IMG/VR virus record: IMGVR_UViG_3300020204_000216
Coordinates: 1 to 32,558 of that record
Source of the DNA: a virus
Length of the DNA stretch: 32,558 nucleotides
Direction: 5' to 3' (one strand)
The translations under genes were made by a program, and so were the position numbers. Positions 1 through 32,558 of this stretch are shown in pieces. A model generated the notes under the pieces. The model did no database searches and was not told the origin of the DNA. It saw only the letters and a list, made by a program, of their open reading frames with translations. Within the stretch, counting starts at the first letter, position 1. The number at the start of each line of letters is the position of its first letter.

Positions 1-924
1 CCTTGGAACACGAATTTGACCATCCATTCCACGGCTGATTGGATCAGCCTTAAACATGGAACGACTAAGAGAAGACGGGCTTGCAAACCCAGAGTTGGCA
101 GCGATTGATGGGCGCTGTACCACGCCTTCTCCACCTGACTCAATCAGATCAGTCTTGGGACGAGACGAAAGAAGAGTTGGATTACCAAAGAATTGAACGT
201 TCTTCCGCATCGTACGAATCATCTCGTCATGCGTAACAATATGATTTGCAAGTGAATCAAACTCACCAACACCTTCAGTAGAGAAACCTTTGGGGTTGTT
301 GAAGATCTCTACACAAGGAATAAATCCAAGAGTGTTGCGATAAGTTTGTGTTTTGCCTGGTACCACAGACACAGGTTGGTCAAAAGAGAGTTCACCATCT
401 GAATGAGTCTCTTCAATAGTCTTACGTTTGATTGATAATTTTATATACTTCTTTTGGCCTGGGGAACCAAGGCCATCCATCCCCGTGATTGAAGTTTGCT
501 GAATATCTTGATTAACGCCAAAACCATTTTTAACTTTATAACTGTAGATAATGACAACTTCATCAAGCTCTCCATCTACGTTGTAGTAGGTACGATACTC
601 GTGCTTCCTGAAAAAATAAAGACGGTAATTGCTGATAGTAGGCCGGATGTAAAACAACCCCTGGCCATCACACAAAAAGTAATCCCAAATGGAATCAAGC
701 CTTGTGTCAATCTGATTGTATTTAACTACGCGATCAATAAAATCTTTGCGTTGATTACCAAAGTTGTCTTGAGCTGGGAAAAATTCTACCCCCTGGCGGA
801 TACCAAAGAGTTTCATTTGTGCCAAGTGTGCTGCTACGACACCAGTATCAACGCCAACCCCACCATCTTTTTCAAGATAGGAATCAACAATTTCTTTGAG
901 CCTGGATTTAGCGTCTGCAGACAT
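1..924 (-). CDS. Portal-like protein (partial, C-terminus beyond window)
   Basis: An uninterrupted reading frame runs leftward from an ATG at 924 to the window edge (308 codons, no stop), so the C-terminus is missing. The segment FIPCVEIFNNPKGFSTEGVG followed by EFDSLANHIVTHDEM resembles the portal-family pattern of a hydrophobic P-V-E-F-x-N stretch and then an acidic helix. Portals form the dodecameric DNA entry ring of the capsid and dock the terminase. It is the last leftward gene visible, downstream of the large terminase, which fits a packaging module. The family call is from motif and context only; another virion protein is possible. Confidence 0.6.
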   Translation of the reverse strand, partial: MSADAKSRLKEIVDSYLEKDGGVGVDTGVVAAHLAQMKLFGIRQGVEFFPAQDNFGNQRKDFIDRVVKYNQIDTRLDSIWDYFLCDGQGLFYIRPTISNYRLYFFRKHEYRTYYNVDGELDEVVIIYSYKVKNGFGVNQDIQQTSITGMDGLGSPGQKKYIKLSIKRKTIEETHSDGELSFDQPVSVVPGKTQTYRNTLGFIPCVEIFNNPKGFSTEGVGEFDSLANHIVTHDEMIRTMRKNVQFFGNPTLLSSRPKTDLIESGGEGVVQRPSIAANSGFASPSSLSRSMFKADPISRGMDGQIRVPR

Positions 925-971
925 TAACTATTTTCAACCCACTGGAATTAGTTTAACAGTTTTACAAAGTA

Positions 972-1322
972 TTAGTAGACCATTTTATTTTGAAATCCAG
1001 GGGGGACTTGTTGTCCCATTTGTGGACCGCCATAAAACTGAGCGTTAGTAAGACCAGCCATATTACCCATGGCGGCACCTTGCATATTGTTTTGTAAAGA
1101 AAGCGGAAAAAGTTTAGCTCCCCCTGGCATAATTCCCCGTTGCCTCAACTCATCATTTAGTTGTTGATTTTGTTGCGTACCACCTTCATACAGTCTTTTT
1201 AGTTGTTCCCCACTTCTTCCACCTAAAGCGCCAGGGGTACGGTTAATATCAAAACTGGGATTACCAGCCATTAATTGCTCTATACCAGCGTTACCCATGT
1301 ATCCGCCGTAAAAACCAGCCAT
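972..1322 (-). CDS. Hypothetical Gly/Gln/Met-rich protein
   Basis: This 116-residue protein starts with MAGFYGGYMGN and is rich in G, Q, N and M throughout, ending in PPGFQNKMVY. No domain is recognised. It sits between the AbrB-like gene and the portal-like gene in the leftward virion operon. The low-complexity Gly/Gln/Met composition is like that of other small virion-associated proteins here, but no function can be assigned. Confidence 0.6.
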   Translation of the reverse strand: MAGFYGGYMGNAGIEQLMAGNPSFDINRTPGALGGRSGEQLKRLYEGGTQQNQQLNDELRQRGIMPGGAKLFPLSLQNNMQGAAMGNMAGLTNAQFYGGPQMGQQVPPGFQNKMVY

Positions 1323-1348
1323 GTCCCTGTTATTATCTTGTTTCTATC

Positions 1349-1534
1349 TTACTCTTCTATAACTTCGTAACCAGACTCATCATTAAGTTTAGAAAGGACA
1401 ATACCTTCGCCTTTCAGATCCCACGAAAGAATATCTCCTTCTTGCCAACCGAGTTCTTCGATGATTTCTTCGGGAAACTCAATAAAAAGTTCTCCGTCTT
1501 GATCCTCTTGTACTTCGACGATGTAGCTGGTCAT
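1349..1534 (-). CDS. AbrB/MazE-like (SpoVT domain) small protein
   Basis: A 61-residue acidic protein. Residues 14-50 (GELFIEFPEEIIEELGWQEG, then DILSWDLKGEGIVLSKL) match the swapped-hairpin AbrB pattern: a beta strand, a P-E-E-I-I-E-E-L-G-W helix, then G-D-x-L-x-W-x. Proteins of this type are frequent in cyanophages and cyanobacteria, usually annotated as AbrB-like. Its start overlaps the end of the upstream membrane-protein gene (ATGA at 1531-1534), so the two are translationally coupled. Whether it binds DNA is not known; it is strongly acidic. Confidence 0.75.
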   Translation of the reverse strand: MTSYIVEVQEDQDGELFIEFPEEIIEELGWQEGDILSWDLKGEGIVLSKLNDESGYEVIEE

Positions 1535-1821
1535 TTGAGAAGGCGATCCATCATTCTGTCCAGCTTACTATTAATTTCCTTAAAGGTGTCGTGCATGTGC
1601 TGAATTTCGCGAAGAAAATCAACTTTTAACACGTACTCCAGTGGCATCCGATTAAAACTTTCGTCAAGATGCTCAAGTTTTTTTTCTTGAATTGTCACGC
1701 GATCAGAAAGTTGTTTGATTCTTTCATGCGACCTAGATAGTAACTTATTTGCGGCCCAGGTACCACCTGAGATTCCAGCTACACAAGTTGTAACGAGGAT
1801 CGCCAGGTACTCGGGTCCCAT
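1531..1821 (-). CDS. Small membrane protein with coiled coil
   Basis: A 96-residue protein with one N-terminal hydrophobic segment (residues 5-22, YLAILVTTCVAGISGGTWAA) and a long charged helical tail with heptad character (about residues 32-92, including IKQLSDRVTIQEKKLEHLDE). One membrane span plus a coiled coil between the terminase and portal-like genes suggests a lysis-associated (holin- or spanin-like) or virion membrane-interaction role. This is inference from topology; no family is recognised. Its stop overlaps the AbrB-like start. Confidence 0.65.
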   Translation of the reverse strand: MGPEYLAILVTTCVAGISGGTWAANKLLSRSHERIKQLSDRVTIQEKKLEHLDESFNRMPLEYVLKVDFLREIQHMHDTFKEINSKLDRMMDRLLK

Positions 1822-1850
1822 GGCAAAAAGATTTTCTTTTATTCTAAGAT

Positions 1851-3377
1851 CTAATAATCAACCTGAAGAGTACCTTTTCGTGTTAATCCATTGATTAACC
1901 AAACAAGCGCATCAACACAATCGTCGTGACTACTCACGCCAAAGTTAGTAAGCTCTTCAAACATTGAAGTAAAGTTTCGATACCGATTGAAGATAACTTT
2001 TCGATCTTCAAAAAGACCCATGCAACCACGGAAGCGAGCAAGTTTATCTGCCCTAAAACCTTTAACGGCATGCCAGTTAATGTTGTAAAGATTCTCGTTT
2101 CTCAAACAAATTCGTTTGAAGTCAGCTTCAAGAGATGCTTGGTACGCTACAGCTTCTGAGTAGACATCACAAGTGTTGTACGTGGGGAAGTAATTGCCGT
2201 TCTCGTCGCGCCCAAGAATGGACCAATCATTAAGCAATTCTTTAAGAGCATCTAGTTTTTCTAGATTACCCATCACTCGCATACGCCGGTAATCAATAAT
2301 GTGAATCTGATCACCTAATTTTCCACCGAGCACAAAAACGGTGTAATCATTTTTTTCTTTTGTACCAGCGGAGAGGTCAACCCCAACAGCCAGTGAATCA
2401 AACTCAGTAGCAATCTCTGCTTTGACCAATAGTTCAGGCGCCAATGACAACTCGTTTTGCCTGACAATTTGATTCATGTACTGGAAAGAAAAAGCAATTG
2501 GTGCTTGCCGTTTCTTTTCCTTTAAGTAATCCAATGACCACATCTCGGGCCAATAAGATTCTTCTTCTCCAGTTATCTCATTGTTTTGGATTGCAGAAAG
2601 AACAATCTGCATCCAATTATTTTGTTCATTAAAAGTAGTTGCATGGATGTCATCATGTCTGAATCTGGTACCAAGACAGATTGCCCTTCCCCCTTCAAAC
2701 ATGGTGGGTGCAATCACAGCATTCCAGTTATCCTGCATCATCTTCCTGATATCAGGGTTGGCAATATCTGATGAGCTTTTGATTGCGTCATCGATGATTA
2801 CCAATTGGCTACGCTTAGAAGTAACTGAACCTTTTAGGCCAGCAGCGCAGAGTGTAAACTGTTCTTCACCAGCAATATCAATACCAGCAAAACGATGATC
2901 AATTGACCAGTACTCATTACTGGTGACATTCTTTAAAAGTTTTACTGTCGGAAAAACATCTTGATATCTTTTGCTTTCAATAAGTCTTTTGATTGTTGCT
3001 GACTTGGAACGAGCAATATCAACCGTGTAGGAAAGATAAAGAATCTGCAGTGGACGTTTAGCTGCTGTATGAATACCAATAGCCCAGGCAGCAAACAAAC
3101 CTGCAACAGTCGATTTGGCACTTCCGCGTGGTGCTAATAGATCAATATTTGGACCGGCAATCTTCAGTAAACAAGAGCTGTCTTGGTTGGTAACCAATTG
3201 ACGGTGCCACTCTTGGTGATGTTGGGCAGGTGGTTTATCTGCTACATACTCACAGAAATAACCAAAGTCTTCTCGTGCCAGCTCCAGAAGATCTTCATTA
3301 TTTTTTTTACGTACCCTGTGATTCTTAGCAGCAGCCTGGGCGTTACGTCGATAAGCTTGATGAAGATACGCAGGCAC
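1851..3377 (-). CDS. terL: Terminase large subunit (ATPase/nuclease)
   Basis: A 508-residue packaging motor. Residues 82-90 (APRGSAKST) are the Walker A loop, 192-197 (LVIIDD) the Walker B strand with its catalytic acid, and 233-244 (ICLGTRFRHDDI) the coupling motif. The C-terminal RNase H-like nuclease starts at 331 (VGVDLSAGTKEKNDYTVFVL, with Asp334) and ends with HDDCVDALVWL at 484, which supplies further metal ligands. Length is normal for the family. It cleaves concatemeric DNA and pumps it through the portal. It lies downstream of the candidate small terminase, separated by two tiny genes. All key residues are present, so the enzyme looks intact. Confidence 0.95.
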   Translation of the reverse strand: MPAYLHQAYRRNAQAAAKNHRVRKKNNEDLLELAREDFGYFCEYVADKPPAQHHQEWHRQLVTNQDSSCLLKIAGPNIDLLAPRGSAKSTVAGLFAAWAIGIHTAAKRPLQILYLSYTVDIARSKSATIKRLIESKRYQDVFPTVKLLKNVTSNEYWSIDHRFAGIDIAGEEQFTLCAAGLKGSVTSKRSQLVIIDDAIKSSSDIANPDIRKMMQDNWNAVIAPTMFEGGRAICLGTRFRHDDIHATTFNEQNNWMQIVLSAIQNNEITGEEESYWPEMWSLDYLKEKKRQAPIAFSFQYMNQIVRQNELSLAPELLVKAEIATEFDSLAVGVDLSAGTKEKNDYTVFVLGGKLGDQIHIIDYRRMRVMGNLEKLDALKELLNDWSILGRDENGNYFPTYNTCDVYSEAVAYQASLEADFKRICLRNENLYNINWHAVKGFRADKLARFRGCMGLFEDRKVIFNRYRNFTSMFEELTNFGVSSHDDCVDALVWLINGLTRKGTLQVDY

Positions 3378-3408
3378 AGAAAAGACCAGTTAGTAATCTG
3401 ATACTAAC

Positions 3409-3564
3409 CTATTCTTCTTTTTTACTGCGTTTTTGTTCTTGATACTTACGTGCTTTATCAAGAGCCGCTTTACGTTTTTCCTTATCGTTCATCTCAGTAC
3501 CGTCTTCTTTCTTGGCTTCTTTCTTCTTAAAGTGCTCAAGAAGCTCTGTTGGCATCTTACTCAT
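3409..3564 (-). CDS. Hypothetical Lys/Glu-rich small protein
   Basis: A 51-residue protein beginning MSKMPTELLEHFKKKEAKKE. Nearly all of it is Lys/Glu/Ala helix-forming sequence, ending KYQEQKRSKKEE. The ATG at 3564 overlaps the stop of the upstream small gene (TAATG), so the pair is probably translationally coupled. It lies between the candidate small terminase and the large terminase. No family is recognised. Confidence 0.6.
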   Translation of the reverse strand: MSKMPTELLEHFKKKEAKKEDGTEMNDKEKRKAALDKARKYQEQKRSKKEE

Positions 3565-3722
3565 TAGTTCTGTGCTGCAGTACCACGGATACGATTAATA
3601 AGCTCTTGATACTCGCGTGTACCTTTCTCAGGTAGACGAGTAGTTCTCCCTGGTCCAAAGACAATACCAGTCCGCAGTTGCGACTCAGGAAGGGGATGTT
3701 GATAGTTTGGTAGTTGTTGCAT
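3564..3722 (-). CDS. Hypothetical small protein
   Basis: A 52-residue protein starting MQQLPNYQHPLPESQLRTG and ending INRIRGTAAQN, with a basic, proline-containing N-terminal half. Its stop overlaps the next start, and its ATG follows the candidate small terminase stop by 5 bases. Tight spacing and coding continuity support it as a real gene; function unknown. Confidence 0.6.
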   Translation of the reverse strand: MQQLPNYQHPLPESQLRTGIVFGPGRTTRLPEKGTREYQELINRIRGTAAQN

Positions 3723-3727
3723 TACTA

Positions 3728-4384
3728 CTATTCACTTAATTGCATTTTAGCCCACACTGACATTGATGCTTCTTGCAGGGGACCTTCAATTGGATCGTCT
3801 TTAAAAATCATCAATAACTCACGAATGGCCTGGTCAGCACCAGCCATCAACAAACCTTTACGATCTTTATTAGCTGTATAGTTTTCTACCTGTGCAATAG
3901 TACCGCGCAATTCTTTTTGCATACCAGCAATACGTGCAACTCCTGAATCACGTTTAACAGCAAAGTTTTCAATATCTTCCCTGAGTTTACGGATGTCTTC
4001 TTGCATCTCCATGATCTCAGCAAGAAGTACACTCCTGTGATCAGGCTTTGAGTAGTGTTCGTTAATCCAAAGATTACAACAAGTAATTGAACCGTTGTAA
4101 CCAAGGAACCGAGAATAAAGATAAATTTCAATTACTGAATTATTACTTTCAGCAAACGCAACAAAACTTTCCCTGGTGGGAGAATCTAAGTTGTCTAACC
4201 AGTGGTCAAAAACTTTAATATCGATATGCTCGTTGAGACTGACCGTAGTCTCGGGCTTCGTCTTCTTGTTTAAATCGCTGGGATTGCTCAGAGGAAGTTC
4301 TCTGCTCTTCTGCACCCTTACCGATAGTTTCTCGCTCTTGTTCACCAGCAGTCTCCATTTTCTTTTTGGAAAATTCGTAGGCAA
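3728..4384 (-). CDS. Candidate small terminase subunit; start unclear, possibly expressed by +1 frameshift
   Basis: The convincing part runs from about residue 57 (KVFDHWLDNLDSPTRESFVA) to the end: a compact helical N-terminal domain, then a coiled coil (around residues 120-165, LLAEIMEMQEDIRKLRED), then a short tail. DNA-binding domain, coiled-coil oligomerisation and tail just upstream of the large terminase is the usual layout of small terminase subunits. The first 56 residues overlap gene 4215-4463 in another frame and look non-native. No in-frame ATG, GTG or TTG lies between that gene's stop and the conserved part. Options are a start inside the overlap (ATG 4384, or GTG 4342 after a GGAG), a +1 shift at the TAA 4217-4215, or an indel. 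Confidence 0.6.
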   Translation of the reverse strand: MPTNFPKRKWRLLVNKSEKLSVRVQKSRELPLSNPSDLNKKTKPETTVSLNEHIDIKVFDHWLDNLDSPTRESFVAFAESNNSVIEIYLYSRFLGYNGSITCCNLWINEHYSKPDHRSVLLAEIMEMQEDIRKLREDIENFAVKRDSGVARIAGMQKELRGTIAQVENYTANKDRKGLLMAGADQAIRELLMIFKDDPIEGPLQEASMSVWAKMQLSE

Positions 4385-4463
4385 CGCCAGCCGCCTGACG
4401 ATATTTATCTAGATCAAACCAATCATCAACATCAGTTTGTCCAGCGGGAACACTGCTAGTCAT
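4215..4463 (-). CDS. Small protein with MTSSVPAGQ/FDLDKY motif; possible N-terminal part of the next gene
   Basis: An 82-residue protein starting MTSSVPAGQTDVDDWFDLDK and followed by a Gln/Glu/Lys-rich helical tail. The first nine residues are identical to those of gene 4625-4804, and the FD-L-D-K-Y motif recurs in both small genes just upstream, so this is the natural reading frame here. It ends QRAYRY-stop at 4215, within a 170-base overlap with the candidate small terminase frame. A +1 slip at this stop would join the two into about 244 residues. Confidence 0.65.
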   Translation of the reverse strand: MTSSVPAGQTDVDDWFDLDKYRQAAGVAYEFSKKKMETAGEQERETIGKGAEEQRTSSEQSQRFKQEDEARDYGQSQRAYRY

Positions 4464-4472
4464 GATAACGAA

Positions 4473-4625
4473 TTATACAGTTTGTTGTTGCGAAGAATCA
4501 GGAAGTTTTTTAGCCAACCGTTGTTGATCACGTTTGTTTGCTTGCAAACGCTCAAGAAGGTTTCGGTAACTGTCAAGATCAAATCCTTGTTCAGGCATTT
4601 GACCTTCTTGAATTTCTTCTTGCAT
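4473..4625 (-). CDS. Small FDLDSY-motif protein
   Basis: A 50-residue protein starting MQEEIQEGQMPEQGFDLDSY and continuing RNLLERLQANKRDQQRLAKK. The F-D-L-D-x-Y-x-x-L-L-x-R-L pattern is shared with gene 4625-4804 and, in part, with 4215-4463. Its ATG overlaps the TGA of the upstream gene by one base (TGATG). Probably a short peptide-like virion component or scaffold; that role is inference. Confidence 0.65.
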   Translation of the reverse strand: MQEEIQEGQMPEQGFDLDSYRNLLERLQANKRDQQRLAKKLPDSSQQQTV

Positions 4626-4804
4626 CAGAAGTTAGACATCATGCTGGCAAGACCTTGCGAAAAGATATCGCGACGGCCTTCAAGAGATTTCTGACGTTGT
4701 TGACGACCTTTGGAAGCTTCAAGACGAGCAAGCAGTTGCTCGAACTTATTGATATCAAAGTAATCGTCGGCAGTACCTTGTCCTGCAGGAACAGAGCTGG
4801 TCAT
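4625..4804 (-). CDS. Small MTSSVPAGQ/FDINKF-motif protein
   Basis: A 59-residue protein starting MTSSVPAGQGTADDYFDINK and followed by FEQLLARLEASKGRQQRQKS. The N-terminal nonapeptide is identical to that of gene 4215-4463, and the FD-I-N-K-F-E-x-L-L-A-R-L part matches gene 4473-4625. Three consecutive genes therefore carry variants of one short motif, which suggests duplication or a shared docking sequence for a virion partner. No known family. Confidence 0.7.
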   Translation of the reverse strand: MTSSVPAGQGTADDYFDINKFEQLLARLEASKGRQQRQKSLEGRRDIFSQGLASMMSNF

Positions 4805-4847
4805 CTTGTATAAGTATTGACTCTTGATTAATTATAACAATATGAAT

Positions 4848-5729
4848 TTAAGACCAGAACCCAGAAACAAGATTTGAATACAGGCTACCGGCAGAAGCAA
4901 TCTTTGCAACTTTTTCTGTACCTTCATTCTTAAGCTTCTGTGTCTCTTTATCAATCTCACCTTGGAGGTTGGTAAGACCTGCACTGTACAGATACTGTCT
5001 AGTATCACGAATGTTTTGTTGTTGCGCTTCCAGCTCTGCCGGAGTGCCTACAAACTCTTTCCCAAAGTCAGGTGTCGTGACCTTGGTACGCGCCTGAAGA
5101 TCTCCGCCATACTGGGGAAGAAGAGAGGAATCAAATTTGAAGGTGCGTTGACCTGTTTTCTTTCCCTCTGCGGTAAGCGTTTGCTTACCGTACATGGTGT
5201 CGTAATAATTATCAAGATAGCTTTGATTGAATTTATCTTGATACTCAGAACTTTTGGTAAGAGAAGACTTAAAGTCTTCCATCGAACCATAATAACCCTG
5301 TCCAAAACGCTCTTGAGCTTTGGCAAGTTCTTCAGTAGTTGCTTGACGACCAAGAAGTTCTTCATAAGATGCTTTAATACCGGTCTCACGTTTACCAGGT
5401 AAAGCTGCTGTGTACTGTTGGGTCAGCTCTTGAATATCTGCTTCAGGAGGAGTTAAATCATATTTAGCTGCATAGTCACGTAATTGGTTAGCGGCACTTT
5501 CGTAACCAATTAAACCTTGAGCAAGTTGTTGTTGAGTGGTTTGTTTAAGCCCACCGTAAGCAGCGGCGCCAGAAGCCTTACGTGCTTGTTCTGCAGCTTT
5601 AGCTTCTGCACGTTCTGTTGCAGCACGTTCTTCTGCTAAAGATTCTTTTTCTTTTGTGTATTGCAAATACTTTGCAAAACTATCGTCCGGCGGTGGCGGA
5701 GTATATTTAATGGTAGGACCTCCTCCCAT
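4848..5729 (-). CDS. Virion-type protein with DUF4214-like segment
   Basis: A 293-residue protein. It has a Pro-rich start (IKYTPPPPDD), an Ala/Glu/Arg-rich helix (about residues 30-55, with EERAATERAEAKAAEQARKA), and at about 124-170 a segment with the DUF4214-like pattern: YEELLGRQATTEELAKAQER, a Gly-Tyr spacer, then FKSSLTKSSEYQDKF. Then comes a Tyr-rich stretch and a C-terminal helical tail. DUF4214-like repeats occur in cyanobacterial surface and phage structural proteins. It lies in the leftward virion operon; the exact role is unknown. Confidence 0.65.
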   Translation of the reverse strand: MGGGPTIKYTPPPPDDSFAKYLQYTKEKESLAEERAATERAEAKAAEQARKASGAAAYGGLKQTTQQQLAQGLIGYESAANQLRDYAAKYDLTPPEADIQELTQQYTAALPGKRETGIKASYEELLGRQATTEELAKAQERFGQGYYGSMEDFKSSLTKSSEYQDKFNQSYLDNYYDTMYGKQTLTAEGKKTGQRTFKFDSSLLPQYGGDLQARTKVTTPDFGKEFVGTPAELEAQQQNIRDTRQYLYSAGLTNLQGEIDKETQKLKNEGTEKVAKIASAGSLYSNLVSGFWS

Positions 5730-5738
5730 ATTTTCTCC

Positions 5739-6293
5739 TTATGCAAAGTAACTAGAAGATGTACGACCAAACATCGCATCAGTTAATGCGCGTTTTTCGG
5801 CCAAAGAACGCTCAATAGCCAAACGGTTTTCAAATTGAGCGGCTTCTTTCGATTCTGGTGAAATGCGTGCCAGGCGCTCACGTTTTGCTGCTTCTGAACC
5901 AAGGCCAAGTTGACGCTCTGCAAAAGATCCTTGCAGCCATTTTTTAGCAGCTTTTTCTCGACCAAAAGCAATATCACCGCCTGCACCAGCAGCAAACAGA
6001 GGTCCCCACATTGAAGAACCAAGAGCTGCTTTAGTTTGCTCACGTCCTTCAAGAATAGCTTGGTTCTGAGCGGCAAGTTGCGCTTGTGCAATGCTTGCAG
6101 AGGTCTGTGCCTGGCCCATGCCAAACAAACCGCTAATCAAACTGCCACCCAAACCAAGGCCAAGACTTAAGGGATCCATTCCACCTCCACTTCCACTTTT
6201 TAACGTGCCAAGGCTAGAAAAATTTCCATAACCACCAGAAAAAGCTTTTGACGGATCAAAAGTTGAAAATGATGACGGAAAACTGTAACTCAC
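5739..6293 (-). CDS. Gly-rich virion-type protein with hydrophobic segment
   Basis: A 184-residue protein with a Ser/Gly/Phe-rich N-terminus, a Gly-rich hydrophobic stretch at residues 39-60 (MDPLSLGLGLGGSLISGLFG), then a long Ala/Gln/Glu helix and a Tyr-Phe-Ala C-terminus. The DPLSxGxGxG motif is shared with the 1072-residue protein at 10101-13319. Single Gly-zipper-like stretches in a virion operon suggest a protein that inserts into membrane during DNA ejection; this is inference. Confidence 0.6.
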   Translation of the reverse strand: MSYSFPSSFSTFDPSKAFSGGYGNFSSLGTLKSGSGGGMDPLSLGLGLGGSLISGLFGMGQAQTSASIAQAQLAAQNQAILEGREQTKAALGSSMWGPLFAAGAGGDIAFGREKAAKKWLQGSFAERQLGLGSEAAKRERLARISPESKEAAQFENRLAIERSLAEKRALTDAMFGRTSSSYFA

Positions 6294-6299
6294 TATATT

Positions 6300-6749
6300 C
6301 TACCCAAAGTATTTTTCAGGCTGAAACTGATAAGAAGCGAATTGCGCCCTGGGATAATTAGCAAGAGTTTTAGCAAAAGTATCTGCTACAGCTTGGCCTG
6401 CATATAAATTTGTTGCCGCAATATTACCAAAACCTTGAGCAATGGTTTTAGGAATATTAGCAAGTGTTGAATATTTATATGCTTCTTTTACAGATTCTTT
6501 GCCTAAGCCTTGTGCAAAATTAAGCATTTGTTTTTGTGCATCAAGTTCAACTTGCAATCTTTCGCGACGTTCATCTGGAGTTTCGTTTAAGTCGCGAACA
6601 ATATTTCTGTACCCAAGAGCTTCATTATAAACCTTTTTAAGATCGTCAGGTAATTTGTTGTAATCTTCTTGAGAGCGAATATTGGCAAGAGGATTCCAAC
6701 CAAACATACCTATTTGATTACCTTTAGAAAGAGTATCAGAAAAAGCCAT
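6300..6749 (-). CDS. Hypothetical virion-type protein
   Basis: A 149-residue protein from ATG 6749 (MAFSDTLSKGNQIGMFGWNP). A TTG two codons upstream is possible but less likely. The middle is helical and charged (RDLNETPDERRERLQVELDA); the C-terminal part is Ala/Tyr-rich and mildly hydrophobic. Its start lies just after the stop of the upstream gene (TGA 6754-6752). No family is recognised; position in the virion operon is the only clue. Confidence 0.6.
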   Translation of the reverse strand: MAFSDTLSKGNQIGMFGWNPLANIRSQEDYNKLPDDLKKVYNEALGYRNIVRDLNETPDERRERLQVELDAQKQMLNFAQGLGKESVKEAYKYSTLANIPKTIAQGFGNIAATNLYAGQAVADTFAKTLANYPRAQFASYQFQPEKYFG

Positions 6750-6751
6750 GA

Positions 6752-7579
6752 TCAACCAAAGCTAATTTGAGGAGCTTGAAGAACAGAACCAGCGTATGGA
6801 TTTTGGGATAATAGTGTGCGAGTTGTAGCTCCAGCTTCTGCTTGTGCTCCTAACACGTATTTACCCATCGTTGCACTACGTCCCATTTGTTGATAAAGGG
6901 CTGCGTTACTTGCGTTGAGAGCCTGTTGGTTAACAAGTTGTGTACGCATAAGGCGCTCTCGAAGAGGCATTAATGCTTTTTCTTGCTCAATTGTTAACGG
7001 CAGCATTGCCCTTGCATACTCTACGTCACGCGCAAGATCGGCCCGTGATTGAGTTTCAATATCTTTCCTTGCTTGCTCACGAATAAACTCACGATCCCGT
7101 TCTTCTTTACTCTTTGCAGAAACTTCTTCTGACCCTGGAATTTTAGCTCCAAGATAATTAAGGCCCGCACGTGCAGCTTGTTCTGATGCGCTACCACCAA
7201 CTGTAGCGCCGATTAAAGGAAAGACTGCTTTTGCAATAGGTTGAATACTTTTTGGCATAAGACCTGCAAGAAGACTTCCAGCTCCGCCTCCCGCTAAAGT
7301 TCCAGGAATAGAAGTAACTGCACCAAGAGGATCACCACCTAACGCCTGTAAAGCAGAAGTACCTGCGGTTGCTGCAATAGTGCTATATGCACCAGGCTTC
7401 TTCATATATCCTTTTCTTACTGCTTCTGCTTGTGGACCTATATTTCCAACTCCCTGTTGAAATTGCTGCGCTTTTTCTGGCCCCAAAGAACGAATTAAAA
7501 GCGGGTTTACGCCTTGTCCACCTTTTTCACGCGATGCTACAAGGTTTCTTAAATACCCAAAAGAGGACCCGTCGTCCAT
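6752..7579 (-). CDS. Gly/Ala-rich virion-type protein
   Basis: A 275-residue protein. Residues 66-130 are Gly/Ala/Pro-rich and hydrophobic, including GGDPLGAVTSIPGTLAGGGA and IAKAVFPLIGATVGGSA. Then follows a charged helix (about 155-210) and a Gln/Ala-rich tail ending APQISFG. It resembles its neighbours in having a Gly-rich hydrophobic block between helical parts, and may be an ejection or internal virion protein. No family is recognised. Confidence 0.6.
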   Translation of the reverse strand: MDDGSSFGYLRNLVASREKGGQGVNPLLIRSLGPEKAQQFQQGVGNIGPQAEAVRKGYMKKPGAYSTIAATAGTSALQALGGDPLGAVTSIPGTLAGGGAGSLLAGLMPKSIQPIAKAVFPLIGATVGGSASEQAARAGLNYLGAKIPGSEEVSAKSKEERDREFIREQARKDIETQSRADLARDVEYARAMLPLTIEQEKALMPLRERLMRTQLVNQQALNASNAALYQQMGRSATMGKYVLGAQAEAGATTRTLLSQNPYAGSVLQAPQISFG

Positions 7580-7625
7580 ATTAATAATATTTCTTGAGAT
7601 GTTTAAATTCTACCAGAAGCAACAT

Positions 7626-8588
7626 TTATTGCATCGGTAATTTATCTTGTGTATTGCCAGCGGCAGCAATAGCCTGGTTGACAAGAACACCTGCAATTGC
7701 ACCAGCGGCAGATCCAATTGCTCCGCCTGCTAAACCACGCACAAGAACTGGGCTTTTTCTTCCCATCGTCCGAGTAATAGTCGCCCTCTCACCTTTGAGC
7801 AGGCTTGGCTGGACAGTTCGCTCAACAGTGGGAGAAGAAAGGATTCCCATACGTGACCCAGTGATGCCACCAGCTAGTGCAGTAACAGAAGGGATACTGA
7901 CCGGGTAACCAAGAACACGGGCCTCTGGGTCGCCCTGAAGGTTCTCTGGTGTAACTTTAACAATACCCATAGTTGCCTTACCAATTGGACCAGGATCGTT
8001 ATAAAGAAAATTCATGTAATTGGCATACCGTTGCTTTGTTAAATCAGGAATTTCTTCACGAGCTTTCTCAAAAGCTAAAGGACGACCTGTTCTTCCTTGG
8101 AAGAAACGTTGAAACAGTTCAGTACCAGGTTCTGTTGTTTTAGTTGGATCTTCTGGGTCAGGAGCATTTTGCTTGTAACCAGTTGGCCTACCTAACTCTC
8201 CAATGTTTAATGGGTTGTATGCACCAGTAAGAGCTGCGGCTGGAGCAATAGCAGTTAATGCAAGCAAGCCACGTGCGTAACCAAGTTGCTTATCTGGATC
8301 AACAACTTTACGCATTGTTTGATCAGCCATCTCCAATGGATGACTCATTTGCCAATACAATGAACGCAACTCATCAGTGGTTAAGTCAGCACCAAGACGT
8401 GTTGCATATGCACCAAGAAAAGCTAACGGTGTTTCTTTACTAATCCCTGCTTTTTTAATATCCTCCCTAAACTCTGGATCATAAAAAATATTACGCCTTG
8501 GACGATAAGACTTGCCCGTTCCTAAGGTTTCTAAAGATTGTTGAGCAGCTCTGACACCACCACGAAAACCTTGATATTGCTTTAACAT
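7626..8588 (-). CDS. Virion-type protein with C-terminal hydrophobic Gly-zipper
   Basis: A 320-residue protein. It has a basic N-terminus (MLKQYQGFRGGVRAA), a short hydrophobic stretch near residues 110-125 (ARGLLALTAIAPAAALTGAY), a soluble middle part, and a C-terminal Gly/Ala hydrophobic segment at about 283-312 (GLAGGAIGSAAGAIAGVLVN) of membrane-inserting type. It follows gene 8591-9208 with a 2-base gap. No family is recognised. The repeated GxxxG/A spacing fits a helix that packs in membranes. Confidence 0.6.
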   Translation of the reverse strand: MLKQYQGFRGGVRAAQQSLETLGTGKSYRPRRNIFYDPEFREDIKKAGISKETPLAFLGAYATRLGADLTTDELRSLYWQMSHPLEMADQTMRKVVDPDKQLGYARGLLALTAIAPAAALTGAYNPLNIGELGRPTGYKQNAPDPEDPTKTTEPGTELFQRFFQGRTGRPLAFEKAREEIPDLTKQRYANYMNFLYNDPGPIGKATMGIVKVTPENLQGDPEARVLGYPVSIPSVTALAGGITGSRMGILSSPTVERTVQPSLLKGERATITRTMGRKSPVLVRGLAGGAIGSAAGAIAGVLVNQAIAAAGNTQDKLPMQ

Positions 8589-8590
8589 AA

Positions 8591-9208
8591 CTATGTCATT
8601 CCTTGCTCTTGCAACTGAGCGAGTAGTTCAGGAGGCAACGTCAAACCAGGATAATGAAAAGCGGTATGTTCAATTCCTTGTGTTTGATACATTGTGTTGG
8701 GAGCAACATCAAGACTACCCAACGGAAGACTGTTTACACGAGATCGTTGAATCATTTGTTGAGTATTTTGCGCCGCTTGAGATTCAACTTGAGGAATAAC
8801 TTGTTGAGCTTGTTGCGCTAAAAACTGTTGTGCATCAGGTTGAACAGATTCAACGCGTTGTGGCAGCATACTTCCAATCAATTGGCTTGCGCCAAGAGAA
8901 GCGCCAACGTTAACAATATTCTCAACAAAATGAGGGTCGCCTGGTGCTTCTACGTATTTATTAGTTTTTTTATCTAAAATCTGTTTAGGTGTTGGTTTAA
9001 ATACTTTACGTGTCGCCCTAAGAATAGGATAGTTAATTAAAAAATCTCCTGCACCATAAGCCAATGCCTCTACTGGACCACCCGTTAATAAACCTACAGC
9101 TCCACTTAAACCAGCTCCCATTGCAGCAGACTGAGCAGCTCCTTTAGAGCCGGGGCTACCTAACCTTAAAAAAGACAATAAATTTTTTAGGGGTTGCGCT
9201 TTAACCAC
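8591..9208 (-). CDS. Virion-type protein with N-terminal hydrophobic Gly-rich segment
   Basis: A 205-residue protein with a probable GTG start at 9208 (MVKAQPLKNLLSFLRLGSPG); no clear ribosome binding site is seen, so the start is uncertain. Residues 23-62 are Gly/Ala-rich and hydrophobic (SAAMGAGLSGAVGLLTGG and after). The second half is Gln-rich (PDAQQFLAQQAQQVIPQVES). It belongs to the same set of Gly-zipper-like leftward genes. Function unknown. Confidence 0.55.
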   Translation of the reverse strand: MVKAQPLKNLLSFLRLGSPGSKGAAQSAAMGAGLSGAVGLLTGGPVEALAYGAGDFLINYPILRATRKVFKPTPKQILDKKTNKYVEAPGDPHFVENIVNVGASLGASQLIGSMLPQRVESVQPDAQQFLAQQAQQVIPQVESQAAQNTQQMIQRSRVNSLPLGSLDVAPNTMYQTQGIEHTAFHYPGLTLPPELLAQLQEQGMT

Positions 9209-9238
9209 AGATATCTAACTTATGATTCTGTACTTATT

Positions 9239-9883
9239 TTACGTTGTTGTAATCGTCTTGCCCGGAGATATGTTTTCTTCTTCTTCCGTAATTTTTTCTT
9301 GGCCAACCCGTTCTTCTGTTGGGTTTAATTTTTTGTCAGCAAGAAGTTGTGCAACAGATACGTTATCTTTAAATTCATTTTCTGCACGCTTTTCTGCAAG
9401 CTGCATAATGAATCCATTTGGATCTGGATTCCTGGTACGTGGCATAGGATTTTTAGCGCGTTTATCAGGGCGCACTGTAGGACTTAACTTATAAGCTTCT
9501 ATCCAGCCAGGATTAAAATCTGGTTGTTCTTCTGGGCGCACACGTGTTAAAGCGCGGCCTTCATCAAAGTTATAATCAGTTCTTTTAAATCGCCCCAGCC
9601 CCTGGAACATTTCATACCCTTCTTGAGGAAGCTCGTTCTTGTCATCCCAAAAAGGAGAATTAGAAACGTAGTTAAGACGGGGATTATGAATTACTTTACG
9701 ATTTTGAACGGCCTTAGTTAAATCTTCAAAAGTATATCGAGACGGTACCCAGGGGGAGCCACCATATTCCGTTGCATATTTATCACGAAACAACTCACGA
9801 AAATTTAACTGAGACGGAATTCGTCCTTTGTTATCAAAAGGATTGGATATGTATCGACCTAGCTCCAGGCGTGCATCTTTCAT
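9239..9883 (-). CDS. Hypothetical soluble virion-type protein
   Basis: A 214-residue protein starting MKDARLELGRYISNPFDNKG. It is rich in Arg, Asn, Pro and aromatic residues, with no hydrophobic segment, and has an acidic then Thr-rich C-terminus (EEEENISPGKTITTT). Its ATG overlaps the stop of the upstream gene 9880-10098 by four bases (ATGA). No family is recognised. Confidence 0.6.
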   Translation of the reverse strand: MKDARLELGRYISNPFDNKGRIPSQLNFRELFRDKYATEYGGSPWVPSRYTFEDLTKAVQNRKVIHNPRLNYVSNSPFWDDKNELPQEGYEMFQGLGRFKRTDYNFDEGRALTRVRPEEQPDFNPGWIEAYKLSPTVRPDKRAKNPMPRTRNPDPNGFIMQLAEKRAENEFKDNVSVAQLLADKKLNPTEERVGQEKITEEEENISPGKTITTT

Positions 9884-10098
9884 TCTTTATTTTTTTTCTT
9901 GTTATGTAATCCTACAAGAGTTTTACGAAGGTTAGCTTGTTTTACCGTACGCTCGTCGTACTTCTCAGGATTAGCAAGAACGTTCTCCTGGAGCTGAGCA
10001 GAAGTAATTCCTTTACGCTTAGCCTTAGCTGTAAAAACACCTTCTTTAATATCAGCTTTTTGAATCCATTTTTTCTCTTTTTTCTTTTCTTCAGCCAT
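9880..10098 (-). CDS. Small Lys-rich protein
   Basis: A 72-residue, strongly basic protein: MAEEKKKEKKWIQKADIKEG, then FTAKAKRKGITSAQ and a Lys/Asn-rich end. The pattern W-I-x-K-x-D-I-K-x-G-x-F-T-A-K-A-K-x-x-G is one I associate with short conserved phage and bacterial proteins of unknown function. The charge suggests nucleic acid binding or packaged basic protein. It couples to the next gene by an ATGA overlap. Confidence 0.65.
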   Translation of the reverse strand: MAEEKKKEKKWIQKADIKEGVFTAKAKRKGITSAQLQENVLANPEKYDERTVKQANLRKTLVGLHNKKKNKE

Positions 10099-10100
10099 AA

Positions 10101-13100
10101 TTAACGATACGCACGCATTAATTGTTGAAGCATTGCTTCAGAAGGTGCTTGATACGGTCTTAACGCACTCTGACCCCTGCCTTTTAGCTTAACATCACCT
10201 TGCCAAGTCTCTGGGCCTTCCAAACGTTGAGCTGCTGCTGTAATGTAATTAGCTAGATGTTGTGCGGTTGCTCGGTCACGGGCAATCTCTTCTTGATTAA
10301 TAGGCAAGGAAGCTGCGGTTTGTTGTGATGCTTTTTTTTGTGCAGCACGAGACATAAGAGTTTCTCCAACTTGTTTGAGTTGTCCGCCGGTTACACCATA
10401 GCGCTCAATCGTTGCCGATTCACTAGGTAACGATTCAATACCTGCTGCAATTGAACCAAGGCCGCCGCCCAGGTTTATTGCACCTTGACGAACTGTTCCA
10501 CCAGGAGTAAGGTTAGCAGTTAAAGCAAATTGATTACGTTCTTGAAGTTGACTTAAATCTGTAGGCGAAGTTTTTACGCGTACCCGACTGCCTCCTTGTG
10601 GATACGTTCCCATGGAAGCAACGGAAGCTGGACCAGCAGCAAAACGAGCTGCTCCTGTAAAAGAGCCCCAGGGAGTTGTAACAGGCTCTTTACGCCGTTG
10701 ACCAGCTTCGTCGTAATAATAACCAGTTTCACTACCTCGCTCTTGTGCAAGAACGCTTGGTTCTTTGCGAATAGCTAAAGGATCAGTTTTTTCTGTAGCA
10801 ATAGATCTGCCAACTAAAGCAGCAATAGAAGGTGCGTCTTGGTTTTCTGATTTTAAAGTTTGAATTAATTGATTTTCTGGATAAGAAACCTTACCTCGTT
10901 CAGTTGAATAAATTACATTACCATCAATATTTTCAACTTTGGCACCTTTAGAAATTAAATCTCTTAATTGACTTGTGACAGCACCTCCCATCCTGGGAGA
11001 AATACGTTCATATGTACTGGTAAGAATACCCAAATCTGTACCAGTTGACATAACATCTGGCTTGGGAATTCCAAGGTCACGTTTAGATGTTGTTTCAACA
11101 CGAGGAGTTTCTCCCAACTCTTCTAGATCAGGTAAATAATCAGAGAGTTTATCCAAAGGAACACCTGCTTGTGAAAGCATTAAACGTGCATTTGCTACGT
11201 TTTCGGCTCTATTTCCTTTTTGACCTGGACCAATAGGTCCTGTGTAGGGTAATTTTTGTCCTTCTACAGATGTTAAAAACCCATATTCTTTTGCTTCATA
11301 TTGACTACCAGAAAGCATACGAATAAACTCGTTGCGTCCTTCGTCATATTTATCAAACGCACTTCGTGTCATTACTGGAACGTCATAAGCATTATGAGTA
11401 CGTTTTAACAATGCATCTACATCACGATTTAAAGATGCGTAATCATTTCCGTGATAATTACGTAAATCATTAACAGCTTCTTGTAAAGTTACTGTTTTTG
11501 CAATTTCTTTGCCTGATTCATCTATACCCGTGCGCGTACCAACAGGAGCCATTAAATCAACAGAAAAATTAACAAGTTGTGTTTTTTGTTGTCCCGTTCT
11601 TGCGTCTTTTACTAAAACAGCTTTTTGTAAAGGAACTAGGGCTGTGCGCGTTACTTTTGCTTTACCCCTAACTTGTTGGCCTGAAACAGAAGAAGGTAGA
11701 AGAACATCGCCTTCAGTATCGTAACTAAGAGGCATTACATCAAGTTTGGTTGAACCGCCTTCTCCTTTAAAGCGAAGTACTTTTCCTGAAGCGTAAGAGG
11801 GGTCTTGCGCCGCGCGAGCAAGAGCCTTTTCTTCGACAGAAACAAATGGTCCTTCTTTTTTTCGAGCACCAAAGACAATCCCTTTTGGATTTAATACGGG
11901 CACAGGTGCACCAGTTGTTTCGCCTGTTGTTCCAGCTTGTCCACGATATTGGGTTTCGGTTCCCGCAAAACTTGTTTTGGGTTCTACAATCTCGGTAATG
12001 TATTGAGGCGTATCACCAACTGTTTCAGCATACAATTCTTGCAAAGCTCCTGATGTTTGTTTATCCCACTTTGCAAACATTTGTGCATTATTGTTTTCAG
12101 TTTGTTCTTCTGCAGGTAATTGATAATTTAATTTACCAACAGCTTTACGTGCCTCATAATCATCAAGGGTATGCGGAAGTTCTGCTGCGCGACGTTCCCA
12201 ATATGTTTTATACGCCTCGGTCCAGGCAGGATTAAGTACCTGTTTAGTTTTTCCAGTACCAGAAATTTGCTCTCCTTGAGAAATTAACTCACCAGATAAA
12301 GGATCAAAAACATCACCTTCTAATAAAGAAGCTCCTTTTACGCCGCCATAAGTTTTAATCCGTTCAAACCCTGTAACATTTTCACGTCGAACAACATCTT
12401 GTACGCGGGGATCACCTTGTGCATATGCACTTAAAAACTCACGAGTAGGGCTTGAAACACCTGCAACCGTTTGACCTTCTTGTGCGGGAATCTGAGAAGG
12501 ATATAGCAATGGCCCAGGGGGAATGCGTTTTCCTTCTGGTCCAAAGGGATTAGCTGCTGAATGCGTTGTCTTGCCAAGTTTTAATGCTTCTGTTTCTAAA
12601 CGTGCAAATATCTTTGCTTCTTTTTCTTCTTTTGTTAAAGTACGTTGGACAGGTGGTAATAAACCATATGCTTCAAAAGTATCCTCTACTTGAGGAATAT
12701 CTACTTCTGGAACATCAACACCTGTATGACGTTGAAGTTTAACGTCAATTCGTTGTTCTTCTTGATTAATACCCGACTCAACTGCGTCGTATGTTTGATC
12801 AGTTAGTGAAGGACCTAACTGTTTTTGTTTAGAAGTAAGATCGGCATTATCAATAACGTCTACACGTGGAGCAACTGAACCTCGCTCTTCTAAAAAAGAA
12901 CGTGGTGTAAATTTTGTTTCTGCATCGCTCCAGGGATCTGGTATATCTACTGCAACAGTTGACGGTGTTGCAACTTTAGAAGGGTCAGGTGTGTAAGTTT
13001 TAGAAACTTTTGTTACATCAGGAGTTCGCGCAACTGCTTCTTTAATATCTGCTACACGAACGCCTGCGTTTGCAGCTTGTTTTGGCGCACGCATCAACCG

Positions 13101-13319
13101 ACGCGCACCAAAATATGCTCCACCTGCTCCAGCAAGAGCCAAACCTACCCCAATTCCTACAGATAAGGGGTCTGGACCCTGTTGTTCAGGTGCTTTGAGC
13201 TGATTACGGCGGAATGCCAGTACTTCGGGCGCCATCTCTGCCCGTTCCCTGGGATCTTCTGGGACAGGAGCACCAGTGGCACGACTGTAAGCGTAGAAAT
13301 CAGCTTGAGAAAGCGCCAT
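10101..13319 (-). CDS. Large virion-type protein (1072 residues) with N-terminal hydrophobic segment
   Basis: The first and longest leftward gene. It opens MALSQADFYAYSRATGAPVP and has one Gly-rich hydrophobic stretch at residues 51-71 (PLSVGIGVGLALAGAGGAYF) with a DPLSxGxGxG motif also found in 5739-6293. The rest is a long soluble region with many Thr, Pro and Gly residues and no recognised enzyme motif. The end is QAPSEAMLQQLMRAYR. Size, single membrane-like segment and place at the head of the virion operon suggest a tail or internal ejection protein. This is inference. Confidence 0.65.
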   Translation of the reverse strand: MALSQADFYAYSRATGAPVPEDPRERAEMAPEVLAFRRNQLKAPEQQGPDPLSVGIGVGLALAGAGGAYFGARRLMRAPKQAANAGVRVADIKEAVARTPDVTKVSKTYTPDPSKVATPSTVAVDIPDPWSDAETKFTPRSFLEERGSVAPRVDVIDNADLTSKQKQLGPSLTDQTYDAVESGINQEEQRIDVKLQRHTGVDVPEVDIPQVEDTFEAYGLLPPVQRTLTKEEKEAKIFARLETEALKLGKTTHSAANPFGPEGKRIPPGPLLYPSQIPAQEGQTVAGVSSPTREFLSAYAQGDPRVQDVVRRENVTGFERIKTYGGVKGASLLEGDVFDPLSGELISQGEQISGTGKTKQVLNPAWTEAYKTYWERRAAELPHTLDDYEARKAVGKLNYQLPAEEQTENNNAQMFAKWDKQTSGALQELYAETVGDTPQYITEIVEPKTSFAGTETQYRGQAGTTGETTGAPVPVLNPKGIVFGARKKEGPFVSVEEKALARAAQDPSYASGKVLRFKGEGGSTKLDVMPLSYDTEGDVLLPSSVSGQQVRGKAKVTRTALVPLQKAVLVKDARTGQQKTQLVNFSVDLMAPVGTRTGIDESGKEIAKTVTLQEAVNDLRNYHGNDYASLNRDVDALLKRTHNAYDVPVMTRSAFDKYDEGRNEFIRMLSGSQYEAKEYGFLTSVEGQKLPYTGPIGPGQKGNRAENVANARLMLSQAGVPLDKLSDYLPDLEELGETPRVETTSKRDLGIPKPDVMSTGTDLGILTSTYERISPRMGGAVTSQLRDLISKGAKVENIDGNVIYSTERGKVSYPENQLIQTLKSENQDAPSIAALVGRSIATEKTDPLAIRKEPSVLAQERGSETGYYYDEAGQRRKEPVTTPWGSFTGAARFAAGPASVASMGTYPQGGSRVRVKTSPTDLSQLQERNQFALTANLTPGGTVRQGAINLGGGLGSIAAGIESLPSESATIERYGVTGGQLKQVGETLMSRAAQKKASQQTAASLPINQEEIARDRATAQHLANYITAAAQRLEGPETWQGDVKLKGRGQSALRPYQAPSEAMLQQLMRAYR

Positions 13320-13411
13320 TTATTACTTTTAAACCGACTTTTAATCTTTTTACATTCTATTGTTTAGAAATCTGGAGCGTACGTACGTTATATTATTTAA
13401 ATACAGAAGTA
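13320..13411. promoter_or_regulatory. Divergent junction between leftward and rightward arms
   Basis: This 92-base gap separates the ATG of the leftward 1072-residue gene from the ATG at 13412. Promoters for both arms would be expected here. I see AT-rich sequence, a CGTACGTACG palindrome at 13378-13387 and a TATATT (13389-13394) that could be a rightward -10 box, but no matching -35 at normal spacing. The promoter assignment is therefore from position only. Confidence 0.4.
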
Positions 13412-13633
13412 ATGTGTGAAATGGACGCAGGTGTGCGCCAACAACGGGTAGAAGCCCTGGAGAAAATTAAAGAAAAAGCCATGGATATGGCTAAAACTGG
13501 ACGCGATTCGCTAGAAGTGCGTGATTTTGTAACCGAAGCAAAAAAAGAATTGGCATATGGGCTTCCAGATGAAGAAGCATTTAGAAAAGCAGTGGGTGCA
13601 ACCAAAGCTTACATGAGTAAAAAACAAAAATAA
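13412..13633 (+). CDS. Hypothetical small helical protein
   Basis: A 73-residue protein from ATG 13412 (MCEMDAGVRQQRVEALEKIK). An upstream extension would run back over the leftward gene and is rejected. The sequence is a charged helix (KEKAMDMAKTGRDSLEVRDF) ending in a Lys/Gln-rich basic tail. It is the first rightward gene and is closed by a strong terminator, so it is probably a stand-alone transcript made early. No family is recognised. Confidence 0.65.
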   Translation: MCEMDAGVRQQRVEALEKIKEKAMDMAKTGRDSLEVRDFVTEAKKELAYGLPDEEAFRKAVGATKAYMSKKQK

Positions 13634-13655
13634 ACATAAGTAAAGTTTATTAACC

Positions 13656-13690
13656 AAGCCGGGGCATAAATAACCCCGGCATTTTTGTGT
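13656..13690 (+). terminator. Rho-independent terminator
   Basis: GCCGGGG at 13658-13664 pairs perfectly with CCCCGGC at 13674-13680 across a 9-base AT-rich loop, and ATTTTTGTG follows. It lies 24 bases after the stop of gene 13412-13633. This is the clearest GC-rich stem plus T-run in the window. Confidence 0.9.
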
Positions 13691-13940
13691 AAAAGTTTGG
13701 GCTACGTGCACTTTTGGTGTACAAATGGGTATTTTATATATTTTTTTAAGTATAAATACTCATTATTACAGATGAGGGTACCAACTTTTTAACCCTTTTG
13801 GGGTAATAATTGTCTGAGTGTTCTCCACATACATATACGTAGTGAGTTGTGGGTAGAAAAAAAGAATAGGTGTGTAGGTATATAAGTGTAACGGGGGCTG
13901 CGCATCCGTGCAACGCAGGTAATCCATCGCGTTTAATTCA
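13691..13940. other. Noncoding AT-rich gap, probably promoter-bearing
   Basis: About 250 bases without a credible gene; only stray frames of under 20 codons. It has an A/T-only run around 13730-13760 (TTTTATATATTTTTTTAAG), a short AACCC-TTTT-GGGGT hairpin at 13791-13805, a DnaA-box-like TTCTCCACA at 13820-13828, and a TATATAAG at 13879-13886 before the next gene. No -35/-10 pair at standard spacing could be found, so promoters here are only suspected. Confidence 0.5.
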
Positions 13941-14222
13941 ATGCAAACGAAACAGGCTAAGCGTTGGCAACACGACTGGCGCCAGCAAGTTGGTGAGCGT
14001 CCGACGCAACAGAATGCTGAGCTTTTCCGCAACTATGTGGAATTTGCTTACCAGATGTTGGAGGAGCTTGGCTCCGCCGACTTTGTTTATAGCGATCTGC
14101 GTCAGGTATGCCAGCCTCAGTACTTGTTCCAAGTGGTATGTGACATGCAAAGCGATAAGCTGAGCATGCGCATTTACCAAGACAAGGACGGGTTGAAGAT
14201 CGTTGTGATTCACAAGATCTGA
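13941..14222 (+). CDS. Hypothetical protein
   Basis: A 93-residue protein starting MQTKQAKRWQHDWRQQVGER. It has a basic N-terminus, a helical middle (NAELFRNYVEFAYQMLEELG) and a beta-rich end (LSMRIYQDKDGLKIVVIHKI). No family is recognised. It is followed 12 bases later by a strong hairpin (14235-14258). The GC-richer codon use, compared with the AT-rich gap before it, supports real coding. Confidence 0.65.
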   Translation: MQTKQAKRWQHDWRQQVGERPTQQNAELFRNYVEFAYQMLEELGSADFVYSDLRQVCQPQYLFQVVCDMQSDKLSMRIYQDKDGLKIVVIHKI

Positions 14223-14234
14223 TAGTTGCCTCTT

Positions 14235-14283
14235 CCCCTGTCGTCTTTACGGCAGGGGTTTATGCAGCTCTCACTAACCTGCA
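14235..14283 (+). promoter_or_regulatory. Tandem-hairpin element, copy 1 of 4 (terminator-like first stem)
   Basis: Hairpin 1 pairs CCCCTGTCGT (14235-14244) with ACGGCAGGGG (14249-14258): 10 bp with one G-U, loop CTTT. A TTTA linker leads into hairpin 2, TGCAG (14263-14267) with CTGCA (14279-14283). The same order, stem + UUU(C)UGCAG + stem, recurs at 15670, 16153 and 16644 with different stem sequences. The first stem plus TTT could terminate transcription after gene 13941-14222. Confidence 0.7.
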
Positions 14284-14318
14284 CACCGCATGTCAGGGAA
14301 CCCACACATCTGACTACG

Positions 14319-14351
14319 TTTTCCACACCCTGTGGAAAAGTATGTGGATAT
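14319..14351. other. Cluster of DnaA-box-like sites; candidate replication origin
   Basis: TTTTCCACA at 14319-14327 and its exact inverse TGTGGAAAA at 14331-14339 form a 9-bp palindrome around CCC. A third site, TGTGGATAT at 14343-14351, is one mismatch from the inverse of TTATCCACA. TTTTCCACA is the DnaA-box form I know from cyanobacteria. The cluster lies in a noncoding gap about 1 kb right of the divergent junction, next to AT-rich sequence, as expected for a phage origin. As RNA, the palindrome would form a hairpin, so a terminator-like role is an alternative. Confidence 0.5.
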
Positions 14352-14431
14352 GGGGAACCTCCCGCGAGGTAGCGGTTCAGGAATGACTGTCGTTCTTAGA
14401 ACCCAGTCGTAGCAAGGGATCTCAGCGATTC
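14352..14431. other. Noncoding gap with short hairpins
   Basis: Between the DnaA-box-like cluster and the first pseudoknot element I see two small inverted repeats: CCTC-CCGC-GAGG at 14358-14369, and GACTG (14385-14389) with CAGTC (14404-14408) enclosing GTTC-TTA-GAAC. A 9-codon frame at 14383-14412 exists but has no support as a gene. Confidence 0.4.
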
Positions 14432-14461
14432 ACGTCTAGCTGATGGACGTTAAACCGTAGC
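14432..14461 (+). promoter_or_regulatory. H-type pseudoknot element, copy 1 of 6 (divergent copy)
   Basis: Stem 1 pairs CGTC (14433-14436) with GACG (14446-14449), extended by A-T. Stem 2 pairs GCTGATG (14439-14445) with CGTAGC (14456-14461) with one bulged G. The linking loop is TTAAAC, the invariant part of this family. It is the most diverged copy, and it precedes the duplicated leader and gene 14505-14645. Confidence 0.6.
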
Positions 14462-14491
14462 ATTACCCCCAGCGGAAATGGGTACCGCACA
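14462..14491 (+). repeat. 30-nt leader repeat, copy A
   Basis: A 30-base sequence (ATTACCCCCAGCGG, then AAATGGGTACCGCACA) matches 14687-14716 at 28 of 30 positions. GCGG and CCGC in it can pair around a GGGT that could also pair with the upstream ACCC. It contains an ATG (14478) in frame with the downstream GTG start, but that ATG has no spaced ribosome binding site. Confidence 0.8.
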
Positions 14492-14507
14492 ACAGGAGAT
14501 TCCTGTG
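14492..14507 (+). promoter_or_regulatory. Hairpin enclosing Shine-Dalgarno and GTG start, copy A
   Basis: ACAGG (14492-14496) pairs with CCTGT (14502-14506) around AGATT. The ribosome binding site AGGAG and the first two bases of the GTG start (14505-14507) lie in the hairpin. The same layout with other bases recurs at 14717-14732. Such a fold would hold back ribosome entry. Confidence 0.55.
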
Positions 14508-14645
14508 AGCTACAAACATCTTTCAGCTGTCGAACGGCGTCTTGTTTTTGAGACGTGGAAGCAATGGCAGCTGTATCCAGTACCAAAGCACTGGGTACAA
14601 GAAGCAATTCGTGAGGCTTTAATTAAGTTTAGGTCTCTTAACTGA
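14505..14645 (+). CDS. Hypothetical small protein (GTG start)
   Basis: A 46-residue protein starting (G)TGAGCTACAAACATC and ending in FRSLN. It is rich in Trp and basic residues (FETWKQWQLYPVPKHWVQEA). GTG 14505 was chosen because AGGAG lies 6 bases upstream, whereas the in-frame ATG 14478 has only a GGA one base away. It is the payload of the first of two consecutive cassettes with near-identical leaders. No family is recognised. Confidence 0.6.
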   Translation: MSYKHLSAVERRLVFETWKQWQLYPVPKHWVQEAIREALIKFRSLN

Positions 14646-14646
14646 T

Positions 14647-14681
14647 CCGTTAAAGCGGGAGGACAGGTGCAAACCCTGTCC
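14647..14681 (+). promoter_or_regulatory. GNRA-tetraloop hairpin element, copy A
   Basis: Directly after the stop, CCG-TTAAAG-CGG is followed by a stem GGACAGGT (14661-14668) / ACCCTGTCC (14673-14681) with loop GCAA and one bulged C. Copy B at 14950-14984 has the same layout with different stem bases, so the structure is conserved while the sequence changes. No T-run follows. The loop region also resembles a tRNA T-arm (TGCAAAC). Confidence 0.65.
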
Positions 14682-14686
14682 CAGTT

Positions 14687-14716
14687 ATTACCCTCAGCGG
14701 AGATGGGTACCGCACA
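14687..14716 (+). repeat. 30-nt leader repeat, copy B
   Basis: Second copy of the leader at 14462-14491, with two differences (C to T and A to G). It is followed by the second start-codon hairpin and gene 14730-14948. Confidence 0.8.
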
Positions 14717-14732
14717 CACGGAGAATACCGTG
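14717..14732 (+). promoter_or_regulatory. Hairpin enclosing Shine-Dalgarno and GTG start, copy B
   Basis: CACGG (14717-14721) pairs with CCGTG (14728-14732) around AGAATA. The GGAG site and the whole GTG start lie in the fold. Compared with copy A, both strands of the stem have changed together (ACAGG/CCTGT against CACGG/CCGTG), which supports the hairpin. Confidence 0.6.
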
Positions 14733-14948
14733 ACCAACACTACTGCTGCTGTACTTCCTACCAGGGAAGAACTAGCGGCTACGGCCTACGATCTCATCCA
14801 GTTTTGGATGGAGTCAGGCCACTCGCAGCTACTAAGCCGTGAGCAAGCTCTTCAGATTGCCGCATGGGGACTGAAGATTGCTGGCGAACGCGAGCTGCAA
14901 CACCAAGTTCTTGCAGAGCTTGTAGAGCTTCCCGAGAACTACGGTTAA
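14730..14948 (+). CDS. Hypothetical protein (GTG start)
   Basis: A 72-residue acidic protein starting MTNTTAAVLPTREELAATAY from GTG 14730, which has GGAG six bases upstream. Longer forms from ATG 14703 or a GTG at 14667 are possible but would read through the conserved leader. It is helical, with SREQALQIAAWGLKIAGERE in the second half. It is not similar to the protein in the neighbouring cassette. No family is recognised. Confidence 0.65.
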   Translation: MTNTTAAVLPTREELAATAYDLIQFWMESGHSQLLSREQALQIAAWGLKIAGERELQHQVLAELVELPENYG

Positions 14949-14949
14949 T

Positions 14950-14984
14950 CCGTACAAGCGGGTGGCAGGGTGCAAACCCCTGCC
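14950..14984 (+). promoter_or_regulatory. GNRA-tetraloop hairpin element, copy B
   Basis: CCG-TACAAG-CGG, then GGCAGGGT (14964-14971) pairing with ACCCCTGCC (14976-14984) around GCAA with one bulged C. Same order and same place after a stop codon as copy A at 14647-14681. Stem bases differ in a compensatory way. Confidence 0.65.
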
Positions 14985-14992
14985 TAACTATT

Positions 14993-15011
14993 GCCACTCA
15001 CTGAGAGTGGC
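14993..15011 (+). promoter_or_regulatory. Hairpin upstream of gene 15029
   Basis: GCCACTC (14993-14999) pairs perfectly with GAGTGGC (15005-15011) around ACTGA. A G-free leader, TTAACTCAATTCAACTT, then runs to the ATG at 15029. No Shine-Dalgarno sequence is present. Confidence 0.55.
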
Positions 15012-15028
15012 TTAACTCAATTCAACTT

Positions 15029-15205
15029 ATGACTGCACTACACATTCGAAAGAATACTGCTGCATTGCTGAAACTAACAGCATCTGCAGTAGAAACTGCT
15101 AAGCTGCCATCTAAACAGCAGCTTGGACAGAAGATAAGTGAATACCGCATTCGTGCGGCTGCACTTATTATGCCTAACGATTGTCAACTGCACATCAACT
15201 CATGA
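15029..15205 (+). CDS. Hypothetical small protein
   Basis: A 58-residue basic helical protein: MTALHIRKNTAALLKLTASA, then AKLPSKQQLGQKISEYRIRA and an end NDCQLHINS. Its stop overlaps the next start (ATGA at 15202-15205). The leader carries a CAACTCAA-type sequence and no Shine-Dalgarno site. No family is recognised. Confidence 0.6.
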   Translation: MTALHIRKNTAALLKLTASAVETAKLPSKQQLGQKISEYRIRAAALIMPNDCQLHINS

Positions 15206-15387
15206 CTAAGAATCAATTGGTTATTTACATTGCTACCGTTGTTATTGGTGGAGGTATTGCTAGTTGCATTGGTGCACGTTTGTTGCACGAAGCAACTGCT
15301 AAACAATGCCTTCAACATGACTGGCCTAAGCCTGCGCATCAAATTCATATGAATTGGTGTGCTTCTAACGGTTACAAAACTAATTGA
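15202..15387 (+). CDS. Small single-span membrane protein
   Basis: A 61-residue protein starting MTKNQLVIYIATVVIGGGIA. Residues 5-25 form one hydrophobic span; the rest is soluble with three Cys and several His residues. ATG 15202 was chosen because it overlaps the upstream stop. A role at the host membrane, for example superinfection exclusion, is possible but not shown. Confidence 0.6.
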   Translation: MTKNQLVIYIATVVIGGGIASCIGARLLHEATAKQCLQHDWPKPAHQIHMNWCASNGYKTN

Positions 15388-15390
15388 CTT

Positions 15391-15657
15391 ATGGCTACCC
15401 CAACACTTACCTACCGTCCTGACGAAGGACGGTATCGCGTTACTTGGTACAACGTTGAAACTACACAGCTTCACTTTGAGAAGTTGTGGAACATGTATGA
15501 TCTAGACACTGGTGCCACATGGCAAGAGTGGATTGATCGCGACGTACGTACTCTTGGTTCAATTCCTACCAGCATGAAAGACATGCTGATGGAGATGCAA
15601 GAGTATTACGACTATTCCACCACAATGGAGCAAGAACGCATCGAACAAATGATGTGA
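15391..15657 (+). CDS. Hypothetical acidic protein
   Basis: An 88-residue protein starting MATPTLTYRPDEGRYRVTWY, rich in Trp, Tyr and Met, ending in an acidic helix (EYYDYSTTMEQERIEQMM). It follows the membrane protein by 3 bases and is followed by tandem-hairpin copy 2. No family is recognised. Confidence 0.65.
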   Translation: MATPTLTYRPDEGRYRVTWYNVETTQLHFEKLWNMYDLDTGATWQEWIDRDVRTLGSIPTSMKDMLMEMQEYYDYSTTMEQERIEQMM

Positions 15658-15669
15658 TGTCTACAAATT

Positions 15670-15712
15670 CCCATCTGTAACAAGATGGGTTTCTGCAGAC
15701 TTTACATCTGCA
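15670..15712 (+). promoter_or_regulatory. Tandem-hairpin element, copy 2 of 4
   Basis: CCCATCT (15670-15676) pairs with AGATGGG (15683-15689), then TTTC, then TGCAGA (15694-15699) pairs with TCTGCA (15707-15712). The stems differ from those of copies 1, 3 and 4 while pairing is kept, and the TTTCTGCAGA linker is shared with copy 3. A CAACTCAACTCAACT leader follows, then ATG 15743. Confidence 0.75.
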
Positions 15713-15742
15713 CAACTCAACTCAACTCCACTTGGTTTCGCT

Positions 15743-15985
15743 ATGACTCCTAAAGCTGTTGAACGTCTCCTTACCCAAGAAGCTCGTCTTCTTGCACGTC
15801 GAGACACTCCTATCATTGATCAGGAGATTGAAAGTCAGCGCCAGGCTGCACTGGAGATCTTTTATCAATGGCAAGATGGCTTGGTACAGTTCCAAGACTT
15901 GGTCCCGTTCTGTGTTGTCCTTGAGAAGAAGGTTGATCTCAACCGTGCACTTCTTAAATGGGAACAAGAACATCTAGTGGACTAA
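15743..15985 (+). CDS. Hypothetical helical protein
   Basis: An 80-residue protein starting MTPKAVERLLTQEARLLARR, all helical and mixed charge, with a hydrophobic strip (GLVQFQDLVPFCVVLEKKVD). It follows a tandem-hairpin element and a CAACTCAAC leader without Shine-Dalgarno. The GTG of the next gene is 3 bases after the stop. No family is recognised. Confidence 0.6.
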   Translation: MTPKAVERLLTQEARLLARRDTPIIDQEIESQRQAALEIFYQWQDGLVQFQDLVPFCVVLEKKVDLNRALLKWEQEHLVD

Positions 15986-15987
15986 TC

Positions 15988-16140
15988 GTGGAACGTCCCT
16001 TGGTTATTTGGAAAGTGTTTAGTAGTGAGTTTGTTATTGAGCTAATGGCTCGCACACAAACAGAAGCATTGCTTGCTGGTGCTGAACTACTGGATATCTC
16101 TCCTGTTAACCTTAAAGCCATTCGTGTTTACGACTGGTGA
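15988..16140 (+). CDS. Hypothetical small protein (GTG start)
   Basis: A 50-residue protein from GTG 15988 (VERPLVIWKVFSSEFVIELM) ending NLKAIRVYDW. A longer frame from 15958 overlaps the end of the upstream gene; the GTG just past that stop is preferred. Alternating strand and helix pattern; no family is recognised. Confidence 0.5.
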   Translation: MERPLVIWKVFSSEFVIELMARTQTEALLAGAELLDISPVNLKAIRVYDW

Positions 16141-16152
16141 TCTTTGCATATT

Positions 16153-16192
16153 CCCATCGATTTCGATGGGTTTCTGCAGAGTTCATCTCTGC
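16153..16192 (+). promoter_or_regulatory. Tandem-hairpin element, copy 3 of 4
   Basis: CCCATCG (16153-16159) pairs with CGATGGG (16164-16170), linker TTTCT, then GCAGAG (16176-16181) pairs with CTCTGC (16187-16192). A leader containing CAACTCAACTCAA runs 30 bases to the ATG of the OB-fold gene at 16223. Confidence 0.75.
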
Positions 16193-16222
16193 TTGCTTAT
16201 CAACTCAACTCAATTTAATTTT

Positions 16223-16615
16223 ATGACTTACGCTGATCTGCAAACGTTTACTGTTGTTGGTCGCATTGCAAGTCTTATCGTTATCAAAACGGAAGATGAG
16301 CGTGACTGTTTGGTTGTTACTTTGTACCACCGTATCTCTAAAGATGCTGTGGTCACAATCAAATTCTTCAACAGCAATGGTTTGCTTACTGCTTATACCA
16401 ATGACAATCTGGTTGTAGGCCAAGAGCTCACGGTGTCTGGTAAAATTCAAGGCATCCGTGCTTTCTATATGAAAGATGAAGAGCTCATGCCGCTCAAGCA
16501 ACCAGAGTTTCAACTGAAAGTGACTGATTATGCCTTTGGTTCCAAGCCTCAGCCCAAAGCTGAGGAAGGAACGAAGGCTGCTAGTAAGAAGAAGGCTGCA
16601 ACTGCTGCGGCCTGA
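16223..16615 (+). CDS. Small OB-fold (SSB-like) protein with basic tail
   Basis: A 130-residue protein. Residues 8-108 have the strand pattern of an OB fold of the SSB type: TFTVVGRIASLIVIKTEDER, then LVVTLYHRISKDAVVTIKFF, VGQELTVSGKIQG and EFQLKVTDYAFGSK. Residues 109-130 are a Lys/Ala-rich basic tail rather than the acidic DDD-xx-F tip of bacterial SSB. The start is ATG 16223; upstream extension would cross the tandem hairpin. It may bind single-stranded DNA or RNA early in infection. The second SSB at 30512 has the acidic tip, so the two probably have different partners. Confidence 0.6.
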   Translation: MTYADLQTFTVVGRIASLIVIKTEDERDCLVVTLYHRISKDAVVTIKFFNSNGLLTAYTNDNLVVGQELTVSGKIQGIRAFYMKDEELMPLKQPEFQLKVTDYAFGSKPQPKAEEGTKAASKKKAATAAA

Positions 16616-16643
16616 CTCTTGACTAACTGATTCTTGCACTTAA

Positions 16644-16698
16644 CCCTGCTCATCATTGATGAGTGGGTTTTCTGCAGGAGATCTTCTTCCTCTCCTGC
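16644..16698 (+). promoter_or_regulatory. Tandem-hairpin element, copy 4 of 4
   Basis: CCC plus CTCATC (16644-16654) pairs with GATGAG plus GGG (16658-16667) with a small internal loop; linker TTTTCT; then GCAGGAG (16674-16680) pairs with CTCCTGC (16692-16698). It follows the stop of the OB-fold gene by 28 bases. Longest copy of the family. Confidence 0.7.
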
Positions 16699-16733
16699 CT
16701 ATTGCAACGTAGTACAGTTGTATTACTCCGTCC

Positions 16734-16750
16734 ATCAACCGAAGGTTGAT
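16734..16750 (+). promoter_or_regulatory. Hairpin upstream of gene 16775
   Basis: ATCAACC (16734-16740) pairs perfectly with GGTTGAT (16744-16750) around GAA. It sits 24 bases before ATG 16775 and is not part of the repeated families. Confidence 0.5.
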
Positions 16751-16774
16751 TCCTACTACACAGGACTTTCTCCA

Positions 16775-16993
16775 ATGAAACAGATTACTAAACTTGGACC
16801 TAAACAATTTATTCACACTGATGTGTACCCTGAGTACCACAGCAGTAGAGCAGGACGTTACCTTTGTAACTTTTTATCTGCAACCATTGTTATCGGTATC
16901 GCTTTTGTCGTAACAGGCGCTATGCTTGGTACCGACTTTACAAAGTCTTTACTACAGTGGTCATGCCAACAAACCTTGGTCGAACCACGGTAA
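16775..16993 (+). CDS. Small single-span membrane protein
   Basis: A 72-residue protein starting MKQITKLGPKQFIHTDVYPE. One hydrophobic span lies at about residues 32-53 (NFLSATIVIGIAFVVTGAML), with a soluble N-terminal half and a short C-terminal tail. ATG 16775 was preferred because the upstream extension crosses structured noncoding RNA. Function unknown. Confidence 0.6.
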   Translation: MKQITKLGPKQFIHTDVYPEYHSSRAGRYLCNFLSATIVIGIAFVVTGAMLGTDFTKSLLQWSCQQTLVEPR

Positions 16994-17018
16994 ACTAATT
17001 AACCTATCTGTTATTCCA

Positions 17019-17402
17019 ATGGTCTTACCTACTACAACATTTGCAAATACCGCGTTGAAGTGGAGACCAAATGGAGAACTATCTAGGCACGATTTGCGTG
17101 CCATTACTGCAAAGTTAATGGCTGCAGAACAAAGACCCTTCACACTACCTGAGGCTCAACCCATGACTTATGTAGCACTTGTCGTTGACCAGACCGGGCG
17201 TTATGCCCATGTCTATGGCAATGCCAATAGCTGGGATAACTACGTTGATCAACTCGAAGACATTGGATGCGAAGTTGTTGAGAATCAAACTGATGACTAT
17301 GAGATTGATCCATCAGAAAACTTAAGTGAATACATGAGAGAATGCGATGTTGCACACATTGACTCTCTCTTGAAAGATACAGATTTTAAACCATTTGACT
17401 AG
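17019..17402 (+). CDS. Hypothetical acidic protein
   Basis: A 127-residue protein from ATG 17019 (MVLPTTTFANTALKWRPNGE). The second half is an acidic alpha/beta region: MTYVALVVDQTGRYAHVYGN, then DNYVDQLEDIGCEVVENQTD. A shorter form could start at Met 48 (ATG 17163). It ends in DTDFKPFD, an acidic tip that weakly recalls SSB tails. No family is recognised. Confidence 0.6.
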   Translation: MVLPTTTFANTALKWRPNGELSRHDLRAITAKLMAAEQRPFTLPEAQPMTYVALVVDQTGRYAHVYGNANSWDNYVDQLEDIGCEVVENQTDDYEIDPSENLSEYMRECDVAHIDSLLKDTDFKPFD

Positions 17403-17451
17403 CTATTACTTGGAATTCTGATAAACGTCGTTTATTCATATTCTTGATATC

Positions 17452-17480
17452 CGTCCTGAGTATGACGTTAAACTGCTCAG
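17452..17480 (+). promoter_or_regulatory. H-type pseudoknot element, copy 2 of 6
   Basis: Stem 1: CGTC (17452-17455) with GACG (17464-17467). Stem 2: CTGAGTA (17456-17462) with TGCTCAG (17474-17480), 7 bp with one T-G. Loop 3 is TTAAAC. The strands interleave in the order S1-S2-S1'-S2', which defines an H-type pseudoknot. The ATG of gene 17500 follows after 19 bases. Confidence 0.8.
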
Positions 17481-17499
17481 TCCTTTATCAACTCATTCG

Positions 17500-17637
17500 A
17501 TGACAACTCAACAACTCGATGAGAACTACAATGCAGATCTTCTTGACGCATGGTCTGACCTTGCGTACCAGCAGGAACAAGCTATGCAAGAAGAGATGCA
17601 ACCACCTAACCCAACTGATGAACTAACTGATGACTAA
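17500..17637 (+). CDS. Small acidic protein
   Basis: A 45-residue, strongly acidic protein: MTTQQLDENYNADLLDAWSD, then Gln/Glu/Met-rich sequence and the end PTDELTDD. It follows a pseudoknot element and a leader with almost no G. Its stop lies inside the start of the next frame (ATGACTAA at 17630). No family is recognised. Confidence 0.6.
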   Translation: MTTQQLDENYNADLLDAWSDLAYQQEQAMQEEMQPPNPTDELTDD

Positions 17638-18010
17638 CACTCAGCCTCAACAATATAATGATGATGTAATACTACACATCATCGTTATCCTGACCATTCT
17701 CACTACACTGTTCCTTCAATTCATCTCACTACTATGGCCCTCCAACCCATCCAACACGACATTGCTGCAATCGTCGGTTACACCCCACTCACCAACGAAG
17801 AGGGACAAGAGCCAGCCGACACCACACTCTGCTTCCACGACGTTGAAATCAGAGACGGTTGGCCGCACATCTTCTGGAAACGTGAGTGGTACCCCGTCCC
17901 CACGCTCGAAGAAATTGAAGAGTGGGTCTTCGACTCAGTCTGTTTCACGCCAGAGGAGGACGAGGTCGAACCCGACGACCCCAACAGTTGGCTCTCAATC
18001 CTTGGCTTAA
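17630..18010 (+). CDS. Possible membrane protein overlapping the next gene
   Basis: A 126-residue frame. The N-terminal part looks real: its ATG overlaps the upstream stop, and residues 13-35 form a strong hydrophobic span (VILHIIVILTILTTLFLQFI). From about residue 36 on it is Ser/Thr/Pro/Arg-rich and overlaps gene 17734-18015 in another frame, so that part could be a by-product of the other frame. Either an overlapping gene pair or a short membrane peptide whose frame happens to stay open. Confidence 0.4.
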   Translation: MTNTQPQQYNDDVILHIIVILTILTTLFLQFISLLWPSNPSNTTLLQSSVTPHSPTKRDKSQPTPHSASTTLKSETVGRTSSGNVSGTPSPRSKKLKSGSSTQSVSRQRRTRSNPTTPTVGSQSLA

Positions 18011-18015
18011 TCTAA
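17734..18015 (+). CDS. Hypothetical acidic protein
   Basis: A 93-residue acidic protein starting MALQPIQHDIAAIVGYTPLT. The middle (RDGWPHIFWKREWYPVPTLE, then EIEEWVFDSVCFTPEEDE) has a well-formed mix of aromatic and acidic residues typical of small phage proteins. Third codon positions are rich in C, unlike the AT-ending codons of its neighbours, which may mark a different origin. Most of it overlaps the frame from 17630. No family is recognised. Confidence 0.65.
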   Translation: MALQPIQHDIAAIVGYTPLTNEEGQEPADTTLCFHDVEIRDGWPHIFWKREWYPVPTLEEIEEWVFDSVCFTPEEDEVEPDDPNSWLSILGLI

Positions 18016-18036
18016 GTATTGAAGCGCACATAAAAC

Positions 18037-18063
18037 TTGCCAATACTATCCATGTATTGGCAA
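18037..18063 (+). promoter_or_regulatory. Perfect 10-bp hairpin
   Basis: TTGCCAATAC (18037-18046) pairs perfectly with GTATTGGCAA (18054-18063) around TATCCAT. It lies after gene 17734-18015 and 18 bases before the UAAGU-bulge element. No T-run follows, so it is more likely an mRNA-end stabiliser or processing signal than a terminator. Confidence 0.55.
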
Positions 18064-18080
18064 TAGTACTAATACTACAA

Positions 18081-18121
18081 GCTGGGCATTTACTACATAA
18101 GTACGTGATGTAAGTCCCAGC
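18081..18121 (+). promoter_or_regulatory. UAAGU-bulge stem element, copy 1 of 4
   Basis: Outer stem GCTGGG (18081-18086) with CCCAGC (18116-18121). Inner stem: CAT-T-TAC (18087-18093, one bulged T) with GTGATG (18105-18110). The 3' bulge TAAGT (18111-18115) and the 5' GGGCAT are identical in all four copies. A G-free 27-base leader follows, then ATG 18149. Confidence 0.75.
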
Positions 18122-18148
18122 ATCAAATCAACTATCAACAAACACACC

Positions 18149-18472
18149 ATGGCTAAACATCAACTTCAATTCACCAGCAACACGTACACCCGTCATGATG
18201 GTAGTACACATACCTACCAGCTCAACGATGACATGCGCATCACGCTGATCATCGAAGAACTTATGGCTATCTACCAACGGGAACAGAATCGTCCCTTGGG
18301 ATACAATGATCTTCCGTATCATTACGAAGAATATCTGTTAGAAGCCATTGGTCAACTTGAGCAAGCTATCGAATGGCCTGATGAACCAGATGAATGGGTT
18401 GGTGAACCACCGATAACTATGGATGAAATGCACACTGCTGCATGGAAAGAACACCAAGAAATGCATCGGTAA
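18149..18472 (+). CDS. Hypothetical acidic protein
   Basis: A 107-residue protein starting MAKHQLQFTSNTYTRHDGST. The N-terminus looks like beta strands; the middle is helical (MRITLIIEELMAIYQREQNR); the C-terminus is acidic and Trp-rich (AIEWPDEPDEWVGEPPITMD). It follows a UAAGU-bulge element. The HNH gene starts 5 bases after its stop. No family is recognised. Confidence 0.65.
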   Translation: MAKHQLQFTSNTYTRHDGSTHTYQLNDDMRITLIIEELMAIYQREQNRPLGYNDLPYHYEEYLLEAIGQLEQAIEWPDEPDEWVGEPPITMDEMHTAAWKEHQEMHR

Positions 18473-18477
18473 CTGCA

Positions 18478-18849
18478 ATGAACAATTTAACCTTATTTAA
18501 AAATTTGTTTTATGTAGATGAAACTTCTCCATCTTTTTTAAGATGGAAAATATCAATTACTAATCGTGTTAAAGCAAACAACGTTGCAGGTTGTTTAACT
18601 TCACATGGATATTGGCGTGTTACATATAAAGGTAAACAATATCCAGTACATTTAATAGTGTATGTTTTAACTTTTAATGAATACAAATTATCTATGACTA
18701 TTGATCACATTGATAATTGTCCATCTAACAATAATCCAAATAATTTAAAATGGGCAATAAAATCTGAACAAAATACTAACCGTAGAAAATGGGGTTTTAA
18801 AACAATGAACAATAACTTAAATACATTTGAATTAACAAAAGCTAATTAA
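18478..18849 (+). CDS. HNH homing-type endonuclease
   Basis: A 123-residue protein from ATG 18478 (MNNLTLFKNLFYVDETSPSF). Residues 58-101 carry an HNH_3-like core: VHLIVYVLTFNEYK with His58, then MTIDHIDNCPSNNNPNNLKW with the D-H-I-D motif at 76-79 and the N-N-L-K-W step, then SEQNTNRR. It cuts DNA with a single metal ion. The gene is markedly more AT-rich than its neighbours and its codons end mostly in A or T, as expected for a recently inserted mobile endonuclease. It is free-standing; no interrupted host gene is seen. Confidence 0.85.
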   Translation: MNNLTLFKNLFYVDETSPSFLRWKISITNRVKANNVAGCLTSHGYWRVTYKGKQYPVHLIVYVLTFNEYKLSMTIDHIDNCPSNNNPNNLKWAIKSEQNTNRRKWGFKTMNNNLNTFELTKAN

Positions 18850-18876
18850 TAAATTAAACATTTATTTAAATTCTCA

Positions 18877-18953
18877 ATAAGCTTTCACCCCAAATATGCA
18901 CGCTCCCACTCATGAACGGGGTGGTCACCCTTGACAGAGGGTGGTAAGCTTAT
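18877..18953 (+). ncRNA. Predicted three-way-junction RNA
   Basis: ATAAGCTT (18877-18884) pairs perfectly with AAGCTTAT (18946-18953) and encloses two hairpins: CACCCC (18886-18891) with GGGGTG (18918-18923), and TCACCC (18925-18930) with GGGTGG (18939-18944). It lies between the HNH gene and UAAGU-bulge copy 2. It may be a leader structure, or a remnant of an intron or insertion linked to the HNH gene. Only one copy exists, so there is no covariation support. Confidence 0.45.
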
Positions 18954-18958
18954 AAACA

Positions 18959-19003
18959 CAAGCTGGGCATCGCTCTGACAGAAGGCGTGTAAGTCCCAGC
19001 TTG
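18959..19003 (+). promoter_or_regulatory. UAAGU-bulge stem element, copy 2 of 4
   Basis: The longest outer stem of the family: CAAGCTGGG (18959-18967) with CCCAGCTTG (18995-19003). Inner stem CA-T-CGC (18968-18973) with GCGTG (18985-18989); 3' bulge TAAGT (18990-18994). The extended outer stem pairs in bases not shared with other copies. A G-free 26-base leader follows, then ATG 19030. Confidence 0.75.
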
Positions 19004-19029
19004 CTCAACTACTACACACTTAACTCACC

Positions 19030-19248
19030 ATGACTGCACTTAACGACGCACCCAAACCACGCATCCCTGATGCCATTGATAACCAACGGTTGCAAGCTAT
19101 GTCAATCGTTGCAAAGATGAAAGAATCTGCTGATCGACATGGTATTGGTTTTGTCGGCGGCTTTGTAGACGCCGATGGAAACAAATTTGTTATGTCCAAT
19201 ATGTCTGATGAAGACACCAATGCACTCATGCCAGGAGATCTGCAGTGA
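19030..19248 (+). CDS. Hypothetical protein
   Basis: A 72-residue protein starting MTALNDAPKPRIPDAIDNQR. A helix (LQAMSIVAKMKESADRHGIG) leads to a Gly-rich strand pair (FVGGFVDADGNKFVMSNMSD). Its TGA overlaps the GTG start of the next gene (GTGA at 19245). No family is recognised. Confidence 0.65.
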   Translation: MTALNDAPKPRIPDAIDNQRLQAMSIVAKMKESADRHGIGFVGGFVDADGNKFVMSNMSDEDTNALMPGDLQ

Positions 19249-19526
19249 CTACAACTAAACCAAAGACTCAACCTAAGACTCAATCTAAGACACGTCACCT
19301 GCCTGCTCAGCCAGGTGACATATGGACTACCCAACGTAAGAATACGTTTGGTGTTGGATCTAAACTTATGTGTACTGATGAAGAGTGGGATGAACACCCA
19401 GGCTTCTTTAAGTTCTACTACTTAATTGGCTGTGCCAACATTGGTCCTTACACTACACTTGACACAAAGACTATGCATGGGTTTGATCTTTACAAACGCA
19501 ACGGAACTATTTACAACAAACCATGA
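19245..19526 (+). CDS. Hypothetical protein (GTG start, coupled)
   Basis: A 93-residue protein with a low-complexity Lys/Thr/Gln N-terminus (MTTTKPKTQPKTQSKTRHLP) and then a compact, aromatic domain (WTTQRKNTFGVGSKLMCTDE, EEWDEHPGFFKFYYLIGC). Translation is coupled at both ends: GTGA with the previous gene and ATGA with the micro-gene after it. No family is recognised. Confidence 0.65.
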   Translation: MTTTKPKTQPKTQSKTRHLPAQPGDIWTTQRKNTFGVGSKLMCTDEEWDEHPGFFKFYYLIGCANIGPYTTLDTKTMHGFDLYKRNGTIYNKP

Positions 19527-19600
19527 GCTGGCCTGATGCATTAGTATTGTGCACATTTTTTATATGTGGCACAATTCTCTTTATCAAAATGTTTGAATAA
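19523..19600 (+). CDS. 25-residue membrane microprotein
   Basis: MSWPDALVLCTFFICGTILF plus IKMFE, almost entirely one hydrophobic span. Its ATG overlaps the upstream stop (ATGA at 19523-19526) and the next gene begins 5 bases after its TAA, so it fills the gap exactly. Coupling and composition support a real microprotein, possibly acting at the host membrane. Confidence 0.5.
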   Translation: MSWPDALVLCTFFICGTILFIKMFE

Positions 19601-19605
19601 CTGCA

Positions 19606-19929
19606 ATGACATTCACAATCACTGAACATCAATCCCAACTTATTGAAGACCTTCTCGAACGTTTTAACTTTGAGAAAGTCCAAATTGCAATGACTGCACT
19701 TGATTGGAAGTGGGCTAACGTTATGGAAGACGGTAGCTTAACTGTTCCAACCATTGAACGTATGAAGCGTTCATGTCGGAATCTTTTGTATCGATCTATT
19801 AATGATCGATCGGTAGGCACTGGCGGATTCGAAGCTCGTTACTATCCAGCAGAAGAAGACGAGATTGAAGAGGAGACCTTTGCTCTTTCATTTGTTGTTA
19901 CTCAAACATTTACTTGTGGAGACTGGTGA
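19606..19929 (+). CDS. Hypothetical protein
   Basis: A 107-residue protein starting MTFTITEHQSQLIEDLLERF. The first half is helical with Trp residues (IAMTALDWKWANVMEDGSLT); the second half has a Gly/Tyr turn and an acidic stretch (YYPAEEDEIEEETFALSFVV). Its TGA overlaps the next ATG by one base. The TAACTGCAATG just upstream is the same as before gene 18478. No family is recognised. Confidence 0.65.
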   Translation: MTFTITEHQSQLIEDLLERFNFEKVQIAMTALDWKWANVMEDGSLTVPTIERMKRSCRNLLYRSINDRSVGTGGFEARYYPAEEDEIEEETFALSFVVTQTFTCGDW

Positions 19930-20168
19930 TGACAAATGAAGTAAACGAAGCTCGTTACAATAAAATTTTAGATTGCATATCTAAAATTATTTCTCATCCA
20001 CATTCTTATACAACAACACATGACAAACATCGTGCAATTGCTGCAATCAATTCATTATCATCTGATGATGATATGGTTGAATATTTATATTCACAATTAA
20101 CTCAAGACGAACACAAACTTGTTAAACAAATTCACGACTTTGGTTATGACAAAGAAATCACCTATTAA
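19929..20168 (+). CDS. Hypothetical protein
   Basis: A 79-residue AT-rich-coded protein starting MTNEVNEARYNKILDCISKI, helical, ending DFGYDKEITY. ATG 19929 overlaps the previous TGA (TGATG); the 3' end overlaps the start of the DUF4236-like gene by 23 bases. No family is recognised. Confidence 0.6.
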   Translation: MTNEVNEARYNKILDCISKIISHPHSYTTTHDKHRAIAAINSLSSDDDMVEYLYSQLTQDEHKLVKQIHDFGYDKEITY

Positions 20169-20343
20169 CTTTGACCGTACTATCGCTGGCTTTAACTTAA
20201 CTGAACATGGTATCAAATCGTACACCAAATCAATTAAACTTGGTCCATTCCAACTAACACTTAACGCACGGCAGTCTGGTGTCCTTGGATCTATCTCAAT
20301 CCCAGGCACCGGTTTAAGCAAACGAAACATAAAGATAATCTAA
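20146..20343 (+). CDS. DUF4236-like small protein
   Basis: A 65-residue basic protein from ATG 20146 (MTKKSPINFDRTIAGFNLTE). Residues 36-63 (YTKSIKLGPFQLTLNARQSG, then SISIPGTGLSKRN) match the DUF4236 pattern: K-S-I-K-L-G-P-x-x-L-x-L-x, then the S-I-x-I-P-G-T-G-L-S repeat end. DUF4236 proteins are small bacterial and phage proteins of unknown function. The N-terminus differs from the usual M-x-F-R-F start. Confidence 0.65.
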   Translation: MTKKSPINFDRTIAGFNLTEHGIKSYTKSIKLGPFQLTLNARQSGVLGSISIPGTGLSKRNIKII

Positions 20344-20348
20344 AGATC

Positions 20349-20609
20349 ATGATCGATTCATTTACTATTGAATTTAAATTTACTGACACTAAAAAAGTTT
20401 ATGGTGCTGATGAGTTTACAGGCATAGAGGACCGAAAAAGATTTTTTCGAGAACTATTAGTAGAAATTTGGAAACTCAACGCTGATCTTAGTGATGGATA
20501 TTTTCCGTTACATAAAATTATTGTTGATACAAATGACGACTATGACTTGCCTTCAATTGAAATGTCTATGCCTGAATCAATTATGAAATCATTTGATAAA
20601 GAAGACTGA
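20349..20609 (+). CDS. Hypothetical acidic protein
   Basis: An 86-residue protein starting MIDSFTIEFKFTDTKKVYGA, strands first and then helix (RKRFFRELLVEIWKLNADLS), ending in MPESIMKSFDKED. It starts 5 bases after the DUF4236-like stop and is followed by UAAGU-bulge copy 3. No family is recognised. Confidence 0.6.
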   Translation: MIDSFTIEFKFTDTKKVYGADEFTGIEDRKRFFRELLVEIWKLNADLSDGYFPLHKIIVDTNDDYDLPSIEMSMPESIMKSFDKED

Positions 20610-20613
20610 AACA

Positions 20614-20652
20614 CTGGGCATCACCTACATAAGTACGTGGTGTAAGTCCCAG
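20614..20652 (+). promoter_or_regulatory. UAAGU-bulge stem element, copy 3 of 4
   Basis: Outer stem CTGGG (20614-20618) with CCCAG (20648-20652). Inner stem CATCAC (20619-20624) with GTGGTG (20637-20642), 6 bp. Bulge TAAGT (20643-20647). The apical region TACATAAGTACGTG is nearly the same as in copy 1, but the inner stem differs. A G-free 31-base leader follows, then ATG 20684. Confidence 0.75.
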
Positions 20653-20683
20653 CATCAACTTCAACCCCAACAACAACTTAACT

Positions 20684-20860
20684 ATGGACAACTACATTAG
20701 CATGTTTGATCGCATCAATCTTGCACAGTGTGCAGCTAAGCGTGCACGTGAATACTGCAGTGATGAACAACGGTTCCATGGCGAGTTCTGCACAGCACGT
20801 GCCTGGAACAAATACAAGTGTTACATCACAACTGCTTGTCAGTTTGTAGAACCTGACTAA
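20684..20860 (+). CDS. Small Cys-rich protein
   Basis: A 58-residue protein starting MDNYISMFDRINLAQCAAKR with five Cys residues (positions 16, 25, 36, 46 and 52) and a Phe/His/Trp-rich middle (QRFHGEFCTARAWNKYKCYI). The Cys spacing does not form a clear zinc-finger pattern. It follows a UAAGU-bulge element and is followed by a GC-rich nested hairpin. No family is recognised. Confidence 0.6.
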   Translation: MDNYISMFDRINLAQCAAKRAREYCSDEQRFHGEFCTARAWNKYKCYITTACQFVEPD

Positions 20861-20906
20861 GGTACATGCATGGGGTCCCCCCTGGACCCCCCTGCAAACC
20901 TGTACC
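20861..20906 (+). terminator. Nested GC-rich hairpin after gene 20684
   Basis: GGTACA (20861-20866) pairs with TGTACC (20901-20906) and encloses GGGGTCC (20872-20878) with GGACCCC (20884-20890). It starts at the base after the stop codon. No T-run follows; a small ACTATT/AATAGT hairpin lies at 20915-20932. Probably a transcript-end or processing structure. Confidence 0.5.
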
Positions 20907-20952
20907 ACGGAGGCACTATTAGTGACAATAGTTATCTCTACTAACTACACTC

Positions 20953-21213
20953 ATGACAATCTTATCAATTGAAGAAACAACCATCAATCAATCCCATGTC
21001 ACAGTTACTGCACTTGTTGAAGACATGCTTCTTCTACACAAAGCAACTTACTTTGAACCTGATGAATGGGCTCCAGCACTTTGTATTGCAGATTTTGAAT
21101 TGGATGAGGATGAACAAATCCCTGTTGATGAAGATGGCTTCTGTCAGTATCTTGCTGACAGAGATCTTCAATGGCAACTTGTCGACACATCTGATTGGTA
21201 CCTAGCATCATGA
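20953..21213 (+). CDS. Hypothetical acidic protein
   Basis: An 86-residue, strongly acidic protein starting MTILSIEETTINQSHVTVTA; the middle is IADFELDEDEQIPVDEDGFC and the end is VDTSDWYLAS. Its TGA overlaps the next ATG (ATGA at 21210). Its charge could suit DNA mimicry, but there is no direct evidence. No family is recognised. Confidence 0.65.
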   Translation: MTILSIEETTINQSHVTVTALVEDMLLLHKATYFEPDEWAPALCIADFELDEDEQIPVDEDGFCQYLADRDLQWQLVDTSDWYLAS

Positions 21214-21410
21214 TTGGTTTCTCTATCGAATTCAAACGGTGGTACCTGGTAATTCGTGGTCCCAAAGGTCGTGTGTACAGTGCGTTTGGTTTTGCAAACG
21301 AAATGCCTGTCTTCACACCAGAGAAGACTATGACATTGCAGGAATACATGGATGACTATGACGATCAACTAGTCTTTACCTGTAACGGTGAAGAGGTAAT
21401 GCGTATCTGA
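21210..21410 (+). CDS. Hypothetical protein
   Basis: A 66-residue protein from ATG 21210 (MIGFSIEFKRWYLVIRGPKG), beta-rich at the start and acidic later (LQEYMDDYDDQLVFTCNGEE). The ATG overlaps the upstream stop. It is followed 5 bases later by pseudoknot copy 3. No family is recognised. Confidence 0.6.
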   Translation: MIGFSIEFKRWYLVIRGPKGRVYSAFGFANEMPVFTPEKTMTLQEYMDDYDDQLVFTCNGEEVMRI

Positions 21411-21415
21411 TCCAT

Positions 21416-21443
21416 CGTCCTGAGCATGACGTTAAACTGCTCA
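21416..21443 (+). promoter_or_regulatory. H-type pseudoknot element, copy 3 of 6
   Basis: Stem 1: CGTC (21416-21419) with GACG (21428-21431). Stem 2: TGAGCA (21421-21426) with TGCTCA (21438-21443), six Watson-Crick pairs. Loop 3 is TTAAAC. The ATG of the PcfJ-like gene follows after 27 bases; an in-frame ATG at 21426 lies inside the element and is not the likely start. Confidence 0.85.
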
Positions 21444-21470
21444 ACACCACACACTCACTACGAACTCACC

Positions 21471-23228
21471 ATGCAATTCCGTCTTCCTACTCAACTACAA
21501 CAAGAGTTGTTGGCGTATGACCCAGCTCTTAAAGCACTGGCTAAACAACAGAAAACAATTAACAACAAGACTAAGAAAGCTGCACACCCACTGGGTAAAC
21601 CCAACCAACTGATTCCAACTGAAGTATTGCCAGTATCGTTATATAACGATGCTATTGACAATATTAATTTGCAGGCTGCACCTGATCGTTACCAACTGTT
21701 TACACGAATTGTTGAAGGTGCAGTAACTCCGTATGCAATCTTGTATCACTTTGAGCAAGTGTGGTATGCAGCATGGCTACCACCTAAGCATCAAAAAGAT
21801 CAGTACATTTATGGATACTCGTTTGCATTCAAAGACAACGCATCTGCACACAAGATGCTGCCACATAGAGTTCGTAAGCACTTATACGTTGACAATCCAA
21901 ACAAACTATCTACATATCAGCTTGGCCGCGTTCAGTATTTTACATTCAACAAACTAGTAACCAGACAAGATATTATTGATGGTTACGATGCAAAGAACTG
22001 GAACATCCCAGGTGCTCAAGCTTACTACAAAAAGTCTGGTAATCTGTGCCAACAAGTAAAAGCATTTGAAGATCAACTGTTTAACACAATCCCTATGTGG
22101 TCTGACAGTCAATCAACTTTTGCTCGGCTCCGGGCAATCAATCCAGCTTCTGTTATCTTCACTAATGGTTATCATTATGGTCAAGAATGTAGAACATTCT
22201 GGCAACAACATGACATTACCAAAGCTGTAATCTCATATGACTTGTTGTTCAAACTTATCACTCATTATGCACACGACAGTGGATATGACGGTGATATCTA
22301 TAGGCAACTAAACAAGATGCTGCACATTATTGCTACTCCGTTCTTTAAGAAATGGATTCAAGCAAGATGTGATCAAGTCAATGCAATGTTTAACGATACT
22401 AGTAATCAATATCTTAGGTGTATCCGTGGACCATGGGCTCAGATCCATGTACTATTTAATGCTATTGCTTTTGTGTATGACGTATGGCCTGAGTGTCCCA
22501 TTGATTACTATCAAACTTACATTGTTCAACTGTTAAGTTTTAAATCAACACGTCAAGGTACAATTATTACACAAGCATGGTTGAACAAACACATGCCTGT
22601 TGCTTCATTCTTTTCTATTCTTGAAAAAGAATATGAACGAGAAATAAACAATACGCACACTCGTTACTATTATGACTCAGATCTACAGTGTCCACGTTTT
22701 TATTATTCCAACTGGAGTGATACGGTATCAATGCTAGATACAATCCTTGCACACAATGCATGTGCAACGGAACCACTAACTCTTGATGTTCCAAAACGTT
22801 GGCGTCTCATGGAGTTCCATGATCACGTTCAGTCTGTTGCATGGAAGGTCAAGAACAAAAACGAATCACTACCCCAGGATTTGTTCCCAGAACCAGTCAA
22901 GCTTGAACTTGGTTCCAGTAGGTGGACATTTTTCCAACCAGTTGATACCCATCAACTAGCTGCATGGGGACAAGCCGTACGTAATTGCGTCGGTAGTGCC
23001 AGTGGTTATGCAGATGGTGTTCGTAAGAAGAAGCACTTCATTGTGCTGTGCATGATTGATAGCAAACCCATGTTCACAATCCAATTGGAAGTCAACATGG
23101 GTATGATGTCCGTTAAACAGATCGCTGGTATTAGCAACGCCAGGCTTACGGATGAGGAACGTGAGTTGTACACAACTGCATTCAGCAAGGCGTTGACGCA
23201 ACGTGAGTCTGCGCTAGCATCTGCTTAG
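21471..23228 (+). CDS. PcfJ-like protein
   Basis: A 585-residue protein from ATG 21471 (MQFRLPTQLQQELLAYDPAL). An in-frame ATG 45 bases upstream lies inside a pseudoknot element and was rejected. The C-terminal region (about residues 470-575) has the PcfJ-like pattern: an N-C-V-G-S motif (QAVRNCVGSASGYADGVRKK), then HFIVLCMIDSKPMFTIQLEV, then VKQIAGISNARLTDEE. The long N-terminal part is rich in Tyr, His and Gln and is not recognised. PcfJ-like proteins occur in conjugative plasmids and phages with unclear biochemical role. It stands alone behind its own RNA element and is followed by a strong hairpin. Confidence 0.75.
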   Translation: MQFRLPTQLQQELLAYDPALKALAKQQKTINNKTKKAAHPLGKPNQLIPTEVLPVSLYNDAIDNINLQAAPDRYQLFTRIVEGAVTPYAILYHFEQVWYAAWLPPKHQKDQYIYGYSFAFKDNASAHKMLPHRVRKHLYVDNPNKLSTYQLGRVQYFTFNKLVTRQDIIDGYDAKNWNIPGAQAYYKKSGNLCQQVKAFEDQLFNTIPMWSDSQSTFARLRAINPASVIFTNGYHYGQECRTFWQQHDITKAVISYDLLFKLITHYAHDSGYDGDIYRQLNKMLHIIATPFFKKWIQARCDQVNAMFNDTSNQYLRCIRGPWAQIHVLFNAIAFVYDVWPECPIDYYQTYIVQLLSFKSTRQGTIITQAWLNKHMPVASFFSILEKEYEREINNTHTRYYYDSDLQCPRFYYSNWSDTVSMLDTILAHNACATEPLTLDVPKRWRLMEFHDHVQSVAWKVKNKNESLPQDLFPEPVKLELGSSRWTFFQPVDTHQLAAWGQAVRNCVGSASGYADGVRKKKHFIVLCMIDSKPMFTIQLEVNMGMMSVKQIAGISNARLTDEERELYTTAFSKALTQRESALASA

Positions 23229-23241
23229 CCCCCACAGGCTG

Positions 23242-23273
23242 ACCCGCCCTATTGTCGAGGATAGGACGGGTCA
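23242..23273 (+). terminator. Strong hairpin after the PcfJ-like gene
   Basis: GACCCG-C-CCTAT (23242-23253) pairs with ATAGG-A-CGGGTC (23262-23273) with one C-A mismatch, 8-base loop. It starts 14 bases after the stop and ends 6 bases before the ATG at 23280. No T-run, so termination would be weak. It may also cover the next start region. Confidence 0.6.
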
Positions 23274-23279
23274 CACTTA

Positions 23280-23495
23280 ATGACTGACTACACAGACGAT
23301 CAACTTCTTGCCATGGCAATGGCAACTATTAGTAACTACATTCATGACAACTCACCTCAGTACATCCTGATTGAAGACCCACGTAACGAGAATGATTACG
23401 ATACGTGGAACTATGGCTGCGAACCGCTGCCTCATGATCATACTTGGTATCACACATCAATAGATGTGAGTGTAAATCCAAGTATGCCTGAGTAG
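23280..23495 (+). CDS. Hypothetical acidic protein overlapping the tRNA
   Basis: A 71-residue protein starting MTDYTDDQLLAMAMATISNY, acidic and aromatic in the second half (NENDYDTWNYGCEPLPHDHT). Its last codons, including the TAG stop at 23493-23495, lie inside the first ten bases of the tRNA gene. A transcript cut to release the tRNA would therefore lose this stop codon. No family is recognised. Confidence 0.6.
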   Translation: MTDYTDDQLLAMAMATISNYIHDNSPQYILIEDPRNENDYDTWNYGCEPLPHDHTWYHTSIDVSVNPSMPE

Positions 23496-23561
23496 CCCAG
23501 CGGAAGAGGCAAACGACTTAAAATCGTTCCAGCGTGAGTTCAAATCTCACCTCAGGTACCA
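23486..23561 (+). tRNA. tRNA with UAA anticodon (tRNA-Leu), short variable loop
   Basis: Acceptor GCCTGAG (23486-23492) pairs with CTCAGGT (23551-23557, first pair G-T). D arm GCC...GGC. Anticodon stem AACGA / TCGTT with loop CTTAAAA gives anticodon TAA. T arm GTGAG-TTCAAAT-CTCAC is perfect, then discriminator A and an encoded CCA. The anticodon predicts leucine, but the variable region is only 5 bases (CCAGC), a class I layout; bacterial tRNA-Leu normally has a long class II arm. It has no intron, unlike the tRNA-Leu(UAA) of many cyanobacteria. Confidence 0.9.
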
Positions 23562-23581
23562 ATCCATTTGCTATTAAAATC

Positions 23582-24079
23582 ATGCAACCTATTGTTACTT
23601 ACACCAAGCCACAACAAGTATCTGTATTTAAAACAGATAACTATTTCCACATCTCTGTTACTGATGACAATGGAATTGAGCAATCAATTAAGTTGCCAAC
23701 CAGTACAACCAAAGTAATTAAAAAAGTAGAACAAGCTCCTGTTGTAACCAAACCAAAAGTTAGTAAACCTACTGTTGTACGCATTGATTATACAGAAGAT
23801 GGTCGGCAAATTGAACAACGTATTGAACCAAAGATTACAAAACTTCCAAGAGAAGAACCCAAGAAATATATAAAAAATAGAAATCAAAACCTAAAACCAT
23901 TTACATCTAAACTTACTCGATCACAAGTTATGGAAATTAAAACAATGCTTTACGATCCAAAGTTTATGGCTACTTATCCATCTTGTTATCAAGCATATAA
24001 AGAAATTGCTGGCGTTTATGGTGTTACTTATATGTGTATTCAATTTATCCACAGGGGAGTTACTTGGAAAAACGTTTGA
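23582..24079 (+). CDS. Protein with C-terminal HTH of the HNH/intron-endonuclease type
   Basis: A 165-residue protein from ATG 23582 (MQPIVTYTKPQQVSVFKTDN); upstream extension would run through the tRNA. Residues 20-108 are Lys/Val/Pro-rich and probably disordered. Residues 109-165 form a helix-turn-helix tail: KLTRSQVMEIKTMLYDPKFM, then YKEIAGVYGVTYMCIQFIHR and the W-K-N-V ending seen in the DNA-binding tails of HNH endonucleases. No HNH residues are present, so it is a DNA binder or a relic. The gene is AT-rich. Confidence 0.65.
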   Translation: MQPIVTYTKPQQVSVFKTDNYFHISVTDDNGIEQSIKLPTSTTKVIKKVEQAPVVTKPKVSKPTVVRIDYTEDGRQIEQRIEPKITKLPREEPKKYIKNRNQNLKPFTSKLTRSQVMEIKTMLYDPKFMATYPSCYQAYKEIAGVYGVTYMCIQFIHRGVTWKNV

Positions 24080-24083
24080 CTAA

Positions 24084-24111
24084 CTGGGCATCTATACAGT
24101 GTAAGTCCCAG
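24084..24111 (+). promoter_or_regulatory. UAAGU-bulge stem element, copy 4 of 4 (shortest)
   Basis: Outer stem CTGGG (24084-24088) with CCCAG (24107-24111). Inner stem CA-T-CT (24089-24093) with AGTG (24098-24101), loop ATAC, then bulge TAAGT (24102-24106). The short form shows which parts are fixed: GGGCAT, the bulged T and TAAGT. ATG 24142 follows after 30 bases. Confidence 0.75.
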
Positions 24112-24141
24112 GTTTAATAGTTCATTTACTCAATTCACACC

Positions 24142-24498
24142 ATGTTTTCCTACTTCAAACATCTCATTCCTCAACCCCATGGTTACATGGATGAGGACAA
24201 GCGTTACAACCTTGGCTTGACCTGGACTGATGTAGACGGTCTTACTGATTGTCACAATCTTGAGTTCAGGTACGTACGCAACTCAGAGCGTCTTGCACTC
24301 CAGGGAGAACCAATGCCTGATGGTAGCTGGCAATACGTAGAAGCCAATGGTACTGTTCATGCCATTACTCCTGAACGCGCTAAAGCATTCATGGATAAAA
24401 CACATGAACACGCTACCATTATGTGCGCAATGTTGGATAAGATGCGTGAGGCTGGCATGATGGATAACATCATTGACACCAGTGCTCAAGCTGTTTAA
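24142..24498 (+). CDS. Hypothetical protein
   Basis: A 118-residue protein starting MFSYFKHLIPQPHGYMDEDK. The middle has strands (NLGLTWTDVDGLTDCHNLEF); the second half is a Met-rich helix (HATIMCAMLDKMREAGMMDN). It follows a UAAGU-bulge element and ends before a terminator. No family is recognised. Confidence 0.65.
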   Translation: MFSYFKHLIPQPHGYMDEDKRYNLGLTWTDVDGLTDCHNLEFRYVRNSERLALQGEPMPDGSWQYVEANGTVHAITPERAKAFMDKTHEHATIMCAMLDKMREAGMMDNIIDTSAQAV

Positions 24499-24521
24499 AC
24501 TACTTACGAAACACAACTCAG

Positions 24522-24549
24522 CCCCCGTGCAAACGGGGGTATTTATTTT
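24522..24549 (+). terminator. GNRA-loop terminator
   Basis: CCCCCGT (24522-24528) pairs perfectly with ACGGGGG (24533-24539) around a GCAA tetraloop, followed by TATTTATTTT. It closes gene 24142-24498. The T-rich tail runs straight into the ATG at 24550, so the next gene either needs readthrough or is made from an upstream transcript. Confidence 0.8.
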
Positions 24550-24828
24550 ATGCAACCAGAAGAACTTCAACAGCTCATCCAACAAATCAACGACAACATT
24601 CCTGACCACACATGGGATCTAGTAAGAGATGCAGCTATTGCACAGATTGTAGATTTGATGGATCTCAATACATTGCTTAAGCTTGCAGAACTATCACTCT
24701 CTGAGTATTATCACGAACATAAAGATGAGATCATTCAAGATCTTATTTCTTTTGTTGGTATTGATACCACAGTACATGTGTTAGATTCGCTCCAGCTTAA
24801 TAAAGTTCCTACTGAAATTGAATCATGA
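24550..24828 (+). CDS. Hypothetical acidic helical protein
   Basis: A 92-residue protein starting MQPEELQQLIQQINDNIPDH, all helical with regular Leu/Ile spacing (IVDLMDLNTLLKLAELSLSE). Its ATG lies directly behind a terminator hairpin and its TGA overlaps the next ATG (ATGA at 24825). No family is recognised. Confidence 0.65.
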   Translation: MQPEELQQLIQQINDNIPDHTWDLVRDAAIAQIVDLMDLNTLLKLAELSLSEYYHEHKDEIIQDLISFVGIDTTVHVLDSLQLNKVPTEIES

Positions 24829-24986
24829 CTGAACGAGAAAAGTTTATTGATGTACGTCTTTCTTTAAAAGAAAGCACCTATTGGAAACTTGTTGCTATTG
24901 CTGCAGAAGATCAGCTTACTGTTGAAGATTGGTTGGATGAATACTTACCTGCAGTAGTAGACAACTTAGTTACTGAAAAGAATTAA
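24825..24986 (+). CDS. Small ribbon-helix-helix-like protein
   Basis: A 53-residue protein: MTEREKFIDVRLSLKESTYW, then KLVAIAAEDQLTVEDWLDEY. A single strand (FIDVRLSL) followed by two helices with a conserved-type turn fits the ribbon-helix-helix fold of CopG/Arc regulators. It overlaps both neighbours (ATGA and TAATG) and precedes a zinc-ribbon protein, so a small regulatory operon is likely. The fold call is from pattern only. Confidence 0.5.
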   Translation: MTEREKFIDVRLSLKESTYWKLVAIAAEDQLTVEDWLDEYLPAVVDNLVTEKN

Positions 24987-25324
24987 TGCGTTGTCCTAAA
25001 TGTCACAGCACTAATACAAAAATTAGTTCAACAGATCGTTATGACACTTTTACCAAACGGTATTGTCAATGCTTTGATTGCAACAAAAAGTTCTTAACAG
25101 TTGAACGGTATCTCAAGTACCAGCGAGGACCTAAGCGTGGTGGTAAACTACCTGACACACAAGGAGTTAAAAATGGTAATGCAATATTAATTGAAAAGAA
25201 CATCCTTGATATTCGTAGATTAAAACGTCAAGGCAAATCAAACCGTGCTATTGCTGTTATCTACGGAATCAACAGTGGCCACGTGTCACGTATTGTTAAC
25301 TACAAAGTCTGGACCCATGTCTAA
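24986..25324 (+). CDS. Zinc-ribbon and HTH DNA-binding protein
   Basis: A 112-residue protein. Residues 1-47 are an NrdR-like zinc ribbon: C3-x2-C6 (MRCPKCHSTNTKISS) and C29-x2-C32 (YCQCFDCNKKFLTVERYL). Residues 71-112 are a helix-turn-helix of the kind found at the end of HNH endonucleases (NILDIRRLKRQGKSNRAIAV, then SGHVSRIVNYKVWTHV). A Lys/Gly-rich linker joins them. NrdR is a repressor of ribonucleotide reductase genes, but the ATP-cone is absent here, so it is not a true NrdR. Probably a phage transcription regulator. Confidence 0.7.
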   Translation: MRCPKCHSTNTKISSTDRYDTFTKRYCQCFDCNKKFLTVERYLKYQRGPKRGGKLPDTQGVKNGNAILIEKNILDIRRLKRQGKSNRAIAVIYGINSGHVSRIVNYKVWTHV

Positions 25325-25616
25325 ACACGTTAAGATTATTCGATTCAAGGTTGGTGATCGCGTTGCTGAAAAACCAAAAGACAATTACATCCCAACTATC
25401 AGACCAGAAAAAACAATTGTTGTGTTGCGTAATTCAACTCAACGCATTGGTGTTGTAACCAATGTATTTGAAAAAAAAGATGCACGCAAACACACCTACA
25501 CCTACTACGATGTAGCTTGGGACAACGGCAGATCATCAACACATGCACAGTTCCGTCTGTGCCACGAACATGAACTAGCTGGTGTGCTCCAGGATTACCG
25601 CAATGCTATTGAATAA
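25317..25616 (+). CDS. Small beta-barrel-like (SH3/KOW type) protein
   Basis: A 99-residue basic protein from ATG 25317 (MSKHVKIIRFKVGDRVAEKP), which overlaps the upstream stop (ATGTCTAA). The pattern FKVGDRVAEK, RIGVVTNVFEKKDA and YYDVAWDNGRSSTHAQ is that of a small SH3-like barrel with a G-x-V-x-x-V turn and a final D-V-x-W-D-N-G strand. Such barrels often bind nucleic acid or protein. The specific family is not recognised. Confidence 0.6.
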   Translation: MSKHVKIIRFKVGDRVAEKPKDNYIPTIRPEKTIVVLRNSTQRIGVVTNVFEKKDARKHTYTYYDVAWDNGRSSTHAQFRLCHEHELAGVLQDYRNAIE

Positions 25617-25646
25617 CTTAACTACACACACAAGAGAAAGCGACTA

Positions 25647-25847
25647 ATGACTGACGACCTTCCTATCCAGATCACGTCTGACTGGGGCAAAGTATTTGGT
25701 TTGGTCTGGCACAACCAAGGGTGTCTTAATCCACGAGGGCTTACCGGATGGATTGATTTGACTAGCCAAAAAACGTGGATTGTATTTCCTATTAAGTCTT
25801 TCCCGTTTTTCAAGATTAGTTTCTGGCGGTTTTCTTCTGATGAGTGA
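25647..25847 (+). CDS. Hypothetical protein
   Basis: A 66-residue protein starting MTDDLPIQITSDWGKVFGLV, Trp- and Phe-rich (FPIKSFPFFKISFWRFSSDE at the end). A purine-rich AGAGAAAG lies upstream at a workable distance, unlike the G-poor leaders elsewhere. The next gene's ATG overlaps its end. No family is recognised. Confidence 0.55.
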   Translation: MTDDLPIQITSDWGKVFGLVWHNQGCLNPRGLTGWIDLTSQKTWIVFPIKSFPFFKISFWRFSSDE

Positions 25848-26154
25848 CCCCATGAATAACCTGCGCCAAGCCAGCGCTGATGTATCTGGCGTTAAACTTG
25901 AACCGTGTTGGTGGCAGAAGGCTGCCCGCAAAAAGGTTGAAGAGAAAACAGAAGCAATCTTTGACGCCTACTGCACACTTGCTGATCTGCGCAACCGTGA
26001 GGTCAGCGACAAGGAAATGCTGGCCGCCGCTTTGCGTGAAGTGATTAACCAGTGCCAAGACGGCCAAGGGATGATTGCCGCACCTGAACTGCTTCAAATT
26101 GCCCGCGAATTGGACTACTCAGCAATGCCACTGAACTTCATTCTTGAACAGTAG
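25840..26154 (+). CDS. Hypothetical helical protein
   Basis: A 104-residue protein from ATG 25840 (MSDPMNNLRQASADVSGVKL), which overlaps the previous stop; ATG 25852 is an alternative. Its codons are GC-richer than those of the next gene. The middle is helical (VEEKTEAIFDAYCTLADLRN, EVSDKEMLAAALREVINQCQ). The TAG stop lies in a 16-base repeat with the next ribosome binding site. No family is recognised. Confidence 0.65.
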   Translation: MSDPMNNLRQASADVSGVKLEPCWWQKAARKKVEEKTEAIFDAYCTLADLRNREVSDKEMLAAALREVINQCQDGQGMIAAPELLQIARELDYSAMPLNFILEQ

Positions 26155-26163
26155 AGGAAAGGA
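26148..26163 (+). repeat. 16-nt repeat with ribosome binding site, copy 1
   Basis: ACAGTAGAGGAAAGGA, identical to 26468-26483. Here it carries the TAG stop of gene 25840-26154 and the AGGAAAGGA site before ATG 26167. Confidence 0.75.
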
Positions 26164-26166
26164 CTA

Positions 26167-26448
26167 ATGACTACTTCTTTTAAAATTCAAGTTAAAGAAA
26201 CCGAACGATTTTGGGATGATTTCCAAGGTCCTCTTGAAAAGATTATTTCTTTATTGCAATCAGAGCTAGATGATGGTTGGGAAGGAATTGAAATGGAAAA
26301 CAGGGGATACGATGGTGTGGAATATTACGTTTACAAACATCGTTTGGAGACCGACAAAGAATACGAAAGACGAATAAAATCGTTGAAAAAACGAGAAGAA
26401 AAACGGCGCAAGGAATACGAAGAATTAAAAAAAGAGTTTGAAAAATAA
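26167..26448 (+). CDS. Hypothetical protein with Lys/Glu coiled coil
   Basis: A 93-residue protein starting MTTSFKIQVKETERFWDDFQ. The N-terminal half looks globular (LDDGWEGIEMENRGYDGVEY); residues 62-93 are a continuous Lys/Glu/Arg helix (RRIKSLKKREEKRRKEYEEL). It has one of the few strong ribosome binding sites in this arm. No family is recognised. Confidence 0.65.
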   Translation: MTTSFKIQVKETERFWDDFQGPLEKIISLLQSELDDGWEGIEMENRGYDGVEYYVYKHRLETDKEYERRIKSLKKREEKRRKEYEELKKEFEK

Positions 26449-26467
26449 TCTATCAATTTAAACCAAC

Positions 26468-26483
26468 ACAGTAGAGGAAAGGA
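26468..26483 (+). repeat. 16-nt repeat with ribosome binding site, copy 2
   Basis: Exact second copy of ACAGTAGAGGAAAGGA. Here the site serves the 9-codon frame at 26484 rather than a full gene. Confidence 0.75.
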
Positions 26484-26513
26484 ATGCTTAAACCTAGTAA
26501 TCAACACCACTAA
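26484..26513 (+). other. Possible 9-codon leader cistron
   Basis: ATG at 26484 directly follows a strong AGGAAAGGA; the frame reads MLKPSNQHH and stops at TAA 26511-26513, which overlaps the ATG of gene 26513 (TAATG). The ATG is only one base from GGA, so the spacing is short. It may deliver ribosomes to the next gene. Confidence 0.35.
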
Positions 26514-26707
26514 TGACTTTGAAAAAATCCCACAAAGACGAAGTCCGGCTGTTTATTCTTCGGCAACTACAAGAGCCTGGTGAACTGAGGGACAAACTAG
26601 ATGTGCTGGCTTTTACCTACGACATGGACCCGTTTGAAGCTATGGAGTTTTACGAAAACGAAGTAGCCCGAATTGAGAAACTGTTTAACTATCCTTCAGC
26701 CTCTTAG
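26513..26707 (+). CDS. Hypothetical acidic helical protein
   Basis: A 64-residue protein starting MTLKKSHKDEVRLFILRQLQ, with a DMDPFEAMEFYENEVARIEK segment. Its start couples to the leader cistron. It lies 23 bases before thyX and may be co-transcribed with it. No family is recognised. Confidence 0.6.
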   Translation: MTLKKSHKDEVRLFILRQLQEPGELRDKLDVLAFTYDMDPFEAMEFYENEVARIEKLFNYPSAS

Positions 26708-26730
26708 TCCGATCATCTAAACAAACTACT

Positions 26731-27357
26731 ATGACGCAAGTTGTTTTTAAATCTGCAACACCTAATGCAGAAGAAATTATTGTTGAGTTAGCCAGGGTTT
26801 CTAATCCTGATAACGCAACTAATATGGTGACCGCTCCAAAGTTGTTGCGTTATTTAATTACACACAAACACTGGTCGCCATTTGAAATGGCGCACATGAC
26901 TTTAACTATTCACACAGAACGTGATATTGCTGCACAAATACTTAGGCATCGTTCATTTTCATTTCAAGAATATTCAACTCGTTATGCTAAAGCTCAACCA
27001 TTTACAATCCCTGATTACAGAAGACAAGACTTGAAGAACAGACAGAATTCAATTGATAATATTGATCCAGTCGTTAAAGTAAATTTAAAAAATAAAACAA
27101 CAGAAGTATTACTTGCTGTTACTCAACTGTATGAAGAGTTGTTGGAAGCGGGTGTAGCAAAGGAGTGTGCCAGGCGCATACTTCCTTTGTGTACACAAAC
27201 AACTATGCACATGTCAGGTACATTACGTAGTTGGCTACATTACATTCAAATACGAACTGATGTAAGCACACAACTTGAACACAGACGTATTGCAGAACAG
27301 TGTAAAGAAATTTTTTGTAAACAGTTTCCAATTATTGGTGAGGCTGCATTTAGTTAA
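26731..27357 (+). CDS. thyX: Flavin-dependent thymidylate synthase
   Basis: A 208-residue protein of normal length. The ThyX signature RHR-x7-S is present at residues 72-82 (RHRSFSFQEYS), continuing TRYAK. Other family features are SPFEMAHMTLTIHTERDIAA upstream and the Arg/His/Gln pattern near QLEHRRIAEQCKEIF. ThyX converts dUMP to dTMP with methylene-tetrahydrofolate, FAD and NADPH, and supplies thymidylate for phage DNA synthesis. It heads the nucleotide/replication part of the rightward arm and is followed by pseudoknot copy 4. Confidence 0.95.
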   Translation: MTQVVFKSATPNAEEIIVELARVSNPDNATNMVTAPKLLRYLITHKHWSPFEMAHMTLTIHTERDIAAQILRHRSFSFQEYSTRYAKAQPFTIPDYRRQDLKNRQNSIDNIDPVVKVNLKNKTTEVLLAVTQLYEELLEAGVAKECARRILPLCTQTTMHMSGTLRSWLHYIQIRTDVSTQLEHRRIAEQCKEIFCKQFPIIGEAAFS

Positions 27358-27374
27358 GTTACAAACAATTGATT

Positions 27375-27402
27375 TGTCCTGAGCACGACATTAAACTGCT
27401 TG
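27375..27402 (+). promoter_or_regulatory. H-type pseudoknot element, copy 4 of 6 (compensatory stem 1)
   Basis: Stem 1 here is TGTC (27375-27378) with GACA (27387-27390) instead of CGTC/GACG, so both sides have changed together. Stem 2: TGAGCA (27380-27385) with TGCTTG (27397-27402), two wobble pairs. Loop TTAAAC is kept. The ATG of the GP88-like gene follows after a G-free 21-base leader. Confidence 0.85.
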
Positions 27403-27423
27403 TTCACTCAACTCAACACAACC

Positions 27424-28194
27424 ATGGAACAACTTAGTTTTTCTACCGGCAATGCCAAACTTGGTAAACGATTAATCTTTTCGTTGCCTGCTGGTTATAC
27501 ATGTCCGCACGCTGGTGTGTGCAAAACTATGGCTGATCGTACCACAGGGAAGATCATTGATCTGCCACAAGAGAATGGTCCTAGCTGGCAAGACTATCGC
27601 TGCTTTGCTGCAATGGCAGAGACTAGGCCAGGCGTACGTGATTCACGTTGGGGTAACTGGGATCTGATCAAGGAAGTAATGTATTCTGTTGATCGACCAG
27701 AAGAAAAACTTGTATTGTTAACTCAACTTATTCATGAATCAATTCAAGCTGCACAACCCGTACGTGAACCTTGTGATCTTGTACGTGTACATGAGAGTGG
27801 TGATTTTTATACTGAGTTGTATTTCCGTGCATGGCTCCAGGTTGCTAGACAAAATCCTGATGTTAAGTTTTATGCCTACACAAAATCTTTGGGTATGTGG
27901 TATGAGTTACGTCATGTAATTCCAGATAACTTTTATCTGACTGCATCAGTTGGTGGTACGCTTGACTACCTGCTTCCCAAGTATCCAGAAGTATTTTATC
28001 GTGTTGCTTATGTTGTATACACAGAAGAACAGGCTGAGCAAATGGGATTGGAAATTGACCACGATGACAGTCATTGCTTTGGTCCCAGCTCTTTTGCTTT
28101 ACTTGTACATAATGTTCAACGTGCTGGATCCGAAGCATCCAAAGCACTGGCGGCTCGACGCAAGAACGGTCAATGGACTGGTTACAAAAAATAA
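27424..28194 (+). CDS. GP88-family-like protein
   Basis: A 256-residue protein from ATG 27424 (MEQLSFSTGNAKLGKRLIFS); an in-frame TTG at 27400 lies in the pseudoknot. It has the features I associate with the phage Gp88 family: N-G-K-L-G start, CPHAGVC at 27-33, a third Cys at 60, and the central RVHESGDFYTELYFRAW at 121-137, followed by FYAYTKSLGMW. The conserved Cys and S-G-D-F suggest a metal site, but no activity is established for the family as far as I know. It sits between thyX and the polymerase, and ends before a strong terminator. Confidence 0.7.
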   Translation: MEQLSFSTGNAKLGKRLIFSLPAGYTCPHAGVCKTMADRTTGKIIDLPQENGPSWQDYRCFAAMAETRPGVRDSRWGNWDLIKEVMYSVDRPEEKLVLLTQLIHESIQAAQPVREPCDLVRVHESGDFYTELYFRAWLQVARQNPDVKFYAYTKSLGMWYELRHVIPDNFYLTASVGGTLDYLLPKYPEVFYRVAYVVYTEEQAEQMGLEIDHDDSHCFGPSSFALLVHNVQRAGSEASKALAARRKNGQWTGYKK

Positions 28195-28220
28195 AATACT
28201 GATTGGCTGACATAGTTGCA

Positions 28221-28271
28221 TTCCAGAAGAAGGACAGTATCATTTAACTGTTCTTTCTTCTGGAACTTTTT
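28221..28271 (+). terminator. Strong terminator abutting the next start codon
   Basis: TTCCAGAAGAA-GGACAGT (28221-28238) pairs with ACTGTTC-T-TTCTTCTGGAA (28247-28265): 18 bp with one bulged T, loop ATCATTTA, then CTTTTT. The GTG start of the next gene begins at 28272, directly after the T-run. Termination here would switch off the downstream polymerase block. Confidence 0.85.
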
Positions 28272-28505
28272 GTGTCTTACGTTATTGCTACATGTAAAGA
28301 TGGTGTTAACTATTGCGTCCGAGCAGATTCAAATAAGAACAAGTTCGTCTTGATTCCTGTAGAATCTGATTCGGATCTGTCCAAAGTTTTTTGCCATCCA
28401 TATCGCGTTGGTGCAGCACAGATCTTGCAATGGATTATTGAACATGACTCAGATCTCGCCTGTCAAAAACTTGAAGTTTCCGCTGAAGGCAAGTTCAGAG
28501 GTTGA
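28272..28505 (+). CDS. Hypothetical protein ahead of DNA polymerase (GTG start)
   Basis: A 77-residue protein beginning at a GTG directly behind the terminator (SYVIATCKDGVNYCVRADSN). It is beta-rich, then helical (VGAAQILQWIIEHDSDLACQ). No ribosome binding site or other in-frame start is present. Its 3' end overlaps the polymerase start by 62 bases. No family is recognised; the pairing suggests translational coupling to the polymerase. Confidence 0.55.
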   Translation: MSYVIATCKDGVNYCVRADSNKNKFVLIPVESDSDLSKVFCHPYRVGAAQILQWIIEHDSDLACQKLEVSAEGKFRG

Positions 28506-30309
28506 GAAGTATTACGTGTTCGATTTGGAGACCGATAATCTTTATGACAAAGTCACGAAGATACATTGCTTGGTACTGTATGATGTCCAGCGAAAACAAA
28601 CTTTTACTTATGGGCCTGATGATATTGCTAGTGGTCTCGAGCATTTGGCTCGGGCTCATGTGCTCATTGGCCATAACATCCTGTTCTACGACTTACCTGT
28701 AATTCGTAAACTTTATCCGTTCTATACGTTTAGAGCTGCACGAATTATTGATACACTCATTTGTACTCGACTCATCTGGCCCAAAGAAAAACTGTATGAC
28801 CTTGATGAAGAACAATATACGGAGGTTCCAAAGGGCCTCCGTGGTTCAGCCTCACTTAAAGCGTGGGGTTATCGGTTGGCTGATTACAAGATTGACTTCA
28901 AAGATTTTTCAGAATACTCCGAAGCAATGGCAGACTACTGCCGTCAAGACGTGGCAGTTACCACAAAACTATTTGAAAAAATCCAAAAACAAAACTATCC
29001 AGAACCTGCACTCAAACTTGAACATGACTTTGCTGGATGCATTGAAGCACAAGTGCGAACAGGTTTTTCTTTTGATGTGGATGCAGCTCTTGATCTGGTG
29101 GATAGTCTCAGAGCAAAAGAAACAGAACTTGAAACACACTTAAAAGAAATCTTTCCACCCATTGAACACAAAGAAGTATTTGTACCAAAGGTCAATAACA
29201 AAACACGTGGTTATGTAAAGGGGGTTCCATTTGAAAAAGTTCGACTGGAAGAATTTAATCCTGGATCCAGGCAACAAATTGTCAGTAGGCTCCAGCAGAA
29301 GTATGGATGGAAATCAAGTAAATCAACTGAAAAAGGAAACCCTGTCCTTGATGATGACGTACTTGAACAGTTGCCTTACCCAGAAGCCAAACCATTAGCT
29401 GAGTACATGCTGATTGAGAAACGTCTTGGTCAGATTGCTGATGGTAAAAATGCTTGGCTTAAGTTAGTCAACAATGAAACAGGATGTATTCATGGTGACG
29501 TTGTAACAAACGGATGTATTACTGGTCGCTGCAGTCATCGCAACCCCAACATGGCTCAGGTACCAGCAGCATACTCACCTTACGGAAAAGAATGTAGATC
29601 TTTGTTTCATGCACCAGATGGTTGGAACTTAATTGGTGTAGATGCTAAAGCTCTTGAACTTAGGTGCCTTGCTGGTTACCTTGCTTACTGGGATGATGGC
29701 GAGTATGCACGTGTAGTAACAGATGAATCAATTGATATTCACGTTTATAATCAAGAACGTTTTGGTGTGGCTACCAGAGACATAAGTAAGCGTTTACTTT
29801 ATGCTGTGGCTTATGGAGCTGGTGCACTTAAAGCAGGAACTGTTATTGATCCGAATGAAAAAAATGAAGTAGTTCTGCGCAAACTAGGTAGTACTGCAAT
29901 TAATTCATTCATGGATGGTGTACCAGCACTACGTAAACTTAAAGAGCATCTTGCAAAAACACTACAAGAAAACAATTGGTTACGTGGTTTAGATAAACGT
30001 ATTCTTTATTGTAGATCAGATTTCAAAGCATTAAATGTTTTATTGCAATCAGCAGGTGCATTAATTATGAAGCAAGTTGTTATTAACATTCATACAGATA
30101 TGGATGAACTTGGTTATGTACATGGTGTTGATTGGCAACAAGCTGCGATGATTCATGATGAAGTTCAGTTAGCTTGCAAACCCGAATTAACAGACATTCT
30201 TAAGTCTGTAGCACTGGATGCTTTTCCAAAGGCTCAACAATTCTTTAACTTCCGTTGTCCTATCGATGGCGATGCTAAAGTAGGCTGCACCTGGTTTGAT
30301 ACGCACTGA
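28444..30309 (+). CDS. polA: T7-type DNA polymerase (family A) with 3'-5' exonuclease
   Basis: A 621-residue replicative polymerase from ATG 28444 (MTQISPVKNLKFPLKASSEV). The 3'-5' exonuclease has Exo I VFDLETD at 25-31 and Exo II LIGHNILFYDLPVI at 74-87. The polymerase has TGRCSHRNPNMAQVP at 360-374, motif A VDAKALELRCLAGYL at 399-413 (Asp400), motif B RDISKRLLYAVAYGAG at 445-460 (Lys449, Tyr453) and motif C IHDEVQ at 570-575. These follow T7 gp5 closely, and the O-helix position is Tyr as in T7. All catalytic residues are present. In T7 the processivity factor is host thioredoxin; no obvious T7-type loop was checked for here. Confidence 0.97.
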   Translation: MTQISPVKNLKFPLKASSEVEKYYVFDLETDNLYDKVTKIHCLVLYDVQRKQTFTYGPDDIASGLEHLARAHVLIGHNILFYDLPVIRKLYPFYTFRAARIIDTLICTRLIWPKEKLYDLDEEQYTEVPKGLRGSASLKAWGYRLADYKIDFKDFSEYSEAMADYCRQDVAVTTKLFEKIQKQNYPEPALKLEHDFAGCIEAQVRTGFSFDVDAALDLVDSLRAKETELETHLKEIFPPIEHKEVFVPKVNNKTRGYVKGVPFEKVRLEEFNPGSRQQIVSRLQQKYGWKSSKSTEKGNPVLDDDVLEQLPYPEAKPLAEYMLIEKRLGQIADGKNAWLKLVNNETGCIHGDVVTNGCITGRCSHRNPNMAQVPAAYSPYGKECRSLFHAPDGWNLIGVDAKALELRCLAGYLAYWDDGEYARVVTDESIDIHVYNQERFGVATRDISKRLLYAVAYGAGALKAGTVIDPNEKNEVVLRKLGSTAINSFMDGVPALRKLKEHLAKTLQENNWLRGLDKRILYCRSDFKALNVLLQSAGALIMKQVVINIHTDMDELGYVHGVDWQQAAMIHDEVQLACKPELTDILKSVALDAFPKAQQFFNFRCPIDGDAKVGCTWFDTH

Positions 30310-30310
30310 C

Positions 30311-30457
30311 ATGACTGATTGGAAAGCTACTGCAAAACAACTGCATGAAATTGCAACTTTCTTTTTTCATTCTCATTTTGATTCATCATTAAGAAATGAT
30401 GGTGCTCTTTTTGAAAAGTATGTAGAGTATTTAGATGAGATAAAAAAAGAATTTTAA
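30311..30457 (+). CDS. Hypothetical small protein
   Basis: A 48-residue protein: MTDWKATAKQLHEIATFFFH, then SHFDSSLRNDGALFEKYVEY and DEIKKEF. It starts just after the polymerase stop and ends before pseudoknot copy 5, filling the gap in frame. No family is recognised. Confidence 0.55.
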   Translation: MTDWKATAKQLHEIATFFFHSHFDSSLRNDGALFEKYVEYLDEIKKEF

Positions 30458-30463
30458 TTGTTC

Positions 30464-30490
30464 CGTCCCAGGTATGACGTTAAACTGCCT
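30464..30490 (+). promoter_or_regulatory. H-type pseudoknot element, copy 5 of 6 (upstream of SSB)
   Basis: Stem 1: CGTC (30464-30467) with GACG (30476-30479). Stem 2: AGGTA (30470-30474) with TGCCT (30486-30490), with G-C pairs where copies 2-4 have A-T and an A-T pair where they have G-C. Loop TTAAAC is kept. The SSB ATG follows after 21 bases. The T4 gene 32 mRNA has a pseudoknot at the same kind of place. Confidence 0.85.
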
Positions 30491-30511
30491 TACCACCAAC
30501 TGTTTGATCTC

Positions 30512-31327
30512 ATGAATCTTTCATTCCTTTGTGCACAAACTGCCGAAGCTCCTAAAGAAAAAGCAATTAGCGAAAGCTCTTTTGCAACCGTATGTAATGT
30601 GTTGTTGCCTCCAGTAGGTAACAAAGCTCCAACCCCAATTCAACTAAATGTTTATGGTAAAGCTGCTGAACGATTTGCCCGTATTCCAGCCGGTGCACAG
30701 ATCTACATTCACGGCGCCAAGCTTCGATATGATCTCGATACGAAAACGTATTCCTTACATGGAGGAATTGTTGCGCAAGTTGACGCATCATTCCCAATCC
30801 TCAATACAGTTGTTCTCAGCGGACGCTGTGTTAAGGACATCGATCAAGATGATGCACGTGCATTCAAAACTACGGCCGATGGGTTGATGATCTGTAATCA
30901 AACCCTTGGTGTTAATACAGGTCGTAATCAATCAGATCTGTTTAACTTCTATGCAATTAACGCTGCAGAAGATAAGTTAAACTATGCTGAACTTCTTGTT
31001 AACTTTACACGTAAAGGTGTGGGGCTTACGATCCAGGGGAGACTGGTAACAGATGCCTGGACAGATAAAGAAACCAAAGAGAAGAAGGTTGCTACCAAGA
31101 TTCAGTTGGTGTCAATGACCTTGGCACCTAAAGGAAACAATGAAGCCAAACCAATTCAACCGCAAACAACCGTTGCTTCTGGCTCAGGAGTAGCTAGCCT
31201 GTGGGGTGGAAAGGTTGCTGAAGATCTTGCTGAACCTTGGGGTGCGCAGACTGGTACCAGCCTTCCTGATCTTCCTGGTTACGCAATGGCTTCAGTTACC
31301 GATGACGATGGAGAACCTCCTTTCTGA
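30512..31327 (+). CDS. Single-stranded DNA-binding protein, two OB folds, acidic tip
   Basis: A 271-residue protein from ATG 30512 (MNLSFLCAQTAEAPKEKAIS); an upstream TTG lies before the pseudoknot. Residues 22-90 look like one OB fold (FATVCNVLLPPVGN, TPIQLNVYGKAAERF, GAQIYIHGAKLRYD) and 97-206 a second (NTVVLSGRCVKDIDQ, LLVNFTRKGVGLTIQGRLVT, ATKIQLVSMTLAP). Residues 207-260 are a flexible Pro/Gly/Ala-rich linker, and the end TDDDGEPPF matches the acidic tip by which SSBs recruit partners. It coats single-stranded DNA in replication and lies next to the polymerase. Tandem OB folds make it longer than a bacterial SSB. Confidence 0.75.
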   Translation: MNLSFLCAQTAEAPKEKAISESSFATVCNVLLPPVGNKAPTPIQLNVYGKAAERFARIPAGAQIYIHGAKLRYDLDTKTYSLHGGIVAQVDASFPILNTVVLSGRCVKDIDQDDARAFKTTADGLMICNQTLGVNTGRNQSDLFNFYAINAAEDKLNYAELLVNFTRKGVGLTIQGRLVTDAWTDKETKEKKVATKIQLVSMTLAPKGNNEAKPIQPQTTVASGSGVASLWGGKVAEDLAEPWGAQTGTSLPDLPGYAMASVTDDDGEPPF

Positions 31328-31329
31328 TC

Positions 31330-31596
31330 ATGACTGAAAAACAGTTTAACCACTTTGAATTCAAACATGTTGATGATAACACCACAATAACAAACACTGT
31401 TAACGCAATGTTTGTTGGTGAAATTATTGATTCATTCATTTGTTTTCTTCGTGGATGCGGTCATTACGACAAAGCAATTTATGAGCACATGTCTTCTGTA
31501 TCAGAAGAATATTTTGATATGGAAGAACGCCGCAACAATGAACTGTTAAGGAAGTTTAATCTTCCAGCTCCAAACCTTGACCTTGGTCTAAAGTGA
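31330..31596 (+). CDS. Hypothetical acidic protein
   Basis: An 88-residue protein starting MTEKQFNHFEFKHVDDNTTI, with a helix (GEIIDSFICFLRGCGHYDKA) and a charged end (EERRNNELLRKFNLPAPNLD). It begins 2 bases after the SSB stop, so it is likely co-translated with SSB. No family is recognised. Confidence 0.6.
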   Translation: MTEKQFNHFEFKHVDDNTTITNTVNAMFVGEIIDSFICFLRGCGHYDKAIYEHMSSVSEEYFDMEERRNNELLRKFNLPAPNLDLGLK

Positions 31597-31600
31597 GATA

Positions 31601-31628
31601 CGTCCTGGGTACGACGTTAAACTTCCCA
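31601..31628 (+). promoter_or_regulatory. H-type pseudoknot element, copy 6 of 6
   Basis: Stem 1: CGTC (31601-31604) with GACG (31613-31616). Stem 2: TGGGTA (31606-31611) with TTCCCA (31623-31628), one T-T mismatch and G-C pairs in place of A-T. Loop TTAAAC is kept. ATG 31649 follows after a G-free 20-base leader. Confidence 0.8.
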
Positions 31629-31648
31629 TCCACCAACTCAACAATCCA

Positions 31649-32558
31649 ATGACTGAATCAGTCCTTGACCTACTAAGAAAACCTGACCCTGCTGAAGAAC
31701 CCACCAAAGAAACTACTACCGAAAAACTTCCGACCAAAGTTATGACTACTAAGAAAACATCTGCGCTTGCTACCAGGAGCCTTGACTCGTTCAAGCTTTT
31801 TCAATCTAAAGAATTTGTTTCGGGGTATCAAAACCTCGTCACGATCCAGCCTCTTAACAAGTCCAAGACACGAGGTTGGTTTGTGCGGAACACAGATCTT
31901 GACACTTGCGGATGGAACGCCACTGAAGATCAGTTTGCTAAAGGTTCAGTCATTTGGAACTACAAGCAAACTTTCGGTATGGCTCCCAACACTTCAATTG
32001 AAGAGGGACTCAATTTCACTGAGCCTCGAATTCAAATCCTTTTGCGTTCCCCGCTTATGGTGGAAGAAACTTCAGGGATGAGGCAAACGATTGGTACGTT
32101 TGATAACCCTGAGGTCAAAGAACTTTGGGATGCAGACAAGGTTGCATCTGATCTTGCTAACAGCAAGGGTGAGATGTACCGTCGTAAGTACAGTGTACGT
32201 ACCAAGTATCTGGTTTATATCCTGACCCAGGATAACAAACGTGCACACAAGATCCCTATGGTTCTTACCTTGAAGGGACTTAATGGCACGGATGCGAGCG
32301 ATAAGATCAAGATGTACGAACGTGAGATGTCCAAGTGTTTGAGTAAAGCACTGGACTCTGAAGTGCCGCTTGCATTCAACGAAAAGTTTTATGCAACCAC
32401 AGTGTTTGTACCAGTGCTTGCTAATGAGATGCGCGGTGCCAACAACGTTGAGATTTGCGCAATTGAATCCTTTGAGATTCCAGAATACAACACTCAAGAT
32501 GAAGCAATGAGTTCACTGCATCGCCTCAGTATTCCCGATGAAGATCGTGAATCAACTT
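31649..32558 (+). CDS. DUF5895-like protein (partial, C-terminus beyond window)
   Basis: The frame is open from ATG 31649 (MTESVLDLLRKPDPAEEPTK) to the window edge, 303 codons without a stop. After a Thr/Lys-rich N-terminus (about 45 residues) comes a domain with strands GYQNLVTIQPLNKSKTRGWF, a G-W-x2-T-x2-Q step, and GLNFTEPRIQILLRSPLMVE, a pattern I associate with DUF5895 of cyanobacteria and their phages. It follows SSB and a pseudoknot element, so a replication or recombination role is likely but not shown. The domain call is from memory of the pattern. Confidence 0.6.
   Translation, partial: MTESVLDLLRKPDPAEEPTKETTTEKLPTKVMTTKKTSALATRSLDSFKLFQSKEFVSGYQNLVTIQPLNKSKTRGWFVRNTDLDTCGWNATEDQFAKGSVIWNYKQTFGMAPNTSIEEGLNFTEPRIQILLRSPLMVEETSGMRQTIGTFDNPEVKELWDADKVASDLANSKGEMYRRKYSVRTKYLVYILTQDNKRAHKIPMVLTLKGLNGTDASDKIKMYEREMSKCLSKALDSEVPLAFNEKFYATTVFVPVLANEMRGANNVEICAIESFEIPEYNTQDEAMSSLHRLSIPDEDREST

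Follow-up and report, generated by a model that had tools for sequence, protein, structure and literature searches.

The window, the whole 32,558-nt stretch analysed (positions 1–32,558 of IMG/VR record IMGVR_UViG_3300020204_000216), carries five copies of an H-type pseudoknot that represents an RNA family whose stems covary strongly and that has no match in Rfam 15. The family is not a replication regulon. The pseudoknot usually stands at a fixed spacing ahead of the start codon, which suggests a role in marking where the next gene of a message begins and in shielding that point. It spans phages of several bacterial phyla, is small enough for a test with one reporter, and bears on the initiation of messages lacking a Shine-Dalgarno (SD) sequence and on the division of long phage transcripts into independently read units.

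Fold and covariation of the pseudoknot

The layout comprises 28 nt, with a 4-bp stem 1, a loop of C, a 6-bp stem 2, one nucleotide, and a six-nucleotide loop, HWAAAC. Six copies had been reported from a sequence-only reading of the window. Those at 17452, 21416, 27375, 30464 and 31601 share one design (Table 1), with structure-scan scores of 19.5–20.5 compared with a best score of 16.5 in 10 Markov-shuffled windows; an exact pattern gave five forward matches in the window and none when the pattern was read backwards. Covariance-model E-values ranged from 1.3e-10 to 6.1e-8 over the five copies, these being rough values from a model whose training set includes window-like copies. The reported copy at 14432 was rejected as a family member: the model matched only a 10-nt fragment of it (E 1.6), its stem-1 strands are 9 nt apart, not 8, loop 1 differs from C, stem 2 is disrupted, and it is absent among the structure-scan matches listed. 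As had been proposed, an ATG follows the regular copies at close spacing (20, 27, 21, 20 and 20 nt past the 3′ ends of copies 1–5, respectively), and the PcfJ, GP88, SSB and DUF5895 names given to downstream genes agree with Pfam. L029, a homologue of the window GP88 gene, matches phrog_1392.

Table 1. Coordinates of pseudoknot copies, neighbouring genes and second elements in the window
Feature	Position	Strand	Details
Pseudoknot copy 1	17452..17479	+	CGTC-C-TGAGTA-T-GACG-TTAAAC-TGCTCA; covariance-model E 2.6e-10
Leader behind copy 1	17480..17499	+	20 nt, G-poor, without Shine-Dalgarno; then ATG 17500 of a 45-aa ORF
Pseudoknot copy 2	21416..21443	+	CGTC-C-TGAGCA-T-GACG-TTAAAC-TGCTCA; E 1.3e-10; upstream TGA stop begins 8 nt 5′
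PcfJ-like gene (PF14284, Pfam) 3′ of copy 2	21471..23228	+	
Pseudoknot copy 3	27375..27402	+	TGTC-C-TGAGCA-C-GACA-TTAAAC-TGCTTG; stem-1 pair changed; E 2.4e-8
GP88 gene (PF17338, Pfam) 3′ of copy 3	27424..28194	+	
Pseudoknot copy 4	30464..30491	+	CGTC-C-CAGGTA-T-GACG-TTAAAC-TGCCTT; E 6.1e-8
Single-stranded DNA-binding protein gene, SSB (PF00436, Pfam) 3′ of copy 4	30512..31327	+	
Pseudoknot copy 5	31601..31628	+	CGTC-C-TGGGTA-C-GACG-TTAAAC-TTCCCA; E 2.3e-8
DUF5895 gene (PF19247, Pfam) 3′ of copy 5	31649..32557	+	Open to record end
Reported sixth copy, non-member	14432..14461	+	Model match is GACGTTAAAC alone
Second element	18082..18120	+	CTGGG-CA-[hairpin]-GTAAGT-CCCAG; then G-poor leader, ATG 18149
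Second element	18963..18999	+	Precedes ATG 19030
Second element	20614..20652	+	ATG about 31 nt further on
Second element	23443..23482	+	CTTGG...GTAAAT-CCAAG; ends 3 nt before tRNA-Leu(UAA) 23486–23561
Second element	24084..24111	+	Precedes ATG 24142

The H-type fold, with stems that change as pairs, was borne out across related copies, in which both stems covary strongly. For 144 distinct copies among the matches listed (identical copies were merged in copy counts), 94.7% of cells were paired, compared with 21–48% for slid partners, and two-sided changes were present in 208 cells, compared with a shuffled mean of 58. Counted by pairs, two-sided change showed no excess (8, shuffled mean 7.4); the remaining covariation measures exceeded the shuffles. 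When stem 1 was left free, it was fully paired in 113 of 134 copies among the matches listed (shuffled mean 19.7, maximum 35). The 1-1-6 loop-length geometry accounted for 257 of the matches listed, whereas the remaining of the 36 geometries gave 37–108, and the 108-match geometry is a register-shifted reading of 1-1-6 copies.

A search of the whole window against Rfam 15 at gathering score found tRNA as the sole family, and at E ≤ 5 nothing was found on the pseudoknot at eight loci, in line with the initial reading, which did not recognise it as preQ1, SAM-II or glutamine-II. Glutamine-II, preQ1 and SAM-II riboswitches are small pseudoknots in 5′ leaders as well; unlike them, the present pseudoknot has no Rfam counterpart in these searches. 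The STAXI motif (RF01728) was likewise rejected, with none of nine pseudoknot-bearing records over the cut-off and one weak match (E 4.36). STAXI, too, consists of small pseudoknots near genes for SSB and other proteins that handle DNA, but its units stand at least two, usually three, in tandem, often with UUCG loops, unlike the present pseudoknot (PMC2864571). We found no description of the pseudoknot in openly licensed PMC papers, which is weak evidence of absence.

Hosts and downstream units

Copies sought beyond the window were found in other phages and in bacteria, so that the family passed the refutation test set in the sequence-only reading; they come from cyanophages, phages of Firmicutes and actinobacteria, a crAss-like phage, and bacterial gene leaders (Omnitrophota and others). 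With clusters, as well as starts and stops below, taken from ORF heuristics and not from curated genes, 303 copies among the matches listed precede 131 downstream gene clusters, 86 of them singletons. The units preceded include scaffold/capsid modules in unrelated phages, tRNAs and bacterial Rrf2 genes, a range that contradicts the proposed single replication regulon. Four of 323 copies among the matches listed end 1–8 nt before a tRNA, and tRNA-adjacent copies also occur in Nostoc phage NMeng1 and Arthrobacter phage Molivia. Ahead of Rrf2 and other genes in Omnitrophota and others, the pseudoknot is preceded or overlapped by a conserved short ORF whose core resembles RPVAHCKEGC; because this ORF mostly runs into the bacterial leader copies, ribosomes enter the pseudoknot there.

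The copies of phiEcoM-GJ1 and cr7_1 have one stem-1 mismatch each. Plasmids gave nine weak records, of which that from Acinetobacter is altered in the stem-2 region, and blastn with one consensus query gave no match in E. coli genomes. A 3′-UTR-only element, as suggested by the S-H35 copy located 414 nt from the next annotated gene, was rejected, since an unannotated SD-less ORF lies about 20 nt behind that copy.

Two gene families allowed closer comparison. In S-EIVl-like phages, the pseudoknot precedes SSB in all 27 homologues with a readable start (28 loci, with L314 omitted for having no gene start), and none of them has a clear SD, both as judged by eye and with some homologues near-identical. 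For GP88, 75 homologues were compared (80 loci minus 5 with too little upstream sequence): 39 have the pseudoknot by the strict rule (41 by a looser one), 11 a different hairpin, and 25 neither. SD pairing at or below −3.5 kcal/mol was found in none of the 50 homologues with an element, compared with 13 of the 25 without. In the GP88 family, the pseudoknot, a different hairpin or an SD occupy the equivalent place. On the GP88 tree there were only 5–6 independent contrasts, with SD differing in about one, and nothing was significant.

Spacing and possible functions

Among the matches listed, the commonest position of the upstream stop codon is exactly −8 (46 of 180 copies), and only three of the 180 have it between −7 and +11. 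The start codon lies +46 to +58 from the first base of the pseudoknot in 178 of 274 copies and nearer in 16. For SD-less genes in this set, no start codon falls at +42 to +46 and 18 fall at +47; 95 of 185 have the start 19–23 nt past the pseudoknot 3′ end. SD-bearing genes follow 89 of the 274 copies, with the start at +46 to +58 in 40 and often further away. In a rough neighbour test of 323 copies among the matches listed, 180 had the same strand on both sides, 25 downstream only, 22 upstream only and 6 on neither side, while 75 were inside an ORF call and 15 at an edge; the next gene call is on the opposite strand for 28. This test is too noisy to use because the ORF calls are rough.

We lean, short of an even chance, towards a reading of the pseudoknot as a 5′ boundary module that folds by itself, is portable and serves both translation starts and tRNAs. 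This reading is based on the covarying fold, the wide spread, the preferred spacing with sharp inner edges, the many gene families, and the exchange of the pseudoknot for a different hairpin or an SD within the GP88 family. The pseudoknot would sit where a cistron adjoins another cistron or a tRNA, and, with ribosome footprint sizes used to read the spacing, the gap there appears to be about as tight as an upstream terminating ribosome and a downstream starting 30S subunit permit. Working by shape, it would keep the landing strip ahead of the AUG, a short single-stranded stretch poor in G, or else the tRNA 5′ end, from pairing with the upstream message and from being overrun from it. The effect would be insulation and the gain would probably be in translation, the downstream unit being read independently and often without an SD. 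Absence of local structure is reported to suffice for SD-independent initiation (PMC3121790), and another study reports that ACA motifs enhance translation (PMC3879156). Many copies stand before SD genes, often further away, and the pseudoknot is therefore not simply an SD substitute. The entry of ribosomes into the bacterial leader copies, the few and non-significant contrasts on the GP88 tree, and the copies in the rough neighbour test that have an opposite-strand gene call next or fall inside an ORF call also weigh against the module.

The gap of about 5 nt that commonly separates the stop codon from the pseudoknot would also suit an endonuclease cut just upstream, leaving the pseudoknot as the new 5′ end of a processed message or tRNA precursor, where it would block 5′-dependent decay and could serve genes and tRNAs alike. 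However, the sequences upstream of 157 copies among the matches listed contain nothing of a cleavage type, their sole conservation being a weak signal at −8 to −6 that resembles a stop codon, and such stabilisation would not account for the sharp limit of start codons at +47; we regard it as unlikely. REP/BIME intercistronic elements are also small structures just past stop codons, simple palindromes thought to protect the upstream 3′ end; the present element, in contrast, is a pseudoknot tied at least equally to the downstream start.

It is improbable that the pseudoknot serves as an IRES-like platform actively recruiting the 30S subunit to SD-less start codons. The preferred spacing of SD-less starts, the SSB homologues and the lack of strong SD pairing in GP88 homologues with an element would all fit such a platform, but tRNA-adjacent copies have no start codon at that spacing, a different hairpin is found in equivalent places, and nearly a third of the copies precede SD-bearing genes. 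Letters conserved in loop 3 and about the helix junction, together with the short ORF before Rrf2 and other genes, would fit a protein or small-molecule binding site, or a leader-peptide attenuator, switching the downstream gene. We give this little credence: the number of downstream clusters and a host range from cyanobacteria to Firmicutes make a single ligand unlikely, and the same letters would probably be required for a minimal pseudoknot core as well. Action on transcription, by antitermination or pausing through the nascent RNA, would accommodate the capsid modules and tRNAs; it is very unlikely given a position tuned to stop and start codons.

The pseudoknot of T4/T2 gene 32 has a matching strand order and a one-nucleotide loop 1. 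This likeness, the unstructured leader behind the pseudoknot, the strict SSB link in S-EIVl-like phages and the SSB gene directly upstream of the Molivia copy favour an autogenous phage SSB operator controlling a replication regulon. In the T4/T2/RB69 gene 32 leader, too, a pseudoknot in phage mRNA lies ahead of an SSB gene and is followed by unstructured sequence (PMC3014915). That system, however, involves a single gene, with its own gp32 as the binding protein and a position about 67 nt upstream, whereas here the loops keep the letters C and HWAAAC and copies occur several per genome, before many gene families and tRNAs and in bacterial leaders. An H-type pseudoknot precedes SSB, as in T4, but given the diversity of downstream clusters among the matches listed it is not restricted to SSB mRNA. 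The same element before scaffold/capsid, tRNA and Rrf2 units in unrelated phages and bacteria argues against the operator role first suggested; SSB autoregulation is unlikely as a general function, and such a regulon-wide operator highly implausible. The strict link within S-EIVl-like phages makes SSB binding possible there.

A recoding signal, with the pseudoknot stimulating stop-codon readthrough or frameshifting, is scarcely credible: in many copies 5 nt separate the end of the stop codon from the pseudoknot, a spacer like that of recoding pseudoknots, but neither long in-frame extensions nor weak stop codons were found, the stop being TAA in 69 of 107, the spacing, and hence the frame, varying, and the in-frame extension having a median of 13 codons, between the 5 and 18 of the other two frames (above 250 codons in 4 of 107, probably downstream genes in frame by chance).

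A second element in the window

Extending the boundary-module reading, we suggest, with slightly more reserve, that a small set of interchangeable RNA boundary modules, comprising the pseudoknot, a GTAAGT hairpin and probably more, is common to phages and some bacteria and punctuates their messages. Each would lie between cistrons or next to a tRNA, spaced by the edge of a ribosome, and would let the next unit be read without an SD or free of its neighbour; in bacteria the pseudoknot would form a switch together with the conserved leader peptide, which contains Cys. The second element reads CTGGG-CA-[hairpin]-GTAAGT-CCCAG at 18082, and its occurrences in the window are listed in Table 1.

Fold and covariation of the pseudoknot

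The family A DNA polymerase of the window (32,558 bases, GC 41.8%, the complete virus record) matches best that of Synechococcus phage S-EIVl (75% identity), and on this ground the window is probably a fragment of an S-EIVl-like cyanophage. Five copies of the 28-nt element were borne out by both searches used. They scored 19.5–20.5 in a structure-aware scan, against a top value of 16.5 in 10 shuffled windows, and 38–48 bits (E 6e-8 to 1e-10) with a covariance model whose training set includes window-like copies and whose E-values are rough. The sixth copy claimed at 14432 is not a member: only GACGTTAAAC matches there, with E 1.6. This false copy lies between leftward and rightward genes, in a stretch with the DnaA-box-like sequences TTTTCCACA and CTGTGGAAAAG; the stretch is possibly a replication origin.

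Coordinates of the features in the window and in three other loci examined (L109, L357, L369)
Feature	Sequence	Position	Strand	Remark
Pseudoknot, copy 1	window	17452 (start)	+	45-aa ORF downstream
Pseudoknot, copy 2	window	21416 (start)	+	
Pseudoknot, copy 3	window	27375 (start)	+	
Pseudoknot, copy 4	window	30464 (start)	+	
Pseudoknot, copy 5	window	31601 (start)	+	
Second element	window	18082–18120	+	
Second element	window	18963–18999	+	
Second element	window	20614–20652	+	
Second element	window	23443–23482	+	
Second element	window	24084–24111	+	
Leader with third pattern	window	15660–15742	+	precedes ATG 15743
Leader with third pattern	window	16140–16222	+	precedes ATG 16223
Possible replication origin	window	14300–14520		
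Pseudoknot array	L109	1416–1760		viral contig
Glutamine-II riboswitch	L357	951–1009	-	near GP88 gene
Glutamine-II riboswitch	L369	1374–1429	-	near GP88 gene

The pseudoknot consists of a 4-bp stem 1, a loop 1 of C, a 6-bp stem 2, a one-nucleotide loop 2 (mostly U) and a six-nucleotide loop 3, [UCA][UA]AAAC. To avoid selection for pairing, IMG/VR was scanned twice, with stem 1 and then stem 2 left free (at least 119 stretches each). Among the matches listed, stem 1, when free, was fully paired in 113 of 134 non-redundant copies (shuffled mean 19.7, maximum 35), with 45 distinct strand combinations, 29 of them fully paired; stem 2, when free, formed at least 4 of 5 pairs in 206 of 218 (shuffled mean 158, maximum 172). 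Across 144 distinct copies out of 199, 94.7% of cells were paired (79.5% when shuffled), both sides had changed in 208 cells (58 when shuffled) and the covariation score was 0.495 (0.206 when shuffled), while slid partners paired in merely 21–48%. The number of pairs with a both-side change, eight in these 144 copies, is reached by the shuffles too (mean 7.4). The H-type pseudoknot with paired changes proposed by the sequence-only reading is thus upheld by the free-stem pairing and the excess of both-side changes.

The terminal C-G of stem 1 was invariant where free to vary; the constancy of the A-U at the stem 2 junction is no evidence, because both search patterns fixed it. Among the 36 loop-length combinations tested, only 1-1-6 was strongly enriched (257 matches), and the second-ranked one (108 matches) is a register-shifted reading of the same copies. 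Since loci were fetched by TTAAAC patterns, some of the constancy seen in loop 3 comes from the search itself; CTAAAC, ATAAAC and TAAAAC were found despite this.

Spread in phages and bacteria

Further copies, which had been proposed as a check, were found in unrelated phages and bacteria, and comparison with Rfam 15 gave no match of the element to any family. The first exact pattern occurred in at least 119 IMG/VR stretches. With the model (E <= 0.05), all 19 re-searched records matched, as expected because they had been picked for carrying a copy, and S-EIVl gave 7 matches. Matched phages infect Nostoc, Staphylococcus, Streptococcus, Lactobacillus, Mycobacterium, Arthrobacter, Paracoccus, Moorella and Vibrio; a crAss-like phage and further records matched as well, with phiEcoM-GJ1 the weakest (7.5e-4). 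Four IMG/VR records with 6–9 copies each carry every copy on one strand. In the L109 array, 78 nt separate two full pseudoknots that are nearly identical; diverged copies are interspersed, and another full one follows downstream. At three loci a similar, putatively non-coding sequence lies 3' of the pseudoknot; L128 and L151 share about 100 nt of it, and L290 a part.

One exact pattern gave 27 stretches in bacterial genomes. Those of Enterococcus and Desulfosporosinus, in which the element precedes scaffold-like genes, look like prophages; others are bacterial leaders. Of 145 genomes sampled from the phylum to which one Omnitrophota genome belongs, 14 carry a single copy. In 26 of the 28 leader loci listed, which include at least two duplicate pairs, the element is preceded, and mostly overlapped, by a short ORF whose core resembles RPVAHCKEGC (exact in 17 loci). 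The hosts of this ORF are Omnitrophota, Desulfallas, Desulfoscipio and Deltaproteobacteria (loci L129, L134, L136, L139, L145, L148, L404–L415 and others), and L132 has a related peptide, judged by eye. These leaders often stand before the gene of an Rrf2 regulator (the one tested scored above cut-off), once before a PrdB-like and once before an ExtJ-like gene, both under those families' cut-offs; one downstream protein resembles Hcp, judged from its first residues.

Within the window, copies 2–5 do precede PcfJ-like, GP88, SSB and DUF5895 genes, as the sequence-only reading had stated. The replication-gene regulon drawn from them is not supported in general, since the downstream ORFs, present in 303 of 310 copies among the matches listed, form 131 clusters (86 singletons) that include head scaffolding and Rrf2 genes; some of these ORFs are spurious because they were chosen by rule. 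Representatives include PcfJ-like, GP88, SSB, Rrf2 and two head scaffolding families (phrog_172, phrog_194). In four Firmicutes-type phages, the gene behind the element is itself followed by the gene of the major capsid protein or of a protein annotated as capsid. Javan271 and D6E have this first gene annotated as scaffold, B166 as hypothetical and phig1e as minor capsid, although the family search assigned the last to phrog_194. The pseudoknot is not gene-specific. GP88 retains it despite changing upstream neighbours, which form 11 clusters over 18 copies, one copy belonging to none, and one upstream cluster of 12 copies is followed by up to 7 downstream clusters.

Spacing, exchange with other signals and a proposed function

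Positions are relative to the first base of the pseudoknot. In 180 copies, 10 of them without an upstream ORF, the longest ORF upstream had its stop codon at -8 in 46, -9 in 11 and -10 in 8, and between -7 and +11 in 3. Among the matches listed, 274 of 310 copies had a usable start within 130 nt, at +46 to +58 in 178 and nearer in 16; among genes lacking a Shine-Dalgarno (SD) sequence, 18 started at +47 and none in the positions +42 to +46 before it. Four closely read copies of the 12-copy upstream cluster again had the start codon 47–48 nt away. Given the sizes of ribosome footprints, these spacings are about those that would let a ribosome ending translation upstream and a 30S subunit beginning it downstream just clear the structure. 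A tRNA lies 1–8 nt beyond the copy end in 4 of the 323 copies among the matches listed, and upstream on the same strand within 400 nt in one; the element likewise precedes a tRNA in NMeng1, where that tRNA has a pseudo annotation, and in Molivia, whose copy has a longer loop 3.

A second element, CTGGG-CA-[variable hairpin]-GTAAGT-CCCAG, is itself real: it was found as 74 distinct sequences, whereas scrambled cores gave 4.75 on average. It precedes G-poor, SD-less leaders at many loci besides the window, its 3' end is 3–4 nt from tRNA-Leu(UAA) in 13 cases (one within the window), and in the 4 loci searched no Rfam family matched it. Every one of the 27 SSB homologues whose start could be read carries the pseudoknot, as judged by eye; in two its middle is 2 nt longer, and several of the homologues are almost identical to each other. 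The 75 readable GP88 homologues (of 80) have the pseudoknot in 39, the second element in 11 and neither in 25, of which at least two may be variants. Possible pseudoknot variants with a short stem 2 (4-bp TGAG/CTCA or TGGG/CTCA) were seen upstream of GP88 at L323 and L381, both counted as lacking the pseudoknot.

Strong SD pairing (<= -3.5 kcal/mol) was found in 0 of 50 GP88 homologues with either element versus 13 of 25 without (Fisher 4e-8); for a plain SD motif the corresponding counts were 0 of 50 and 6 of 25. The relatedness of the homologues weakens this result: the GP88 tree holds 5–6 independent contrasts, about one of which involves a difference in SD, and no test on it was significant. 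In S-EIVl, none of 4 genes with a copy has an SD motif, but neither do most others (present in just 26 of 116); 3 of the 7 model-matched copies were omitted from this comparison.

Because different folds share the same place, stand before many gene families and leave clearance for ribosomes or tRNAs, we tentatively propose that the pseudoknot is a module that may act by its shape as a 5' boundary. The main rival, suggested by the precedent of phage gene 32, is that it stabilizes the 5' end after cleavage, which we consider less likely. Gene 32 has a known cis-acting leader pseudoknot, so the kind is already known; unlike it, the present element is a portable multi-gene family of wide spread, and a literature search of partial coverage found neither a description of the element nor another pseudoknot family of this sort.

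A third pattern, CCCATC-loop-GATGGGTTTCTGCAGA-loop-TCTGC, is common to two window leaders. Glutamine-II riboswitches lie near GP88 genes of related phages.
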